This document shows, piece after piece, positions 1-64,000 of a stretch of DNA of 64,000 nucleotides. The DNA comes from Bacteroidota bacterium (lineage in GTDB: Bacteria; Bacteroidota; Bacteroidia; Bacteroidales; UBA4417). A program made the position numbers and the translations under genes. Numbering within the stretch: position 1 is the stretch's first letter; every line of letters begins with the position of its first letter. The notes beneath the pieces were generated by a model. It was given only the letters and a program-made list of their open reading frames with translations. It was not told where the DNA came from and did no database searches. Location: positions 1-64,000 of the forward strand of contig JACAAZ010000001.1 of assembly GCA_013376995.1 (NCBI GenBank), in the 5' to 3' direction.

Positions 1-2012
1 TAGTAAGCTGGACCTTTGATGATGGAAACGGAAACAGCACAACGGCCAACCAGAATGTAATTGTTCACGATGTTACCAAACCGGTAACCCCAACGCTTGC
101 TGATGTTACAGGCGAATGCTCTGCCACAGCTTCAGTAGCCACAACTACAGATAATTGTGTTGGAACAGTTACAGGAACTACAGGCGATCCGCTTACCTAC
201 ACCACCCAGGGCACGCATGTGATCCACTGGACCTTCAGCGATGGCAATGGCAACAGCACAACGGCCAACCAGAACGTGATTGTACTTGATGTCACAGCCC
301 CTGTAACTCCAACCCTTGCAGATGTCACAGGCGAATGCTCAGCTACTGCAACAGCACCAACAACTACTGACAACTGTGCAGGTACAGTTACAGGAACCAC
401 TACTGATCCTCTAACCTATACAACACAGGGACAGCATATTATCCACTGGACCTTTAGCGATGGTAATGGAAATAATACAACGGCTAATCAGAAAGTGATT
501 ATTCATGATGTTACTGCTCCTGTTATCAGCAATTGTCCTGGTAATATTACAGTTACTGCTGCTACAGGTCAAATTACAGCTATTGCAACATGGACTCCAC
601 CTTCAGCAACCGATAACTGTACAGCTACCGGAAGCATCACCTGGACAAATAATTATTCACCGGGTGCCAGCTTCCCGTTGGGAACAACAACTGTGACCTA
701 TACTGCTACGGATGCCAGCAATAATGTCAGTACCTGTACCTTCACGGTGACAGTTAACGGAACTGCATACAGCAGTGTTAGCGGAACCCTGAAATACAAT
801 AACGCGGCGAAGACCCCGATGAACAATGTTACCCTGTCCATCAACACCAATCCAGTTACCACCAGCACTACAGATGCCAATGGTTACTATATTTTCAATA
901 ATCTGCTTCCTGGTACCTATACTATTTCAGTTACCACCAACCACAAGGATGTGGGTGGTATCAACTCAACGGATGCAGGTGCTGTAAATACCTGGTCAAC
1001 GATGGGCGGCCAGATTGAATATGTAAAGTTCATGGCAGGTGACGTTGCAACTACTTTCAACTTCATCAATTCAACTGATGCATTGCGTATTCAGAGGTAC
1101 TTCGTTCATGGCGAAGCCCTCGACCGCTCCCCATGGTCATATTGGAAGAAGGGAGTAACCGTTACCAGTAATAATTCAGTGATGCCGACCGATTTCAATG
1201 TTACAGTTTCGGGTACCAATATCATCAACTTTGATCTCCTTGCCTTGTGCTCAGGTGATTATAACGGCAGTATGGTACCGAACTCCAGTAAGTCGGTCAG
1301 CTCATCAATTGAACTGATACCTGGTAATACACTCCAGATGGGCGCCAACCAGGAGTTTGAACTGCCCGTGCGTACAATTGCAGAAATGCAGGCAGGTGCT
1401 GTTTCCCTGATCATGAACATTCCTTCAGATCTTCTACAGGTTGAAGATGTAATGGTCAATGGAAGTACTGAACCTGTTTCTTTCGCTGTGAACGGGAATG
1501 AGTTAAGGATCGGTTGGAACTCGCTCAATGCAGTTAATGTTCCGGCCAATGGAACCTTGTTAACACTCAAGCTTAAGACTACCGCTAACTTTACCACCGG
1601 TCAGTCAATCCTGTTATCACTCTCACCAGATCCACTAAATGAAATTGCTGATGCAAGCTTTAATGTGATTGAGGGTGTGGTTCTTCAGGTCGATGAAGTG
1701 GACAATGGTATGGTTGGGGTACCTAACTCTCAGGAGGTTTATACTATGAGCCTGGATAATTATCCTAATCCATTCAGGTCTTTTACCAAAGTAGTCTATA
1801 CAATTCCGTTCAAGGGAAAAGTAAGCCTGCAGGTAATGGATATGCTGGGCCAGGTAGTTTCTACTCTTGTCAATGAAAATAAGGAAGAAGGGAAGTATAA
1901 TGTTTTGTTTGATGGAACCAAATTGTCCCAGGGATTCTACTCTGTTGTGCTGAACGTGCAGGGAGTGAATTCGGAGGCAACCCGTTCCATAAGAATGGTC
2001 ATGAATAAATAG
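1..2012 (+). CDS. HYR-repeat surface protein with T9SS type A sorting domain (5' partial)
   Basis: The frame is open from the left edge, so the N-terminus lies outside the window; 669 residues are visible. The first ~240 residues are HYR/Ig-like repeats with a 73-residue (219-bp) period and the recurring motif HWTFSDGNGN. A CnaB-like segment follows (TDANGYYIFNNLLPGTYTI), then a dockerin-like stretch (VGGINSTDAGAV ... GDVATTFNFINSTDALRIQ), then a cohesin-like beta domain (about 135 residues). The last ~88 residues form a type A T9SS sorting domain (NYPNPF ... GKYNVLFDG ... GFYSVVL). It is therefore probably exported to the outer membrane by the Por system and anchored or released at the cell surface. 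A strong hairpin follows the stop. The role is presumably adhesive or structural; the substrate is unknown. Confidence 0.85.
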   Translation, partial: VSWTFDDGNGNSTTANQNVIVHDVTKPVTPTLADVTGECSATASVATTTDNCVGTVTGTTGDPLTYTTQGTHVIHWTFSDGNGNSTTANQNVIVLDVTAPVTPTLADVTGECSATATAPTTTDNCAGTVTGTTTDPLTYTTQGQHIIHWTFSDGNGNNTTANQKVIIHDVTAPVISNCPGNITVTAATGQITAIATWTPPSATDNCTATGSITWTNNYSPGASFPLGTTTVTYTATDASNNVSTCTFTVTVNGTAYSSVSGTLKYNNAAKTPMNNVTLSINTNPVTTSTTDANGYYIFNNLLPGTYTISVTTNHKDVGGINSTDAGAVNTWSTMGGQIEYVKFMAGDVATTFNFINSTDALRIQRYFVHGEALDRSPWSYWKKGVTVTSNNSVMPTDFNVTVSGTNIINFDLLALCSGDYNGSMVPNSSKSVSSSIELIPGNTLQMGANQEFELPVRTIAEMQAGAVSLIMNIPSDLLQVEDVMVNGSTEPVSFAVNGNELRIGWNSLNAVNVPANGTLLTLKLKTTANFTTGQSILLSLSPDPLNEIADASFNVIEGVVLQVDEVDNGMVGVPNSQEVYTMSLDNYPNPFRSFTKVVYTIPFKGKVSLQVMDMLGQVVSTLVNENKEEGKYNVLFDGTKLSQGFYSVVLNVQGVNSEATRSIRMVMNK

Positions 2013-2022
2013 TGTGGAAATG

Positions 2023-2050
2023 GGAAGAGCGTGCAATGGCATGCTCTTCC
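2023..2050 (+). terminator. Rho-independent terminator-like hairpin
   Basis: A 12-bp stem (GGAAGAGCGTGC pairing with GCATGCTCTTCC, one G-U pair) with an AATG loop starts 11 bp after the stop of the HYR protein and is followed by a T-rich run. It separates that gene from the cohesin-like genes downstream. It also argues against translation starting at the ATG at 2012, which would run through the hairpin. Confidence 0.75.
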
Positions 2051-2098
2051 TTATCCAAAATTTTTACGGTATGGTGTTTTAGACTCAACTTGTTTACG

Positions 2099-4129
2099 AT
2101 GAAAGCAGCAATTATTTTATTATCAGGATTATTAGGTTTTCTGGCGGGCACAGCACTGGGACAGAATGCGCCTGTTACAACAGCGCCCCATGTTTATAAT
2201 CCGCCTGTCGGTCAAGTGTTTACTGTTCCCATAACCGTTACTAATTTTGAGGATATAGGAGGAATTTCGCTTATTTTCGAGTACAACCCGGCTGTGCTTT
2301 CTTACCAGGGATTTGTTCCCAACGCTGCATTTAATGGCTTTGTGGTAAACGGAACCACTGAGCCTGGCAGGGTGATCATCAGCTGGTATGCATTATATGG
2401 TGTTACACTTCCTGATGATGCGCACCTGGTAGATATCAAGTTTGTAAATAATGGTGGAAGTACCCCCATTACCTGGTTTTCTCCCGAAGAAGGTTCCTGT
2501 GAATATGCTAAATATGACAATGGCGCTTACACAGTCCTGAACGATTCACCTTTTTCCACTTATTATATCAATGGCCAGGTGACCAGTCCTGCAGCGCCTC
2601 TTACCTGGGCGCCCATTATCACTCATGCAGTTCCGGGAAGCCTGGATGTTCCTGTTATGGTTAATGGTTTCTCCGATGTCGGGGCAATCTCTCTTACAAT
2701 GGAATATGACCCTGCTGTTATAACTTACCAGGACTTGTATACGGCTAACCCTGTATTATCAGCTGCCGGAGCATGGCTTATCGGAAGCCAGGATGCTCCG
2801 AACGGTAAAAAATACATTCGCATCAGCTGGACAAAAAATGAACAGCTTCCTTCGCTTCCGGCAGTTAACCTGCCCGACAATAGCGTTATCGTTAACCTGA
2901 AATTCAATTATATCAGTGGAACCACTGCCCTTACATGGATTGATGACGGGCCTTCCTGCGAATATGCTGACGGGCTCTACAATGCATTGCCTGATAGTCC
3001 AACCTCTGAGTACTACCAGGATGGGCTGGTTACTGGCGAGCAATATTCGCCGCGCACAGAAATTCCCTGCATTACTGGTATTGTTGGCCAGCCAGTGGTA
3101 TTCCCGGTAAGGGTTTATGGCTTTTCCAATATAGGTTCAATTTCCCTCACCCTGAACTACAATCCTTCAGTATTGACCTGGCAATCAGTATCAACCCCGA
3201 ATATTCCGATATCCTGGACAGTCGATGCAAGCGGTACTGCCGGAACATTCATTTTTGGGGCGATGGGCGGTGCAGGATTCAGTTTACCTGATGGAAGCAT
3301 ATTATTCAATATAACTTTTATTTACAACGGAGGGAGTTGCCTGCTTACCTGGAATGACAATGATCCTATATCCTGCGAATATTCAGAAGCTGGTACCTTT
3401 ATTCCTTTATATGACCTGCCAAGGGAAACCTTTTATATCGATGGATGCGTAGGGCCGGCCCTGACTATCAATGGGAAAACCTTCCTCGAAGGACCATACA
3501 AAACTGCTGCTTCTGAGATGTCAACAACCCTTAATAGCTTGAACCAGCTGCCACTCCATCAACCTTACAATGCTCTTCCATGGAATTATTCAGGAACAGA
3601 GGTGTTGAGTTCTGTCCCTGCCGACATTACAGATTGGGTACTTGTTCAGCTTCGGACCGGGCAATCGTCTGCAACTACTATTGCAACAAGAGCAGGCCTT
3701 TTGAATAAGAACGGTGCAATTACCGACCTGGATGGTTCGAGTTTGCTGTCATTTTCAGGGATAATGCCAGGCTATTACTACCTGGTGGTTTATCACCGGA
3801 ACCATATTGCAGTAATGAGTTCTGTCGCTATCCAGGTAAACCCTTTCACCAGCCTCTATGATTTCAGTGTGGGGCCGTCTGCTAATTACGGTGGAGCAAA
3901 CGGACTGAAACTCCTGGATGCAGGAATAAACCGCTGGGGCATGTTTGCTTGTGATGCCTCAAATGATCAGAATATCTACGTAAACGATTATACTGATTTC
4001 TGGGTCCCTGATTTTGGATTAAATCCCGGTTACTCCAGAGGAGACTTTAATATGGATGGAAAAGTATATGTAGATGATTATACAGATCTCTGGGTCCCTA
4101 ATTTTGGGATCACCAATGTACTACCTTAG
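2099..4129 (+). CDS. Triple cohesin-like, dockerin-like exported protein
   Basis: 676 residues from the ATG at 2099, chosen because it begins a clean signal peptide (MKAAIILLSGLLGFLAGTAL, then GQ); an upstream in-frame ATG at 2012 would add 29 unlikely residues across a hairpin. After cleavage come three cohesin-like domains, about residues 22-160, 165-310 and 315-450. Each has a G-I/F-D/N-x-I-G-x-I/F-S-L core and a conserved SCEY motif near its end. A module with TDWVLVQLRTG and YHRNH follows (about 480-600). The C-terminus has two dockerin-like calcium-loop repeats, each followed by YTDxWVPxFG. There is no T9SS sorting domain, so it is probably secreted and held by interactions. It lies 23 bp upstream of a similar gene. 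Cohesins bind dockerins in cellulosomes; use of that interaction here is inference. Confidence 0.8.
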   Translation: MKAAIILLSGLLGFLAGTALGQNAPVTTAPHVYNPPVGQVFTVPITVTNFEDIGGISLIFEYNPAVLSYQGFVPNAAFNGFVVNGTTEPGRVIISWYALYGVTLPDDAHLVDIKFVNNGGSTPITWFSPEEGSCEYAKYDNGAYTVLNDSPFSTYYINGQVTSPAAPLTWAPIITHAVPGSLDVPVMVNGFSDVGAISLTMEYDPAVITYQDLYTANPVLSAAGAWLIGSQDAPNGKKYIRISWTKNEQLPSLPAVNLPDNSVIVNLKFNYISGTTALTWIDDGPSCEYADGLYNALPDSPTSEYYQDGLVTGEQYSPRTEIPCITGIVGQPVVFPVRVYGFSNIGSISLTLNYNPSVLTWQSVSTPNIPISWTVDASGTAGTFIFGAMGGAGFSLPDGSILFNITFIYNGGSCLLTWNDNDPISCEYSEAGTFIPLYDLPRETFYIDGCVGPALTINGKTFLEGPYKTAASEMSTTLNSLNQLPLHQPYNALPWNYSGTEVLSSVPADITDWVLVQLRTGQSSATTIATRAGLLNKNGAITDLDGSSLLSFSGIMPGYYYLVVYHRNHIAVMSSVAIQVNPFTSLYDFSVGPSANYGGANGLKLLDAGINRWGMFACDASNDQNIYVNDYTDFWVPDFGLNPGYSRGDFNMDGKVYVDDYTDLWVPNFGITNVLP

Positions 4130-4152
4130 TTAAAAAAACGAAAGCGGATACT

Positions 4153-5328
4153 ATGAAATCGAAACTCAATAATTATCGGATACCGGGACTCATGCTTGCT
4201 GCATTACTATTCACAGCAAGCCTGGCTTCATTTGGGACAAATGCACCTATTACTACAGCCGCGACAATTTCAACAGCTGTTCCCGGCCAGCCGGTCATCG
4301 TTCCTGTTACAGTGACAGGGTTTAACAACATCAACGGATTTTACCTTTCGATGGATTATGAATACGCAAAATTGCATTATGTCACATCCGTATCAAATGC
4401 AGCATTGTCCGGGTTCCTTAGTGTTGGCGACATCGACCTTGGGACAGGGATACACCGGCTAACAATCAGTTGGGTTGGGAATTCAGGGCTCACACTTGCT
4501 GACGGAAGCTGGCTGGTAAAATACACATTCACCTTTATCTCAGGGCCTGCACCATTACAGTGGTTTGATATAGGCCCATCTTGTGAATATACCATGCCAC
4601 CATCCACCATCCTGAATGATTCTCCCACATCAACTTATTATATCAATGGATTGGTTTACCAGTCATTGCCTTTAAATACAAAGGTCTTTCTCGAAGGAGC
4701 TTATAGCGGCGGATCCATGAATACAACCTTGAGAAGCCTGGGCGTTTTGCCTTTAAGCCAGCCTTACAATGTAAGTCCATGGAATTATTCAGGAACTGAG
4801 CAGGTAGCAAGTGTTCCTGCCGGTGTTACTGATTGGGTGCTGGTTGAATTGCGAACAGGCCAGGGGGCTGCAACTAAAGTTGGCACACGCGCTGGTTTCC
4901 TGAAAAGCAATGGTGCAATCACTGACCTGGATGGAAGTTCTTACCTGAGTTTCCCGGGTATCAGCGCAGGGAACTATTATATTGTGATCCGGCACAGGAA
5001 CCATATGCCTGTTATGAGTGCTTCAGCTGTAGCTCTCTCTTCATCAGGAACATTGTATGATTTTACAACGGGTTCCAGCCAAGTATATGGTGGAGCGAAC
5101 GGGTACAAAAATATAGATCCCATACTGGCAAAATGGGGTATGGTAGCAGGTGATGCTTCCAATGAGGGTAGTATTTTCATCGATGACTACACTGACTACT
5201 GGGTTCCATCCTTTGGGTTGCTGAATGCTTACAACCGAAGTGATTTCAATCTTGATGGAAATGTCTTCATCAATGACTATACAGACCTTTGGGTGCCAAA
5301 TTTTGGAAAAAGCAATGTGTTGCCTTAA
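4153..5328 (+). CDS. Cohesin-like, dockerin-like exported protein
   Basis: 391 residues with a signal peptide (about residues 1-29), followed by NAPITTA, the same opening as its upstream neighbour. There is one cohesin-like domain (about 30-165, with SCEY near the end). The HRNH-type module follows (TDWVLVELRTG, VIRHRNH). The C-terminus has two dockerin-like loops (DASNEGSIFIDD, DFNLDGNVFIND), each followed by YTDxWVPxFG. The last ~215 residues closely match the C-terminus of the preceding protein, so the two are paralogues with three cohesins versus one. It is probably cotranscribed with the gene at 2099. There is no T9SS domain, no catalytic domain and no obvious enzyme activity. Confidence 0.8.
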   Translation: MKSKLNNYRIPGLMLAALLFTASLASFGTNAPITTAATISTAVPGQPVIVPVTVTGFNNINGFYLSMDYEYAKLHYVTSVSNAALSGFLSVGDIDLGTGIHRLTISWVGNSGLTLADGSWLVKYTFTFISGPAPLQWFDIGPSCEYTMPPSTILNDSPTSTYYINGLVYQSLPLNTKVFLEGAYSGGSMNTTLRSLGVLPLSQPYNVSPWNYSGTEQVASVPAGVTDWVLVELRTGQGAATKVGTRAGFLKSNGAITDLDGSSYLSFPGISAGNYYIVIRHRNHMPVMSASAVALSSSGTLYDFTTGSSQVYGGANGYKNIDPILAKWGMVAGDASNEGSIFIDDYTDYWVPSFGLLNAYNRSDFNLDGNVFINDYTDLWVPNFGKSNVLP

Positions 5329-5376
5329 CATATTTAATGAAAACTAGTAAGACCAAGGAAGCATGACTTGTCAGCG

Positions 5377-5392
5377 TCCGCTGCGGCGGACC
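5377..5392. repeat. Short GC-rich REP-like hairpin
   Basis: A perfect 6-bp inverted repeat, GTCCGC-TGCG-GCGGAC, stands out as GC-rich in an A-rich intergenic stretch after the gene at 4153-5328. It could be a REP-like element or a weak terminator, but no T-run follows, so its role is open. Confidence 0.4.
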
Positions 5393-5469
5393 TGGCAATG
5401 TCAGGTTGCTGAGGGGATTGGAGAAGCGGAGGAGCAGGAGATTGGGAGATGGGGAGAAAGAGTGCGGAA

Positions 5470-5570
5470 AGACAAATAACAAAAGACAAAAGACAAAAGA
5501 CAAAAGGCAAAAGGCAAAAGATTAAAGGCAAAAGACTAAAGACAAATTGCAAAAGGAAAAAGACAAATAT
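5470..5570. repeat. Degenerate GACAAAAG short-period array
   Basis: About 100 bp built from 7-8-bp words such as GACAAAAG, GGCAAAAG and GACTAAA. It is strongly purine-rich on the plus strand and follows another purine-rich stretch at about 5410-5470. An array of the same words occurs at 33257-33370. The few reading frames over it are low-complexity shadows. Confidence 0.85.
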
Positions 5571-5642
5571 GGCGTAGGCTATAGATAAAAAGTAATAATA
5601 GCTAAGAAATAACAATAATTCATTGATACTTCTAACTCTTCT

Positions 5643-5920
5643 GACACCAAACTCTTTGACGCCGACCCATTAACGCCGAACCCTTTAACGCCGAACCCAT
5701 TAATGCCGAACCCATTAACGCCGAACCCTTTAACGCCGAACCCTTTAACGCCTAACCCATTAACGCCTAACCCTTTAACGCCGAACTCATTAACGCCGAA
5801 CTCATTAACGCCGAACTCATTAACGCCGAACCTTTTAACGCCGAACCCTATAACGCTGAACCCATTAACGCTGAACCTTTTAACGTCGAACCCTTTAAAC
5901 GCCAAACCTATTAACACCGA
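5643..5920. repeat. 15-bp tandem array (TTAACGCCGAACCCA type)
   Basis: About 18-19 copies of a 15-bp unit, mostly TTAACGCCGAACCC followed by A or T, with scattered substitutions. The array runs directly into the start codon of the gene at 5924. Because the unit is a multiple of three, frames stay open on both strands (MPNPLTPNPLT-like and FGVNGFGVNG-like), but I treat these as artefacts. With the arrays before it, this accounts for most of the 595-bp gap between genes. Confidence 0.95.
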
Positions 5921-5923
5921 ACC

Positions 5924-7933
5924 ATGAAACCACGGACATCCATACTTATAACAATTCTTTCACTGGCAATCTGTTGCCTGGGAAGTATTCAGGTATTGGT
6001 TGCCCAGAATGCGCCGGTTACCACCATTGCTACAGTTACCAATGCTGTTGCAGGCCAGGCTGTTGATGTACCTGTGACTGTAACAGGATTCAATGGTATA
6101 GGCTCATTTACCCTCACTTTCGATTATGACTATTCGAAGCTGCATTTTGTTTCTGGGACTCAAAGCCCTTCTTTATCAGGGACTTTCAGTATTGGGGATA
6201 ACGATATGGGTAACGGTACCCACCGGTTGGTGATGGGTTGGTTCGGAAATGGATCTACCTTGCCGGATGGAACCGTCCTGGTGAACATTACGTTCACTTA
6301 TTTGTCCGATTCACCTTTACTTGAATGGTACGAGATGGGGCCATCCTGTGAATATACTGATGAATCGGCTTCAATCCTGAATGACTCGCCTACTTCAACT
6401 TACTATATTAATGGCCGGGTTTGTGGCGCTATTCAGTCTCCGGGAACGATCAGCGGAAATGCATCCATTTGCCAGGGTTCAACGGGGGTAATTTATAATG
6501 TTGCTCCTATTGCAAATGTTCAGGGTTATTCCTGGTCTGTGCCGGAAGGCGCTTCTATTGTGAACGGTTTGAACACCAATTACATAACTGTTGATTATTC
6601 ATCTGCAGCTGTATCCGGAAATGTTTCGGTTTCAGGCATTAATGACTGCGGACCCGGCCCTGTGTCAGTTCTTCCGGTTTTGGTTCATATCTTGCCTGTT
6701 GCAAATGCAGGAAATGATACCACTATAGGGTATTCTACCTCGATACAGTTGCACGCTGCCTCTGGCGGGGCTGGTTCATATGGCTATCACTGGTCACCTG
6801 AAAACCTTTTTGTCGACCCACTGATTCAGAACCCGCAGACAATTCAGCTCACCTCATCGGTTGTTTTCCAGCTCCTGGTCACTGACCTGTTAACTCTTTG
6901 CCAGGCCAGTGATGATAAACCTGTAACAATTTCAGGAGGAGTACTCAGTGCTAATCCGACAGTCACACCGGGAGAAATCTGCAGGCAACAGCTTGCTCAA
7001 TTATTTGCTAATGCCGGCGGTGGATCAGGTGCCTACACCTATTCCTGGACCTGCACCCCACAGGGTAATCCCGGATGGTCTTCCACACTTCCTTCTCCGC
7101 TTGTCTCCCCTGACACTACCACAGTGTATTCACTGATGCTATCGGATGGATTCAATGATGTTTTCGGTTCAGTAAGCCTTATAGTAAATCCTTTACCCTC
7201 AGCCTTTGTGAGTGGGGGAGGATCAGCTTGTGATGATGGGACCCTTATTTCCGTCAGGGTCGACCTTACGGGTACACCACCCTGGTCGATTTCTTACTCC
7301 AATGGGCTGAATAATACTACTGTAAATGGCATCAATACAAGTCCCTATTTTATTAATACCAGCATCCCTGGTACTTACTCGATCATTCATATCGAAGACA
7401 TGCATTGTACCGGAACTTCCACAGGAGAGGCGGTCGTTGCAGTCATCCCACTGCCTGCAGCTCCTGCAATTCAGCAGGTTGTTAATACATTATACTCAAA
7501 TACCCTTTCCGGGAACCAGTGGTATAAAGATGATCTCCCAATTACCGGGGCAGAACAACCTTACTATAATGCTGAGGAAAATGGGTTGTATTACGATATT
7601 GTAACTCAAAATGGTTGTACTTCTGATACTTCAAATAAACTGGAAGTGTTGATCACTTCAGCCATTTTAGCTCAGGATAGTCAATACCGGGTATTTCCAA
7701 TTCCTGCATCTGACTTTGTATGCATAGAAGCAGGAGAGAACAATGACCAAATCGTTGAATTGTCAGTAGTAAATAATAACGGGCTTGAGATACTGTCAAG
7801 AAAGATAAACGGCAACTGCCAAACTGGTAAAATTGTCATTTCAACCACTGACCTTAACCCTGGTGCTTATTTACTGAAAATCAAAACTAAAACTACCATT
7901 CATTTCAAGAAAATGCTTATCTTAAGGAAATGA
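5924..7933 (+). CDS. Cohesin-like and PKD-like protein with T9SS sorting domain
   Basis: 669 residues. A signal peptide covers about residues 1-27, followed by QNAPVTTIATV, the same opening as the other cohesin-like proteins here. One cohesin-like domain (about 28-160) again ends in SCEY and STYYINGRV. Several PKD/Ig-like domains follow (about 165-570, for example CQGSTGVIYNVAP and GYHWSPENL). The last ~80 residues form a divergent type A T9SS sorting domain (RVFPIPASDF ... LNPGAYLLKI). Unlike its dockerin-bearing neighbours it has its own sorting signal, so it could be the surface anchor of the group. The ATG follows directly on the 15-bp repeat array, with no recognisable ribosome binding site. 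Confidence 0.82.
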   Translation: MKPRTSILITILSLAICCLGSIQVLVAQNAPVTTIATVTNAVAGQAVDVPVTVTGFNGIGSFTLTFDYDYSKLHFVSGTQSPSLSGTFSIGDNDMGNGTHRLVMGWFGNGSTLPDGTVLVNITFTYLSDSPLLEWYEMGPSCEYTDESASILNDSPTSTYYINGRVCGAIQSPGTISGNASICQGSTGVIYNVAPIANVQGYSWSVPEGASIVNGLNTNYITVDYSSAAVSGNVSVSGINDCGPGPVSVLPVLVHILPVANAGNDTTIGYSTSIQLHAASGGAGSYGYHWSPENLFVDPLIQNPQTIQLTSSVVFQLLVTDLLTLCQASDDKPVTISGGVLSANPTVTPGEICRQQLAQLFANAGGGSGAYTYSWTCTPQGNPGWSSTLPSPLVSPDTTTVYSLMLSDGFNDVFGSVSLIVNPLPSAFVSGGGSACDDGTLISVRVDLTGTPPWSISYSNGLNNTTVNGINTSPYFINTSIPGTYSIIHIEDMHCTGTSTGEAVVAVIPLPAAPAIQQVVNTLYSNTLSGNQWYKDDLPITGAEQPYYNAEENGLYYDIVTQNGCTSDTSNKLEVLITSAILAQDSQYRVFPIPASDFVCIEAGENNDQIVELSVVNNNGLEILSRKINGNCQTGKIVISTTDLNPGAYLLKIKTKTTIHFKKMLILRK

Positions 7934-8034
7934 AAATATAATTGCTCGTTTACACGATTTGTCACTCAAAGTATTGTTAATCAATATTATAAACATGTAA
8001 GAAATCATAATATTATATCCAAAAACCCAAACAA

Positions 8035-10179
8035 ATGAAAACTATCATCACTCTCGCCTTGTGCGTGGTGATCTCCTTAAGCCTGAGGGCAGCAGGAACA
8101 CTCACGTACAAGTTTGCAAATCCTCACATTGAGACTTATTCGCCGGATAACTATTTAGTATTTGATGTCCTGGTGAAAGCCAATACTGGTGGGACATACC
8201 TGTATGCATCACAGGTTATTTGCAATATTGCACTGGCTAATTTCAATACAGCCATTGCCCCTTCTGTGGAAAAAGGTTTTGTTGACGGAACCTTTGATCC
8301 TCCCGGGCCGGCTTCTGCCCAGGTTAAGTATAATGCAACCGCAAATTATAACTCCGGTAACCTGAATATTGCCGTCCTGGCCAACAATGGTTTTAATGGG
8401 TCTGCACCCGCCAGCGGCGCCTATGCCGAAGTAACAACTTCATGGCAGAAGCTCTGCACAGTTTATTGTGCAATCTCGAATACTGCCGGTGTCGCCGGGA
8501 TCAGTTTCCAGGTAGCAGCAATGAATGGTTACCAGAAATACGCATCAGGAGTTGGCCCTCTCTGGTCGGCATATTATTATAGCCCTAATATCTATGAAGG
8601 TTACGATCTCACGGATCTTTACCTTGCCAGGATATTCTGCGGGCAATGGGGCTGGACGCAGATCAATGGTTCTGTTGACTGGACTACCGCCGTAAATACT
8701 TCGGTATGGGATACTACTACCGTAGCTGCACTTGCCGGTGATGTAAGTCACCCCAATGTGCTTGCTAACGGTTTAAGAATCCACCCGAATGGAAGGCTGA
8801 AAGTTCCGGAAGGCAGGAGCATATCATGTTCCGGGCCAACAGATATCAAAGAACCCAGGGGACTTATTCTTGCTGCCGGTTCAACCGGAAGAAGCCAGTT
8901 CCTGGATAACGGAACCATCAATTATGCTAATAATGGTACCGTTGAAGCACAATGCTTCTATCCGAGAAATATGTGGCATTACTACTGCATTCCCCTGGAA
9001 TCAACAGCTGCTTTGCCTTACCTGTTCGTGTACATGAAGTATTACCAGGTATCGAATCATAATTATAAGTATGTTGTGGCCCCAGACAGCATCCTCAGTA
9101 CTAAAATGCTGGGTTATGCCATGTGGGCAACCAGTAGTGGACAGTATACAACCTCGGGGCTTGTTACCCCAATTGGGAAATTGAATACAGGCTCGATTAC
9201 AGCTTCCCTTGGATATAACGGCTCTGATGGTTATAACCTGATTGGTAATCCATTCCCTTCAGCCCTGGATCTCTCTTCCACAGGTGTAAACTTTGGTGAT
9301 TGTCAGCCCAAAGCCTGGTTCTTTAACCCTTCTTCCAATAATTACGAAGTTTACCTCAAAGCTGGTGGAGGAACCAGAACTACTTCCTTCTGCGCTGCTG
9401 AACAGGCTTTCTTCGTTTTGGCAAATTCTGCTACAAGCTTTAGTGTGAATAATTCGGCAAGGAGCATAAATTCTGTTCCTTTCCTGAAAGATGGTATCGA
9501 ACTTCATGATATGTTGAAACTCACTGCATCATGCGATGGAAATTCAGATTATGACAAGTCAGTGATCCGTTTTGCCCCGGAAGCTTCAACTTCTTACGAC
9601 AACGATTACGATGCCTATAAACTTTCCGGCAGTTATGAAGCTCCGCAGTTGTTCTCTCTTCTGGACGATCAAACTAAACTGTCTGTTAATACTCAACCTT
9701 GGACTGATCAAAACCAGGTTGTTAAACTTGGTTTCTCCTGCGGTAAAAATTCAAATTACACCATTACTGCTGATAACTTTCAAAGTTTCAATGATAATAT
9801 TTCTATATACCTCGAAGATAAGCTCCTTAATGTTACCCAGGATCTGAGGAAAAATGCTTCGTATTCTTTCTCAGCCAATGTTGGAGATCAGAACGACCGT
9901 TTTTTGATCCATGTCATGAACCCAACTTTCGGAATAGGGGAAATTGGTATGAATTCCCTGCAGGTCTATCAATCAGGAGGAATTCTCTACGTCAGGAATG
10001 CTGATTTAGGTGCACAACAAGGCGAAATTCAGGTATTTGACATGCTTGGCCAAAAGGTGTTCCAGGATAAAGTATATAACAGCCTTCTGAACTCCTACAG
10101 CATTAATCTTCCTATGGGTTATTATCTTGTCAGGGTCATTTCCGGAAATACTTTTCTAACCAAGAAGGTGCTTTTCTAG
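8035..10179 (+). CDS. Large exported protein with T9SS type A sorting domain
   Basis: 714 residues with a signal peptide (about residues 1-19, cleavage near LRAAG). I do not recognise a catalytic domain. The N-terminal ~150 residues are beta-rich and may be a distant cohesin-like fold. The middle contains GYNLIGNPFPSALDL, a segment often seen ahead of the sorting domain in T9SS cargo. The C-terminal ~80 residues have the type A sorting pattern (FDMLGQKVF, then MGYYLVRVISG and a basic end). It is probably exported across the outer membrane. Its position inside the cohesin-like cluster suggests a related surface role, but this is inference. Confidence 0.75.
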   Translation: MKTIITLALCVVISLSLRAAGTLTYKFANPHIETYSPDNYLVFDVLVKANTGGTYLYASQVICNIALANFNTAIAPSVEKGFVDGTFDPPGPASAQVKYNATANYNSGNLNIAVLANNGFNGSAPASGAYAEVTTSWQKLCTVYCAISNTAGVAGISFQVAAMNGYQKYASGVGPLWSAYYYSPNIYEGYDLTDLYLARIFCGQWGWTQINGSVDWTTAVNTSVWDTTTVAALAGDVSHPNVLANGLRIHPNGRLKVPEGRSISCSGPTDIKEPRGLILAAGSTGRSQFLDNGTINYANNGTVEAQCFYPRNMWHYYCIPLESTAALPYLFVYMKYYQVSNHNYKYVVAPDSILSTKMLGYAMWATSSGQYTTSGLVTPIGKLNTGSITASLGYNGSDGYNLIGNPFPSALDLSSTGVNFGDCQPKAWFFNPSSNNYEVYLKAGGGTRTTSFCAAEQAFFVLANSATSFSVNNSARSINSVPFLKDGIELHDMLKLTASCDGNSDYDKSVIRFAPEASTSYDNDYDAYKLSGSYEAPQLFSLLDDQTKLSVNTQPWTDQNQVVKLGFSCGKNSNYTITADNFQSFNDNISIYLEDKLLNVTQDLRKNASYSFSANVGDQNDRFLIHVMNPTFGIGEIGMNSLQVYQSGGILYVRNADLGAQQGEIQVFDMLGQKVFQDKVYNSLLNSYSINLPMGYYLVRVISGNTFLTKKVLF

Positions 10180-10258
10180 CCAAAAGTTGGTTATCCAACA
10201 ACTGGAAAAATAACCCATGAAATGACACTATTAATTTGTACTTGAAAAAATTATAGAT

Positions 10259-10510
10259 ATGAAAAGGATAAAGTTAATTCTGATAACCGCTATACTGGTG
10301 TTGATTCCCCGAATCATGCTCCTGGCACAAACTCCACCTCCTGAACCACCTCACCCGGGTTCTGATCCCTCTGGTACCGGGGGTATTCCTGTTGGGGGTA
10401 CACCTCACGCACCTGTTGGGGGTGGCGAATATGCACTTGTATTCATGGCTATGGCATATGGCTACTATCAGTTCAAAAAGAGGGGAACAACGGACAGCAG
10501 TAAATTGTAA
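10259..10510 (+). CDS. Small Pro/Gly-rich membrane protein
   Basis: 83 residues. An N-terminal hydrophobic stretch acts as a signal peptide or anchor (about residues 5-22, ending LLAQ). A Pro/Gly-rich linker follows (about 24-60, with PEPPHPGSDPSGTGG and PVGGG). A short second hydrophobic segment (about 61-74) ends in a basic tail (QFKKRG). This GGG-hydrophobic-KK ending recurs in small proteins of Bacteroidota and resembles the layout of C-terminal sorting signals, but no processing enzyme is identified here. Its placement between a T9SS cargo gene and a cohesin-like gene suggests a link to the surface system. Function unknown. Confidence 0.65.
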   Translation: MKRIKLILITAILVLIPRIMLLAQTPPPEPPHPGSDPSGTGGIPVGGTPHAPVGGGEYALVFMAMAYGYYQFKKRGTTDSSKL

Positions 10511-10562
10511 TATTGGAGCAGTTCTCTTGGCGACTACTATATTTAACTAAAACGTTACTCCT

Positions 10563-11621
10563 ATGTTAACCCGTTTGATCATTACCGGCTGGATTATCGC
10601 TTTTTCGGTGCTTCTGTCAGCACAGAATGCTCCTGTAACTTATGCAGCAAATATTTTTAATGCGGTTCCCGGGACAATTACCGTTCCGGTAACGGTTACC
10701 GGTTTTACCAGTATTGGGGCATTCTCACTCGACCTGCAGTATGATCCATCTATTATCTCTTATGTTCAGGCTACTAAAAACGCAGTTCTTACCGGATCCT
10801 TCATGATTGGAGATAATGTTCTGTCCAACGGAATGCACCATCTGGTAATTTCATGGTTCGGGCCCTCAAAAAGCCTGAATGATGGATCATCACTGGTGGA
10901 TCTTAAATTCAATTTCCTCTCAGGTACAACCAACCTGGCTTGGATGGATGATGGGAGTTCCTGCGAATATGCGGATTATGCATTCAATGCACTGAATGAT
11001 CTTCCCGGTGCTTGCTATTACAGGCATGGAATTGTGACCGATAATAAGTGCCTTGATCTCTCTGTGCTTATACAAGGTCTGTATAATACAACTACCCATA
11101 AAATGAAATCTGCCGTTGCAAACTGCTCCGGGATGGAAGATGCAATGGCCGACAACATTCAAGTTGAATTGCATAATGCTGCAAATTATTCTACAGTAGA
11201 ACTTACAAGGCCTGTGGTTGACCTATCCTTGGCCGGACTGGCAAAAGTTCCTGTTCCGCTTTCCATGAATAGTAGTTATTATATTACAGTCAGATACCGG
11301 AATGCCGTAGCCATAACATCATCCACGCCTGTATCAATCAATACTTCCGGGGCAGCCTACAACTTCACTGATCTTTCATCCAGAGCGTTCAATAACAGTA
11401 TGGTACAAATGAGTGATGGGAAATGGGCAATGTATTCCGGAGATGTGAACCAGGATGGCTTGGTTGATTTTTCAGATATGATACTTGTCGATAATGATGC
11501 GGTTGCATCCTTGGTTGGTTACCTTCCAACCGATTGTAATGGAGATGGATTGGTGAATAACCTGGACATGATACTGGTTGGGACTAATGCGCAGGCTTTT
11601 GTCGCACAGGCTCATCCTTAA
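10563..11621 (+). CDS. Cohesin-like protein with type I-like dockerin
   Basis: 352 residues with a signal peptide (about residues 1-20), followed by QNAPVTYAANI. A single cohesin-like domain spans about 21-160 and contains SCEY. A variant of the HRNH module follows (VRYRNAVAITSSTP in place of HRNH). The C-terminus is the clearest dockerin in the window: two loops, GDVNQDGLVDFSDMILV and DCNGDGLVNNLDMILVG, match the calcium-binding D-x-N-x-D-G pattern. Its second-helix residues differ from the WVPNFG type of the genes at 2099 and 4153, so it may have a different partner. It has no T9SS domain and closes the surface-protein block. Confidence 0.82.
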   Translation: MLTRLIITGWIIAFSVLLSAQNAPVTYAANIFNAVPGTITVPVTVTGFTSIGAFSLDLQYDPSIISYVQATKNAVLTGSFMIGDNVLSNGMHHLVISWFGPSKSLNDGSSLVDLKFNFLSGTTNLAWMDDGSSCEYADYAFNALNDLPGACYYRHGIVTDNKCLDLSVLIQGLYNTTTHKMKSAVANCSGMEDAMADNIQVELHNAANYSTVELTRPVVDLSLAGLAKVPVPLSMNSSYYITVRYRNAVAITSSTPVSINTSGAAYNFTDLSSRAFNNSMVQMSDGKWAMYSGDVNQDGLVDFSDMILVDNDAVASLVGYLPTDCNGDGLVNNLDMILVGTNAQAFVAQAHP

Positions 11622-11733
11622 TTTTTTAGTTTTTACTTATATTTCTATTTGGAAGTATTCTGAAACAAGGTATTGCCCTTCAAATCATCGGTGAATAGCT
11701 TTTAAGCGGGTACGAAAACCCTCTTTAGCTAAA

Positions 11734-11762
11734 CAGGAATCGGGCAGATCGCTCGATTCCTG
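11734..11762 (+). terminator. Terminator-like hairpin after the dockerin gene
   Basis: A 9-bp perfect stem (CAGGAATCG with CGATTCCTG, extendable by two pairs) with a short loop is followed by TATTTTTA. It lies about 110 bp past the stop at 11621, in the gap between this plus-strand block and folA on the minus strand. Confidence 0.65.
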
Positions 11763-11883
11763 TATTTTTAGAAAAAGGTACTGTGGCTAAAGTCAAATGT
11801 GCTGGAAAATTAATCTTACATGGAAGAACACATTCTCAAGCAACAGATGGTAACCTTATGCCATGTTCTTTAGTATTTTATAA

Positions 11884-12369
11884 TTATATCTTCTTCAGGT
11901 TAAGGAAGGTATAGGGCAGTTCACCGGAAGGTCCATCTTCAGAATATTCAGTTTCCCACTCTTCATAATTGATTTCAGGGAAAAACGTATCTGCATCAAA
12001 ATCCATATTTACAAGGGTTAAGTACAGCCTGTCAGCTAATGGCAGAAACTGACGGTATACAGATCCACCACCGATAATGTAGTTCTCTTCTCCTTTTTCC
12101 ATTAATTCAACTGCTTCATCTATGGAATATGCCATTACACAGCCTTCAATCTGTTCACCCGGAACATCTGTGATAACAATACTTCTCCTGTTGGGTAAGG
12201 GCCGAATAGGTAAGGATTCGAAAGTTCTTTTTCCCATAACAATCGTGTGGCCTGTCGTCAGCTTTTTAAATCTCTTCAGATCTTCAGACAAATGCCATAG
12301 CAATTCGTTATCCTTGCCTATGGCATTATTCTTTGCTATTGCTACAATGATGGATATGATCGGTTTCAT
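11884..12369 (-). CDS. folA: Dihydrofolate reductase
   Basis: 161 residues, the normal size for bacterial chromosomal DHFR. It reduces dihydrofolate to tetrahydrofolate with NADPH in the cytoplasm, restoring the cofactor consumed by thymidylate synthase. The sequence shows the usual opening (IISIIVAIAKNNAIGKDNELLWHL, with the substrate-pocket W and the acidic residue later in helix B as SEDLKRFK), then GHTIVMGKRTFESLP for NADPH binding, and YIIGGGSVYRQFLPLADRLYLT. It lies downstream of thyA on the same strand, separated by 240 bp that contain a short repeat array. Confident. Confidence 0.95.
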   Translation of the reverse strand: MKPIISIIVAIAKNNAIGKDNELLWHLSEDLKRFKKLTTGHTIVMGKRTFESLPIRPLPNRRSIVITDVPGEQIEGCVMAYSIDEAVELMEKGEENYIIGGGSVYRQFLPLADRLYLTLVNMDFDADTFFPEINYEEWETEYSEDGPSGELPYTFLNLKKI

Positions 12370-12474
12370 ATATCGCTGCGAGATTATGAATAATATTTAC
12401 TCTCTGTATCGGTCAAATAGCAAAACGCTATGAGCAAAGTGCAAGTCGTGTTTTGACATTGTATTGCTTCATTC

Positions 12475-12600
12475 TGCCTACTGCCCACTGCGTCCTGCCT
12501 AATGCCTACTGCCCACTGCGTCCTGCCTATTGCCTACTGCCTACTGCCCACTGCGTCCTGCCTACTGCCTCCTGCCTGTTGCCTATTGCCTTCAACTTAT
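12475..12600. repeat. 7/21-bp CTGCCTACTGCCCACTGCGTC array between thyA and folA
   Basis: About 125 bp made of CTGCCTA, CTGCCCA and CTGCGTC words, partly organised as a 21-bp higher-order unit. On the coding strand of folA and thyA it is purine-rich (GGCAGTAGGCAG). It starts 10 bp beyond the thyA stop codon and upstream of folA. Pyrimidine-rich plus-strand ORFs across it are low-complexity shadows. Confidence 0.9.
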
Positions 12601-12609
12601 TACCACTTT

Positions 12610-13404
12610 CTATACCGCAACCGGAGCCTTTATAGCAGGGTAGGGATCATATCCAGTCAATTCAAAGTCCTCAAACCTGAAACCGAAAATGTCTTTTACA
12701 TCAGGATTTATTTTAATGACCGGTAATGGCCTTGGAACCCTGCTTAGCTGCAATTCAACCTGCTCCATGTGATTTTGGTATATATGGGCATCACCAAAAG
12801 TATGAATGAAATCCCCGGCTTCAAGCCCTGTAACCTGTGCCATCATATGTGTTAAAAGAGCATAGGAAGCAATGTTGAATGGTACCCCCAGGAATATATC
12901 AGCACTTCTCTGGTAGAGTTGACATGAAAGTTTTCCTTCAGCTACATAAAACTGGAAAAGCACATGACAGGGAGGGAGAGCCATTTTACTGATCTGTCCG
13001 ACATTCCAGGCACTTACCATGATCCTCCTGGAATCAGGGTTGTTTTTTATCATTTCAACAGCCTGGGATATCTGGTCAATGGCAGTTCCATCATCTGTTT
13101 CCCAGTTTCTCCACTGGTGGCCGTAAATAGGGCCTAGTTCACCCTGTTCATCAGCCCATTCATCCCAAATGCTTACCTTGTTTTCATGCAAGTAACTTAC
13201 ATTGGTTTCGCCTTTCAGGAACCAAAGAAGTTCATGGATAATAGAGCGAAGGTGCAGCTTCTTTGTTGTCAGCGCAGGGAATCCATCCAGCAGGTTCATT
13301 CGCATCTGGTAACCAAAAACACTTTTGGTACCTGTTCCTGTACGATCTTCTTTCATGACCCCATTTTCAAGGACATGGTTCAACAAATCAAGATATTGCT
13401 TCAT
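12610..13404 (-). CDS. thyA: Thymidylate synthase
   Basis: 264 residues when started at [15 protein letters not shown], exactly the length of E. coli ThyA; an upstream ATG at 13488 would add 28 residues with no family match. It makes dTMP from dUMP using methylenetetrahydrofolate and releases dihydrofolate for FolA. Recognisable elements are [16 protein letters not shown] (dUMP phosphate loop), [20 protein letters not shown], the catalytic cysteine in [36 protein letters not shown], and [10 protein letters not shown]. It sits immediately upstream of folA on the same strand. Very confident. Confidence 0.96.
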
Positions 13405-13604
13405 GCGAGTGATGTTGATCCAGGTAAGGAATAAAATCCTTTCCGGAGTGCATACCTGGGGAATAAAAGTAGTGTAATACCTGCTCAAAAATCAGAAAAA
13501 ATCCCTATGCCGGGAATGTTCAGCATCTAAAGTTATCAACAATACTGGCAGGAAGATGGTTTGCTTACGCGCAAACTCAGCAGTCTACTGGAAAGCAGAA
13601 GGGT

Positions 13605-15134
13605 TTACTTTTGGATATTAAGATTTCCGTTAATTGTAAATATGATGCCATCCGGAATAGTTAGTTTAGCTTCAGCGCTTATAGTAAGGTTATTGCACGA
13701 AAACCCTGAGGCTGCAACTGTAGGAGAGAACCTTGAAACAGGCACGGCGGGTATGTTTACATCCTGGTCCTGTTTAGGGACCTGCCTTGGGCTCCAGTTC
13801 CAGGGATTGCTCCAATCAATGGAAACACTTCCTTCCCAGGTAACAGAACTGCTGTAGACACTATCAATCAGGGCTGTATTTATCGACTTGGCATTTGAGC
13901 CTGATAAGGCTGCCCAAATCGGCCTGACAATGTTATTATGCGCGGTAATGTTCGTGTAATCACCGAAAAATACTGCAGGATTGGGAGTAAAAGGTGCAGC
14001 GCTGATCCGCATATTATCAAAGGTCTCCCCTCCATCCCTTGATGAAGCCAGGTAAACATCTGTCTGGTCATTTGCGTAATTCCGACGGTCATAAAAGATG
14101 ATGTAGATATAACCGGTTGCCTGGTCAACTGTCATCCAATTAAAAAACTGCTGCTTTCCTGGCGGGTCGTCATTAACTCTTTTCGGCGATGACCAACTGT
14201 TGCCGCCATCTGTTGATTTTACAAGCCATACATCTGTATCATTGGGCCCGTTGCGCTGGTCCGACCAGTTCGTATATATTGTGCCTCTGTGCGGTCCCTG
14301 GCTGAGGTCGCAGCATGTAACTGGCATTCCGTTCGAACGGTCGATCCCGGATATGGAATAGTTCCAGCCACCGGGATTCGAACTGACAATTACTGAGGAA
14401 TCAAGCCATGTTACTCCCTGGTCGGTTGAACGGTTAAAAACCAGTCCCAGGGGGCCGGACCAGGTAACATAAACCTCTCCGTTGGGCCCAACACAAGGAA
14501 CAGCTCCTTCAACAGTATTGTCATCATCATGACAATCACCAGCAACCTTGCTGATACGTTTCGCCGGGTTTGTCCAGGTAAGCCCTGCATCTGTTGATTT
14601 TGCGAATAGGATAATGGAACTGTCAGCGGTATTTGTGCTGCCATAATTGTCAAACTGGGTCCAGGTAACATAAATGTTGTTGTTGTTTCGGTCAACCACG
14701 GCCCATTCCTTATCCTGAGCATGTGGCGAAGTACCTTTACCCATGTATGTGCCTGAAGACCAAGATAGGCCGCCATCCGCCGATTTCTGGCAGATGATCC
14801 TGTCAATCCACCATCCGGGTGATGGAGGGTATGCGAGGTGGAAATAGTAGAAATTACTGTTGGTATCCACCACCAGTGAAGGATCTCCCCAAACTCCCCA
14901 GGGACAGGATAAGTTGCCATGTGTCCAGGTAACTCCTCCATTCTCAGAATGGTAAAAATCATTTAGTACTGATCCTGCAACCACCTGGTTGAGATTTTTA
15001 GGGTTAATGCAAATAGTAGGTTCATTGATGTAACTACCACTTCCTGAGTATATTGTAACATTAGGGAATCGTGATTGTGCCTGCAAAACCCCTGCTGCAA
15101 AACTGAGAATACAAAGTATAAGAATTGGTCTCAT
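13605..15134 (-). CDS. Exported sialidase-like (Asp-box beta-propeller) protein
   Basis: 509 residues with a signal peptide (MRPILILCILSFAAGVLQAQ). At least six Asp-box motifs (S-x-D-x-G-x-T-W type, e.g. SENGGVTW, SADGGLSW, STDQGVTW, STDGGNSW) show a sialidase-type beta-propeller spanning about residues 30-420. The last ~75 residues (WSNPWNWSPRQVP ... LTIPDGIIFTINGNLNI) resemble a small beta-helical module found in T9SS cargo. No sorting domain follows, so secretion beyond the periplasm is uncertain. Asp boxes are structural, and I could not confirm the catalytic Arg triad, Tyr and Glu of true sialidases. It may be a glycan-binding propeller rather than an enzyme. Confidence 0.75.
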   Translation of the reverse strand: MRPILILCILSFAAGVLQAQSRFPNVTIYSGSGSYINEPTICINPKNLNQVVAGSVLNDFYHSENGGVTWTHGNLSCPWGVWGDPSLVVDTNSNFYYFHLAYPPSPGWWIDRIICQKSADGGLSWSSGTYMGKGTSPHAQDKEWAVVDRNNNNIYVTWTQFDNYGSTNTADSSIILFAKSTDAGLTWTNPAKRISKVAGDCHDDDNTVEGAVPCVGPNGEVYVTWSGPLGLVFNRSTDQGVTWLDSSVIVSSNPGGWNYSISGIDRSNGMPVTCCDLSQGPHRGTIYTNWSDQRNGPNDTDVWLVKSTDGGNSWSSPKRVNDDPPGKQQFFNWMTVDQATGYIYIIFYDRRNYANDQTDVYLASSRDGGETFDNMRISAAPFTPNPAVFFGDYTNITAHNNIVRPIWAALSGSNAKSINTALIDSVYSSSVTWEGSVSIDWSNPWNWSPRQVPKQDQDVNIPAVPVSRFSPTVAASGFSCNNLTISAEAKLTIPDGIIFTINGNLNIQK

Positions 15135-15454
15135 GAAATAGAAATATTAGCTAATATAATAATTTCAAAAACACGAAAATGTAACAATGGTTTGAAATGG
15201 TTTCTAAATGTAGTTCTCAGATTTTAAGGTTTTTAGCCTGATCAAAACTGCAGGTATAAATAGTCATAGGATATGGTCAGCAGGAATAAACCATAAACTT
15301 CCATTATATGATCTGCTTAAATACCGGGGTATACTGAAAGTAAGTTCACCCTAATTGAGAACCTAACCTGGTAAGGAGCATGGTAATCCAATAGGAATAT
15401 CCAGAGATCATTTAAAAGTCAGGAACAGACTTCCTCCGTTAGAAATAGAAGTTA
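15135..15454. other. Intergenic gap without recognised features
   Basis: These 320 bp lie between the start of the sialidase-like gene and the stop of the MFS gene, both on the minus strand. I see no convincing ORF, repeat, hairpin terminator or RNA gene. The right part near 15135-15200 presumably contains the promoter of the sialidase-like gene. Confidence 0.5.
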
Positions 15455-16708
15455 TCAATGATGGACTTCAACAAGTGCTTTTGGATCATGCTTGTGCTTG
15501 AAGAATATAGCAAAAGCAATAGTCACTACCAGGGCATAAATAGCAAAGGTGAGCCAGATTCCATGCCAGTCTTTGCCTTCAGCGTGGGTAAAATATTTGT
15601 CAATAATGTATCCACTGATCTTGCTTCCCGAAAATGCGCCAAATCCATTGGTCATCATCATAAACAGGCCCTGTGCACTGGACCTGATATTTGAATCAGT
15701 CGTGGTTTCTACGAAGATTGATCCTGAAATGTTGAAGAAATCAAAAGCCATCCCGTAAACGATACACGAAAGAATGATCATCCATAAACCGTCTGCCGGG
15801 TTCCCGAATGAGAACAACCCAAAACGTAAAACCCAGGCAATCATCGAGAATAACATTACCTTCTTGATGCCAAACCGTCTTAAGAAAAACGGGATTGCCA
15901 AAATGAACAATGTCTCCGACATTTGTGAGATAGACATTATTATGGTAGAATATTTTACCACAAACGAACCTGCATACTGCGGTACATTCTTGAAATCGTC
16001 AAGGAATGAATCGCCATACATATTGGTCAATTGCAGTGCTGCTCCCAGGAACATTGCGAAAATGAAGAATAATGCCATTTTGTAGTTCGCAAAGAGCTTG
16101 AAAGCATTCAAACCCAGAACCTCAGCTAAGGATGAGTTTTTTGAAATAGATTTTTGGGGAGGACATTTAGGCAGTGTAAAAGAATAAATACCCAGGGCAA
16201 TTGCAGCTACCGCACCTATCAGGAACTGGTTGGAATTTGCCTTGCTTCCTGTCAGATTAGTTATCCACATAGCTGCAATAAAGCCTATCGTTCCCCAGAC
16301 CCGGATTGGAGGAAATACTTTCACAACATCAAAGCCGTTGTTTTTCAGGATGCTGTAAGAAATAGAATTCGACAATGATATCGTGGGCATGTAAAATATC
16401 ATTGCAAATAAAATCACGTAATAAAGCGTATCGGGACTGTTTACATAAGGTACATAAAACAGTACCAGCCCGTATAAAATGTGCAGAATGCCGTACAATT
16501 TTTCAGTATTTATCCACTTGTCAGCAATGATACCGGTAATGGGAGGCATAAAAATAGAAGCAATTGCAAGGGTGGAGAAAATGGCTCCAAACTGCGCTCC
16601 TGTCCATCCTTTAGCATTAAAACAGTAGGTGCCAATAGTTATTAGCCAGGCTCCCCAGACAAAAAATTGGAGGAAGCTCATCAATGTCAGCCTGAACTTG
16701 ATACTCAT
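15455..16708 (-). CDS. NupG-type nucleoside MFS transporter
   Basis: 417 residues, close to E. coli NupG, with about 12 predicted hydrophobic helices. It is a probable inner-membrane nucleoside/H+ symporter. Family-like features are the opening FRLTLMSFLQFFVWGAWLIT, the cytoplasmic-loop GIIADKW, and VFPPIRVWGTIGFIAAMW in the helix 4-5 region. The central loop (about 195-210) is short and charged. It would bring in nucleosides for salvage, but related sugar or nucleotide-derived substrates are possible. It lies 36 bp from the DUF151 gene and could be cotranscribed with it. Confidence 0.82.
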   Translation of the reverse strand: MSIKFRLTLMSFLQFFVWGAWLITIGTYCFNAKGWTGAQFGAIFSTLAIASIFMPPITGIIADKWINTEKLYGILHILYGLVLFYVPYVNSPDTLYYVILFAMIFYMPTISLSNSISYSILKNNGFDVVKVFPPIRVWGTIGFIAAMWITNLTGSKANSNQFLIGAVAAIALGIYSFTLPKCPPQKSISKNSSLAEVLGLNAFKLFANYKMALFFIFAMFLGAALQLTNMYGDSFLDDFKNVPQYAGSFVVKYSTIIMSISQMSETLFILAIPFFLRRFGIKKVMLFSMIAWVLRFGLFSFGNPADGLWMIILSCIVYGMAFDFFNISGSIFVETTTDSNIRSSAQGLFMMMTNGFGAFSGSKISGYIIDKYFTHAEGKDWHGIWLTFAIYALVVTIAFAIFFKHKHDPKALVEVHH

Positions 16709-16744
16709 AATACGTAAGCTTATTTATGTTTGGGAATCGTAGGA

Positions 16745-17320
16745 TTATTTTCTTCTTTTTATCTCGTCGCGAATAAGTGAAGCTCTTTCATAATCTTCAT
16801 GCTCGACCGCTTTATGCAGTTCTTCTTCCAGTTCCTCATCCGAAAGCAGGCTGAACTCATTCTCAACATTTTCTTTAACAGGGAAAGTGGCTTCGCTTTC
16901 AGAATCTTCTTCTTCGTAAGCGATTCCGGCTTGTGCCATTATATTTTCATAGGTATAAATAGGGCAACCAAACCTTATTGCCAGGGCTATAGCATCCGAT
17001 GTCCTGGAATCAATTTGCCGGATTTTGATACCGTCGTTGCAAACCAGTAAAGCATAGAAAATTCCTTCCTGGAACTTATTGATAATAACCTCATCGATAG
17101 TGATGGCAAAAAGTTCTGCGAAGTTCCTGAAAAGATCATGGGTGAGAGGCCTTGAAGGCTTCATCTTTTCCAGCTCCAGCGCAATAGCCTGCGCTTCGAA
17201 GTGACCGATCACAATGGGCAACCGCCTTTTGCCGTTCACTTCACCAAGAATCAGTGCATACGAATTGGTTTGCGTTTGGCTGTATGACAATCCCAATATG
17301 GTCAATTCAATCTTTTGCAC
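16745..17320 (-). CDS. DUF151 bifunctional nuclease-like protein with UVR motif
   Basis: The conserved part begins VQKIELTILGLSYSQTQTNSY. I chose the GTG at 17320 because this matches the usual family start (191 residues); an ATG at 17383 would add 21 residues rich in Leu, Asn and Ile. The DUF151 domain (about 1-130) includes LPIVIGHFEAQAIALELE and the DAIALAIRFGCPIYT segment. The C-terminal ~35 residues (LSDEELEEELHKAV, then YERASLIRDEIKRRK) form a UVR motif like that of UvrB/UvrC and ClpC. Plant and bacterial members have reported nuclease activity; the cellular role here is unknown. Confidence 0.85.
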   Translation of the reverse strand: MQKIELTILGLSYSQTQTNSYALILGEVNGKRRLPIVIGHFEAQAIALELEKMKPSRPLTHDLFRNFAELFAITIDEVIINKFQEGIFYALLVCNDGIKIRQIDSRTSDAIALAIRFGCPIYTYENIMAQAGIAYEEEDSESEATFPVKENVENEFSLLSDEELEEELHKAVEHEDYERASLIRDEIKRRK

Positions 17321-17559
17321 TTTATCTGTGTTGAAATTGCAAATCAGTAAATTAAATAAGAGTTGTCCGATCGGAGCTCTCAATTGAATAGAAAGGTAAA
17401 AATAGAAAGAAATTTCTCATGAAATAGCCTTGGACAAATAAATGAACAAGCGGAAACCAATTCTGCCTTTAGATTTCTTGATCTTGACTAAAAAATGACA
17501 AGAATCTTTCTTTCTGAAAGAAATTTATTACCCGAAAAGTACTCCAGTCCCTTAGTTTT

Positions 17560-18747
17560 TCAGATGAACCTGGTTTTTACTTCCTTGAGGAATTTCTCCT
17601 CCAGGAGGCGGGCTATACGTTTCACTACTGTGCGTCTTATCTCAAGTTCAACCGGCAGGCTTGGGTCCTGGTGGGCAATGTTTATCCGGGTGCCTATGAT
17701 AAAGTGAATCTCATCGCTTTCGAGCAGCATCCTGACTATCTGGTCAGCAGGGCCCTTTCCCAGTTTGTATTTTTGAGAATAATCCTTGAGTATCTGGGCA
17801 ACTTTTCCAAGAGTAAGAATGCCCTCTGTTATAAGGTCGATTCCCTCCATAAAGGAAACAGGCGGCAGATCGGGGTCATCAAACTCAAAGCTGTCAATGA
17901 TCGGCTGGTTCAACTCGCGGGAAATAATATCCCCGGTCGTTGCCCCGCATAATATTTTTTTTCCGTCGAAAGTCCTTACGGCATCACCCAAAAGCACATC
18001 ATTCACTTCTTCATAGGGAGGTCCAGTGCAAAGCAGTAATTTCCTTGGCTCCCTGAAATATATAACTGCACAACTGGTGTCATCCTTGGGATGGTAATTG
18101 TCGTTCAGATTGGCAATATTTACCACTTTGGATGCCAACTGCTGAGCTGAAATTGTGGAGTCGTTATGCACGAGTTCCAAAACATAGGTCTCCATATTAT
18201 CATTTCCCCATCCAAACGGGTATTTATTGCTACCCATTCCCGACTGTGGTACTCCATCGGAACAAACCACTATCCGGTCTTCCTTCTTATGCTTAAAAGT
18301 GCAGGTGCGAAGTTCCTTTCCTGAGTTTTTCTCGGAATCAAGAATGATGTTCTGCCAGCCCGGGTTAAATAACTTATGTTCCCTTATGATTGCAGCCTGT
18401 GGATTATCATATTCGAGGATGCGGGTTTCACCATCTACTTCAATATCGATGATGGTAAAGGTTGAATAGCTCATCTGCCGTTCGCTGCATACTGGAAGTG
18501 TGTTCATTATCAATTCCGCGATCCTGTTCACTTCCTTATGCTCTTCCGTAAAATTGAGCGCCATGGTTGCTGTAAGGGTCGATAACATGCTAGCCTTGAC
18601 ACCATGGCCCATGCCATCCGAAAGCACAACAATGATCCTGTTCTCTTCGTGGATCCTGCGGCTCAGGAATTTATCACCACAAATCCTCTCCAGGTCATGA
18701 TTCTTTTGGACGACATTTACCTCAACATAAAACTGATTGTCGGTCAT
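17560..18747 (-). CDS. SpoIIE-type PP2C phosphatase linked to sensory hydrogenase
   Basis: 395 residues, cytoplasmic. The N-terminal ~230 residues are a PP2C/SpoIIE phosphatase domain with metal-binding signatures VVLSDGMGHGVKAS, DRIVVCSDGV and DDTSCAVIYF. About 165 further residues follow, beginning LLLCTGPPYEEVND, which I cannot assign to a named domain. It is the third gene of a leftward operon after a [2Fe-2S] ferredoxin and a PAS-containing HydS-like protein (46-bp gap). HydDB-type classifications describe phosphatase-linked sensory [FeFe]-hydrogenases (group C3), and this pairing fits. The likely role is to turn an H2 or redox signal into dephosphorylation of a target protein. The target is unknown and no anti-sigma partner is visible nearby. 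Confidence 0.85.
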   Translation of the reverse strand: MTDNQFYVEVNVVQKNHDLERICGDKFLSRRIHEENRIIVVLSDGMGHGVKASMLSTLTATMALNFTEEHKEVNRIAELIMNTLPVCSERQMSYSTFTIIDIEVDGETRILEYDNPQAAIIREHKLFNPGWQNIILDSEKNSGKELRTCTFKHKKEDRIVVCSDGVPQSGMGSNKYPFGWGNDNMETYVLELVHNDSTISAQQLASKVVNIANLNDNYHPKDDTSCAVIYFREPRKLLLCTGPPYEEVNDVLLGDAVRTFDGKKILCGATTGDIISRELNQPIIDSFEFDDPDLPPVSFMEGIDLITEGILTLGKVAQILKDYSQKYKLGKGPADQIVRMLLESDEIHFIIGTRINIAHQDPSLPVELEIRRTVVKRIARLLEEKFLKEVKTRFI

Positions 18748-18793
18748 GATATTAGCTTGAAATTCAGAATTGCCGGTTATTTATAATTGAGGT

Positions 18794-20662
18794 CTATTCT
18801 TTCGGTGTATTCCCTGCACGGTGGGATTCAATGATCGAATTAAGCATTTTTTCAGTATTGGAAGCTCCTTCGCCCAACAGGAAAGCTATTTGCTGAACCA
18901 GTTCCAGGTTCTGATCAATTACTTCGGTAACCCGGCTTATAACTTCTTCCTTTCTGACTTCCGGCATATACATATCCCTGACAACTCCTCCAACGATCTT
19001 ATTCTTCTTGATGCTGAATATGGTAACATTGAAAAGTTTGTCTTCAAAATGGACATCCCTCCCCAGCACATCCTCAGCACTGGTCAATACGTAGGAAAAC
19101 AATTTGTAAAACTGGAAGGGCAGAAGCGATTTTAGATCTGCTCCAATAAGACCTGGTATGATGTCGTTGATTTCCTCTGCTTCGCTTCCTAGAATCGTGA
19201 TAAAGCTTTCGTTTGAACCGATGATCTTCAGGTTTTCATCCACAATCACAACCGCTGTAGGAAGCTTGCGAAGCATAGTCTGGTTGGTTTCCAGTGCGTC
19301 CTGAGCGAGCTGTTTTTCATGCAATGCCCTTTTTTCTGACTCCTGCAGCGCTTGCTGGGTTCTGGCTAATTTGTCGTTGGTTACTTTGAGTGTGCGGATA
19401 TACTCCTGCTTGCTTTTCAACGAGTGCATTATACACATGTCAGTGCGGGCAATCCCGTTGGCAACCGCAGATGCGAAATCCCTGCAACTTTCATAGCCAC
19501 ATGCCCTGCATCCCAGGTTTTCGCCTTCTTCATGCTTTTCAATGATCTTGAGGATCTCTTCTACTTTTTCTTCCGAAGGAGTTGGCAAGCGCTGATCATC
19601 AGGAACGAAAGAACGCTTAAGGTCAAGGACCCTGAATTTTTTAATGTCGTCATTCCATTTGGCCATATTGAATTTCTTCAGCCGCTTGTTGGCATATTCC
19701 GCAACAAGTGTATGCCTCCTGAACTTCTTTCCTCCGGGGGAAGTCCCGGGACCCATGATACACCCTTCACAATAGAACACATTGAAATGCTTCCTGATAA
19801 AGTCAATGCTGTCATCAAACTGCTTAATAGCACTCATTATTTCTTCTCTTCCGTCAACTGTAACCAGGCTGCCAGAGAGAATATCCTCACTTAGCCCACT
19901 GGCCTGGAGGATACCATTACTTACCGGGAAAAGAGAGCCTTTGTATCCCAGGGGTTCATCAAATTCGGAAAACTCAATGGTGCTAGCCTTGATCCCGAAC
20001 TCTTCAAAAAGCTCCCTAAGCTCGGTAAAAGTGAGAACTGCGTCAACCTTTCCATCCCCATCAAAGCGATGGGCTTCATCCTTTGCAGCTATGCATGGGC
20101 CTATATATACGACCTTGATGTCAGGCCCGTAGAGTTGTTTCATCACCTTGGCGCTGGCAATCATGGGCGTTACAATAGGGGCAAGGTTCTCAATAAGTTG
20201 AGGGTAATATTTTTCAACCAGTGAAACAATAGGAGGACAATTTGCCAGGATATAATATTTGCCGAGGAAGTTGGATATCAATTCATTGTATTCCCTAGCA
20301 ACCAGGTCAACCCCGAAAGATGATTCGTGTACGTAATCAAAGCCGGTCTCCTTGATCATTCTTACAAATTTGCGATAATCCGTAATGTCTTCAAATTCAC
20401 CTGAGATACTGGGACCGACAACAGCAACAACCTTTGAATCAGAGCGAATCAACTGACGTGCTTCTTCCTTGGAATCATAAAAGAGGATTGCTCCAGGACT
20501 GCAAACTGAGATGCAGGAGCCACAACCGATGCATCTTTCAGCTACAATGCGGGGATAATCATCACTGTTGCGAAGCTCGATTGCTTTCACTGGGCATATC
20601 CGGATGCAGGCATAACAGGCCTTGCATTTATCATCATCAATGAACACTAAGGGTGATTTCAT
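18794..20662 (-). CDS. hydS: Sensory [FeFe]-hydrogenase with PAS domain (HydS-like, group C)
   Basis: 622 residues, cytoplasmic. Two [4Fe-4S] ferredoxin motifs (Cys13-16-19-23, Cys44-47-50-54) are followed by an H-cluster domain (about 75-345). A four-Cys motif (Cys385, 388, 393, 410) probably holds another [4Fe-4S] cluster. Then come a coiled coil (about 415-455), a PAS domain (about 458-560) and a C-terminal helix. H-cluster motifs are altered: LANCPP (Cys142) replaces TSCCP, so the proton-relay cysteine is Asn141; IGPC (Cys190) replaces MPC; CEGC (Cys298, Cys301) is CX2C rather than CX3C. Such changes mark sensory rather than catalytic enzymes. It lies between the ferredoxin (18-bp gap) and phosphatase genes and likely reports H2 or cluster redox state to the phosphatase. 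Confidence 0.88.
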   Translation of the reverse strand: MKSPLVFIDDDKCKACYACIRICPVKAIELRNSDDYPRIVAERCIGCGSCISVCSPGAILFYDSKEEARQLIRSDSKVVAVVGPSISGEFEDITDYRKFVRMIKETGFDYVHESSFGVDLVAREYNELISNFLGKYYILANCPPIVSLVEKYYPQLIENLAPIVTPMIASAKVMKQLYGPDIKVVYIGPCIAAKDEAHRFDGDGKVDAVLTFTELRELFEEFGIKASTIEFSEFDEPLGYKGSLFPVSNGILQASGLSEDILSGSLVTVDGREEIMSAIKQFDDSIDFIRKHFNVFYCEGCIMGPGTSPGGKKFRRHTLVAEYANKRLKKFNMAKWNDDIKKFRVLDLKRSFVPDDQRLPTPSEEKVEEILKIIEKHEEGENLGCRACGYESCRDFASAVANGIARTDMCIMHSLKSKQEYIRTLKVTNDKLARTQQALQESEKRALHEKQLAQDALETNQTMLRKLPTAVVIVDENLKIIGSNESFITILGSEAEEINDIIPGLIGADLKSLLPFQFYKLFSYVLTSAEDVLGRDVHFEDKLFNVTIFSIKKNKIVGGVVRDMYMPEVRKEEVISRVTEVIDQNLELVQQIAFLLGEGASNTEKMLNSIIESHRAGNTPKE

Positions 20663-20680
20663 CGTTGGAAGTATCAGTTG

Positions 20681-20941
20681 TTAATGGGCCTGTTGAATGA
20701 TGGACGTGAAGAACTGGTCAAGCAGTTGGGCCAGCTTTTCTTCATCTACCTTCTCATTAAATGTTTCGTCAATTTTCAGTACAGGTCCTTTCGAGCAATG
20801 TCCAAAACATCTTTCTCCATGGAACTTTACGTCATTCAATAAGTTCCTGTCCTTCAAATAATCTGTAATCAGCCTTACCAATTGCTTATTACCCCTGGCA
20901 AAACAGGAACTTCCAAGGCAAATAATGATTTCTCTTTTCAT
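20681..20941 (-). CDS. Thioredoxin-like [2Fe-2S] ferredoxin
   Basis: 86 residues from the ATG at 20941, chosen because MKREIIICLGSSC is the normal family start; a longer frame would run into the divergent promoter region. Cys8, Cys13, Cys45 and Cys49 give the CX4C ... CX3C pattern of the NuoE/HydC thioredoxin-like [2Fe-2S] fold. Here the fold stands alone, without the N-terminal helical part of NuoE. It is the first gene of the leftward operon and could carry electrons between the hydrogenase system and the HydS-like protein. Homologous small ferredoxins accompany sensory hydrogenases in Thermotogae and Clostridia. It is divergent from hydC across a 200-bp regulatory gap. Confidence 0.85.
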   Translation of the reverse strand: MKREIIICLGSSCFARGNKQLVRLITDYLKDRNLLNDVKFHGERCFGHCSKGPVLKIDETFNEKVDEEKLAQLLDQFFTSIIQQAH

Positions 20942-21000
20942 AAATTTCCAGGGAATAAGGTTTCTGGCACTTTTGCTGCCGCCCGAAATCGATTGCAAAA

Positions 21001-21008
21001 CAAAAATA
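21001..21008 (-). promoter_or_regulatory. Possible -7 box for the ferredoxin-hydS operon
   Basis: CAAAAATA on the plus strand reads TATTTTTG on the minus strand and fits the Bacteroidota -7 consensus TAnnTTTG. It is 60 bp upstream of the ferredoxin start. No clear -33 TTTG is seen at the right spacing, so this is tentative. Confidence 0.4.
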
Positions 21009-21050
21009 ATAAAAGTTCCGAATTTGAATTTGATTGTTAGTCGGATAACA

Positions 21051-21068
21051 TTGTTATTTTTTTCACAA
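21051..21068. promoter_or_regulatory. Rex operator in the divergent hydC/ferredoxin promoter region
   Basis: The 18-mer TTGTTATTTTTTTCACAA matches the Rex palindrome TTGTGAA-N4-TTCACAA in 12 of 14 defined positions, with a perfect right half. It sits just upstream of the putative hydC promoter and could also affect the divergent ferredoxin-hydS operon. A rex gene lies in the same island at 29130. Rex releases DNA when NADH is high, which fits induction of an NADH-consuming hydrogenase. Confidence 0.7.
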
Positions 21069-21096
21069 ATAATTTCAATATTAAAAATCTTACCTT

Positions 21097-21104
21097 TATT
21101 TTTG
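21097..21104 (+). promoter_or_regulatory. Putative hydC -7 promoter element
   Basis: TATTTTTG matches the Bacteroidota -7 consensus TAnnTTTG. TTTC at 21073-21076, 20 bp upstream, is a near-match to the -33 TTTG. The element ends 37 bp before the hydC ATG and lies just downstream of the Rex-type operator. Confidence 0.5.
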
Positions 21105-21141
21105 TACTTCTCAAGACAGTCAGATATCCTATCTACATACC

Positions 21142-21603
21142 ATGCCAGTATCAATCGAAGAAGTATTAAACAGGCATAAACAAGGCGTTCCTGAATCTTT
21201 ACTCCCATTGTTGCAGGAATTACAAGACGAGTTTGGCTATTTAAACGAGGAAGCTATTGTGAAAGTTGGGCTGCATTTGCAATTGCCCGCCAGCAAAGTT
21301 TATGGTATAGCAACCTTTTTTGACCAGTTCAGGTTCGTCTCCCAGGGGCATTTTCATCTCCGGGTTTGCCGTGGAACTGCCTGCCATATGAATGGTTCCT
21401 TTTCAGTTTTAAAGGAGGTAGAGAAGATCCTGAAAATCAAGGAAGGCCAAACATCACGTGATGGATTTTTTAGCCTTGAAGCTGTCAGTTGTATGGGTGC
21501 ATGCAGCAATGGGCCAGTAATAAATGTAAACGGGAAATTCTATAATGCCGTAACATTGGCTGGAATTGCTACACTCATCGAGCAACTTCGAAAAATGGCT
21601 TAA
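21142..21603 (+). CDS. hydC: Electron-bifurcating hydrogenase gamma subunit HydC (NuoE-like)
   Basis: 153 residues. The N-terminal helical region (about 1-70, with LQDEFGYLNEEAI and KVYGIATFFDQF) is followed by a thioredoxin-like [2Fe-2S] domain with Cys76, Cys81, Cys117 and Cys121. It matches HydC of trimeric HydABC and NuoE of complex I. In bifurcating hydrogenases it is part of the electron-transfer network around the HydB flavin. It is the first gene of the hydCBA operon, 14 bp before hydB. Expression is probably under Rex control through the operator at 21051-21068. Confidence 0.93.
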   Translation: MPVSIEEVLNRHKQGVPESLLPLLQELQDEFGYLNEEAIVKVGLHLQLPASKVYGIATFFDQFRFVSQGHFHLRVCRGTACHMNGSFSVLKEVEKILKIKEGQTSRDGFFSLEAVSCMGACSNGPVINVNGKFYNAVTLAGIATLIEQLRKMA

Positions 21604-21617
21604 ATCAACCTCTTGCA

Positions 21618-23549
21618 ATGGACGATAAGGAAATTCTGATCAATGAAGTGCTTCCGGGAAAATCAACCATCCTGGAGAAACAAGTACTCGACAGGCTCGC
21701 AACCCTCAGGAATGATAAGATCACAAGGCCGGTTATTTATATTGGTACCGGAACCTGCGGAATGGTGGCTGGTGCCGGTGAAACACTTGCAGCTACTCAA
21801 AAATATATTGAAGATAACCACATACAGGCCAGGATTATTGAAGTCGGTTGTATTGGATTGTGCTCATACGAACCTGTAATCGATGTTCAGCTCCCCGGGA
21901 AAGCCAGGGTGTCATTCAGGAATATTTCTGCTGAAAAGGTTGAGTCCCTTTTGGATGACGTATTTAACGGTGAGATTCCCAAGGACGATGTTATCGGGCA
22001 ATTTACAAATGCCTTGCACGACCCATGGGATGGAGTTAGCAGTATTGAAAAGCTTCCGTTCTTCGTTAATCAGCATCGTATAGTCCTTGACCAATGCGGG
22101 CGCATTGATCCTGGTTCTATAGAGGAATATATTGCGCGGGGCGGTTACCAAACCTATTTGAAGTGCATAAGGAATTATACATCTGATAAGATCTGCGAAC
22201 TGATCGATGAGAGCGGTTTGCGCGGCAGAGGTGGCGGAGGCTACAATACCGGTAAAAAATGGATCGTAGCCAATAACACGGTCAGTGATCAGAAATACCT
22301 CATCTGCAATGCTGCCGAAAGCGACCCGGGCGCGTTTATGGACAGGGCTCTTATTGAAGGAGACCCGCATCTCCTCCTTGAAGGTGTTGCCTTGGCTGCT
22401 TATGCAATTGGTGCTACCAGGGCATATATTTATGTCATGGCCGAATACCAGAAAGCGTATAACAGGCTTAAAACTGCCATCGACAAACTAAAGCAATACT
22501 CACTCATTGGCTACAATATCTTCGGAAGTGGTGTTGACCTGCAGATAATGCTTGTTCAGGGCCCCGGAGCATTTGTTTGCGGTGAGGAGACTGCCTTAAT
22601 TAAAAGCATTGAAGGTAAAAGGGGAATGCCGGAACCCAAGCCTCCTTTCCCCGCAATTGAAGGTTTGTTCAAACGGCCAACCGTTGTCAACAATGTTGAA
22701 ACGCTGGCCAATGTCCCTTACATCTTGAAGAACGGGCCTCAGAAATTTAACACCATCGGTACAGCTAATTCCAAGGGCACTAAAATGTTTGCCCTTACAG
22801 GAAAGACAGTTATTACAGGCTTAGTGGAAGTCCCAATGGGGACGATCCTCCGCGATATCATTTATAAGATTGCAGGCGGAATCCAGGATGGAAAGGAATT
22901 TAAGGCAGTTCAGATCGGAGGCCCCTCAGGAAGTTGTATTCCACAACAGCAGCTTGACCTGCAGGTAGATTACGAATCACTCTGGAATGCCGGGGCTATA
23001 ATGGGATCCGGGGGAATGGTGGTGATGGACGAAAACACCTGCATGGTTGACATGTCGAAGTTCTTCATGAACTTCCTGAACAAGGAAAGTTGCGGGAAAT
23101 GCATTCCTTGCCGGGAAGGTACACGCCGAATCCATGAGATACTTGAAAATATTACGCGAAGGCCTTCAAGCGAAACTGGCCATGAAACCCTGGAACGTTT
23201 CAAAGGGATCATGCAGCTTGAAGGACTCTCGGAAGTAATAAGGGATACTTCCCTTTGCGGTCTTGGTCAGACTGCCCCCAATCCACTAATATCAGCACTC
23301 ACCTGGTTCAGGGATGAGTTCGAGGAGCATATTTTTGATCGCAAATGCAGGGCCGGGGTCTGTAAGGAATTAAGAGTATTCTACATTGATGTGGATAAAT
23401 GTACAGGTTGCGTTGCCTGTCTCAGGAAATGCCCTACCAACGCCATTGTTGGTCAGCCAAGACAACCTCACTTCATTGTTGAAGACAAGTGTATTGGCTG
23501 CGGAATGTGTTTCGATGTTTGCAAATTCGTTGCTGTCATGGTGAAATAG
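21618..23549 (+). CDS. hydB: Electron-bifurcating hydrogenase beta subunit HydB (NuoF-like)
   Basis: 643 residues, cytoplasmic. The N-terminal thioredoxin-like [2Fe-2S] region has GTGTCG and CIGLC. A NuoF core follows (about 160-540) with the NADH/FMN loop GRGGGGYNTGKKW, ESDPGAFMDRALIEGDPH and GAFVCGEETALI, then an SLBB-type segment. A [4Fe-4S] site is formed by ESCGKCIPCREGTRR and a later CGLG. Two C-terminal ferredoxin motifs (CTGCVACLRKC, CIGCGMCFDVC) complete it. This is the flavin subunit that links NAD(H) and ferredoxin in HydABC enzymes. It lies between hydC and hydA with short gaps, consistent with one transcript. Confidence 0.94.
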   Translation: MDDKEILINEVLPGKSTILEKQVLDRLATLRNDKITRPVIYIGTGTCGMVAGAGETLAATQKYIEDNHIQARIIEVGCIGLCSYEPVIDVQLPGKARVSFRNISAEKVESLLDDVFNGEIPKDDVIGQFTNALHDPWDGVSSIEKLPFFVNQHRIVLDQCGRIDPGSIEEYIARGGYQTYLKCIRNYTSDKICELIDESGLRGRGGGGYNTGKKWIVANNTVSDQKYLICNAAESDPGAFMDRALIEGDPHLLLEGVALAAYAIGATRAYIYVMAEYQKAYNRLKTAIDKLKQYSLIGYNIFGSGVDLQIMLVQGPGAFVCGEETALIKSIEGKRGMPEPKPPFPAIEGLFKRPTVVNNVETLANVPYILKNGPQKFNTIGTANSKGTKMFALTGKTVITGLVEVPMGTILRDIIYKIAGGIQDGKEFKAVQIGGPSGSCIPQQQLDLQVDYESLWNAGAIMGSGGMVVMDENTCMVDMSKFFMNFLNKESCGKCIPCREGTRRIHEILENITRRPSSETGHETLERFKGIMQLEGLSEVIRDTSLCGLGQTAPNPLISALTWFRDEFEEHIFDRKCRAGVCKELRVFYIDVDKCTGCVACLRKCPTNAIVGQPRQPHFIVEDKCIGCGMCFDVCKFVAVMVK

Positions 23550-23589
23550 TATTCATCATGGCCAGAACCATTTAAAGAAAATTCAAACT

Positions 23590-25314
23590 ATGTTTTTCGA
23601 TATAGAAGTTAACGGTAAAACCATCAAGGCCAGGAATGGAGATACTATCCTTTCGGCACTTGAACGCAATGGCATCAAAGTGCCAACGCTTTGCCATATC
23701 GAAAACCTTCCTCCCAATGGAGCATGCCGGATGTGTGTGGTTGAAGTGGAAGGCCGCCAGGCATTATTACCAGCTTGTTCTCACCCCGTTGAGGAATGGA
23801 TGAAAATCAAGACACATTCCCCAAGGGTTGTTAAAGCAAGAAAAACGAATATAGAGTTGCTGCTGAGCAATCATCCCGATGACTGCCTTTACTGCGAAAG
23901 AAATGGTAATTGTGAGCTCCAGCGTTTTGCAGAGGATCTGAATGTCAGGGAGCGCCGGTTCTATGGAAATAAAAATAAGTATAAAACAGACCCTTCCAGT
24001 GCCAGTCTCCTTAGGGATCCAGCAAAATGTATTCTTTGCGGGCGGTGTATACGTATCTGTGAAGAAGTTCAGTCAATAACAGCACTTGATTTTATAGGCA
24101 GGGGAAACAAGATGCAGGTGGGTCCCGCATTCAACAAGGGAATGAACCTCTCAAGCTGTATCAATTGCGGGCAATGTATTCTGGTTTGTCCAACCGGTGC
24201 ACTTACCGAAAAACAACATCCCGGGGAACTCCAGGATGCCCTTCATAATCCTGATATTACAACCATCATTCAATGTTCACCAGCCCTTTCTGTTACACTG
24301 GCGGAAGAATTTGGGCTTCGTGCCGGGAAAGATGTTGAAAACCTGATGTATGCTTCACTTAGGAAACTGGGCTTTGATTACGTTTTCGATTCTTCCTTTG
24401 CCGGGGACCTTTATATTGTTGAACAAGCCGCAGAATTTATTAGCCGCCTCAAGGAAAAGACTCAACTTCCAATGTTTTCGAGCTGTTGCCCGGCTTGGAT
24501 CAAATATGCCGAACAATCAAGGCCATCCATCCTGCCCAATCTTTCGACCTGTAAATCTCCCCAACAAATGATGGGTGCTCTTATCACTGCTCATTTTGGA
24601 ATGGAGAACAACCTGAAGGATGAGGAGATATACTCGGTATCAGCAATGCCTTGTGTGGCAAGAAAGTTTGAAGCACAACGCGAGCAGATGACCCACAAAG
24701 GGATTACGGATGTTGATACGGTTTTGACCACCCGGGAGTTGGCAAGGCTTATCAGGTTAAACGGCATAGATATTCAGCAAGTTGAACCTGAAATGGCTGA
24801 TTTGCCTTACAGGTCAAGGAGCTCATCAGGTAAATTACTCGCAGTTAGCGGTGGTGTTACAGAATCCCTGGTGCGGACCTTGCACTTTATGATTACAGGC
24901 AAAGAGATTACGCAGCTGAAATTCCAGGAATTGCGTAATTCCAGGGGACGTAAAGAGTTGAAGATCAAAATCGGCGAATATAACCTCGGTTTTGCAGTTG
25001 TGAATGGAATTGGAAATGCAAAGGAATTGCTGGATGAAATAGAGAATGGAAGAACCGACCTGCACTATATTGAAGTGATGGCTTGCCCGGGAGGTTGTGT
25101 TAACGGTGGTGGTCAGCCTATTCATTCAGTAGAACTCAATGCTCGAGCCAGGGCTAAGTCTATCTATGAACTGGATGAAAAGGAAGCCGTGAAATTCGCT
25201 CACCGTAATCCTTCACTGATAGCCCTTTATGATGCTTTCCTGGAGAAACCTGTCAGTGAACAGAGCCGGAACCTCTTGCATACATCCTACCAAAACAGGG
25301 AAGTAATGCTCTAA
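23590..25314 (+). CDS. hydA: [FeFe]-hydrogenase catalytic subunit HydA
   Basis: 574 residues, the same length as C. pasteurianum CpI. There is an N-terminal [2Fe-2S] domain (Cys35, 46, 49, 63), a His-ligated [4Fe-4S] site (HPDDCLYC ... NCELQ) and two [4Fe-4S] motifs (CILCGRCIRIC, CINCGQCILVC). The complete catalytic H-cluster domain has SSCCPAW (Cys299 proton relay, Cys300), MPCVARKFE (Cys355) and ACPGGC (Cys499, Cys503). By my count the ligand positions coincide with CpI numbering. The operon with hydC and hydB places it in the group A3 bifurcating type, which makes H2 from NADH plus reduced ferredoxin or runs in reverse. A short helical tail follows. There is no extra C-terminal [2Fe-2S] domain. 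Confidence 0.95.
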   Translation: MFFDIEVNGKTIKARNGDTILSALERNGIKVPTLCHIENLPPNGACRMCVVEVEGRQALLPACSHPVEEWMKIKTHSPRVVKARKTNIELLLSNHPDDCLYCERNGNCELQRFAEDLNVRERRFYGNKNKYKTDPSSASLLRDPAKCILCGRCIRICEEVQSITALDFIGRGNKMQVGPAFNKGMNLSSCINCGQCILVCPTGALTEKQHPGELQDALHNPDITTIIQCSPALSVTLAEEFGLRAGKDVENLMYASLRKLGFDYVFDSSFAGDLYIVEQAAEFISRLKEKTQLPMFSSCCPAWIKYAEQSRPSILPNLSTCKSPQQMMGALITAHFGMENNLKDEEIYSVSAMPCVARKFEAQREQMTHKGITDVDTVLTTRELARLIRLNGIDIQQVEPEMADLPYRSRSSSGKLLAVSGGVTESLVRTLHFMITGKEITQLKFQELRNSRGRKELKIKIGEYNLGFAVVNGIGNAKELLDEIENGRTDLHYIEVMACPGGCVNGGGQPIHSVELNARARAKSIYELDEKEAVKFAHRNPSLIALYDAFLEKPVSEQSRNLLHTSYQNREVML

Positions 25315-25387
25315 TAAGTAAAGGCTGTCCATGAATATAATCAAATTGTGAATTGATCACCAAACTAGTGCTTAAGAATATCTGAAT

Positions 25388-27418
25388 ATGATGGATGCAA
25401 TTGGACCGGAACTGAACCCTAATGCCGGTCAGGAGAAGAAGCTGGTATTCACGATTAAGGAGAAATGCAGGGTTTGCTTTACCTGTGTAAGGGAATGCCC
25501 GGCCAAAGCAATCCGGATTGCCGGCGGACAGGCCGAGATCATCCCTGATCGTTGTATAGCCTGCGGAAATTGTATTAAAGTTTGCAGCCAGGGTGCCAAG
25601 GTTTTCAGGAAAGAGATAGATCCTGTCCGGAAACTTATAGCATCAGATGAAAAAGTAATTGCCTGCGTGGCTCCCAGTTTTCCTGCCGAATTTGCCGATA
25701 TTAAGGATTATAAGCGACTCGTTGGTATGATAAGGTCGCTTGGTTTCGATCACGTGACTGAAGTCTCTTTCGGAGCTGACCTGGTAGCTAGAAAATACAA
25801 AGACCACCTTAGTCTTGGGCGTCAGGCCATTTCCTCCGATTGCCCCGCTATAGTTTCCTATATTGAACATTACTACCCCGATTTAACCAGCTATATGGCA
25901 GCCGTTGTTTCACCCATGGTTGCCATGGCAAGAGTAGTAAGGAAAGTTTATGGGAAAGAATCCAAAGTCGTTTTTATCGGGCCATGCCTGGCTAAAAAAG
26001 CTGAATCCACTGAAATTGACAATGCTATCACTTTCCGGGAACTACGGGAGATGTTCCAGGAGAGCCGGGTATCACCTACTGCTGTTGAACCTTCCGAATT
26101 CGATCCTCCACTGGGTGGCAGGGGTGCCATCTTTCCCCTTAGCCATGGACTATTAAATACCATGGAGGTTACCGAGGATATTCTAAGCGAAAAAGTTATT
26201 GTAGCAGGCGGAAGGTCCAACTTCCTGGATGCATTGCGTGAATTTGAACAGGGAAACCTGAAAGGCCATCATATACACCTGCTATGTTGTGAAGGTTGTA
26301 TCCTTGGGCCAGGTATGTCCCCTTACCCAAATACTGCCGCTAGCAGCCTGCGTTTTGCAAAAAAAGCCCGCATCATTGCCTATGCCAACCAGAAAATGGC
26401 AGTTCTGGATAAGGAGGAATGGGCTAAAAACCTGGGCGAGTTCGAGAAAATTGACCTTTCCCGTTCATTTACCAGGAAAGACATGAGGATTTCCCGTCCA
26501 AATGCCGAGGAGATCAAAGAGGTACTTTACAGGATCGGGAAATACTCACCGGATGATCATCTTAACTGCGGTACCTGCGGCTATGATTCCTGTGAAGAAC
26601 ATGCTATCGCCGTTATTAATGGCCTGGCTGAAACAGAAATGTGCCTGCCATATACCATAGAACGCTTGCATACCTACATCCGTGAGCTCGACACTTCCAA
26701 TGAAAAACTGGCATCCGTACAGGAGGCTTTGCGGCACTCTGAGAAACTTGCAGGTATGGGACAATTGTCGGCTGGTATAGCTCATGAATTAAATAATCCG
26801 CTAGGGGTTATCACAATGTATAGTAATATCCTGAAAGAAGAGCTGCCAGCTGATAATCCTATGCATAAGGACCTTGACCTGATTGTGGAACAGGCAGACC
26901 GCTGCAGGAAAATTGTTGGGGGACTGCTCAACTTTGCCCGTAAGAACCAGGTAAATGTATCTGATACCGATGTAATCCAACTGGCTGAACATAGCATGAG
27001 TTCTGTAATCGTGCCTTCCGGTATCGATATCCGCTTCTTTAATAAGATAAGTGATCCGATGGCAATGCTGGATTATGACCAGATGACCCAGGTGCTTACC
27101 AATCTCTTGAAGAATGCTATTGAAGCAATGCCCAACGGTGGTGAAATTACCCTTCAAATTAGCGATACAGAGGAACAGGTTGTGTTCAAGGTGACAGATA
27201 ATGGATCGGGCATTGAAAAAGAGAATATGGATAAATTATTCACTCCATTCTTTACTACAAAAGGCATTGGTAAAGGCACCGGCCTTGGATTACCAATCAT
27301 TTACGGTATCGTGAAAATGCATAAAGGTGAAATCTCTGTGCAGTCGAATGCTAATCTTACCAAAGGCCCTACCGGAACTACATTCACCATTACACTACCC
27401 CGGAACAGGATGCTTTAG
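25388..27418 (+). CDS. Sensory [FeFe]-hydrogenase fused to a histidine kinase
   Basis: 676 residues, no membrane segment. It has two [4Fe-4S] motifs (Cys27-30-33-37, Cys56-59-62-66) and an H-cluster-like domain (about 85-340) with SSDCP (Cys152; Asp151 replaces the proton-relay Cys), IGPC (Cys200) and CCEGC (Cys300, 301, 304). A four-Cys motif (Cys394, 397, 402, 419) and a coiled coil (about 425-455) follow. The HisKA domain has phospho-acceptor His466 in AGIAHELNNP, and the HATPase domain has LLKNAIEAMPNGG, DNGSGI and GTGLGL. This resembles the histidine-kinase-linked sensory hydrogenases of group C. It lies 73 bp after hydA and ahead of a receiver protein, so it probably signals H2 or redox state to the downstream regulators. 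Confidence 0.9.
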   Translation: MMDAIGPELNPNAGQEKKLVFTIKEKCRVCFTCVRECPAKAIRIAGGQAEIIPDRCIACGNCIKVCSQGAKVFRKEIDPVRKLIASDEKVIACVAPSFPAEFADIKDYKRLVGMIRSLGFDHVTEVSFGADLVARKYKDHLSLGRQAISSDCPAIVSYIEHYYPDLTSYMAAVVSPMVAMARVVRKVYGKESKVVFIGPCLAKKAESTEIDNAITFRELREMFQESRVSPTAVEPSEFDPPLGGRGAIFPLSHGLLNTMEVTEDILSEKVIVAGGRSNFLDALREFEQGNLKGHHIHLLCCEGCILGPGMSPYPNTAASSLRFAKKARIIAYANQKMAVLDKEEWAKNLGEFEKIDLSRSFTRKDMRISRPNAEEIKEVLYRIGKYSPDDHLNCGTCGYDSCEEHAIAVINGLAETEMCLPYTIERLHTYIRELDTSNEKLASVQEALRHSEKLAGMGQLSAGIAHELNNPLGVITMYSNILKEELPADNPMHKDLDLIVEQADRCRKIVGGLLNFARKNQVNVSDTDVIQLAEHSMSSVIVPSGIDIRFFNKISDPMAMLDYDQMTQVLTNLLKNAIEAMPNGGEITLQISDTEEQVVFKVTDNGSGIEKENMDKLFTPFFTTKGIGKGTGLGLPIIYGIVKMHKGEISVQSNANLTKGPTGTTFTITLPRNRML

Positions 27419-27566
27419 CCGGTGAATCTTAGAAACAGAAGTTTGATGCAGAAACATTTATAAAATCAAATGAAATAGCCTTTTGAAAATACTCACATCA
27501 TGCTAATAGCGCAGTTTAGGTGTTTGGCTTATTCCCTTTGAGCATTTAAAGACAATAAATTTAAAC

Positions 27567-27953
27567 ATGAAAAAGAAAATCCTGATTGTTGATGATGACA
27601 TGGACTACCTGTTCCAGATGAAAATGAAGGTTGAACAGATGGGTTTTGAAACAATCACGGCAGAAAGTCAGGCAGAAGCCGAAAAAATTATCCTGGAGTT
27701 CAAACCCGATTTATGTATCCTGGACCTGATGATGGAATCAGACGATAGTGGCTTTGTGCTCAGTTACAAGATCAAGAGACGATATCCTGATGTGCCGATC
27801 ATTATTGCCACTGCGGTCACTGCAGAAACAGGCATGACATTCGATATTCGTGCTGAAGAAAGTAAACGATGGATCAATGCTGATCTGTTCCTCGACAAAG
27901 GAATCAGGAATGATCAACTTCACCGTGAAATCAAAAAACTTCTAAAACTCTAA
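27567..27953 (+). CDS. Single-domain response regulator
   Basis: 128 residues forming one receiver domain: acidic pocket DDD near residue 8, phospho-acceptor Asp in LCILDLMM (about residue 52), a Thr in IIIATAV and a conserved Lys in FLDKG. There is no DNA-binding or output domain. It follows the hydrogenase-kinase after 148 bp and precedes the receiver-kinase gene by 2 bp, so it is most likely a phosphotransfer relay or an output acting on a protein partner. The natural partner is the kinase at 25388, by position. Confidence 0.88.
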   Translation: MKKKILIVDDDMDYLFQMKMKVEQMGFETITAESQAEAEKIILEFKPDLCILDLMMESDDSGFVLSYKIKRRYPDVPIIIATAVTAETGMTFDIRAEESKRWINADLFLDKGIRNDQLHREIKKLLKL

Positions 27954-27955
27954 CC

Positions 27956-29080
27956 ATGGCCACATTCAAAGTGTTGATCATTGACGATGAACAGGGGATT
28001 CGCGATGGTACAAAGAGAATATTGCAGAATTTCAAGGTTGACTATCCTTTTATGGATGAACAGATTGATTTCCAGATACTCGAAGCCGGAACAGGTACTG
28101 AAGGAATAGAGATCATTGACAAGGATCAGCCTGATATATTATTATTGGATAATAAGCTTCCCGATATACAAGGGGTTGAAGTCCTGGAATATGTAAAAAG
28201 CAAGCATTACGACATCGTGGTTGTGATGATTACCTCGTATGCCTCTCTCGAACTTGCTGTTAAAGCAACACGTGACGGAGCATTTGACTTCATTCCGAAA
28301 CCTTTTACCCCGCAGGAGATAAGGGCTTCCATTGAGAATATTACCAAGCATATCTTCCTCAAGAGGATGACTCAGACCTTAAATAGTACCGGCAAACAGA
28401 TCAGGTTCCAGTTTCTGTCAGTATTGTCGCACGAATTGAAGGCTCCCCTGAATGCCATCGATGGATACCTGAAGATGATCAGGGAAAGGCAGCTTGGCAA
28501 TAGTATAGAGTCATACGATGAGATGATTGATCGCTCTATGGAACGGATCAAGGGGATGAGAACACTGATTCTTGACTTGCTTGACATGACCAAGATTGAA
28601 TCAGGTAAACCAACCCAGAAGTTGCAGGCAATTGATGTAAGGAAGATTGCCCAGTTGTCCATTGATACTATCAGGCCTTACGCTATTCAGAAGGACGTGG
28701 ATATCTACCTGAACAACAGGGAGCCTTTATTCATGAAAGCTGATGCAGGCGAAATCGAGATCATTTTCAATAACCTGATATCAAATGCCGTTAAATATAA
28801 CAAAACGGGTGGAAGAGTGGATATTTTCATTGAAAAGTTACCCGATTTGGTTCGAATGACGGTCTCTGATACTGGTATTGGATTAACTGAAGTGGATAAA
28901 AACAGGATATTTGATGATTTCGTTCGTATCAAGAGCCAACAAACCAGGAATATTACCGGAAGCGGACTAGGCCTTTCCATAGTCAGAAAGATTGTGGATA
29001 TGTACCATGGATCCATCGATGTGCAAAGTATGCCTGAGCAAGGCAGCACATTTACAATCACTTTGTCAAATCCGGATTAA
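27956..29080 (+). CDS. Receiver domain-histidine kinase hybrid
   Basis: 374 residues, soluble. An N-terminal receiver domain (about 1-125, with VLIIDDEQ, phospho-acceptor in ILLLDNKLPD, and FIPKPF carrying the conserved Lys) is followed by a HisKA domain with FLSVLSHELKAPLNAI and a HATPase domain (NLISNAVKYN, DTGIGL, GSGLGLSIV). The receiver-first order suggests it can be phosphorylated by an upstream kinase and then change its own kinase activity. It is 2 bp after the lone receiver gene, hence translationally close. It probably forms a phosphorelay with the hydrogenase-kinase; the final target is not obvious. Confidence 0.88.
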   Translation: MATFKVLIIDDEQGIRDGTKRILQNFKVDYPFMDEQIDFQILEAGTGTEGIEIIDKDQPDILLLDNKLPDIQGVEVLEYVKSKHYDIVVVMITSYASLELAVKATRDGAFDFIPKPFTPQEIRASIENITKHIFLKRMTQTLNSTGKQIRFQFLSVLSHELKAPLNAIDGYLKMIRERQLGNSIESYDEMIDRSMERIKGMRTLILDLLDMTKIESGKPTQKLQAIDVRKIAQLSIDTIRPYAIQKDVDIYLNNREPLFMKADAGEIEIIFNNLISNAVKYNKTGGRVDIFIEKLPDLVRMTVSDTGIGLTEVDKNRIFDDFVRIKSQQTRNITGSGLGLSIVRKIVDMYHGSIDVQSMPEQGSTFTITLSNPD

Positions 29081-29129
29081 TATTTTTCTTAATTTCATAA
29101 AATCTATCAAACACAATAATTGAAAACAG

Positions 29130-29750
29130 ATGAAGAAACTCCCCGATAAAACGGTAGAACGCCTAAGTCAATACAGGCGTACCCTTCTGATTGCACTCAG
29201 TAATGGGAAGCATCATATTTTTTCCCATGAACTGGCCGCTATGTTGCATATTACCTCTGTCCAGGTTCGAAGAGATATTATGCTTATCGGTTACTCCGGA
29301 ACACTCAGGCAAGGTTATGATGTAAAGGAGCTGACGGATATTATTGGCAAGATCATCGATAGTAAAGATGGCCAGAAGGTTGCCGTAATTGGGATTGGTA
29401 ACCTTGGGAGGGCTATAATCGGTTATTTCAGCGGTAAGCGTACAAAGCTTTCAATTGTTGCCGGCTTTGATCTTAACCCGGATAAGATTGACAGGGTTTA
29501 TGCAGGAGTATGGTGCTACCATTTTGACAGGATGGCTGATATCATTCAAAAGGAGAATATTAGTATTGCTGTGATTACGGTGCCGGCAAGTGAAGCAACC
29601 GCTGTTGCTGATAAACTAATCCTGGCTGGAATTAAAGGGATACTCAATTTCACTCCCCGTCCGCTCAACGTTCCTTCAAATGTGTATCTTGAAGAGTATG
29701 ATATCATTACCTCTCTTGAAAAGCTGGCATATTTTGTAAAAAAAGTGTAG
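29130..29750 (+). CDS. rex: Redox-sensing transcriptional repressor Rex
   Basis: 206 residues. The winged-helix DNA-binding domain (about 1-80) contains LPDKTVERLSQYRRTLL and HITSVQVRRDI. The NAD(H)-binding Rossmann domain has AVIGIGNLGRAI and the family C-terminal pattern FTPRPLNVP, then SLEKLAYFVKK for the swapped helix. Rex binds its operator when NADH/NAD+ is low and is released by NADH. Putative operators upstream of hydC and hydG point to its targets. It lies downstream of the hydrogenase regulators on the same strand, 49 bp after the hybrid kinase. Confidence 0.94.
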   Translation: MKKLPDKTVERLSQYRRTLLIALSNGKHHIFSHELAAMLHITSVQVRRDIMLIGYSGTLRQGYDVKELTDIIGKIIDSKDGQKVAVIGIGNLGRAIIGYFSGKRTKLSIVAGFDLNPDKIDRVYAGVWCYHFDRMADIIQKENISIAVITVPASEATAVADKLILAGIKGILNFTPRPLNVPSNVYLEEYDIITSLEKLAYFVKKV

Positions 29751-29831
29751 GTGTATAGAGGATTGTACAGGTCCAGTTTAACTGGTTCCTGTCATTCCTT
29801 AAATCAATTTTTGGGATAAGAATTACAACTT

Positions 29832-30773
29832 ATGCGTGTTTTCCACGATCTTGGAGATCTTATACAAATACCAAACCCGGTGGTTACTACCGGTTCGTTT
29901 GACGGGGTGCATGTAGGGCATAAAGCTATCATCAACCGCATTAACAGGTTAGCCCGGGATATACAGGGCGAAAGTGTCTTGATAACCTTTCATCCGCATC
30001 CAAGGAAAGTTCTTTACCCCGAAACTGCCGGTAAAGATCTTTTTCTGATAAATTCACAACAGGAGAAAATCGAGCTGCTAAGGTCAACCGGTTTAAAGAA
30101 CCTGCTGATCCTGCCTTTCACGGTGGAGTTTTCGCATACAACCTCCATTGAATTTATACGTAATATCCTGGTAAATAAACTGCGCGCCGCCAAGATTGTT
30201 ATAGGATTCAACCACCAGTTCGGCTTTAACAGGGAAGGGAATTTTGAGTACCTCGATGAATTGGGAAAGTTTTATGGATTTGGGGTTGAAGAAATCCCGG
30301 AACAGGATATTCACAATGAAACAGTTAGTTCTACCCTTATCAGGAAGGCTTTGCAGGATGGACGGATACAGAGGGCCAATGCTTATCTTGATCATCACTA
30401 TTTTATGATGGGCTGTTTAAAAGAAGGAAGCCCCGACTTGAAACAAATGGATTTGTCAACCTTTATGCTCACTATTGAAGAAGAATGTAAGCTGGTTCCG
30501 CCGGATGGTGTTTATGCCGTCAGGATTGAAACTGCAGAAACTTCAACGAAAGGGATACTCAATATTAAAAATAGCAGGTACGGCTCTGACCGAAACAAGG
30601 AAGATATACTGATTGAGATGTTCCCTTTCAATAACCAGGATATGCGGAATGAACAGGAGGCTAAAGTTTATTTCGCTAAAAGAGTGCGGGATGAGCTTTC
30701 GTTTGGGGATATCTCTGAATTAAAAATGCAGTTGGATAAGGATCAGGCTACTGTTGATGAGATGATTTATTAA
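29832..30773 (+). CDS. ribF: RibF-like FAD synthetase with degenerate riboflavin kinase half
   Basis: 313 residues. The N-terminal adenylyltransferase half is intact: GSFDGVHVGHKAI, ITFHPHPRKVL, IGFNHQFGFNREGNFE and SSTLIRKAL, the motifs for FMN plus ATP to FAD. The C-terminal half aligns with riboflavin kinase (PDGVYAVRIE near residue 220) but lacks the glycine-rich GRxxGFPTAN motif; the place is taken by SPDLKQMDLSTFML. Kinase activity is therefore doubtful, leaving FAD synthesis as the likely function. It lies between rex and a metallo-hydrolase within the hydrogenase island, where flavin supply for HydB would make sense. Whether another full RibF exists in the genome cannot be seen here. 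Confidence 0.85.
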   Translation: MRVFHDLGDLIQIPNPVVTTGSFDGVHVGHKAIINRINRLARDIQGESVLITFHPHPRKVLYPETAGKDLFLINSQQEKIELLRSTGLKNLLILPFTVEFSHTTSIEFIRNILVNKLRAAKIVIGFNHQFGFNREGNFEYLDELGKFYGFGVEEIPEQDIHNETVSSTLIRKALQDGRIQRANAYLDHHYFMMGCLKEGSPDLKQMDLSTFMLTIEEECKLVPPDGVYAVRIETAETSTKGILNIKNSRYGSDRNKEDILIEMFPFNNQDMRNEQEAKVYFAKRVRDELSFGDISELKMQLDKDQATVDEMIY

Positions 30774-30810
30774 TCAGATAATCGGTAATATGGGCAATCG
30801 AAATGGCAAG

Positions 30811-31572
30811 ATGAAATTGACATTCCTGGGTACCGGGACTTCAACCGGGGTTCCGGTTATTGCCTGCAATTGCGATGTTTGCCAAAGCCTTGACAGCAAG
30901 GATAAGCGATTCCGTACTTCAGCTTTACTGTCTGTGGGCGATTCGAATGTTGCTATCGATTGCGGCCCTGATTTCCGGATACAGATGCTACGACATAAAG
31001 TTGACAACCTCGATGCCGTTCTTTTTACGCATGCTCACAGGGATCATATTGCCGGTCTTGATGACATCAGAGCCTTTAATTATATCCTTAATAAAACCAT
31101 TGATGTTTATGGTTCTTCCGAAACGTTGGCATCCGTCAGGGAGCAATTCCCTTATATTTTTATTCCCGGCAGGTATTTTGGAGTACCCCAGTTGAATATG
31201 CACACCATCGAAGACGCTCCATTCAGCATTGGATCCATTGAATTTCAGCCGGTACAGGTGATGCACCAGGAGCTAAAAGTGTTCGGATACAGGGTTAAGG
31301 ATTTTACCTATATCACAGATGCCAACTTCATTGCTCCTGAGCAACTGGATAAGGTGAGAGGATCAAAAGTCATTGTGCTGAATGCATTACGCAATTCCCG
31401 GCATGTATCCCATTTTTCACTCAGCGAAGCCTTGGGAATACTGGAAGAATTGAAACCGGAACGTGCCTACCTTACTCACATCAGCCATTTCCTGGGAAAA
31501 CATGATATAGTTGAAAGTAAACTTCCACCCAATGTTCACCTGGCATACGACGGTCTTCAAATAGAATTGTAA
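30811..31572 (+). CDS. Metallo-beta-lactamase-fold hydrolase (PhnP-like)
   Basis: 253 residues from the ATG at 30811, which begins the family opening MKLTFLGTGTSTGVPVI; an ATG at 30790 would add seven residues. The metal-binding motif THAHRDHIAGLDD, an early VIACNCDVCQS pair of Cys residues, and DCGPDF fit the PhnP/RNase Z-like branch of the superfamily. Later histidines occur in VMHQELK and YLTHISHFLGKH. It is probably a cytoplasmic phosphodiesterase; the substrate is unknown. It follows the RibF-like gene by 37 bp and is likely cotranscribed with it. Confidence 0.85.
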   Translation: MKLTFLGTGTSTGVPVIACNCDVCQSLDSKDKRFRTSALLSVGDSNVAIDCGPDFRIQMLRHKVDNLDAVLFTHAHRDHIAGLDDIRAFNYILNKTIDVYGSSETLASVREQFPYIFIPGRYFGVPQLNMHTIEDAPFSIGSIEFQPVQVMHQELKVFGYRVKDFTYITDANFIAPEQLDKVRGSKVIVLNALRNSRHVSHFSLSEALGILEELKPERAYLTHISHFLGKHDIVESKLPPNVHLAYDGLQIEL

Positions 31573-31631
31573 ATATTTAAATATCAACTATATACAGTTT
31601 TCGCTAGCGGGTTTTCAGTTTGATAATTCTA

Positions 31632-31649
31632 TTGTTAATAAATTCACAA
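31632..31649. promoter_or_regulatory. Rex operator upstream of hydG
   Basis: TTGTTAATAAATTCACAA matches TTGTGAA-N4-TTCACAA at 13 of 14 defined positions. It lies 82 bp before the hydG start and shares the TTGTTA...TTCACAA form of the site at 21051. This supports joint control of the enzyme and its maturase by Rex. Confidence 0.75.
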
Positions 31650-31689
31650 AAATTAAGTAGTCCAATGCCTGAATTAAATTCAGAATATG

Positions 31690-31697
31690 TAATTTTG
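31690..31697 (+). promoter_or_regulatory. Putative hydG -7 promoter element
   Basis: TAATTTTG fits the TAnnTTTG consensus and ends 34 bp before the hydG ATG. No good -33 element is visible at the expected spacing. The Rex-type operator lies about 40 bp further upstream. Confidence 0.45.
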
Positions 31698-31730
31698 CTG
31701 TATTGAAAATGGAATTTAACTAGATCAGCT

Positions 31731-33167
31731 ATGATTTTTACTCCGGAAAAATGCCGTATACCTGATCAGCGGATGAAGCCGTTCATCGATGCTGATGAAA
31801 TATGGGAATACCTCAATACCATTCATCCGACTAAGGAGCAAGTGCGTGAAGTTATTGCCAAATCATTGGATAAAAATCGATTATCATTAGCTGAAACCGC
31901 TATTCTTATAAATGCGACAGACCCGGGACTGGTAGAGGAAATCAAGCAAGGAGCCAGGGAACTGAAAGAAAGAGTTTACGGGAACAGGATTGTACTTTTT
32001 GCCCCACTTTATATTGGAAATAAATGTACCAATAATTGCAGCTATTGCGGTTTCAAAGCTTCCAACAAGGAAGCTATACGTCAGACACTGGATGACAAAG
32101 CACTCGTACATGAAGTTGAAGCACTTGAAGAGAATGGTCAGAAGAGACTGATCCTGGTGTACGGAGAACACCCGGACTATTCCCCCGAATATATTGCTCA
32201 TACAGTCAAAGTGGTTTATGGTGTGAAGAAAGGCAATGGTGAGATCAGGAGGATTAATATCAATGCTGCTCCCTTGGATATTGAAGGTTTCAGGATCGTA
32301 AAGGAAGCCAACATTGGTACATACCAAATCTTCCAGGAAACCTATCACCCGGAAATGTATAAGCACTACCACCTGGGTGGAATGAAGAGAAATTTCGAAT
32401 ACCGGCTTACATCCCTTGATCGTGCCCAGGAAGCTGGAATTGATGATGTAGGTATCGGGGCATTATTTGGATTATACGACTGGAGGTATGAAGTGATGGG
32501 ACTTATCCGTCATACAAATCACCTCGAAGCCTGCTACCATGTTGGTCCTCATACAATATCATTTCCCAGGATACAGGAAGCTTCTGCAATTAATTTCGAC
32601 GGGAAATACCGTGTTTCAGATTACGATTTCACAAAACTCGTTGCTATCCTGCGACTTGCAGTTCCTTATACCGGACTGATCCTTACTGCCCGCGAAAATG
32701 CAGCAGTCAGATCAGAAGTTATGCGCTTTGGAGTTTCACAAATCGATGGTGGGACTAAGCTTGAAATTGGAAGCTATTCCGAGAATGTTAATGAAAAGCA
32801 GGACCTGAACAGGGAGCAGTTTCATGTGAATGATTCAAGGTCATTAAATGAGATCATCGATGAGCTTCTCGGAGATGGTTACCTTCCAAGCTTTTGCACA
32901 GCTTGTTATCGCCTTGGGAGAACCGGGGAACATTTTATGGAATTCTCAGTTCCAGGGTTTATTAAACGCTATTGCTCTCCCAATGCCATTCTTACCCTTA
33001 CCGAATACCTCCAGGATTATGCTCCTGAAGCAACAAGGGAAAAAGGGTTTGTCGTAATTGAGAAAAACCTGCAGGACCTGGAATCATCCCATGAAAAAGT
33101 GAATGTGCCCGAAATCAGAAAGCGGATCGAACGTATCAGGGCAGGGGAGAGGGATTTGTATTTCTAG
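31731..33167 (+). CDS. hydG: [FeFe]-hydrogenase maturase HydG (radical SAM)
   Basis: 478 residues, the usual HydG size. HydG cleaves tyrosine to supply CO and cyanide ligands for the H-cluster. The radical SAM motif CTNNCSYCGF (CX3CX2C) is at about residues 101-108. The C-terminal auxiliary cluster region has FCTACYRLGRTGEHFM and YCSPNA, diagnostic for HydG and absent from ThiH. The rest includes INAAPLDIEGF and ETYHPEMYKHYH. Its partners HydE and HydF are not in this window. The Rex-type site upstream suggests shared regulation with hydCBA. Confidence 0.95.
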   Translation: MIFTPEKCRIPDQRMKPFIDADEIWEYLNTIHPTKEQVREVIAKSLDKNRLSLAETAILINATDPGLVEEIKQGARELKERVYGNRIVLFAPLYIGNKCTNNCSYCGFKASNKEAIRQTLDDKALVHEVEALEENGQKRLILVYGEHPDYSPEYIAHTVKVVYGVKKGNGEIRRININAAPLDIEGFRIVKEANIGTYQIFQETYHPEMYKHYHLGGMKRNFEYRLTSLDRAQEAGIDDVGIGALFGLYDWRYEVMGLIRHTNHLEACYHVGPHTISFPRIQEASAINFDGKYRVSDYDFTKLVAILRLAVPYTGLILTARENAAVRSEVMRFGVSQIDGGTKLEIGSYSENVNEKQDLNREQFHVNDSRSLNEIIDELLGDGYLPSFCTACYRLGRTGEHFMEFSVPGFIKRYCSPNAILTLTEYLQDYAPEATREKGFVVIEKNLQDLESSHEKVNVPEIRKRIERIRAGERDLYF

Positions 33168-33507
33168 GAATTCGGCAATTTGATAATTAGATACTATGTC
33201 CTTAAGCTGACGGATGGAAATTTGGAAATGGATTCAAATTGGATGCTGGTCATTTAGGACAAAAGACAAAAGGAAAAAGACAAAAGACAAAAGGAAAAAG
33301 ACAAAAGACAAAAGGAAAAAGACAAAAGTAAAAAGACAAAAGTAAAAAGACAAAAGACAAAAGATAAAAGTAGGAAGTCGGAAGCCGGAAGCCGGAAGCC
33401 GGAAGTCGGAATGCCAAAACCGAACCTTACAATCGCCGAACCCTTCAAACGCCAAACGCCAAACGCCAAACCAATAACCAATAACCAATAACAGATAACT
33501 TTCCCCC
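33168..33507. other. Repeat-filled gap between hydG and the TM1266-type genes
   Basis: These 340 bp contain a GACAAAAG-type array (33257-33370), a GGAAGYCGGAAGCC run (33371-33410), and CGCCAAAC and CAATAAC words (33432-33492). I see no supported gene on either strand; low-complexity minus-strand frames rich in FCLLSFVF are artefacts of the A-rich array. Confidence 0.8.
33257..33492. repeat. Composite short-word array (GACAAAAG, GGAAGCC, CGCCAAAC, CAATAAC)
   Basis: Four successive low-complexity blocks: about 115 bp of GACAAAAG/GGAAAAAG, about 40 bp of GGAAGYCGGAAGCC, then CGCCGAACC/CGCCAAAC units and a CAATAAC triplet. The order of a GACAAAAG array followed by CGCCGAACC-type words is the same as at 5470-5920. 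The array ends 15 bp before the start of the next gene. Confidence 0.9.
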
Positions 33508-33765
33508 ATGACCGAAACCCGCATTCTCGGACTGCTGATTTCCGACCGGATTAAGGAGGCAGGCAAGACGCAACAATTGCTGTCAAATTATTCCAGGCTT
33601 ATTAAGTCGCGACTTGGATTCCATGAATTGAACGACAATGTCTGTTCCAGGGCAGGGATCATCATTCTTCATCTCACCGGGACCAGCCCTGAATGGAAGG
33701 TTTTTGAAGATGAACTCAGGCTGATTGATGGTCTGGAAATCCAGGTTATGTCTTTCGTTTATTAA
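33508..33765 (+). CDS. TM1266-type hydrogenase-associated small protein, copy 1
   Basis: 85 residues forming one ACT-like ferredoxin fold: TRILGLLISDRIKEAGKTQQLLSNYSRLIKSRLGFHELN, then a hydrophobic GIIILHLTG strand. This matches the TM1266 family, found next to [FeFe]-hydrogenase maturases and annotated as a hydrogenase system regulator. There is no DNA-binding motif, so it may bind a small ligand or partner protein. It has Cys47 and lies directly upstream of a paralogue, with nearly no gap (2-11 bp depending on start). Confidence 0.82.
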   Translation: MTETRILGLLISDRIKEAGKTQQLLSNYSRLIKSRLGFHELNDNVCSRAGIIILHLTGTSPEWKVFEDELRLIDGLEIQVMSFVY

Positions 33766-33776
33766 AAGTGGATGAT

Positions 33777-34034
33777 ATGAAAGAACTAAGAATTCTTGGA
33801 GTATATGTTAACGACCGGGTTAAGGAATCCGGCAGGATTCAATCTATTCTTACCAAGTACGGCTGTTCTATCCGGACTCGTTTGGGATTGCATTCCATGG
33901 ATGATCAATATGCTGAGGATAAAGGGCTGATCGTTCTGGAACTGACAGGAGACCTATCCGAATGCCTGAAATTGGAGAATGAACTCCTGGCTATAGAATA
34001 CCTGGAAGTTCAGAAAATGATATTTACAAAGTAA
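33777..34034 (+). CDS. TM1266-type hydrogenase-associated small protein, copy 2
   Basis: 85 residues from the ATG at 33777, chosen because it gives the same length and start as copy 1 (MKELRILGVYVNDRVKESGRIQ); a GTG three codons upstream is possible. It shares the ACT-like pattern with copy 1 (RxLGL, GLIVLELTG) but only about half of the residues. Two adjacent divergent copies suggest a heteromeric pair. It is the last gene of the hydrogenase island. Confidence 0.82.
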   Translation: MKELRILGVYVNDRVKESGRIQSILTKYGCSIRTRLGLHSMDDQYAEDKGLIVLELTGDLSECLKLENELLAIEYLEVQKMIFTK

Positions 34035-34070
34035 GGTTACCTTAGAGAGATAGAGGGGAAGAGAAAGAAG

Positions 34071-35384
34071 TTACTTCTTGCCACTCCCGATAATGGTAAG
34101 TGAGCCCTTGTGCTTTTGGGTGTCAAAATATCCTACGATCTTCACAACGTAATAGTAAACTCCATCGGGGAGGCCTTCTGCTTTCCAATCGCATTGGTAG
34201 TCAGAATTTGAGTATAGCTTTCTTCCCCAACGGTCAAAGATCACTACTTCAATATACTTAAACTGGTGTATGAGGGGGTTCCAGTCAGGGTCATCCTTGT
34301 CGGCTATGGTAAACACCCTGTTTTTAGGAGTGCCGGAAGGTACAAGTACATTGTTGATCTTTATAATCGAGTCGTCCTTAATATGAATGGTATACTTGTA
34401 AATGGAATCACAACCATTGGAGTTCACTACTTTCAATGATAATATATACTCCTTGATTGTTGCTGTGTTAGCAGTAGAAAACACATGAGTAACGCTGTTC
34501 TCATTGGTAGTTGCAGTAGCCCCATCACCAAAGTCCCATTCAAATGGTGGCTGAACAGCATCGTCTGTTTCAATTCTGAATGTAAGCACCGGGTTCTGTC
34601 GGTATAGGGTATCAACAATCTCGACGCCGTCGCAGGTCATGATCAGGTTGATAATCGGGCCGGGCATGCCATCAATAATAAAGGTGCTGTCAAGTTTGCA
34701 TCCCTTGCTGTCAATGATGTGAATGAGGTTGGCGCTATCGCAGAGGTTTGTTTCAATAGAGTCATATCTCCCGGGTTTTCCATTCCACCAATACTGGTAA
34801 GTTGGAGTTCCACCGTTTGCAATAGCCATAAAATTGGCATCACACTTTCCCTTGCACGTTTTGTTCAATTCAGTTAGTGTGACATGTATAGGCGGATCTA
34901 CTTTAACATGGGAATTGATAAATGAAGTCGTCAGGATTGTATCTCCCTGGCAATGGAAGATGCAATTCCCTGCTGTAGCCAAATCCCAATTAAGTGAAGT
35001 ATTGCCAAGCAGGCTTTTGAAATGCAGGAATACAAGGCTGTCACTTGTGGGATTGAAAACTCTGTTTCTATGCCAGTTAATGGTAAGGATTCCCGGTTGT
35101 TCAACTATATTGAATTCCCCTTCAAATGGGTTGGTAATGGCAAGGGAGTCGTTGAGCAATTTGTAATCCTGGTAGTCAATCACAGATTGATCATAGTTGA
35201 GTACCAGGTTAAAGGAATCCACATTCCGGATATTGTTGATCAGTATAGGAAAAGTGAAATCAGATTTGGGGCAGCATTCGATGCTGTCAATTTTAATGGA
35301 AGGCAATGTTTGAGCGTGGAGAGAAAAAGCCGAAGCCATCAGGACAAGCAGGCTGAAAAGGAAGTAGGTTTTCTTTCGTCGCAT
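34071..35384 (-). CDS. Cohesin-like/PKD surface protein with T9SS type B sorting domain
   Basis: 437 residues with a signal peptide (about residues 1-24, SAFSLHAQ). A cohesin-like domain (about 28-160) contains NVDSFNLVLNYDQSVIDYQ. A CxGxCD region and a PKD domain follow (FEWDFGDGATAT, VTHVFSTA). The C-terminal ~90 residues form a gliding-type, type B T9SS domain (YIEVVIFDRWGRKLYSN, CDWKAEGLPDGVYYYVV). It is probably surface exposed. It echoes the cohesin-like modules of the 1-11.6 kb block but has a different sorting signal. Start chosen at the signal peptide. Confidence 0.83.
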   Translation of the reverse strand: MRRKKTYFLFSLLVLMASAFSLHAQTLPSIKIDSIECCPKSDFTFPILINNIRNVDSFNLVLNYDQSVIDYQDYKLLNDSLAITNPFEGEFNIVEQPGILTINWHRNRVFNPTSDSLVFLHFKSLLGNTSLNWDLATAGNCIFHCQGDTILTTSFINSHVKVDPPIHVTLTELNKTCKGKCDANFMAIANGGTPTYQYWWNGKPGRYDSIETNLCDSANLIHIIDSKGCKLDSTFIIDGMPGPIINLIMTCDGVEIVDTLYRQNPVLTFRIETDDAVQPPFEWDFGDGATATTNENSVTHVFSTANTATIKEYILSLKVVNSNGCDSIYKYTIHIKDDSIIKINNVLVPSGTPKNRVFTIADKDDPDWNPLIHQFKYIEVVIFDRWGRKLYSNSDYQCDWKAEGLPDGVYYYVVKIVGYFDTQKHKGSLTIIGSGKK

Positions 35385-35547
35385 ATAATAAAGAGAAGTT
35401 CATTTTTTCCCGGCCTTGACTAGGGAAAGGTATCGATGGCTAAATTACGGTAATTTTTGTTTCCTGACAATCAAAACGCATTAGCAGGGAATTTCGTGTA
35501 CTGGTGGAAAGATTAGTTCTGAGGATAAGCGGTCTAAGGCTTTGCTG

Positions 35548-35925
35548 TTAATCATCATAGAAAACGCCCGCATGAAGCATCATGATTGAACATGCATGCA
35601 CTACTTCGATTCCCGCATTTTCCAACATTAATTCAAACTCAGGGTTTTCTGCCCCCGGGTTGAAGATTACCCGCTTAGGATTCAGAGAGAGGATGTAGTT
35701 GTAATATGCTTTCTGGTTATTAGCACCCAGGTAAAGGGTGATGGTGTGGATATTCTCAAACCAGGGCTGACCAGTCATAATGGAGATATTTCCTGCCAAC
35801 CCTTCTCTTAAACCGACAGCTTCAACGGGGAAGGATCTTTTAGCAAATTCAAGGATGCAGAGGTGAGAATATCGTGTCGGGTTAGTACTGGCACCCAGCA
35901 CCAGGGTCTTGTTAGGAATGGACAT
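35548..35925 (-). CDS. CoA-binding domain protein
   Basis: 125 residues, a single Rossmann-like CoA-binding domain (YccU type): TLVLGASTNPTRYSHLCILEFAKR at the start for the nucleotide-binding turn, FNPGAENPEFELMLENAGIEVVHACSIMML at the end. There are no ligase or acyltransferase domains. Proteins of this size are common and poorly characterised. It sits between two minus-strand genes without obvious functional link. Confidence 0.8.
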   Translation of the reverse strand: MSIPNKTLVLGASTNPTRYSHLCILEFAKRSFPVEAVGLREGLAGNISIMTGQPWFENIHTITLYLGANNQKAYYNYILSLNPKRVIFNPGAENPEFELMLENAGIEVVHACSIMMLHAGVFYDD

Positions 35926-36004
35926 GGCAATTTAGCAATGGGATAGCACAGGGAAATACAAGTCAATGTTAAGAGTAATTGATAAAATAGGTATGTTATC
36001 CTGA

Positions 36005-36676
36005 CTAAACTTCCCGGAGCATCAACTCAAGATTCTCAAATCGCTGCCTGTAATCATCCATAGAACGCAGAATAATTTCATGGGCTTCTTCTTTTCCAAA
36101 CACGTGAGTTATCTCAACTTTGAGATCAAGCCCCGGCAAATCCTTATAAGTCAGGAAGTAATGCCTGAGACGGTCAATAACCATTTCAGGGCAATCGCTC
36201 ATGTCCTTATAGTCTCCGTATACTGCATCATTTCTAAGAACGCAAATAATCTTGTCGTCCGATTCTTCGCCGTCAATCATCCGGAAGCCGCCGATAGGAA
36301 TAGCCTGAACTAAAATATCACCATGAGAAATTACCTTTTCAGTAAGAACACAGACATCCACAGGGTCGCCATCCCCCTTGATGTTGGTTTTTCCGCTTTT
36401 TTGCATGCAGAATTCAGCAACCCGTTTTCCACTGAAAGTTTGCGGAATAAATCCATACATCGCAGGAACAACATTTGAATACTTTTGCGGACGGTCAAGT
36501 TTGAGATACCCGCTTACCTTATCCACTTCGTATTTTACCGTGTCAGTCGACACCATTTCAATAAAGGCCGTGATGCATTCAGGTGCTTTGTCACCTACTT
36601 CCACCCCATGCCAGGGATGTGATTTATACCTCAAACCCATTAGTTTACCAATGGGATCCATGATCTTATTTGCCAT
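36005..36676 (-). CDS. ppa: Inorganic pyrophosphatase
   Basis: 223 residues. This family I soluble pyrophosphatase hydrolyses PPi to phosphate with Mg2+, pulling biosynthetic reactions forward. The family signature DGDPVDVCVL carries the metal-binding aspartates. Supporting segments are YKVD-like KYEVDKVSGYLKLDR, YGFIPQTF and DDKIICVL. It has the extended N-terminus (HPWHGVEVG) typical of Bacteroidota versions. A TATCTTTG -7 box on the minus strand lies just upstream. Confidence 0.92.
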   Translation of the reverse strand: MANKIMDPIGKLMGLRYKSHPWHGVEVGDKAPECITAFIEMVSTDTVKYEVDKVSGYLKLDRPQKYSNVVPAMYGFIPQTFSGKRVAEFCMQKSGKTNIKGDGDPVDVCVLTEKVISHGDILVQAIPIGGFRMIDGEESDDKIICVLRNDAVYGDYKDMSDCPEMVIDRLRHYFLTYKDLPGLDLKVEITHVFGKEEAHEIILRSMDDYRQRFENLELMLREV

Positions 36677-36691
36677 AATCTAAATTTTGCA

Positions 36692-36699
36692 CAAAGATA
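36692..36699 (-). promoter_or_regulatory. Putative ppa -7 promoter element
   Basis: CAAAGATA on the plus strand reads TATCTTTG on the minus strand, matching TAnnTTTG. It is 16 bp upstream of the ppa start, implying a short leader. The -33 region is not clear. Confidence 0.45.
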
Positions 36700-36875
36700 A
36701 GAGGATTAAGTTAAGGCAACACCCCGCATTTCATTGAAATAGGCTTGAAGGGAAGCTTTTTCTTTTGCCGAACTTTCTTACCAGTTTCAGTATTACCTCT
36801 GATCTTCATTCGTATTAATTAACACCTCTATGAAGACGAGATGATTATTTATTGCTTAGTTTCGCGTGATATTTC

Positions 36876-36896
36876 AAGAGTTTTATAATAACTCTT
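36876..36896 (+). promoter_or_regulatory. Hairpin upstream of the lipoprotein-VTC operon
   Basis: AAGAGTT-TTATAAT-AACTCTT is a perfect 7-bp inverted repeat followed by TTTTATAGG, 50 bp before the lipoprotein start. No plus-strand gene precedes it, so it is either an operator, a leader hairpin or chance. Confidence 0.35.
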
Positions 36897-36946
36897 TTTA
36901 TAGGATCGTTGAGTGAAACAAGACAAATTCATTTTAGCAGGAAAAC

Positions 36947-37342
36947 ATGAAACGTACATTTTATCTTATACCGTTGGTGATTTTTAGCCTGGCATCCTGC
37001 CAAAAGGAGCCGGGAACAGGCGGTACATCAACCATTTCGGGCAAAGTTTGGGTGCTTGATTACAATTCAGAATATACACAGATAAATAACAGGTATTATG
37101 CCATGAAAGAGGATGTTTACCTGATCTATGGAAATGATGTAGTGTACAGCGAATCCTACAAAACCAGTTATGACGGTTCCTATCGGTTTGATCATCTAAG
37201 GAAAGGCAAATACAGGTTATTCTGCTATTCGGATGATACTACCGGAACAATACCGGGTGGGAAATTTCCTGTGATTAAAGACGTTGAAATTACGTCTAAC
37301 GGCCAGGATTTGAAGCTTGATGATTTTGTGATTGCTAAATAA
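36947..37342 (+). CDS. Small exported lipoprotein with carboxypeptidase-regulatory-like fold
   Basis: 131 residues. A type II signal peptide ends in a lipobox LASC (Cys18), then a Gly/Thr linker. The remaining ~100 residues look like one beta-sandwich (TISGKVWVLDYNSEY ... YDGSYRFDHLRKGKYRLFCYSDD ... VIKDVEIT), as in CnaB/carboxypeptidase regulatory domains. Probably a membrane-anchored accessory protein. It ends 7 bp before the VTC-domain gene, so it is likely the first gene of that operon. Confidence 0.8.
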   Translation: MKRTFYLIPLVIFSLASCQKEPGTGGTSTISGKVWVLDYNSEYTQINNRYYAMKEDVYLIYGNDVVYSESYKTSYDGSYRFDHLRKGKYRLFCYSDDTTGTIPGGKFPVIKDVEITSNGQDLKLDDFVIAK

Positions 37343-37349
37343 TCTGAGC

Positions 37350-38144
37350 ATGAAGGGCAATTCGGTTCATTATGAGGAGATTAAAAAGCTGCTGGCGGAC
37401 TTTGAACCTGTTAGCCTGGATGAGTTGGATTCTGTCCGGTTACTTAATAGAGCTGAAAAGAAATTTGTGATGCACATCAGTAAGATGGAGCCATTGCTTT
37501 CCGCTGCCAAGGCCTATTACAAGGTTCTTGAAATTAATGAACAACGGCTTCTTGATTATAGCACTGAATATTATGATACCGGTGAAAATGCCATGTACCT
37601 GGCTCATCATAATGGCAGGCAGAACCGTTATAAGGTCAGGTTACGTGAGTATTTGGTATCAGGAGAGCAATTCCTGGAAGTAAAGCGCCACCTGAATAAT
37701 GGGCGGACTACCAAAAAAAGAATTGAAGTTACTGGCAATAACAGTGATGAGGCATTGGGGCAATCCTTGATTGAATCAGCTACCCCTTATCGCCTGGATG
37801 GCCTGGAGAAAAAACTGGATAATGTATTTCGGAGGATCACATTGACAAATCACGAATCCAAAGAGAGAATCACAATTGACCTGGGTTTGAGGTTCAGCAA
37901 TGGTAAGTCCAGTATCGAGCTGCCCTCTGTTGTGATCATCGAAATCAAAAGGGATAAGGCCGGATCTCCTTCTGTTTTTGAGAAGATACTTCGCAATATT
38001 GGCATACATGGTTCGAGTGTAAGTAAATACTGCATTGGCCGTGCTTTATTGGAACCGAAACTGAAAGCCAATATGTTTCAGAATAAAATCAGATACCTTG
38101 TAAAACTTAACGCTTTAGTTCATGATCATATCAATAAGTCCTGA
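37350..38144 (+). CDS. VTC-domain (polyphosphate polymerase-like) protein
   Basis: 264 residues from the ATG at 37350; another ATG at 37332 overlaps the lipoprotein stop. The sequence shows the VTC/CYTH-like tunnel fold: LLNRAEKKFVMH near the start, YYDTGENAMYLAHHNGRQNRYKVRLREY with conserved basic residues, EVKRHLNNGRTTKKRI, and VIIEIKRDK. In yeast, Vtc4 makes polyphosphate from ATP; bacterial homologues are usually next to DUF4956 membrane proteins, as here. The exact product in this organism is inference. Confidence 0.83.
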   Translation: MKGNSVHYEEIKKLLADFEPVSLDELDSVRLLNRAEKKFVMHISKMEPLLSAAKAYYKVLEINEQRLLDYSTEYYDTGENAMYLAHHNGRQNRYKVRLREYLVSGEQFLEVKRHLNNGRTTKKRIEVTGNNSDEALGQSLIESATPYRLDGLEKKLDNVFRRITLTNHESKERITIDLGLRFSNGKSSIELPSVVIIEIKRDKAGSPSVFEKILRNIGIHGSSVSKYCIGRALLEPKLKANMFQNKIRYLVKLNALVHDHINKS

Positions 38145-38808
38145 CATTCTGAATATTGAAATGCCTTTGCTCATATCAAAAGCATTCCCATATCTCATAT
38201 TTTATTTTATCATAAACTCGGTATCCGTTTTCATACTGAGCCGGGTTTTGTATTATCAGAAAACCAGGAAAAAAGACTACCTTTTTACCTATCTCGGTAT
38301 TAGCAATACCATATTCCTGCTTTGCTTTACCCTGGATAATGTTGAGATGAAGCTTGGACTTGCCCTGGGCTTGTTCGCTATCTTTGGGATCATCAGATAC
38401 AGGACCAGCCAGGTCAGTATTAAGGAGATGACCTATCTCTTTATGATTATCGGTCTTTCGGTTATCAATGCTTTGGCCAACCACAAGATAGGGCTTGCAG
38501 AATTGATTTTTGCCAATATAGTTGTAGTTGGAGGTGTTTGGTTGAAAGAAAGGCTTTTCCTGAGCAACCGGGAAACTTCGAAGCTTATTCAATATGATCA
38601 GCTTGAGAATATTAAACCCCGGAACCATGCTGATTTGAAGAAAGACCTTGAAGACAGGATGGGATTTCCAATTAAAAGGATTGAAATTGGCAAAGTCAGT
38701 TTAATTAAAGATTGTGTCCAGATAAGGATAGTCTTTGATGAATTGCCTGATGGCGAAGTGTCAAACTTTGTAGTGAATGGAACCGATGACGATACAGACG
38801 ATGATTAA
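38122..38808 (+). CDS. DUF4956 membrane protein
   Basis: 228 residues with about four to five hydrophobic helices in the first 140 residues, then a cytoplasmic-looking C-terminal domain with an acidic end (DDDTDDD). The segment GLALGLFAIFGIIRYRTSQVSIKEMTYLF is characteristic of DUF4956. It overlaps the end of the VTC gene by 23 bp and the start of the next gene by 8 bp, so translation is coupled. The pair probably forms one membrane complex handling a polyphosphate or related polymer. Confidence 0.83.
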   Translation: MIISISPDILNIEMPLLISKAFPYLIFYFIINSVSVFILSRVLYYQKTRKKDYLFTYLGISNTIFLLCFTLDNVEMKLGLALGLFAIFGIIRYRTSQVSIKEMTYLFMIIGLSVINALANHKIGLAELIFANIVVVGGVWLKERLFLSNRETSKLIQYDQLENIKPRNHADLKKDLEDRMGFPIKRIEIGKVSLIKDCVQIRIVFDELPDGEVSNFVVNGTDDDTDDD

Positions 38809-39481
38809 AATACTTGGGCGAGGTTCATTATTCCTCATTCTATTTCTTGGATTTGCTGTTTTATCCATTGCGCAGGAGAATGATTTCCAGCTATGGACAG
38901 ATATTTCCGTAAGTAAGGAGCTTTCAAAGAAGTGGGACCTTTCCTTTGAACAGAACCTCCGGTTTGGAAATAATGTTACCCGCCTGGATAAATCGTATTC
39001 AAACATTTCAGTCGGTTTCAACCCTGCTGATTTCCTTAAGCTTGCCCTGATGTATCGCTTTGTAATAAAAGATCAGGAAGATTATTACGGACTTGGCCAT
39101 ACTGTGGCTTTCGATGCTACCCTGAAACATAAGTTCAACAGGCTCAAACTTTCCATGCGAAATCGTTTTTTGTTGAAATACTCCGAAGTATTGGCAAAAG
39201 ATGATGGAAAAATTCCTGATCGCTATTATCGCACAAAAGTTGAAGTCACTTATAACGTGAAGAAATTTCCTGTTGATCCTTATTTTTCCATCGAAACCTT
39301 CCTTAATTGTCCGAGAGGCGAACATCCGTATTTTGATGCAATGAGGACTTCCGTTGGGGCAGAGTATTCCTTAAGCAAGAGAAAATCTGTGACTCTTTAT
39401 TGGCTTAACGAATGGGGATTGAACGACCAGCTGGGGATGAATGATTATGTGCTTGGTCTTTCCTACAGCTACTCATTCTGA
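38801..39481 (+). CDS. DUF2490 outer-membrane beta-barrel-like protein
   Basis: 226 residues from the ATG at 38801, which begins a signal peptide (about residues 1-24, FAVLSIAQ); the upstream ATG at 38777 lies inside the neighbour. Alternating beta-strands (FQLWTDISVSKEL, KKWDLSFEQNLRFG, YRFVIKDQEDYYGLGH) and a final aromatic residue (GLSYSYSF) suggest a small outer-membrane barrel of the DUF2490 family. It is the fourth gene of the lipoprotein-VTC-DUF4956 operon. Function unknown. Confidence 0.8.
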   Translation: MIKILGRGSLFLILFLGFAVLSIAQENDFQLWTDISVSKELSKKWDLSFEQNLRFGNNVTRLDKSYSNISVGFNPADFLKLALMYRFVIKDQEDYYGLGHTVAFDATLKHKFNRLKLSMRNRFLLKYSEVLAKDDGKIPDRYYRTKVEVTYNVKKFPVDPYFSIETFLNCPRGEHPYFDAMRTSVGAEYSLSKRKSVTLYWLNEWGLNDQLGMNDYVLGLSYSYSF

Positions 39482-39500
39482 TTAGACCGTTAACCGCTGC

Positions 39501-39953
39501 CTAGAAAATATCAAGGATATGGATCTTCATATCCCGGAAAATTGCTGTTTCCCCTTTTCTTTTGCCGCTCAAAGCCTGGCAAATAGGCACCATGGGAGAA
39601 ATCGTAAAGTAACTTATATCCTGAAGCTCTATTTTTCCCAACCCTACTGAAATGAAATAATTTTGGCCAGGAGTGATAATTACAGCACCGAACTCGACTT
39701 TATCCATATTTTTTTTGGGGTCCAGTTTGTCGAGTACCTTAAACTCAACCATCTCCTTCGATAGCTGTTCAGCCATCATATCACGCCGGCGCATCAACTG
39801 GGTGCGGAATGCATCATACCTGTCCCTGGGCGCACCATATTCGTTGGCTTGCTGCTGAGCATCCGACATTGCAGCTTCCAGGCTGGCAATGTTATCCAGT
39901 ATTTTCTTCCTGCAAGCCTCGATAAGTTTCCCCTTTATTTCTGTTTTATTCAT
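39501..39953 (-). CDS. GreA/GreB-like protein
   Basis: 150 residues. The N-terminal half is a helical hairpin (MNKTEIKGKLIEACRKKI ... RDMMAEQLSKE) and the C-terminal half a small beta-domain with ISPMVPICQALSGKRKGETAIF, like the GreA C-terminal segment. Classical Gre proteins rescue backtracked RNA polymerase; the acidic tip residues should be checked, as the coiled coil is divergent. It overlaps the VOC gene by 8 bp on the same strand, so they are translationally coupled. Confidence 0.72.
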   Translation of the reverse strand: MNKTEIKGKLIEACRKKILDNIASLEAAMSDAQQQANEYGAPRDRYDAFRTQLMRRRDMMAEQLSKEMVEFKVLDKLDPKKNMDKVEFGAVIITPGQNYFISVGLGKIELQDISYFTISPMVPICQALSGKRKGETAIFRDMKIHILDIF

Positions 39954-41028
39954 TAGTCTCCTTAAAGCGATTGAATCTTAAGGCTTTAACTATAAAATCA
40001 GGTAATGAATTCAGGTGATGCCTCTTTTTCAAGTTCAGGTAAATGCCAAATCGTTTGAAAATAGGAACTTTAAGAGTCTCAACAAATTCAATAAGGGTTC
40101 CATCCGGGTCAGCGATGTAGGAAAAATGACCGGCAGCTTCCCCCATGTCAAATCCTGCCTGATCGTGGGATGCAATACTGTCGACAGTAAAAGGGTATCC
40201 CATTGAGTGGCATTCTTCCCGTAGGCTATGCATTCCACTTACATCGAAACATAGATGAATAAATCCAAGATCACCCCAATAACGGTTCTCGAAAATCTTT
40301 TTGGGAGAACGGTTCAAAACCTGGATAAGCTCTATCTGAGTAGGCCCCAGCAACTTACTGAAGCTTCCCATCTTAGGGTCGCTGTGATTTAAGAGTATCC
40401 TTCTGAATTCCGACTTCCCACCTGCAACATCTTCCAGGTCAGTAAATACTCCTGTTCTATCATATGCGACCTGGTTGTATGCAAGTATGTTGGTATACAG
40501 TGGCAGAGCTTTTTCAATATCGCTTACTCCAATAGTAACGCCATAAACACCACCGGTAGGCTTATTCTCCTCCATAAAGTAAGACTGGCATGCTACCACC
40601 TCAAAATAATTGCCGTAAGGATCTTGCAGGAAATAATTAAGTGTGCCATTAGGGGATGTATTCAGGCTGCTAATTTTGTACCCCTTGGATTTATGGAAAT
40701 TATAGGCTGCCGTAACATCCAGGCTTTTAATCTTGACGGAGAATATTCCAAGGTCGCCTAACAACAAAGGGGTGAGGGGAGGCTGGGGGATTCTCTGAGT
40801 GTAATTCCATATTTCGAACCCGCCTCCACCTTGCATATTAAGGGCAAGAGCAGCATGACGTCTTTGGGGCTTTCCGCCCGTGTATGGAAGCATCAGGTTT
40901 GCTGTAGCTTCTTCTTCAAAAATACGGATATCAACACCAAACGCTCCCCTGTACCATTTCCAGGATTCATGCACATTTCTGACTCCTATGCCGACTTGTT
41001 GAATTCCGCGAATATACTTTTCTGACAT
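39946..41028 (-). CDS. Two-domain VOC (glyoxalase/dioxygenase) superfamily protein
   Basis: 360 residues with two vicinal-oxygen-chelate modules (about 5-150 and 160-315). The repeats have GIQQVGIGVRNVHESWKWYRGAFG and YGVTIGVSDIEKALPLYTN, with FIHLCFDV and DPDGTLIEFVE for likely metal ligands (His and Glu). The C-terminal ~40 residues are extra and basic. The reaction is unknown; double VOC proteins include extradiol dioxygenases and HPPD-like enzymes. It lies upstream of the GreA-like gene. A TATTTTTG box on the minus strand at 41044-41051 may be its promoter. Confidence 0.78.
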   Translation of the reverse strand: MSEKYIRGIQQVGIGVRNVHESWKWYRGAFGVDIRIFEEEATANLMLPYTGGKPQRRHAALALNMQGGGGFEIWNYTQRIPQPPLTPLLLGDLGIFSVKIKSLDVTAAYNFHKSKGYKISSLNTSPNGTLNYFLQDPYGNYFEVVACQSYFMEENKPTGGVYGVTIGVSDIEKALPLYTNILAYNQVAYDRTGVFTDLEDVAGGKSEFRRILLNHSDPKMGSFSKLLGPTQIELIQVLNRSPKKIFENRYWGDLGFIHLCFDVSGMHSLREECHSMGYPFTVDSIASHDQAGFDMGEAAGHFSYIADPDGTLIEFVETLKVPIFKRFGIYLNLKKRHHLNSLPDFIVKALRFNRFKETNE

Positions 41029-41101
41029 TGTTCAGCTTTTTAACAAAAATACAAACTCATTTATATTCAAGCTAGCAAATTGATTATCATTATTCTGTTT
41101 C

Positions 41102-41899
41102 CTAAGTGCTTTTAACCCTGGAAATCATCCGGTAAAACAGGGATGGGAAATAGCGTTTGAGATAAACTGAGATTCGCTCGAATCCACCTATCAATACAAC
41201 GATCTTATCTTTTTTTACTGCCTTGATAATTTCCCTTGCACATTGGTCGGCTGTTATTCCCTTGTCCTGGCGCTCATCCATTTTACCATGCGCTTTTCCC
41301 TGGGGGTCAAGTGCATTGACGGAAATATTTGTCCGGACTCTGTCAGGGCAGGCGATGGTAACTTTAATGTTATCCTGGATATGCTCAATTCGTAAAGTTT
41401 CGTAAAATCCGTGTAAAGCATGTTTGGAAGCACAGTAAGCTGATCTGAGCGGAAATCCGAACAGTCCGGACAAACTCGATGTAACTGCAATGTGTCCGCC
41501 TCCATTCCGTATCATGGAAGGAAGTAAGCATTTGGTGAGATTGATGTTCGAGAAATAGTTGATCTCCATGATCTTGCGATCATTTTCAAGCGGCGTTTCA
41601 TTGATCTTCGACCGCTGGCTGATGCCTCCGTTATTAAAAAGCAAGTCAACCGGGCCAAAAAAGGCCAATGCCTGTTCGACAACTGCAGGGATTGAAACAG
41701 GATCAGCAAGATCAAAAGGAAGTGATTTGCAGTTTCCTCCTATTCCACTGATTTTGTTACAAACCAAGTCCAACTCTTTGGGCTGATTGGAAGAAATGAT
41801 AACCTTACATCCTTCCTTGGAGAGATGAAGCGCCAATGCTTCCCCAATTCCTGAAGAAGCCCCGGTAATCCATGCGACTTTATTCGTAATTTCTCTCAT
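41102..41899 (-). CDS. Short-chain dehydrogenase/reductase
   Basis: 265 residues, classical SDR. Elements are TGASSGIGEALALHL for the NAD(P) fold, NNGGISQRS in place of NNAG, Ser in SSLSGLFGFPLR, and the catalytic YCASK. The last ~30 residues are basic and hydrophobic (FERISVYLKRYFPSLFYRMI) and may touch the membrane. Substrate unknown. It lies upstream of the VOC gene on the same strand, 73 bp away, and is divergent from the DEAD-box helicase. Confidence 0.87.
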   Translation of the reverse strand: MREITNKVAWITGASSGIGEALALHLSKEGCKVIISSNQPKELDLVCNKISGIGGNCKSLPFDLADPVSIPAVVEQALAFFGPVDLLFNNGGISQRSKINETPLENDRKIMEINYFSNINLTKCLLPSMIRNGGGHIAVTSSLSGLFGFPLRSAYCASKHALHGFYETLRIEHIQDNIKVTIACPDRVRTNISVNALDPQGKAHGKMDERQDKGITADQCAREIIKAVKKDKIVVLIGGFERISVYLKRYFPSLFYRMISRVKST

Positions 41900-42023
41900 T
41901 TATCAATCGATTTCATAACAAATGTAGGAGTTATTATGAACACATATATACTCCTGAGGCTTATTAGTTGACGCTTATTTGATGCTATGCAATATCTTTG
42001 CTTTAAAATATGATGATCCCTGG

Positions 42024-43253
42024 ATGAAATTTACCTCCTACAATATAGATCCGGAAATTAAGAAAAGTATATCTGAGTCAGGTTTTACGAGGCCTACAGA
42101 TATACAATTCAAAGCAATTCCACCAATTTTGAATGGGGAAGATGTACTTGCCATTGCACAAACTGGTACCGGTAAAACGGCAGCCTTTGCGATACCGGTA
42201 TTGCACAGGTTATACAGCAGTTCAAGGCAGGTCGGGGCTTCCGGGATCAGGTGCCTTGTTATGGTCCCCACCCGCGAATTAGCGCTTCAGATCACTGATG
42301 TTATCATTCAACTGGCCCAACATACATCAATTAGGACAAGTTCTGTCTTCGGAGGGGTTGAACAGGATCCCCAGATTGCTGCATTGCTATCAGGTGAAGA
42401 TATACTTGTAGCCACCCCTGGAAGAATGTTCGACCTGGTAAGCCAGGGATTTCTAAAGCTAGCTAATCTCGAGATCCTCATCCTTGATGAAGCTGATCAT
42501 ATGCTTGACCTGGGATTCATTGGTGATATACGCCAACTCATTCGTTTTCTTCCCAAAAAAAGGCAAACCTTGTTCTTCTCTGCCACAATAAGCCCTGAAA
42601 TAAAGAAACTTGCTTATTCCCTGGTAATTAACCCAATCCGAATCCAGGTATCGCCCAGGGATCCCGTTGCAAAAAACGTTGATCATTCTGTGGCGTTCAT
42701 CTCTATGGACGACAAACGCTTTTTCCTGGAGCGGTTGATCCGGGAAAATCCTGGAAGTAAAATTCTGGTGTTTGTGAGAACACGGGTAAGAGCTGAACGG
42801 GTGTGCAAGGCGCTGGAAAGAGCTGAGATAAAGAGTTACACCATTCATGGTGATAAAGATCAGCAGGAGAGACTAAAGGTAATGAAGCTTTTCAAAAACA
42901 ATGAAATACAGGTGCTGATAGCTACGGATGTAAGCGCCAGGGGTATTGATGTTGCTAGTGTGGAATATGTGGTGAACTATGATCTGCCTGATAAGGTTGA
43001 AAATTATGTTCATCGCATCGGCAGGACAGGAAGGGGAAATCACAGGGGGAAAGCTGTTTCTTTTTGCAGCCCGGAGGAACGTGAACTGTTAGAATCCATA
43101 TCCGAATATATCGGGAAGGATATCCAGGAATTAAAGATTGACCGGAAAGAATATGCAGAAACCCTTGATTTCTCAGTAGTGGTTGAATCCGATTGGAAAA
43201 AACTCCTGCTGGAAGATGAAAAAACTCCGAACAGGAAAAAGCGGAAACGTTAA
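42024..43253 (+). CDS. DEAD-box RNA helicase
   Basis: 409 residues from the ATG at 42024 (MKFTSYNIDPEIKKSI), the usual position just before the Q motif; an ATG 45 bp upstream is less likely. All core motifs are present: GFTRPTDIQ (Q), AQTGTGKT (I), PTRELAL (Ia), DEAD (II), SAT (III) and HRIGRTGR (VI). The short basic tail (NRKKRKR) is typical of RhlE-type helicases in cold response or ribosome assembly. The exact RNA target is unknown. Confidence 0.92.
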   Translation: MKFTSYNIDPEIKKSISESGFTRPTDIQFKAIPPILNGEDVLAIAQTGTGKTAAFAIPVLHRLYSSSRQVGASGIRCLVMVPTRELALQITDVIIQLAQHTSIRTSSVFGGVEQDPQIAALLSGEDILVATPGRMFDLVSQGFLKLANLEILILDEADHMLDLGFIGDIRQLIRFLPKKRQTLFFSATISPEIKKLAYSLVINPIRIQVSPRDPVAKNVDHSVAFISMDDKRFFLERLIRENPGSKILVFVRTRVRAERVCKALERAEIKSYTIHGDKDQQERLKVMKLFKNNEIQVLIATDVSARGIDVASVEYVVNYDLPDKVENYVHRIGRTGRGNHRGKAVSFCSPEERELLESISEYIGKDIQELKIDRKEYAETLDFSVVVESDWKKLLLEDEKTPNRKKRKR

Positions 43254-43302
43254 TCCAATTATCATTCTATTTAGAGGTTCTGGATTTAATTAAAAAAAAC
43301 AT

Positions 43303-43351
43303 TGTCAAATTGGCATATTTGTCTTATTTATAGCTGACAAAATGGCATTTA
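43303..43351 (+). promoter_or_regulatory. Near-direct repeat upstream of clpB
   Basis: TTGTCAAATTGGCATATT (43303-43320) and CTGACAAAATGGCATTTA (43334-43351) share the pattern TGwCAAAwTGGCAT and start 31 bp apart, about three helical turns. They lie just upstream of the -7 box. They may be heat-shock regulator sites. Confidence 0.45.
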
Positions 43352-43356
43352 TTTTG

Positions 43357-43364
43357 TATATTTG
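43357..43364 (+). promoter_or_regulatory. Putative clpB -7 promoter element
   Basis: TATATTTG matches TAnnTTTG and ends 60 bp before the clpB ATG. A clear TTTG at -33 spacing is not seen. Transcription from here would put the longer ATG (43362) inside the promoter, supporting the start at 43425. Confidence 0.5.
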
Positions 43365-43424
43365 ATAATTGGTTCGACAATTGACTTGCTCCGTTGGGCT
43401 AATATGGCCCGGAAAGGAGAAAAA

Positions 43425-46016
43425 ATGAATTTCAACAATTTTACGATCAAGGCCCAGGAGGCTATCGAACACGCAAGGCAGTCAGCTGAAAATAATCTGA
43501 ACCAGGCAATAGAACCATTGCATATTCTTAAGGGGCTTCAAGAGGTCGATGAGAATGTAATGCCGTTCCTTCTCAGGAAGATAGGAGTGGATCCTGTACA
43601 ACTTTCAGATCAAACAGAGAAACGTATTCAATCGCTCCCAAAAGTTAAAGGAGGAGGCGAAGCATTCCTGACGAATGAGTCAACGAAAGCTATAGAGCGC
43701 TCCATTTCCCTTATGAAGGAATTCGCTGATGAATATGTATCCATTGAACTGCTTTTTCTCGGGATACTTGCGGCAGGTGATACTGCTTCAGGACTGCTGA
43801 AAAGTTTGGGTGTTAATGAGAAGGATCTCAAATCTGCAATTCGTGAACTTCGGAAAGACAGCAATGTCAGGAGTCAGACGGCTGAAGATACCTACAACGC
43901 ATTAAGTAAATATGCCCGTAACCTTAATGAACTTGCAAGCGCCGGAAAACTTGATCCGGTGATTGGCAGGGATGACGAAATCAGGAGAATATTGCAGATC
44001 CTTTCAAGAAGGACTAAGAATAATCCCATCCTGATTGGTGAACCTGGTGTTGGAAAGACAGCTATTGCAGAGGGACTGGCTCACAGGATCATAAACGGGG
44101 ATGTGCCCGAGAACCTGAAATCAAAGCAAGTATTTTCACTTGATATGGGCGCCCTCATTGCAGGAGCAAAATACAAGGGCGAATTTGAAGAACGCTTGAA
44201 AAGCGTTGTTAAGGAGGTAATTTCTTCGGAAGGAGAAGTGATCCTTTTCATTGATGAAATACATACTCTTGTAGGTGCAGGTGCTTCCGAAGGAGCCATG
44301 GATGCTGCCAATATTCTTAAACCCGCACTAGCCCGTGGAGAGTTGAGAGCTATCGGCGCAACAACACTGAAAGAATACCAAAAATATTTTGAGAAAGACA
44401 AAGCGCTGGAGCGTCGTTTCCAGCTTGTAATGGTTAATGAGCCGGATATGCCGGATGCAATATCCATCCTCCGCGGGCTTAAGGAGCGTTATGAAACGCA
44501 TCACCAGGTAAGGATCAAGGATGAGGCAATCATTTCCGCGGTAGAGCTCTCCCAACGCTATATAACTGACCGTTTCTTGCCCGACAAGGCCATCGACCTA
44601 ATTGATGAAGCAGCTTCCAAACTGAGGCTTGAAATCAATTCAGTTCCTGAAGAACTTGATGAAATTGAAAGGAAGATCCGTCAGCTTGAAATTGAAAGGG
44701 AAGCTATCAAACGTGAAAAGGATGAATTGAAACTGCTTCAGTTAAGCGCTGAACTTGCCAACCTGGAAGCAGAACGTAATAACCTGAAAGCCAAGTGGCA
44801 GGCCGAAAAAGCTGTGGTTGAAGGAATTCAAAGAGAAAAGAAAGGTATTGAAGATTTGAAGTACCAGGCTGAGCAGGCTGAACGGGATGGTGATTTCGGG
44901 CTGGTTGCCGAAATCAGGTATGGAAAGATCAAGGAGGCTGAAAACAAGTTAAATCAGTTCAAGGCCCAATTGCAGGAATTACAGCTGCACTCAGCATTGA
45001 TCAAGGAGGAAGTGGGATCGGAAGAGATCGCTGAGATCGTATCACGCTGGACGGGTATACCTGTCAGCCGTATGATGCAAAGCGAGAGGGAGAAATTGCT
45101 TCACCTGGAGGATGAACTGCATAAGAGGGTTGTTGGCCAGGACGAGGCTATTGAAGCTATCTCAAATGCTATACGCAGGAGCCGTGCGGGTTTGCAGGAT
45201 GTAAAACGCCCGATCGGATCATTTATTTTTCTTGGGACGACAGGTGTCGGTAAGACAGAACTGGCAAAAGCCCTTGCAGAATATATGTTCAATGATGAAA
45301 ATGCGATGGTGAGGATTGATATGAGCGAATACCAGGAAAGGCATGCAGTTTCGAGGCTTGTAGGAGCTCCGCCGGGATATGTGGGATATGATGAAGGAGG
45401 ACAGTTCACAGAAAAAGTCAGGAGAAAGCCCTATTCAGTAGTGCTTTTTGATGAGATGGAGAAAGCGCATCCGGATGTCTTCAATATCCTCCTTCAGGTC
45501 CTGGATGATGGCCGCCTCACCGATAATAAAGGTCGGGCAGCAGATTTCCGGAATACCATCATCATAATGACCTCTAACCTTGGATCACAGCTGATACAGG
45601 AGAATTTTGAGAACTTGACGGATGGTAACCGGGATAAATTGATAGAACAGACAAAATCTGAGGTTCTTGAGTTGCTCCGGAGAAGTATCCGTCCGGAATT
45701 CCTTAACAGGATTGATGAAACTATTATGTTCCAGCCCCTGAGCAAAGCTGAAGTCCTTCAGATTGTGAACCTGCAGCTGGATAAACTGGCTGCATCGCTT
45801 GGTAAAAATGGAATTGATATTTCTGTTTCTGAGGATGCGAGGGAATGGATTGCTGCGGAAGGGTTCGATCCACTATATGGGGCCCGCCCCATAAAAAGAG
45901 TAATCCAACGCGAAATCCTCAACAAGTTGTCTAAGATGATCCTATCCTCCGAAATTCGAAATGACAAGGCAATCTCAATAGGTTTTGACGGAAATCAAAT
46001 CGTTTTCGATAACTAA
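43425..46016 (+). CDS. clpB: ATP-dependent disaggregase ClpB
   Basis: 863 residues from the ATG at 43425 ([17 protein letters not shown]), matching ClpB length and preceded by GGAAAGGAG, one of the few clear SD-like sites here; a 43362 start adds 21 residues inside the promoter. Elements are the N-terminal Clp_N domain (about 1-145), AAA1 with [13 protein letters not shown] and [12 protein letters not shown], the long coiled-coil middle domain (about 400-530) that marks ClpB, and AAA2 with [13 protein letters not shown]. ClpB solubilises aggregates with DnaK after heat stress. The tandem repeat upstream suggests stress control. It ends before a bidirectional hairpin. Confidence 0.95.
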
Positions 46017-46030
46017 AACAGACGCAAAAA

Positions 46031-46059
46031 GCCCTGCAAATCTTATGGAAATGCAGGGC
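46031..46059. terminator. Terminator between clpB and the cytochrome lipoprotein
   Basis: An 8-bp perfect stem GCCCTGCA ... TGCAGGGC is followed by TCTGTTATTTTTTT on the plus strand and preceded by GCAAAAA, so it can serve both converging genes. It lies 15 bp after the clpB stop. Confidence 0.85.
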
Positions 46060-46079
46060 ATCTGTTATTTTTTTCAAGA

Positions 46080-46820
46080 TCAATTATTGGGTGCACCCTG
46101 GCCGATCCAGATCTTAACCATTCTTACCTGGCAATCGGTTAATTTGTTCCCGTTCTTAGGCATCGGTGAATAGCCAGTAAGATGGTCAATTGTTCCTACT
46201 AACCTGCCATTGTCTGCAATAGCCTTTACATCAGAATACAAAGCCAGTGGAATACCCCCACCAGGACTGGTACCATTATGACAACCCAGGCAGAAGTTGG
46301 TTATGATTGGCCTGATATGAGTTGAGTAAGCAACATTAGCTGTGTCGCACCCGCTTTCAAGGCAGCTGTTATCCTTAGCACCTTGTCTGATCCATTTCGA
46401 AAGGGAGGCCAATTGGTCCGAATTCATTGGTGCTGCCGGGTATGGTGGCATGATATCTTCTCCGCCATTCACCATGGCGCGGTATATCTTGCTGCTTGTT
46501 GGAGAGGAAGTGTTGATTCCACCAGTAGCCATGATATTGCTGTATGTGTCCAGTTTGATTCCTTCTTTATGGGAAGAAGCATCGTGACATCCGCTCATTG
46601 CGCAACTTGATTTCAGCATAGGAAGGATCAGCTGTTCGAAGTAAACAGTATCCGTGCTGCAATGGTAAGCAGAAGTGGTGGTTGTATCTTTCCCTGTTGT
46701 ATCTGTAGGGGTTGGATCAGTAATGGTTATGATCTCAGGATCATGCTTGCAGGAAACAATGACTGCTGCAAAAACGCTAAATGCGAATAAGTGGTTAAGG
46801 ATTCTGTTTATACGAGCCAT
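46080..46820 (-). CDS. Cytochrome c-like lipoprotein with two haem motifs
   Basis: 246 residues with a type II signal peptide (lipobox VIVSC, Cys24) and a Thr-rich linker. Two similar halves follow, each with a haem c-type motif: CAMSGCH (CX4CH, unusual) and CLGCH (normal CXXCH), plus likely Met ligands in MPPYPAAPM and MPKNG. It resembles the planctomycete-type cytochrome c modules often fused to larger proteins. Probably periplasm-facing and anchored to a membrane. No electron-transport partner is adjacent. No cytochrome c maturation genes are seen here. Confidence 0.78.
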   Translation of the reverse strand: MARINRILNHLFAFSVFAAVIVSCKHDPEIITITDPTPTDTTGKDTTTTSAYHCSTDTVYFEQLILPMLKSSCAMSGCHDASSHKEGIKLDTYSNIMATGGINTSSPTSSKIYRAMVNGGEDIMPPYPAAPMNSDQLASLSKWIRQGAKDNSCLESGCDTANVAYSTHIRPIITNFCLGCHNGTSPGGGIPLALYSDVKAIADNGRLVGTIDHLTGYSPMPKNGNKLTDCQVRMVKIWIGQGAPNN

Positions 46821-46886
46821 GATAGTTGGGGTTTTCCTATATAACGCAAATATATAGAATATTGTATATGTGCCCGGGATTTTCTG

Positions 46887-47612
46887 TTAATGCTTCCTCG
46901 CCGTTATATAAAGCGATCCTGCAATTTCCTTGAGGATAGGGACTTTTTCAATGGCATTCCCGATTCCTGATATGGCTCCAATCAGGCTTTGAGGTATTGC
47001 AGGATGAAGAAAATCAAAAGGCTGAATGTGTATATCTGTGAAACCTGTATTATGCAAGAGTTGTCTCAAAGTCCAGCGGAAGAAAGCAGTTTCATCCGGG
47101 GAATCACCTAGCCTGCGCTTCAGGTAGGGGATATTCTTCTGCAAGGCTATCTGTGGATTCATCATATTAGGTTCAGTAAAGCAGATAATTCCACCAGGTT
47201 TCAGAACCCTGAAGAATTCACTGATAGCTTTGTCAATCTCAAGGTGATGAAGTACTGAACTACCAAGAACTGAGGTAAAGGATGCTGCGGGGAATTCAAG
47301 GGCATAAGCATTAGCTATCTTGAAACTTACATTTTTTTCCTGGATATCTTTCCGGGCAATATCAAGAAGCTCTGGCGAGATATCTATTGCAGTGATCGCT
47401 GCTCCTGTCCTGACAATTTCCTTTGTGAAATATCCTGTACCGCAACCAATCTCCAGGACTGTATCACTCGCTTTCAGGTGTGATGTAAGCATCTTTACCC
47501 TTCTTTGCCATCTTACTTTCCCGGCAGGTGATTCCCAGTTCCATACTTCCCCGGCACCTTCACGTGCTAGGAATTTCCCGTGTTCAATTTCATTCAGCAA
47601 CCTTTTCTCCAT
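46887..47612 (-). CDS. Class I SAM-dependent methyltransferase
   Basis: 241 residues with a Rossmann methyltransferase core: motif I VLEIGCGTGYF, motif II ITAIDIS, and VLGSSVLHHLE and LKPGGIICFTEPN near motif IV-V. The C-terminal ~50 residues (HPAIPQSLIGAISG) are hydrophobic. It lies downstream of a methyltransferase-glycosyltransferase fusion on the same strand, 39 bp away, so it may act on a glycan or lipid carrier. Substrate unknown. Confidence 0.82.
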   Translation of the reverse strand: MEKRLLNEIEHGKFLAREGAGEVWNWESPAGKVRWQRRVKMLTSHLKASDTVLEIGCGTGYFTKEIVRTGAAITAIDISPELLDIARKDIQEKNVSFKIANAYALEFPAASFTSVLGSSVLHHLEIDKAISEFFRVLKPGGIICFTEPNMMNPQIALQKNIPYLKRRLGDSPDETAFFRWTLRQLLHNTGFTDIHIQPFDFLHPAIPQSLIGAISGIGNAIEKVPILKEIAGSLYITARKH

Positions 47613-47651
47613 GCTAACTTTTTTTCTATGCTAACTCTTAATAAATTTTAA

Positions 47652-49055
47652 TTACATGAATTTCAGTTTCTTAGCAGCAAACGCACTCATCTTGATTAGC
47701 AACCATCCATGACTGAAACGGTTAATCTGCGTGCTCCCATACTCCCGGTCTCGGTAACGTATGATTATCTCCTCAATTTTCAGGTTAAGTTTTGCAGCCC
47801 CGAAAAGCAGGTCAAAATCTCCAAATGGATCAAAATCTCCGAAATAGGACCGGTTCTGGATGATCTTTTCATAATCCCTTTTGTACAGGACCTTTGTTCC
47901 GCAGAGAGTATCCGTAAGCCTTTGACCCAGCAAATATGTAAAGAACCAGCCAAAAAACTTATTCCCCAGTAAATTCAGGAAACGCATTGCATTTTTATCC
48001 ATGGGATATACAAGCCGGCTACCATTGATAAACTCACCCTTGTTGTAGCGCAGGGCATCGTAAAATTTGGGAAGTTCTTCAGGAGGCATGGTTAAGTCGG
48101 CATCCAGTATCATCAGGATCTCTCCGTCGGCAACATCAAAGCCTTCGCGAACAGCATTTCCTTTTCCTTTAGCGCTTTGTTTCATTACAACTATATCCTT
48201 TTCCGGATAGGCTTCTTTAACCCTCAACATTTCTTCAAATGTATTATCCGAAGAATTGCCTTCTACGAAAATAAATTGCTGGCGAGTCCCGAACTCAGGA
48301 GTCCGCTTGATGGCATTTTCAATGTTACCCTTCTCGTTCCTGGCGGGTACGACGATGGAAACACTGTACTGCTGATTATCATTCAGTACCGGCCTGGCGA
48401 TAACAAGGTTTACCAGGTCAAGGTGGTTGATGATTGGCAGATTGGCGAAAATGCGGTTAAATAGAAGGTTGATTATAGGAATAAATTTTGGAAACAATAG
48501 CTTCCTTTCAATTTTAATAGTCTGATAACCTTCAAGCAGTAAAAGGCTTTGAAGATCCCTGGTTGTAAACCAGTTCTGAGCCGGTTGCTTCATCTTCATT
48601 CCTACAAGTTCACCTGCTTTTAATACCGGTTCCCAGCGGAAATTGTACTGCGAAATAACAATCCTGGTATGCGAATGGCAGAGTTTGCGGATGTTATGCA
48701 GGGCTTTCTGTACATCCCAGAGGCAATTGGTAAGATCGGAAAGAATAATGTAATCGAAAGTGTCACTGAGTTTGAGCTCTTCAATATCATCAACTTCAAA
48801 GTGAAGAGAAGGATACTTAACCCGGGCAGACTCTATATATTCTTTTGCAAAATCAATACCCATCCCATAGGAGGGTTTTGTGGCATTTAATAAGTCACCT
48901 AACCCACAGCCTATTTCCAGCACCTTTTTCCCTTCAGGAATGATGAAAGCTATATATTTCTCAAGTGAGCGATGATAAAAACTGTTCCTTTTTTTCCAAT
49001 GTATTCGGGAAGAAGCCGTTCGACTGAAAAAATCCCGGATTTCTGATTTCGTCAT
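47652..49055 (-). CDS. Methyltransferase-family 2 glycosyltransferase fusion
   Basis: 467 residues in two halves. Residues 1-220 form a class I SAM methyltransferase (KVLEIGCGLGDL, MGIDFAKEYIE). Residues 230-467 form a GT2 family glycosyltransferase (VSIVVPARNEKGNIENAI, FVEGNSSDNTFEEM, ILDADLTMPPEEL with the DxD, GSRLVYPMDK). The GT2 half resembles DPM-type enzymes that transfer sugars to polyprenyl phosphate. The fusion probably couples two steps of surface glycan or lipid-linked sugar synthesis. It lies divergent from the GT-C-like gene at 49151. Confidence 0.83.
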   Translation of the reverse strand: MTKSEIRDFFSRTASSRIHWKKRNSFYHRSLEKYIAFIIPEGKKVLEIGCGLGDLLNATKPSYGMGIDFAKEYIESARVKYPSLHFEVDDIEELKLSDTFDYIILSDLTNCLWDVQKALHNIRKLCHSHTRIVISQYNFRWEPVLKAGELVGMKMKQPAQNWFTTRDLQSLLLLEGYQTIKIERKLLFPKFIPIINLLFNRIFANLPIINHLDLVNLVIARPVLNDNQQYSVSIVVPARNEKGNIENAIKRTPEFGTRQQFIFVEGNSSDNTFEEMLRVKEAYPEKDIVVMKQSAKGKGNAVREGFDVADGEILMILDADLTMPPEELPKFYDALRYNKGEFINGSRLVYPMDKNAMRFLNLLGNKFFGWFFTYLLGQRLTDTLCGTKVLYKRDYEKIIQNRSYFGDFDPFGDFDLLFGAAKLNLKIEEIIIRYRDREYGSTQINRFSHGWLLIKMSAFAAKKLKFM

Positions 49056-49150
49056 ATAATACTTGCTACAAGCTACAAATTAAGCGAAAAAGAAATTATG
49101 GTAAATCATTTAAATATTGTGAAATTTGCATTTCACTAAAATTCAGGTCA

Positions 49151-51145
49151 ATGAAGGAGAAAGCCGTGAATCAGAAAAAGGGTGTTCCCGGAAAGGTTAA
49201 GGAAAAAGCTGTTGCTAAGCCAGCCAGTAGTTTATTTGAACTGCTTGATAATTATCTGGACAAAAGTTTTCCCTGGTTGATATGGGTATTGCTTGGACTG
49301 GTCTTGCTTTTCAGCCTATTACTCTTTGATCAGAAAATAAGCCTTGCCGGTGATGATTCATCGTATATCATTCGCGCTTCAGAATTCATTCATTCATTCA
49401 AGTATCCGGGATTCCAGGGCCCACTGTATCCAATGTTCCTAGGACTTGTGGTTGCCATTTTCGGAATAAGCCTGATACCGCTTAAAATTGTGTCTTTACT
49501 TGCAATGATGGGATTCTTCTATGTTACCCTGAAGACGTTTAAGAACCGTGTTCCTTCAACAATCCTGTTCTTTTCATTGCTGGTTGCAACTATCAACTCT
49601 TATCTTCTGTATTATGCCAGCCAGACTTACAATGAATCATTTTACCTGCTTATTCAGTCACTCCTGATCTATGTGTTCTTCAGCAGGTTTATCGACCAGG
49701 GGAGTGAAGTTTCATTGAAATCGGATATCCTTAACCATTTGATGTTAGCAGGTTGCCTTCTGGCTGTCACACTCACTAAAAATATTGGCTTTTCAGCAAT
49801 TTTTGCTGTTTTGGGATACTTCCTGCTGAAAGGACAGTGGAAAAACCTTCTCTATGCAATTTTGGCTTTTGCGGCTGTTTTTCTGGTATTCCAGGGAATA
49901 CGATATGCCCTTTGGAGAGAAGGTGGACTACAGTTTGCAAGCCAGGGATCCGGACTGTTGAATAAAGATTATTACCTGCCTCAAAATGGGAAAGAAGATT
50001 TTGCGGGAATGGTTAAGCGATTTACGGATAATTCACAACTCTATTTTTCAAAGCACCTGTTATATATGACAGGATTCAGGTCCTATGTCCCAAGTATGCC
50101 CTTAATACCTATGGCTGCTATTGGTGTTTATTTCCTGGCTCTTGTTTCGTTAATCTTCACGTATCGAAAGAATGCCTACCTGTTTTTCATTGGCTTATTG
50201 TCCGGATCCTTTCTGATCATTACATTCATTGTGCTCCAGGCAAAATGGGACCAGGGAAGGTTGATTATTCCAGCTCTCACTTTCCTGATCATGGTGATCT
50301 TCAGTTCCTTGTATTACTTTACTCAACTAAAGAAATGGAAGGCTCTTCAATTCATACTACCGGTTCTTGCTGTTGTTATATTCTTCCAGACATTTGCTGA
50401 TACCACTGTTGAGATCAAAAAAACCCGGGAAGCAACAGGACGATATGGCGGATTAACCCCTGATTGGAAGCATTACCTTCAGGCTAGCGAATGGGCTGCG
50501 GAGAATCTGCCTCCTAAAGCAATTGTGGCTTGCAGGAAACCTTCAATATCCTTCGTATACGGGAAAGGACGTAACTTCTATGGGATTATGCAGATCCCTT
50601 CTTTCAGCCTTGACCAGTTCTATGCTATTTGGAAAGAGCATTCCAAAGGAATGGTAGCTTTTTCATATGCTGATTTTAGTAATAAGCAGTTGCCGGCTGG
50701 CATGTTCGATACATTGAAACACAACATGCTCGCCCAATTCTATGTAGGGGATAAATTCTATTTTATTGAACAGATGCCTGACAGCCTAATGCAGAAAACC
50801 CTGCTGGCTACTGAAGGCATGCATGTGCCCGGAATAACTTCTGTTGAGTCAATGAAGGAAATCGTAAAACTGGTCAATAAGCCGGCAACGGTAATTTATC
50901 CTGATTCACTGCTTAACCTGTTGATCCAGAATAGGGTTACGCATGTTCTTACAGCTAATCTCCGAAGGAACAGTTTTGAAAAGAATGGCCAGATTATCAA
51001 TACAGTAGAACGCTACCTGGGATTTATAGAAGACAAATATCCTGGTTTCATGTCCAAAGTGACGCAGATCGGTTCAGATGATAATGAACCAGCTGCAATT
51101 TTGAAACTGGAATATGATAAGACTGAGAAAGTACTTAATCCCTGA
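49151..51145 (+). CDS. GT-C type membrane glycosyltransferase-like protein
   Basis: 664 residues. After a charged N-terminus (about 1-35) come about 10-12 hydrophobic helices up to about residue 420, then a soluble domain of ~240 residues facing the periplasm. The first loop has LAGDDSSYIIRA, in the place of the catalytic acidic pair of GT39/ArnT-type enzymes. Such proteins move sugars from polyprenyl-phosphate donors to lipid or protein acceptors. The neighbouring DPM-like GT2 fusion could supply the donor. The stop codon abuts that of the convergent gene. Confidence 0.75.
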   Translation: MKEKAVNQKKGVPGKVKEKAVAKPASSLFELLDNYLDKSFPWLIWVLLGLVLLFSLLLFDQKISLAGDDSSYIIRASEFIHSFKYPGFQGPLYPMFLGLVVAIFGISLIPLKIVSLLAMMGFFYVTLKTFKNRVPSTILFFSLLVATINSYLLYYASQTYNESFYLLIQSLLIYVFFSRFIDQGSEVSLKSDILNHLMLAGCLLAVTLTKNIGFSAIFAVLGYFLLKGQWKNLLYAILAFAAVFLVFQGIRYALWREGGLQFASQGSGLLNKDYYLPQNGKEDFAGMVKRFTDNSQLYFSKHLLYMTGFRSYVPSMPLIPMAAIGVYFLALVSLIFTYRKNAYLFFIGLLSGSFLIITFIVLQAKWDQGRLIIPALTFLIMVIFSSLYYFTQLKKWKALQFILPVLAVVIFFQTFADTTVEIKKTREATGRYGGLTPDWKHYLQASEWAAENLPPKAIVACRKPSISFVYGKGRNFYGIMQIPSFSLDQFYAIWKEHSKGMVAFSYADFSNKQLPAGMFDTLKHNMLAQFYVGDKFYFIEQMPDSLMQKTLLATEGMHVPGITSVESMKEIVKLVNKPATVIYPDSLLNLLIQNRVTHVLTANLRRNSFEKNGQIINTVERYLGFIEDKYPGFMSKVTQIGSDDNEPAAILKLEYDKTEKVLNP

Positions 51146-52987
51146 TCATTTTAAGTCTTTCTGATTCCTGAAAAAATCGCTGTACAAAAGTTGAAGGTAT
51201 GCTTTAGCTTCTTCTTTCAGATCGGGATTTGATGTGATGGCCCGGGTATAGTTATTTGTTACTGTATTATAGATCAGGTTATCCTTTAAAGTACGGAATC
51301 CGAACCCTTCGTTAAATGTATAGAAGGCAAAGTTGTTTGCTTGAGTTGAAAGTATATTCTTGCTGAAGATGAATTTACTGCCATCTATATTCAATTGATT
51401 AAGCAGGGTAGAAGCCAGGTCAACCTGGGAGCAGATAGGCGTAATTACTGTATCCCTAATGGCTAAAGCTCCGCCAATCCAAATCATCGGGATATGCTGC
51501 CGGCGAAAGTCTTCATAGCCTGAGTTTCCGGGTAGCTTGCTCCCGTGGTCTGCAATGATTACCACCAGGGTGTTTTTCCACCAGTCCCTTGTTTTTGCTA
51601 CCCTGATGAAATCCCCGATACACTTGTCAGTGTAGTGGATAGAATTCAGAAATTTTGTGTCTATATCATTTCCTTTCAGCAGGGGAGGGATAGGAATAAT
51701 GAAAGGTTCATGACTTGTGAGCGTAAGTATTGTCGAAAAGAAGTTGTGCGCAGATGAAGGCATTTCCTTCAGGAACCTGTTCATTACAATATGATCCCAG
51801 GCTCCCCATTTGGAAGCTAGTTCTTCAGGACGAAAATCCACATCGGATATAAACCTGCTGAAACCAGCCTGAACAAGAAATGATCGGTAATTGGCAAATT
51901 CAAGTGTGCCTCCGTAGAAGAAAGAGGAATGGTATCCATTTTTATTTAATTCAGCAGGAAGGAAAGGTAATTTCTCCGTCAGTTTCTGGTATTTCAGTGG
52001 ACTGGATCCTGGTAAGGAATAATATCCGGCAATTACAGCTGCAATGCCTTTATCTGTTCGATCGGAGGAGGCCATTACATGATTAAAAAGGATTCCTTCA
52101 TGTGCCAGGCTGTCAAGGTATGGTGTGATACCCTTCTGCCCTCCTGTGACTTCGACAGCCTTGGCAGTGAGGCTCTCAACGATCATTATAATGATGTTGG
52201 GCCGGTCAGAATTAAGCAACTTATATGTACCGCCTGTTTTGGACAGTAATGGTTGAACCAGCTGATGCATCCTTTCAGGACTGTAATAGATATATTTTGT
52301 CTCGAGATCTTTGCTTTCAGTTATTGAAAATGCAACATTCCAAACAGGATTAATGGCTGCGTGATTGGCAAACTGGTTCTGGGAGAAATAGGCACTGCTG
52401 ATGGTCAGGCTGGAGATCCCCAGTCCGCCCCGGATTGGAATGACCAGGAAGAGAACTAAGATGGTTAGCAGGATGGTTTGAAATCCTTTCGATTTTACTT
52501 GTATAAATAACGAACGGAAGATCCGGAGAAATATCCTGTAAATCAGTACTGACATCAAAAAGATAAACAAAATGCCGCCTACCCATGTGAACCATCCTGC
52601 TGAAGCAGTCATCGCCCTTAAATTACCCATATAGAATAAGGGAGTGGCATCCAGGCGGAAACCCCAGTAAGAATAAAGGTTTACATCAATTACGACAATA
52701 GCAGTTACAACGATGCATACGACGAATGTATAGTATTTGATTACCAGCTTGAATACACGTTTGTTCAAGAAGCTGTCCAGGATCAGGAGTAAGCCTGGCA
52801 GGATGCTGATATAAGCCGACATGGATGCATCCAGCATGAAACCGTAGCGAAAGGTCAATAAGGCTTCCGTAAATGAAAGGTGGGAAGATTGATCCCAATG
52901 ATAAAGTAGGAAGCAAATACGGGAAAGCACGAAAAGCAGGTACCAGAAAAGCAAGTACAATACAAACAACAGGACTCTTTTCTTCAT
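51146..52987 (-). CDS. LTA synthase family sulfatase-fold membrane protein
   Basis: 613 residues with five predicted N-terminal helices (about 1-190) and a periplasmic sulfatase-like domain (about 245-600). The core has NIIIMIVESLTAKAVE, a likely catalytic Thr in SDRTDKGIAAV, FFYGGTLEFANY, and VIIADHGSKLPG. Gram-negative relatives transfer phosphoethanolamine or phosphoglycerol to glycans such as periplasmic glucans or lipid A. It is convergent with the GT-C gene and shares the TGATCA palindrome at the stop codons. Exact acceptor unknown. Confidence 0.85.
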   Translation of the reverse strand: MKKRVLLFVLYLLFWYLLFVLSRICFLLYHWDQSSHLSFTEALLTFRYGFMLDASMSAYISILPGLLLILDSFLNKRVFKLVIKYYTFVVCIVVTAIVVIDVNLYSYWGFRLDATPLFYMGNLRAMTASAGWFTWVGGILFIFLMSVLIYRIFLRIFRSLFIQVKSKGFQTILLTILVLFLVIPIRGGLGISSLTISSAYFSQNQFANHAAINPVWNVAFSITESKDLETKYIYYSPERMHQLVQPLLSKTGGTYKLLNSDRPNIIIMIVESLTAKAVEVTGGQKGITPYLDSLAHEGILFNHVMASSDRTDKGIAAVIAGYYSLPGSSPLKYQKLTEKLPFLPAELNKNGYHSSFFYGGTLEFANYRSFLVQAGFSRFISDVDFRPEELASKWGAWDHIVMNRFLKEMPSSAHNFFSTILTLTSHEPFIIPIPPLLKGNDIDTKFLNSIHYTDKCIGDFIRVAKTRDWWKNTLVVIIADHGSKLPGNSGYEDFRRQHIPMIWIGGALAIRDTVITPICSQVDLASTLLNQLNIDGSKFIFSKNILSTQANNFAFYTFNEGFGFRTLKDNLIYNTVTNNYTRAITSNPDLKEEAKAYLQLLYSDFFRNQKDLK

Positions 52988-53175
52988 CTGATCTCCACCT
53001 TTTGAATTGCAAAAATCTGAATTATTTCGTTACCACTCTTAAAAGTAACTGAAATGAGGTGTTTCGGGAAAGGAGTTTCTTAATTTTGCAGATACTTATT
53101 ATATGGATTAAGCCTATTCATCCAGAAATTGCTATTTATCATGGTTTATTTTGAAATGATCATCTGATTTTACTT

Positions 53176-53706
53176 ATGATACAAACAGAACTGAAAGAGC
53201 TATTACTTGCCGAAACTTCAAGGGCAAATACGGATTTTGTCGGTAACATCGTGAAGAAGAAGCCGGAATTGATCCATGATTTATGGGAAATATATTTCAG
53301 GAAGGAAGAACCCATTTCGCGCCGTGCTGCCTGGATCATTGATACAGTCTCGGAAAATCACCCGGAATGGGTAGCCCCATATATCCCTGCTCTGATTGAT
53401 CTTCTGCCCACTTTTAATCATGACGGATTGAAAAGGCATGGCCTCAGGATGCTGGAGCGGAGCATAATTCCAGATGACAGGCAAGGAGATTTAATGAATA
53501 TTTGCTTTGAATGGCTGCTGTCAAAAGAAGAAGCTGTTGCCGCCAAAATGTACTGTATGCTTATTCTTCATTCCTTATCCAGCCAGGTGCCTGAAATACG
53601 GCATGAATTGATCGATACCATTGAATTCCAGATGGCTGAAGGGACACCGGGATTCATAAGTATTGGGCGCAAAATACTCAAACAGCTGTACGCAGCTACA
53701 AAGTAA
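53176..53706 (+). CDS. Conserved helical (HEAT-like) protein
   Basis: 176 residues, soluble, entirely helical in appearance, with repeats of the form RRAAWIIDTVSENHPEWVAPYIPALIDLL that look like two to four HEAT-like units. No catalytic motif is visible. I do not recognise a named family. It stands alone between the LTA synthase-like gene (divergent) and the LolA-like gene (convergent), with a hairpin terminator shared at its end. Confidence 0.72.
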   Translation: MIQTELKELLLAETSRANTDFVGNIVKKKPELIHDLWEIYFRKEEPISRRAAWIIDTVSENHPEWVAPYIPALIDLLPTFNHDGLKRHGLRMLERSIIPDDRQGDLMNICFEWLLSKEEAVAAKMYCMLILHSLSSQVPEIRHELIDTIEFQMAEGTPGFISIGRKILKQLYAATK

Positions 53707-53750
53707 TTCTCGAATAGAACACGATTGGCTTTATGATTATTCCATAAAAA

Positions 53751-53769
53751 AACCGGGCAAAACCCGGTT
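53751..53769. terminator. Bidirectional terminator between HEAT-like and LolA-like genes
   Basis: AACCGGG-CAAAA-CCCGGTT is a 7-bp stem flanked by A-runs on the left and TTTCAATTATT on the right, so it can end both converging transcripts. It lies 45 bp after the stop at 53706. Confidence 0.8.
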
Positions 53770-53789
53770 TCAATTATTCATGTTTTCGG

Positions 53790-54419
53790 TTATCTCATAT
53801 CGTCTACAGATACACCCGGATGTTCAGCTTTATTAAAAATAAACTCCTTGTCAGCAATTACCTGGTCGGTAATGAACTTGTTTACATTGTAGGTGAAAAT
53901 GCTCCCACCTCTGTCGTAAATGATGAATTGCTGAATCTGTTTCTTAGTCTTGTCAATCGATAACTTCACCTTAGTGTAAGATTTTCCTTTTGCATTGGGA
54001 TAAAGCTCAATTACCTGCGTATTCCCTTTTTCTTCGATGAACTTGGACTTGTAATCCTTTGTATAGTTCGTCAGGAGCTTGGTTGGAGTGAAGGAATCAT
54101 CGTCAGCGCTTGCTGCATTGATCTGAACTTCATTGGCATCCTTCAGGAAAGTCCACATTGTTTTGCCATCGCAAATGACATCCTGGCGGGCTACGGACAA
54201 CTTGTATTTATCGCCTTTCGACATAAGAGAACCCGTAAACTTGTCATTAATCTTCTCCTTTTTGTTTTCCATGGTATAGGAAAAATCAATATGGATTGAT
54301 TTGTAAGCCTTCGTTTTCGCTGAGACTTCATTCAGGATGGTAGTTGCTTTGGAATCATTTTGTGCAAAGGCAGAAAAAGCGAAGCAGATCGCTGCTGCCA
54401 AAATCATCAGTCTTTTCAT
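53790..54419 (-). CDS. LolA-like periplasmic lipoprotein carrier
   Basis: 209 residues with a signal peptide (about residues 1-19, AFSAFAQ). The remainder matches the LolA fold in Bacteroidota: ILNEVSAKTKAYKSIHIDFSYTMENK, GKTMWTFLKDANEVQI, and a late IYDRGGSIFTYNV strand. It would shuttle lipoproteins from the inner to the outer membrane. It lies 117 bp downstream of ftsK, on the same strand, a neighbourhood seen in other bacteria. Confidence 0.82.
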   Translation of the reverse strand: MKRLMILAAAICFAFSAFAQNDSKATTILNEVSAKTKAYKSIHIDFSYTMENKKEKINDKFTGSLMSKGDKYKLSVARQDVICDGKTMWTFLKDANEVQINAASADDDSFTPTKLLTNYTKDYKSKFIEEKGNTQVIELYPNAKGKSYTKVKLSIDKTKKQIQQFIIYDRGGSIFTYNVNKFITDQVIADKEFIFNKAEHPGVSVDDMR

Positions 54420-54536
54420 TCTTTAATTGTTTACTTTCAGTTAAGTTTTATTGGAAAGAGAAAAAGTATCCATCAGGAGCACAACTTCTCAGGTTAAGCT
54501 AAAAATTAAGTTGATGGATTACATTTTGGGTGTCGG

Positions 54537-57128
54537 TTAGAATTCTTCCGGAAATTCTTTGCTGCGTAGATCTTTCAAAAATTGTTCCAAAGCGAATTCT
54601 GTAGCTACTTTTACTTCACGGGCTTTGCTTCCTTCGAATGGGCCTACAATTCCAGCAGCCTCAAGCTGATCAATAATCCTACCGGCCCTGTTGTATCCTA
54701 GTTTTAGCTTTCGCTGCAACAAAGATGTCGAGCCCTGTTGTGAAGAAACAATGATATAGGCTGCTTCTTCAAAAAGCTCATCACGCTCATTGGGATCCAT
54801 ATCTTCCAGTGGAGCAGCATCTTCTTCATTGAATTCGGGCAAGGCATATGCAGTCGGGTATCCCCGTTGTGAGCCAATAAATTCAGTAATTCTTTCAACT
54901 TCATGAGTGTCGATGAATGCACATTGCAGACGGATAATGTCACCACCCTGGGATAAAAGCAGATCACCGCGTCCAATCAACTGGTCAGCACCACCAGTAT
55001 CAAGAATAGTCCTGGAGTCGATCTTGGAGATAACCCTGAAAGCAATACGAGCCGGGAAATTGGCTTTAATAGTACCTGTAATGATATTGACTGATGGTCG
55101 CTGGGTAGCGATGACCAGGTGTATTCCAATGGCACGGGCCAATTGGGCCAAACGTGTAATTGGGTGCTCTACTTCCTTACCGGCTGTGAGGATCAAATCA
55201 GCGAACTCATCGATCACCACTACAATATAGGGGAGGAATTTATGGCCCTGCTCAGGGTTAAGCTTGCGGGCAATGAACTTGATATTATATTCCTTGATGT
55301 TGCGAACCTGTGCATCCTTAAGCAAGTCATAACGCTGATCCATCTCAATGTTGAGTGAGTTGAGCGTCCTAACTACTTTACGGGTATCTGTAATAATAGC
55401 CTCTTCTGAATCAGGCAGCTTCGCCAGGTAGTGACGTTCAATCTTCGAAAAGAGAGTGAGTTCCACTTTCTTTGGGTCAACCATCACGAATTTAAGTTCA
55501 GCCGGATGCTTCTTGTAAAGAAGAGAAGCAATGATGGCATTCAATCCAACAGACTTGCCCTGCCCGGTTGCGCCTGCCATCAGGATATGTGGCATCTTGG
55601 TCAGGTCGGCAATGAAGTCCTCGTTGGCTATAGTCTTTCCAATTGCAAAAGGAAGATCGAATTTGGTGGTTGAAAATCTTTCCGAACCCATGATGGTCTT
55701 CATACCAACAATCTCCGGCTTTTGATTCGGGACTTCAATACCAATGGTACCTTTTCCAGGAATTGGGGCGATGATCCTGATTCCCAATGCCGATAAACTC
55801 AAAGCTATATCATCTTCCAGGTTCTTGATCTTAGAGATCCTCACACCAGGGGCAGGGATAATTTCATACAAGGTTACTGTCGGCCCTATGGTTGCCTTGA
55901 TCTTGTCAATCTGGATGCCGTAATTCCCTAAAGTAGAGACAATCCGGTTTTTATTGGCCTCCAGTTCTTCTTTATTTACACTTATTGCTCCACCACCATA
56001 CTCATCCAGAAGATCTATTCCTGGAAATTTGAAAGTGCCCAGGTCCAGGGTTGGATCAAAAGGTGTATCCATTGTAAAATGCGGAGTCTTTTCATCATCA
56101 ACTTCAGCTTTAACTTCAGGCTCCTTTTCTACAATTGTGACAGGCGGAGCATTTACCGGGGTAACTGTAAATTCTACCTTACTTGCATTTTGCCTGGATG
56201 CCGGAACATTGACAGGGGGTACATTTACCGGCTCAAAGCCCTGGCTGTCGACCTGGACAGGTTTGATGGCCTGGTTTACAGCTTTGTTTTGAACAGTTGC
56301 CTTCCCAATATTTTCATGCTCATCCTTAACCGCAAATTCTACCGTATTGTACTTATCGATCAACTCATCCTGGCTAACTGTATTTTTTGCGGTTTCCGGG
56401 TTCACCGCCTGGAGTAACTCTTCTGTGATATCTTCCTTTACCAGTTTCTTCTTAAATACGTGCAAAGAGAAGTTATAGGCAATAACAAGGAAAGATATGA
56501 AAATGAATACCAGGAGCAGTCCAAGGCCCATTTTCCCTATTAAGCCCTCAAGCCATAAGGATGATTCATAACCTGATATACCACCAAGGATTGAAAATGT
56601 TGTATCCTTTAAGAAAAATGCAAGAGTGACGGAAAGCCATACGGTCATGGTGACAGCAATTCCAAAACTTCTTCCCAACGGAACAATTGTGTGTTTGAGA
56701 GTTAGTCGCACACCAAGGATGAAAACCCAGGCAAGCATCAGGAAAGATCCAATCCCAAAACCTTGCTTGATGAAAAAGGTTGATAAGGCAGCTCCTAACC
56801 GGCCTCCAAGGTTGTGTGTTTCAATCGTTTTATCGGATATAACCCTGGAGAAGCTAATCCCTGAAAAGATATCATCCGTGCCACCGCTGAACCAGTTGAA
56901 TAAGTATGAAATGAAGGCAATCAGAAGGAATAATGAAGCCAGTAATGAAAAAATCCCAACTACCTGGGCCACTTTTTCAAGCCTTGTAGTTTTTGGAAGT
57001 TTCAATTCGTCGATTTGCTTCTTGGGTTGCCGGGTTTTTTTCTCTTTGCTCTCTTTTGGCTCGGAAGACTTTTGCTCTTCCTGCCTGAGGGTATTCCGGG
57101 GCATTGAATTTGTCGTTTTCTCCTGCAT
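54537..57128 (-). CDS. ftsK: DNA translocase FtsK
   Basis: 863 residues. An N-terminal charged tail (about 1-50) is followed by four or five membrane helices (about 55-240), a variable linker with repeated PVNVP-like segments (about 290-350), and the motor domain. Walker A is GATGQGKSVGLNAI and Walker B VVIDEFADLI. The C-terminal gamma domain (KLGYNRAGRIIDQLEAAGIV) recognises orienting DNA sequences. It coordinates chromosome segregation with division at the septum. Its size and layout are normal for the phylum. Confidence 0.95.
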   Translation of the reverse strand: MQEKTTNSMPRNTLRQEEQKSSEPKESKEKKTRQPKKQIDELKLPKTTRLEKVAQVVGIFSLLASLFLLIAFISYLFNWFSGGTDDIFSGISFSRVISDKTIETHNLGGRLGAALSTFFIKQGFGIGSFLMLAWVFILGVRLTLKHTIVPLGRSFGIAVTMTVWLSVTLAFFLKDTTFSILGGISGYESSLWLEGLIGKMGLGLLLVFIFISFLVIAYNFSLHVFKKKLVKEDITEELLQAVNPETAKNTVSQDELIDKYNTVEFAVKDEHENIGKATVQNKAVNQAIKPVQVDSQGFEPVNVPPVNVPASRQNASKVEFTVTPVNAPPVTIVEKEPEVKAEVDDEKTPHFTMDTPFDPTLDLGTFKFPGIDLLDEYGGGAISVNKEELEANKNRIVSTLGNYGIQIDKIKATIGPTVTLYEIIPAPGVRISKIKNLEDDIALSLSALGIRIIAPIPGKGTIGIEVPNQKPEIVGMKTIMGSERFSTTKFDLPFAIGKTIANEDFIADLTKMPHILMAGATGQGKSVGLNAIIASLLYKKHPAELKFVMVDPKKVELTLFSKIERHYLAKLPDSEEAIITDTRKVVRTLNSLNIEMDQRYDLLKDAQVRNIKEYNIKFIARKLNPEQGHKFLPYIVVVIDEFADLILTAGKEVEHPITRLAQLARAIGIHLVIATQRPSVNIITGTIKANFPARIAFRVISKIDSRTILDTGGADQLIGRGDLLLSQGGDIIRLQCAFIDTHEVERITEFIGSQRGYPTAYALPEFNEEDAAPLEDMDPNERDELFEEAAYIIVSSQQGSTSLLQRKLKLGYNRAGRIIDQLEAAGIVGPFEGSKAREVKVATEFALEQFLKDLRSKEFPEEF

Positions 57129-57292
57129 ATGTGTTGAATATCAACAAAATGAAAATCCTGGGGATTTTCGTGGATCCAGTTTCTGTGGTTTCACAGGATA
57201 TAATTCAGTTGATGCTGAAAAAGATCACATTTGTAATGCAAATGTAACAAAATAGAAGGAATTGCTTTCTGAATGATTTTCAAAGAAATAAA

Positions 57293-57318
57293 GAATCCTC
57301 CTTGTTAGGGGAGGATTC
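57293..57318 (-). terminator. Terminator after the exported DUF4412-like gene
   Basis: GAATCCTCC-TTGTTAGG-GGAGGATTC is a 9-bp perfect stem. On the minus strand it follows the stop at 57344 after 25 bp and leads into TTTATTTCTTTG. Confidence 0.8.
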
Positions 57319-57343
57319 AGCTATACGCGTCGATGTTTGATAG

Positions 57344-58003
57344 CTATTTCTTTTTACTCGCTTGTTTTATCTGGTGAAATTCAGCCTCAGTAACAGCTTT
57401 ATAATCTGCAGGGATTTCGAAAGTCTTGTTTGAAATACGACCGGAATTAACTTCGGTTGCAGTGATATGCATTACAACTCCCATGGCTGTATAATCCATA
57501 TCCAGCATGATTCCCTTTACACCTTTGGCATTTGTATTAAAGTAAATGTTATTGGTGCCAAGGTCATCAGAATAGAAAACAGTATTCTTTTGAGATTTTC
57601 CACCTCTGTCAGTGACGGTTACCTCTGCTGATTTGCATTTATAACCAGCTATCGTTTTGGTTTCAGTTCCAGGAGAGGCAACAGGTTGATCCCCTTTCGC
57701 AAATTCTTCCTTGGTTTTCTTAATGGCAAATTTACCTTCTGTGGCGTCAATGAGACGTGTAACAGAGGTTTCATCACCATTGATAATAAATGTGTATTTT
57801 CCGTTAGGCAATACCAGTTCGAATTTGGCTTTGTTACCGGCTACCTGCATCTCGAAGTTTTGGGGTAGGGAAGCTGCCATTGCACCTGCACTGGCTGGAT
57901 AGTTGATCTTGTATTTAATAGTCCCGGTAAAATTACGCTGAGCAAATGAAGAAAATGCGGTAGCAGCAATTAATACTAGTGCGATCAAGAATGATTTGGT
58001 CAT
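57344..58003 (-). CDS. Exported DUF4412-like protein
   Basis: 219 residues with a signal peptide (about 1-21, AFSSFAQ). The mature part starts RNFTGTIKYKINYP and contains repeated beta-strands (KFELVLPNGKYTFIING, KTIAGYKCKSAEVTV). This layout resembles DUF4412/GLPGLI-like proteins of Bacteroidota, whose function is unknown. It is Lys-rich at the C-terminus. It sits between lepB and ftsK on the same strand and has its own terminator. Confidence 0.68.
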   Translation of the reverse strand: MTKSFLIALVLIAATAFSSFAQRNFTGTIKYKINYPASAGAMAASLPQNFEMQVAGNKAKFELVLPNGKYTFIINGDETSVTRLIDATEGKFAIKKTKEEFAKGDQPVASPGTETKTIAGYKCKSAEVTVTDRGGKSQKNTVFYSDDLGTNNIYFNTNAKGVKGIMLDMDYTAMGVVMHITATEVNSGRISNKTFEIPADYKAVTEAEFHQIKQASKKK

Positions 58004-58089
58004 GAAGTTTTAGGGTTTTATGTGATAATTAACATTAAAGTAACGGTGGTAATAAATATAAATTGTGCCGAAGAAGAAGACTATTAAGA

Positions 58090-59682
58090 TTATTGGACTA
58101 ATCGGAACAGTTTATTCCAACGGATCTTTCCACCAAACAATGATTGATTAGGATCCAGCGAAAGCCATACGAATACAGCCTTTCCCACAACGTGGTCAAT
58201 GGGAACAAATCCCCAGAAACGGCTGTCAGCAGAATTATGGCGGTTATCTCCCATCATCCAGTAATAATCCATCTTAAAAGTGTAGGTAGTTGCTTCTTTT
58301 CCATTAACATAAATCTTATCACCCTTAACATCCAGTTTATTGAGTTCATAAGCTTCTATGACTCTTCTGTATAAAGGAAGCGTTTTCAGGTTCAATGGTA
58401 CTGTAGCTCCTTCTTTTGGAAGGATGATGGGGCCGTAATTGTCGCGATTCCAGGGATAATTAAGGGTGTCATAAGGAAATATATCTTCCTGGTATGAATT
58501 CTTAGGATACATTTCCTTTGTGATAGAGGCAACATTTGGCAGGTTCTTAACCTCAGCATAGGCTTTAGTGGTAAGGGAAAGAGAAGCCATTGTGCATTGA
58601 GTCAGAAGTTGTCTTATGTTATCAGGATTGTTTTTATATTCTTTTAAAATGGGATCCAGGTATTCCATTCTGTTTTCCGGGAAATACAAAACCCCATCTG
58701 TGATATTGTATTTATTAAGGGTCTTCATACTAATCCCATAATCAGAAAATTTGATATCATACATGAATTGTGAATTCAGCGGTGTTTCGATAGCTTTGTC
58801 GTTTACGTAAACAACCTGGTCACGAACCTCCAGCTTGTCACCGGGCAATGCAATACACCTTTTGATATAATTTTCTCTTTTATCAACCGGCCTTGCAACT
58901 ATATCACCAAACTCCTGCTTGTTGGTCCAAACTTCGTTCCTGCCATAATGCCTCAGAAGCGAGTAGTAGCTGTTATCCTGGTGATTTAATGAAACTGTAT
59001 CACCGTCCGGGTAGTTGAATACAACAACATCATTATGTTTTATAGTTGTAAAGCCCGGGAAACGATAATAAGGCCACTTGATCCATTCAAGATAAGATTT
59101 TGTGTTCTTGGTAAGTGGCAATGTATGATGGACAAATGGGAATGCAATGGGAGTATTGGGGAGTTTTGGCCCATAGCTGAGCTTGCTAACAAAAAGAAAA
59201 TCGCCAACAAGCAACGATTTTTCCATGGATGAGGTTGGAATTGTATAGGCTTCTACCATGAAAATGCGAATGATTGAAGCAGCTACCACTGCAAATATTA
59301 TAGCATCAACCCATTCCCGGGTAACTGACTTCTTAACTCTTACCTGGTCTTTAGGCTGAATATATTGCTCTTTTGCTGACAACCCTAAATAAGGCAGGTA
59401 GACAATAGGAAAGATCACAGCCAGCGCCTGCTCTCCCAGGGAGTACTTTTTGTATCCCTTCGCGGTTTCAACAATCATCAGCATGATCATGAATACATTA
59501 ATGAAAGGCACTAACATGAGCGCAAACCACCACCATTTTTTGCCAATCACCTGGGTCCAGACGTAATAATTATAAACGGGAACAAGAGCTTGCCAGGATG
59601 GGCGGCCTGCATCCTTGAATACCCAGAATAACAGGTAAGGAAACAGCAGTATCAAGATGATCATGATTGTCATGAGGTCCAT
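58090..59682 (-). CDS. lepB: Signal peptidase I with N-terminal membrane extension
   Basis: 530 residues, longer than E. coli LepB (324). The first ~105 residues hold three hydrophobic helices of DUF5684 type (WQALVPVYNYYVW, MLVPFINVFMIMLM). The peptidase part then begins with a further helix and has the catalytic Ser in IPTSSMEKSL (about 151), the catalytic Lys in YIKRCIALPGDKLE (about 275) and GDNRHNSADSRFWGFVP near the end. An insertion of about 110 residues separates the last two boxes. It removes signal peptides of exported proteins at the periplasmic face, including those of the T9SS cargo here. Confidence 0.93.
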   Translation of the reverse strand: MDLMTIMIILILLFPYLLFWVFKDAGRPSWQALVPVYNYYVWTQVIGKKWWWFALMLVPFINVFMIMLMIVETAKGYKKYSLGEQALAVIFPIVYLPYLGLSAKEQYIQPKDQVRVKKSVTREWVDAIIFAVVAASIIRIFMVEAYTIPTSSMEKSLLVGDFLFVSKLSYGPKLPNTPIAFPFVHHTLPLTKNTKSYLEWIKWPYYRFPGFTTIKHNDVVVFNYPDGDTVSLNHQDNSYYSLLRHYGRNEVWTNKQEFGDIVARPVDKRENYIKRCIALPGDKLEVRDQVVYVNDKAIETPLNSQFMYDIKFSDYGISMKTLNKYNITDGVLYFPENRMEYLDPILKEYKNNPDNIRQLLTQCTMASLSLTTKAYAEVKNLPNVASITKEMYPKNSYQEDIFPYDTLNYPWNRDNYGPIILPKEGATVPLNLKTLPLYRRVIEAYELNKLDVKGDKIYVNGKEATTYTFKMDYYWMMGDNRHNSADSRFWGFVPIDHVVGKAVFVWLSLDPNQSLFGGKIRWNKLFRLVQ

Positions 59683-59900
59683 AAGAGGGAATTTGTGTGA
59701 CTATAAAGATTGGCAAACAGATGCTGCACGCGTTATTAATGCAAATATCAGTTAATATCTTGATATATTGGTTACTTGCTTTCGTTAATTTGTGTTAACT
59801 GAGTGGTGAAGCAACATATTGACTGACCTGGGCTATAGAAGATAAGTTATAAGTAATTAGTTATTAATCAATATAATGAATATCGGATCAGGCAGGGAAA

Positions 59901-60617
59901 TCAAAATCCCAGCAGATCTTTCATTGTATAAATACCCTTTTTCTCATACAGGAATTCTGCTGCCATCAGTGCTCCTTTGACAAATCCATGTCTGTTGTAA
60001 GCTTCATGCCTGATGCTGATCTTGTCAATCTCCGAAATCCAGTCCACCTCATGTATACCGGTAACGGTTCCTTCACGCCTGGAAATTATTTCCAGTTCCG
60101 AAAGACGTTTTCCGTTTGAATTTGTCCAGGAATCTTTACGATCCAGGTTTTGGAGTATAGTGTTAGCCAGGGTAATGGCAGTGCCGCTCGGGGCATCCAG
60201 TTTCTGGGTATGATGGATTTCTTCCATTTTTACATCATAATCCGGATACTGGTTCATAATTGCCGAGAGCCGGTTATTTATCTCCATAAAAATATTTACC
60301 CCGATGCTGAAGTTGGATGAATAAAACAAACTTCCATTTAGTGATTTGCAGTATTCTGCAACCTCGTTAAATTTTTCACTCCAGCCTGTAGTGCCGCTGA
60401 CAACCGGGATTCCTAGTTCAAAACAGTTTTTCAGGTTGTCCACTACCACGGATGGTACAGTAAATTCAATAGCTACCTCACTTTGCTTGAGGATGTTCTT
60501 TTTGGTTTTCCAATCATCTTCATTGTCAATAACAACATGAATTTCGTGTTTTAGCGAGAGGGCAGCCTTTTCAATTTCCTTCCCCATTTTGCCATAACCA
60601 ATCAGAGCTATTTTCAT
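59901..60617 (-). CDS. dapB: 4-hydroxy-tetrahydrodipicolinate reductase
   Basis: 238 residues. It reduces the DapA product in the lysine/diaminopimelate pathway with NAD(P)H. Motifs are the nucleotide-binding IGYGKMGKEIE, SGTTGWS, and the catalytic region EIHHTQKLDAPSGTAITLA with the His pair and Lys. The C-terminal domain (EYNRHGF-like EAYNRHGFVKGALMAAEFL) is normal for Bacteroidota. It lies upstream of lepB on the same strand, 218 bp away; that gap shows no other gene. Confidence 0.94.
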   Translation of the reverse strand: MKIALIGYGKMGKEIEKAALSLKHEIHVVIDNEDDWKTKKNILKQSEVAIEFTVPSVVVDNLKNCFELGIPVVSGTTGWSEKFNEVAEYCKSLNGSLFYSSNFSIGVNIFMEINNRLSAIMNQYPDYDVKMEEIHHTQKLDAPSGTAITLANTILQNLDRKDSWTNSNGKRLSELEIISRREGTVTGIHEVDWISEIDKISIRHEAYNRHGFVKGALMAAEFLYEKKGIYTMKDLLGF

Positions 60618-60744
60618 AGGATATATGGAATGTTTTGTACTATAATTTTAGACAGGAATAAGCAGTTAAAGGATTAATTTCGGAGCATCTGGCAGCGGAA
60701 ATCTATTATGAACAAAAGAAAGGATGCAAAGAGAGATGTTTCAT

Positions 60745-61419
60745 TTAGAACCGCATGGATAAAGTGAGGCCAGGGACAGAGTGTTTCAGTCCCAGGGATG
60801 GTGGTGCAATCCAGGGGTTCATTTGGATTGATAGATCTTCATTGATGTTGTAATCGAAGAAATGCGCGTCAACTGTTGCATCAACTATATTCAGGACATA
60901 CCACACACCAGCCACAATAACTGAAACTTCAAGATTTCTCCGGTAGTATTGCCTGCCAACTAACAGGTTATCCGACGAATATTTATTTACCAGGTCATTG
61001 GGTGCAGGTGTGGTCTTATCAGTCAGTGACCATACATATGCATCCCTAAAATCTTTGTACTGCTTGTCATAGGTCTTAATAAAGTAGGCTATTGCCCCAA
61101 AACCAACATAAACAATAGGTATTTTCCAGTACTTGTGATTATAGGCTTGTCCTAAGCCCGGCAAAACTGCAGAATACAGGCTGGCCTTGTGAGGTGAATG
61201 CACATTGACAGGAATGGAATCCCGGATTGGGGTTTGTGGAGCCTGATCCTGAGCAAACAGCCTGGCAAACGGGATAAATACAATCAGGAGTATCAATAAT
61301 GCTGATAACGCTGTCTTTCCTTTGCCATTTGCAAAAGAACGCTTCAATACTTTCGTTGTCAGGGCTTTAAAGGTGTTCACGGTCAACCTGGAGGCCAAGG
61401 GATGAAATAATCTTTTCAA
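60745..61419 (-). CDS. DUF5683 membrane-associated protein
   Basis: 224 residues from the ATG at 61419, which overlaps the end of parB by 53 bp. No other ATG precedes the conserved part; TTG at about residue 24 is an alternative start. A hydrophobic segment (about 38-55, ALSALLILLIVFIPFARLFAQ) looks like a signal peptide, after which SLYSAVLPGLGQAYNHKYWKIP marks DUF5683. Two short helices follow. Function unknown. The parA-parB-DUF5683-dapB-lepB order is seen in other Bacteroidota genomes as far as I recall. Confidence 0.78.
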   Translation of the reverse strand: MKRLFHPLASRLTVNTFKALTTKVLKRSFANGKGKTALSALLILLIVFIPFARLFAQDQAPQTPIRDSIPVNVHSPHKASLYSAVLPGLGQAYNHKYWKIPIVYVGFGAIAYFIKTYDKQYKDFRDAYVWSLTDKTTPAPNDLVNKYSSDNLLVGRQYYRRNLEVSVIVAGVWYVLNIVDATVDAHFFDYNINEDLSIQMNPWIAPPSLGLKHSVPGLTLSMRF

Positions 61420-62278
61420 ATTCCGCGTCCGATTTGAAAGGGATAGTCAGTGTGCCCTTACCATTTGCTGAACGGTTCAGTTTAACCCTTGCATTGAGCT
61501 TTACCTGGAGGGTTTCACGAAGGTTTTCATACTTTTCGGGAACAGCAGCTTTCTGCACCCTAACTGGTGTAAGAGGCAGCGTATCGATTTGCTTGACCAG
61601 TTTTTCAACTTCTCTTACGGAGAGTCCATCATTGATGATTTTCCTGGCAAGTGCAAGCTGTTTGGGTACATTGTCGACATTAATGATCGAACGGGCATGA
61701 CCCATGCTGATACTGCCATCTCTCAATGCAGCCTGGATTTCAGCAGGTAATTTGAGAAGGCGTATGTAATTGGAAACAGTTGCCCTGTTTTTTCCAACGC
61801 GTTTTGAAAGCTCATCCTGGGTAAGATCGCATTCTTCGATCAGGCGGTCGTAGCTGATAGCAATTTCAAGTGGGTTGAGATTCTCGCGCTGGATATTTTC
61901 AATAAGTGCCCATTCGAGCATCTGCTCATCATTTGCAACCCTGATATAAGCTGGAATATCGGTAAGCCCGGCAAGTTTGGAGGCTCTTAACCTTCTTTCA
62001 CCTGAAATCAGCTGGTATTTATCGTAACCCATCTTACGCACTGTAAGAGGCTGGATTATTCCCTGCTCAAGGATTGAATCGGCAAGTTCCCTGAGGGCAG
62101 TATCATCGAATTCTTCCCTGGGTTGAAAGGGGTTTTGTTCAATATTCTCGAGCGGGATATTAGCAATAGCTCCGGCTACGAATGAACCTGAGATATCCCT
62201 TGAGGTGATGTCAGTTTCCGGACTTTCCAGTATGGCGTTCAGTCCACGGCCTAAAGCTCTCTTTTTGAGGTTTGTCAT
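61367..62278 (-). CDS. parB: Chromosome-partitioning protein ParB
   Basis: 303 residues. The N-terminal ParB/CTPase domain has PFQPREEFDD and GERRLRASKLAGL. The helix-turn-helix has LTQDELSKRVGKNRATVSNYIRLLKLP, which binds parS. The C-terminal dimerisation part is short and basic. With ParA it segregates chromosome origins. It lies 1 bp downstream of parA and overlaps the next gene by 53 bp. No clear parS (TGTTTCACGTGAAACA type) was found in the window by eye. Confidence 0.94.
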   Translation of the reverse strand: MTNLKKRALGRGLNAILESPETDITSRDISGSFVAGAIANIPLENIEQNPFQPREEFDDTALRELADSILEQGIIQPLTVRKMGYDKYQLISGERRLRASKLAGLTDIPAYIRVANDEQMLEWALIENIQRENLNPLEIAISYDRLIEECDLTQDELSKRVGKNRATVSNYIRLLKLPAEIQAALRDGSISMGHARSIINVDNVPKQLALARKIINDGLSVREVEKLVKQIDTLPLTPVRVQKAAVPEKYENLRETLQVKLNARVKLNRSANGKGTLTIPFKSDAEFEKIISSLGLQVDREHL

Positions 62279-62279
62279 A

Positions 62280-63086
62280 TCAGTCCACCTTTATTTCTTT
62301 ATCTTCTTGCTTCAGGATCGTCATATTGTTCTTCTGGAGGATCTCACGGGCAAGATTCAGGTAATTAACAGCTCCTGTGCTGGCAGCATCATGCATCAGG
62401 ATCGTCTGCCCGAAGCTTGGTGCTTCACCCAGGCGTGTATTCCTGTAGATGATGGTTTCAAATACCATATCCTGGAAATGGGTTTTTACTTCTTCTACAA
62501 CCTGGTTTGAAAGGCGTAAACGTGAGTCATACATAGTCAGGAGAATTCCTTCCATATCCAGGTCAGGATTCAGGCGTGACTGAACGATCTTAATGGTGTT
62601 TAGCAATTTGCCTAAGCCTTCGAGTGCAAAATATTCACATTGTACCGGAATGATAACGGAATCAGCGGCAACAAGTGCATTTACAGTTACAAGCCCAAGT
62701 GATGGAGAACAATCAATGATGATGAATTCATACTTATCACGCAATTTTTCAAGAACCTTCTTCATCATTTTCTCCCGGTTCGGCATATTGATCATCTCGA
62801 TCTCAGCTCCAACCAGGTCAATATGAGCAGGCAGCAGGTCGAGGTTGGGAGTTTCGGTTGAGAGAATGATATTCTGAGCATCCACATCGTCCACAATACA
62901 CTCATAGATACTGGTTTTAACAGTTTTGGGGTCAAAGCCAACTCCTGAAGTGGCGTTGGCCTGTGGATCAGCGTCTATGATAAGTGTTTTTCGCTCCAAT
63001 ACTGCGAATGCGGCTCCCAGGTTGATGGCAGTGGTAGTTTTTCCAACACCACCTTTCTGGTTCGCTATGGTAATTACTTTGCCCAT
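62280..63086 (-). CDS. parA: Chromosome-partitioning ATPase ParA
   Basis: 268 residues, the Soj type without an N-terminal DNA-binding extension. The deviant Walker A motif is KGGVGKTTTAINLG with the signature Lys. Walker A' is IIDADPQANAT and Walker B FIIIDCSPSLGL. It binds ParB and moves origin regions. It is directly upstream of parB, 1 bp apart. Adjacent genes (lepB, dapB) match the usual Bacteroidota context. Confidence 0.95.
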   Translation of the reverse strand: MGKVITIANQKGGVGKTTTAINLGAAFAVLERKTLIIDADPQANATSGVGFDPKTVKTSIYECIVDDVDAQNIILSTETPNLDLLPAHIDLVGAEIEMINMPNREKMMKKVLEKLRDKYEFIIIDCSPSLGLVTVNALVAADSVIIPVQCEYFALEGLGKLLNTIKIVQSRLNPDLDMEGILLTMYDSRLRLSNQVVEEVKTHFQDMVFETIIYRNTRLGEAPSFGQTILMHDAASTGAVNYLNLAREILQKNNMTILKQEDKEIKVD

Positions 63087-63187
63087 TCTATCTTAATTTA
63101 CTATTGCTGCAATACCTTGAAAATATTGGGTACCTGGAACAGAAATAGTTATTGATTCATTAAAAACTTGACTTTTCGACAGGTTTG

Positions 63188-63195
63188 CAAAAATA
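63188..63195 (-). promoter_or_regulatory. Putative parA -7 promoter element
   Basis: CAAAAATA on the plus strand reads TATTTTTG on the minus strand, matching TAnnTTTG, about 100 bp before the parA start. The 245-bp gap between parA and the DUF3276 gene holds no other gene. Confidence 0.4.
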
Positions 63196-63331
63196 CTATA
63201 AAGGCGGGAGCTAACTACGCCCGTGTTGATAAGTTTTCAGTAATGAGGTTACAGGATGTTCGGGGCATACAGGTATGAAACCTGGTCTCCGGTATGGATA
63301 ACTGATGTTTAATGTTTGATTGAAAGCAGGA

Positions 63332-63670
63332 CTATTCCTTGTCCAGGTCTTCAAAATCTACATCTACATGACTGCTGCGGGTGTCAGCATATTCCCTCTC
63401 AGGAGGGATAACACCTGTCTCAATAAAGGAGATTACGTCATTCAGACCGTTCCTGAACTTCTCAAAATCTTCCTTGTACAGGAACAGCTTATGCTTTTCG
63501 TAGAAGAACTTTCCCTGTGCATTGTCAAATCTTCTTTTACTCTCAGTGATGGTGAGATAGTACTGATCGGCACGGGTTTGTTTAACATCGAAAAAATATG
63601 TGCGTTTCCCAGCTTTCACAGCCCTCGAGAATACGTCCTCCCTGTTCTCCATATGGTCGAAGTCTTCCAT
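63332..63670 (-). CDS. DUF3276 (PUR-alpha-like) nucleic-acid-binding protein
   Basis: 112 residues from the ATG at 63670 (MEDFDHMENREDVFSRAVKAGKRTYFFDVK). An ATG at 63712 would lie at the transcription start implied by the promoter at 63715-63744. The conserved GKRTYFFDVK and YYLTITESKR with a KHKLFLYKEDFEKF segment fit the single-PUR-repeat fold common in Bacteroidota, known to bind single-stranded DNA or RNA. The acidic tail (VDVDFEDLDKE) is typical. Precise role unknown. Confidence 0.86.
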   Translation of the reverse strand: MEDFDHMENREDVFSRAVKAGKRTYFFDVKQTRADQYYLTITESKRRFDNAQGKFFYEKHKLFLYKEDFEKFRNGLNDVISFIETGVIPPEREYADTRSSHVDVDFEDLDKE

Positions 63671-64000
63671 TTTTCGCTTTATTGATTTTAGGATGATATG
63701 TGCTTGTATCAACGCAAATTTATAATTTTTATTTTATTCTCAAAGTGCGAAATAGTTTATATTCTGTTTATTTATCACCAATTTTTACAAGCTGTTGAAA
63801 TCATATTAAGCGGCTGTAAATAAGCTAATTATTGCTAGTTTTACTTTTGAAATTTATTTATTTCTCCAGATTATAGTAAAGAAAAATGCACGCAAAAGTC
63901 CGGATTGAGATATTTTAGTTTAAAATTGCCTGACTTTTGAATCATCCTCTTACTGCACTTACTAATCAGCTTTAAATATTTCATCTTTATGAACTGCAAA
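63671..64000. other. Intergenic right edge of the window
   Basis: These 330 bp are A/T-rich and contain the DUF3276 promoter but no supported gene. An ATG at 63989 on the plus strand is followed by only three codons before the edge, so a gene start there cannot be judged. Confidence 0.5.
63715..63744 (-). promoter_or_regulatory. Promoter of the DUF3276 gene
   Basis: On the minus strand TTTG (63741-63744) is followed after 18 bp by TAAATTTG (63715-63722), a good match to the Bacteroidota TTTG-N19-TAnnTTTG promoter. Transcription would start near 63708, leaving a leader of about 40 nt before the ATG at 63670. Confidence 0.6.

Follow-up and report, generated by a model that had tools for sequence, protein, structure and literature searches.

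A recurrent putative hydrogen and redox control island of Bacteroidales with two kinds of sensory hydrogenase beside a predicted bifurcating enzyme

The present analysis identified, at positions 17560-34034 of a Bacteroidales contig, a putative hydrogen and redox control island that recurs in this order and is assembled from known pieces. It comprises a leftward operon encoding a ferredoxin, the sensory hydrogenase HydS and a SpoIIE/PP2C phosphatase, and a rightward hydCBA-HydK-receiver-receiver/kinase-rex-ribF-hydG series (Table 1). For signal transmission by sensory [FeFe]-hydrogenases, the locus is of interest because two of them can be compared here in one natural setting. The window, i.e. 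the whole stretch of 64,000 nucleotides that was analysed, corresponds to positions 1-64,000 of contig JACAAZ010000001.1 (Bacteroidota bacterium; Bacteroidales; UBA4417; assembly GCA_013376995.1).

Gene content of the island

All the genes of the two operons named in a preliminary description of this DNA were found at their positions, as were the 200-bp gap from which they diverge and, further downstream, hydG and two TM1266-like genes. This observation is confirmed, and the interpretation that accompanied it is partly supported. By sequence criteria, the gene set of a bifurcating HydABC is complete (group A HydA with HydB and HydC), and the complex is a predicted bifurcating-type enzyme; HydA scores 721.1 against the A6 model NF040763 (below cut-off 765). 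HydF was found in the host genome. No DNA-binding output was detected downstream of the relay in the window. The ferredoxin start at 20941 was chosen within an open frame that extends to 21208.

The phosphatase is the sole SpoIIE match genome-wide. Its residues D25, D44, D164, D222 and D223, which we take to be the metal-site aspartates, are invariant in 42 aligned sequences; its C-terminal region (about 230-395) is conserved and is matched by no Pfam model, and comparison of its sequence with the PDB gave one match, a weak one to RsbX (E 0.031). Two genes between rex and hydG, the ribF-like one and that at 30790, were absent from the earlier gene list; the ribF-like gene is a neighbour that is frequently retained in relatives.

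Table 1. Features of the island (window coordinates).
Feature	Position	Strand	Evidence or remark
PP2C/SpoIIE-type serine phosphatase, 395 aa	17560..18747	-	PF07228 49.5 bits
HydS, phosphatase-linked (C3-like) sensor	18794..20662	-	two N-terminal 4Fe-4S, H-domain, C-terminal Cx2Cx4Cx16C Fe-S domain, weak PAS
small thioredoxin-like [2Fe-2S] ferredoxin, 86 aa	20681..20941	-	PF01257 40.4 bits
divergent intergenic region	20942..21141		200 bp
putative Rex-type operator 1 of tandem pair	21035..21050		pattern TGTKA-N6-TMACA
putative Rex-type operator 2 of tandem pair	21052..21067		12/14 consensus positions
hydC (NuoE-like)	21142..21603	+	PF01257 145.5 bits
hydB (NuoF-like, FMN/NADH, Fe-S)	21618..23549	+	PF01512 151.1 bits, PF10589 92.8 bits
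hydA, group A	23590..25314	+	SSCCP, MPC, MACPGGC motifs; TIGR02512 442.8 (cut-off 405.95)
HydK (hydrogenase/kinase)	25388..27418	+	two 4Fe-4S, H-domain, Cx2Cx4Cx16C Fe-S domain, HisKA, HATPase
single-domain response regulator	27567..27953	+	PF00072 57.1 bits
receiver-HisKA-HATPase hybrid	27956..29080	+	domain matches
rex, NADH-responsive repressor	29130..29750	+	NF003995 198.6 (cut-off 126)
ribF-like riboflavin kinase/FAD synthetase	29832..30773	+	NF004160 211.9 (below cut-off 295)
metallo-beta-lactamase-fold protein, between rex and hydG	30790		by-eye reading
putative Rex-type operator upstream of hydG	31633..31648		not conserved
hydG, H-cluster maturase	31731..33167	+	TIGR03955 488.4 (cut-off 312.15)
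TM1266/CPF_0552-like gene a	33508..33765	+	NF052672 74.2 (below cut-off 85); TIGR03959 23.2 (below cut-off 60.8)
TM1266/CPF_0552-like gene b	33768..34034	+	NF052672 87 (cut-off 85)

Two group C-type sensors that differ in output

The proposal that HydS and HydK are both group C-type sensors, each linked to its own kind of output and lying by the catalytic enzyme, is supported by domains, residues and phylogeny. HydS has the architecture of group C and an adjacent serine/threonine phosphatase, as in C3; its PAS match is weak (PF00989, 19.9 bits, below the 22.6 cut-off). It retains all four H-cluster cysteines and shows C299 replaced by N and M353 by G (CpI numbering). The group C sensor TmHydS of Thermotoga maritima shares its domain order and the alteration of C299 and M353, according to the excerpts of PMC10055695 and PMC8163306. 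The H-domain of HydK is fused to a histidine kinase, as in C1. However, unlike HydDB group C1, HydK gives no PAS match at E 0.001 (residue 421 is the last of its Fe-S domain and 458 the first of HisKA), and it is therefore called C1-like here, not a proven member. In a tree of 55 rows built from the sequences of this study, HydS and HydK form one clade apart from hydA and a group D-like sensor (support 99/99), with a long-branch warning on the side opposite this clade. The two outputs agree with HydDB C1 (histidine kinase-linked) and C3 (phosphatase-linked), as these classes are given in an excerpt of PMC5037454.

The leftward arm resembles hfsABCD of Thermoanaerobacterium and the hydS-phosphatase pair of Ruminococcus albus, in which a HydS-type sensor (HfsB, with a PAS domain) and a serine phosphatase (HfsC) also lie by a hydrogenase; deletion of hfsB led to more ethanol, with five thermophiles concerned. 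It differs from the hfs system in that HfsA, poorly alignable to known proteins, is not called a ferredoxin, that HydABC takes the place of HfsD/HydA2, and that the hfs passages of these papers name no divergent kinase-linked sensor (PMC5707799, PMC11837493, PMC6776011). In Vallitalea, C1 and C3 sensors share a genome at separate loci, according to the excerpt of PMC6163223, whereas HydS and HydK share one locus here. We did not find a HydS and HydK pair in one locus described in the literature.

Recurrence of the arrangement

The arrangement had been presented as uncommon, which does not hold within the order: HydS and HydK lie on one contig in at least 27 of the 197 sampled order genomes (26 fetched loci and the window), belonging to 19 families. 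In the 80 nearest named loci, HydS is followed by PP2C in 78 and preceded by the ferredoxin gene in 70, and HydK is divergent from the HydS arm in 52 of the 56 that have an 8 kb flank. Since the same gene order is repeated in relatives, it is not due to chance. Among cultured bacteria, Perlabentimonas gracilis M08_MB (L194) has the complete dual locus. The phylum survey used residues 1-450 of HydS at E <= 1e-40, a threshold at which remote phosphatase-linked sensors beyond the order may have been missed.

Putative Rex-type operators

An NADH input through Rex had also been proposed, and operator-like sites in the divergent promoter support it. The search pattern (TGTKA-N6-TMACA, with a 6-base spacer) occurs in 19 of 28 divergent intergenics including that of the window (mean of 0.12 in shuffled sequence) and is absent from the other nine; in a second, overlapping set it occurs in 57 of 70 (shuffle mean 0.23), and spacers of 3-5 and 7-9 gave 0 matches in these 70. 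Putative Rex-type operators also precede two operons of another contig of the host genome, C39. Among the upstream regions compared, the pattern was found for DRTGG2 (13/23), hydC_c1 (8/11) and the hydC of the locus (23/49), compared to 0/10 for hydC_c2, 5/38 for rex and 0/281 for eight other genes. In Caldicellulosiruptor bescii, Rex controls the Hyd hydrogenase and hydG through the consensus TTGTGAANNNNTTCACAA, according to the excerpt of PMC6391272. Unlike in that regulon, the putative operator pair of the island lies between two sensor arms, and conservation is lacking for the site before hydG. Only one of 29 hydG upstream regions has the pattern, and the idea that Rex generally controls hydG was rejected.

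A third sensor, an RsbW-like kinase and DRTGG proteins

Contig C39 encodes a third H-domain sensor, next to two DRTGG proteins and a kinase that resembles RsbW. This sensor is called group D-like from described features: it has no PAS match, Thr at 353 (Ser or Thr in group D) and a C-terminal Cx2Cx4Cx16C. It resembles the group D sensor TamHydS, which is PAS-free, has Thr at 353 and adjoins a histidine-kinase-like ATPase. Unlike TamHydS, as described in the excerpt of PMC8163306, it has two DRTGG neighbours and, in two relatives, lies in an operon downstream of HydS-PP2C on the same strand. One of these (L069, genome G135) has, on one strand, the order Fd-HydS-PP2C-DRTGG2-RsbW-HydD-DRTGG1-PHP; the other (L070, genome G026) has the same order, likewise in a single orientation, and its PP2C and DRTGG2 genes are about 1 kb apart. 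The residues S35-D36-V37 are common to DRTGG1 (20 rows) and DRTGG2 (23 rows) at 95% or more.

In partner switching of the RsbW/RsbU type, a SpoIIE-type phosphatase and an RsbW-like kinase act with a STAS-domain antagonist. Both enzyme types occur in the host genome, which has one strong RsbW-like match, but the RsbW-like kinase and PP2C are on separate contigs and neither STAS nor STAS_2 (PF01740, PF13466) gave a match in this 96.66% complete genome.

Proposed circuit and co-occurrence of its parts

We tentatively favour, as plausible rather than probable, a circuit that combines a Rex-controlled HydABC and a HydK relay with a HydS-PP2C arm opposed by the C39 RsbW-like kinase on DRTGG proteins. 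At low NADH, Rex would bind and repress the divergent promoter, so that the enzyme and both sensor arms would rise together as reductant accumulates. HydK would be the kinase-linked H2 sensor, from which both the single receiver and the receiver-kinase would take phosphate. HydS, by way of its Fe-S chain and PAS region, would sense H2 and/or the redox state of the ferredoxin and set the activity of PP2C, which would strip serine phosphate placed by the RsbW-like kinase, its substrates being most likely the C39 DRTGG proteins. The sign of the response, like the target of the relay, we infer.

The RsbW-like kinase is present in 44 of the 58 genomes with a window-type HydS (including G109, where it is cut by a contig end) compared to 19 of the 75 hydrogenase genomes devoid of HydS. 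With one genome per family, the HydS/RsbW odds ratio is 10.3 (median p 4e-6), and that of HydS/HydK is only 2.3 (median p 0.11), or 1.8-2.3 (median p 0.11-0.26) when wider HydS sets are included. Such co-occurrence does not by itself amount to interaction. Since HydS co-occurs more with RsbW than with HydK, and since STAS proteins were not found, the RsbW-like kinase is likelier than the HydK relay to be the opponent of PP2C, and it and the DRTGG proteins are candidates for the missing phosphatase target. However, an RsbW orthologue is missing in 14 of the 58 HydS genomes, of which 13 lack DRTGG proteins and one (G075) has one; RsbW/DRTGG is therefore not the sole target of PP2C.

These last genomes are consistent with a serious though rather unlikely alternative, in which the two sensors are independent and have only the promoter in common, HydK responding to H2 and acting on genes elsewhere and HydS-PP2C responding to redox state and acting on another target, their neighbourhood reflecting co-expression. 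HydS without HydK (23/58 genomes), HydK without HydS (30/65), further Fd-HydS-PP2C modules away from HydK, and PP2C-free HydK modules from other Bacteroidota classes (four loci examined) point the same way. The repetition of the divergent arrangement across 19 families and the operator-like sites common to the island and the RsbW operon argue against independence and for the circuit favoured above.

Loss of H-cluster ligands in HydS

Phosphatase-linked HydS is losing its predicted H-cluster ligands within the order. At least one H-cluster cysteine is missing in 19 of 57 HydS orthologues and all four in four of them, with the phosphatase and ferredoxin genes still present, whereas these cysteines are intact in all 51 alignable rows of HydK. 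This contradicts the statement, in the excerpt of PMC10055695, that sensory types conserve these cysteines, and would separate H2 binding from signalling. By-eye reading of the named loci, a set that overlaps the unnamed one, found that CEGC begins with Asn or Asp instead of Cys in 17 of 78 HydS motifs; of the other two of the 80 loci, L199 gave no motif and L181 was scored as Cys with no motif shown. On the best tree, ligand loss as a label needs six changes, four of them forced by well-supported branches, with bootstrap unsettled. The four rows devoid of all cysteines cluster in this tree with support of 60/62, so that one or two origins are both possible and independent origins are not claimed. 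A link with the absence of C299 from the adjacent hydA was likewise not retained (Fisher p = 0.085, 33 non-independent genomes).

It is possible, although unlikely, that HydS is a ferredoxin/Fe-S redox sensor for which the H-cluster is dispensable and which would drive a STAS-less PP2C/RsbW switch on DRTGG proteins (with their conserved S35), HydK keeping direct H2 sensing. Improbable is the stronger reading that HydS in this clade is no H2 sensor at all, the H-domain being a leftover scaffold and only ferredoxin/Fe-S redox state being read. Besides the losses themselves, this reading is favoured by the steadier accessory cysteines (10 of 12 present in all 56 full-length sequences, compared to 52, 51, 38 and 52 for the four H-cluster positions). 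However, accessory C16 is also missing in nine of the 56, 38 of the 57 orthologues including the window copy keep all four cysteines, and cluster iron could still have Asn, Asp or His as a ligand. Last, the circuit initially proposed, in which the phosphatase and the His-Asp relay would act in opposite senses on a shared target, would suit two outputs diverging from a single promoter but is highly improbable. The phosphorylated residues differ, and reversal of His-Asp phosphorylation would not be expected of a serine phosphatase; the co-occurrence of HydS with HydK is weak (2.3 against 10.3 for RsbW), and in chemical terms the RsbW-like kinase makes a better opponent.

Shorter sensor-like rows fall outside the 58 genomes, and 20 such regions were examined (G078:C162, G152:C33, G164:C934, G157:C149 and those past the end of the list were left out). 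Many belong to a second, remoter Fd-HydS-PP2C type, with PP2C 44-55% and HydS 28-38% identical to those of the window; four have a PP2C of 24-32% identity and some have no PP2C match. Adding the genomes that hold only shorter copies (four, then eight) gave the same co-occurrence result, and in these wider HydS sets the HydS/RsbW odds ratio came to 9.1-9.2 and 10.0-10.1.

Island gene content

All the genes listed in the preliminary description are present at their places in the window, and the two arms do diverge, with 200 bp between the leftward and rightward genes. The leftward arm encodes a small [2Fe-2S] ferredoxin, the phosphatase-linked sensory hydrogenase HydS and a SpoIIE/PP2C-type phosphatase (PP2C). 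The rightward arm comprises hydC, hydB, hydA, the hydrogenase/kinase HydK, a single receiver, a receiver-kinase and rex, together with ribF, a metallo-beta-lactamase-like gene (read by eye), hydG and two TM1266/CPF_0552-like genes. In HydK, the C-terminal Fe-S domain ends at residue 421 and HisKA starts at 458, and no PAS domain was matched. The genome (5.05 Mb, 96.66% complete) has no SpoIIE match besides PP2C, whose residues D25, D44, D164, D222 and D223 are invariant in an alignment of 42 sequences. The C-terminal part of PP2C, with its GTRINIAHQDP and EIRRT stretches, shows strong conservation and matched no Pfam domain.

Coordinates of the features discussed
Feature	Sequence	Positions	Strand	Remark
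Hydrogenase island	window	17560-34034		
PP2C	window	17560-18747	-	
C-terminal part of PP2C	window	17563-18060		residues about 230-395
Divergent intergenic	window	20942-21141		
hydA_c1	contig C39 (L007)	16120-17913		TSCSP in place of TSCCP

Spread of the two sensors

Among the matches listed, 133 of the 197 Bacteroidales genomes encode an H-domain, 65 HydK (at least 49% identity), 58 a window-type HydS and 35 both sensors, which lie on one contig in 27 cases (window counted) and on separate contigs in the remaining eight. The 27 loci (the window and 26 fetched), some of which end at contig ends, cover 19 families. The arms are about 8 kb apart in L050, the ferredoxin was not found in L055, L056 and L063, the receiver-kinase is missing from L064, and rex from L060. 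Scanning GTDB r220 produced 526 pattern matches, of which 506 encode a HydS relative. The best 80 loci, titled mostly as Bacteroidales, Bacteroidetes or Lentimicrobium MAGs, include one named strain (Perlabentimonas gracilis M08_MB); PP2C follows HydS in 78 of them, and of the 56 that include 8 kb of flanking sequence, 52 have a divergent HydK. Titles and abstract openings in the open PMC literature revealed no paper on both sensors in one locus, nor on cysteine loss in HydS.

In a phylum survey of 296 genomes, 17 genomes besides the window's gave a match at E <= 1e-40; the four fetched loci carry hydCBA-HydK-receiver-receiver/kinase modules and gave no PP2C match. The kinase arm therefore seems to be more widely distributed, with the phosphatase arm added within the order, although remote forms could be missed.

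Kinase-only loci (L125-L137) carry hydCBA-HydK-receiver, in most with a receiver/kinase next and often with an additional gene resembling a receiver or kinase ahead of hydC. In L077, L176 and L210, HydK is absent while the receiver and receiver-kinase are kept right behind hydA; the relay can thus outlive its sensor. Several genomes of the order carry a second, more distant ferredoxin-HydS-PP2C type (L228-L231, L233, L235, L236, L238-L242), which, with a further H-domain-like match adjoining in some loci, recalls hfsABCD.

H-cluster ligands

H-cluster cysteines are described as conserved in sensory types (PMC10055695). All four are kept in the window's HydS and HydK, in 51 of 52 HydK rows (the remaining one, L082, was not alignable) and in 21/21 sequences of HydD, a group D-like sensor. 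The third cluster motif is nearly always C-x2-C in HydS and HydK of this set; hydA and HydD have C-x3-C there. Among the 57 HydS of at least 430 aa, 38 keep all four cysteines and 19, spread over 12 of 36 families, lack at least one. The four H-cluster positions are Cys in 52, 51, 38 and 52 of the 56 full-length HydS. Of twelve accessory cysteines, ten occur in every one of these 56 proteins, C13 in 55 and C16 in 47 (exceptions mostly Ser). At the first CEGC position, the 19 ligand-loss HydS, apart from the four all-loss proteins described below, have Asn (n = 9), Asp (n = 3), His (n = 2) or, together with a second loss, Arg (n = 1). Because an Asn, Asp or His side chain could still serve as an iron ligand, single losses are no proof of a missing cluster. 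The HydS of four genomes from two families have lost all four cysteines while retaining both N-terminal 4Fe-4S motifs, Cx2Cx4Cx16C and the ferredoxin and PP2C genes; these are hard to read otherwise than as lacking the cluster.

The proton-transfer cysteine C299 is kept in 36 of 50 locus-type hydA and in all 28 readable rows of the two other hydA classes. The 14 hydA devoid of it (L042, L047, L049, L050, L052, L053, L054, L055, L058, L060, L062, L063, L077, L121) look as if they too were on the way to becoming a slow or sensory enzyme.

Contig C39

Contig C39 of the same genome carries three more H-domains: two hydA of further hydABC sets (hydA_c1 being one) and HydD, which gave no PAS match and lies in DRTGG2-RsbW-HydD-DRTGG1-PHP-HATPase. 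In the hydA_c1 class, 15/16 sequences have Ser at C300, a cubane-ligand position, although the remaining motifs look canonical. The RsbW-like protein (146-aa frame) matches HATPase_c_2 at 46.4 bits, the runner-up among seven matches (385-aa frame) at 27.6 bits. STAS and STAS_2 had no match in this 96.66% complete genome; in 14 control genomes these searches were positive in 10 and seven, respectively. HydF is present.

Rex-type sites

The published Rex operator is TTGTGAANNNNTTCACAA, and Caldicellulosiruptor Rex targets include Hyd and hydG (PMC6391272). Of 28 divergent intergenics, window counted, 19 contain TGTKA-N6-TMACA (dinucleotide-shuffle mean 0.12, maximum 3), with 0 or 1 match for spacers 2-5 and 7-10; in a second, overlapping set, 57 of 70 do (shuffle mean 0.23), with none for spacers 3-5 and 7-9. 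The window's divergent intergenic has a tandem pair, and C39 has pairs upstream of DRTGG2 and hydC_c1. In all these counts, relatives are not independent draws. Over 300-bp upstreams of the collected loci, with the same limit, the pattern precedes DRTGG2 (13/23), hydC_c1 (8/11), locus hydC (23/49), rex (5/38), HydS (4/59) and hydG (1/29); it was found in 0/10 for hydC_c2 and in 0/281 for HydK, PP2C, RsbW, HydD, hydB, receiver, ribF and hydA together.

Candidate partner of the phosphatase

Among the 133 hydrogenase-bearing genomes, an RsbW orthologue is present in 44 of 58 with HydS compared to 19 of 75 lacking HydS, an odds ratio of 9.3. When each of the 80 families contributed a single genome (500 draws), HydS remained associated with RsbW (odds ratio 10.3, median p 4e-6, largest p 2.7e-4); the values are 2.3 (median p 0.11) for HydS with HydK and 0.67 (median p 0.44) for HydK with RsbW. 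Wider HydS sets (62 or 66 genomes) gave, by family, 10.0 and 10.1 for RsbW and 2.0 and 1.8 for HydK. In L069, DRTGG2-RsbW-HydD lies downstream of PP2C on the same strand.

We propose a circuit in which Rex, as the sites suggest, would gate the island and the C39 operons in response to NADH, and HydK would sense H2 and feed a His-Asp phosphorelay. HydS, reduced via ferredoxin or by H2, would set PP2C activity in one direction or the other. PP2C would probably oppose the RsbW-like kinase, the DRTGG proteins being the likeliest shared substrate of this putative phosphotransfer. RsbW is absent from 14 of the 58 HydS genomes, 13 of which also lack a DRTGG match, and another PP2C substrate must therefore exist there.
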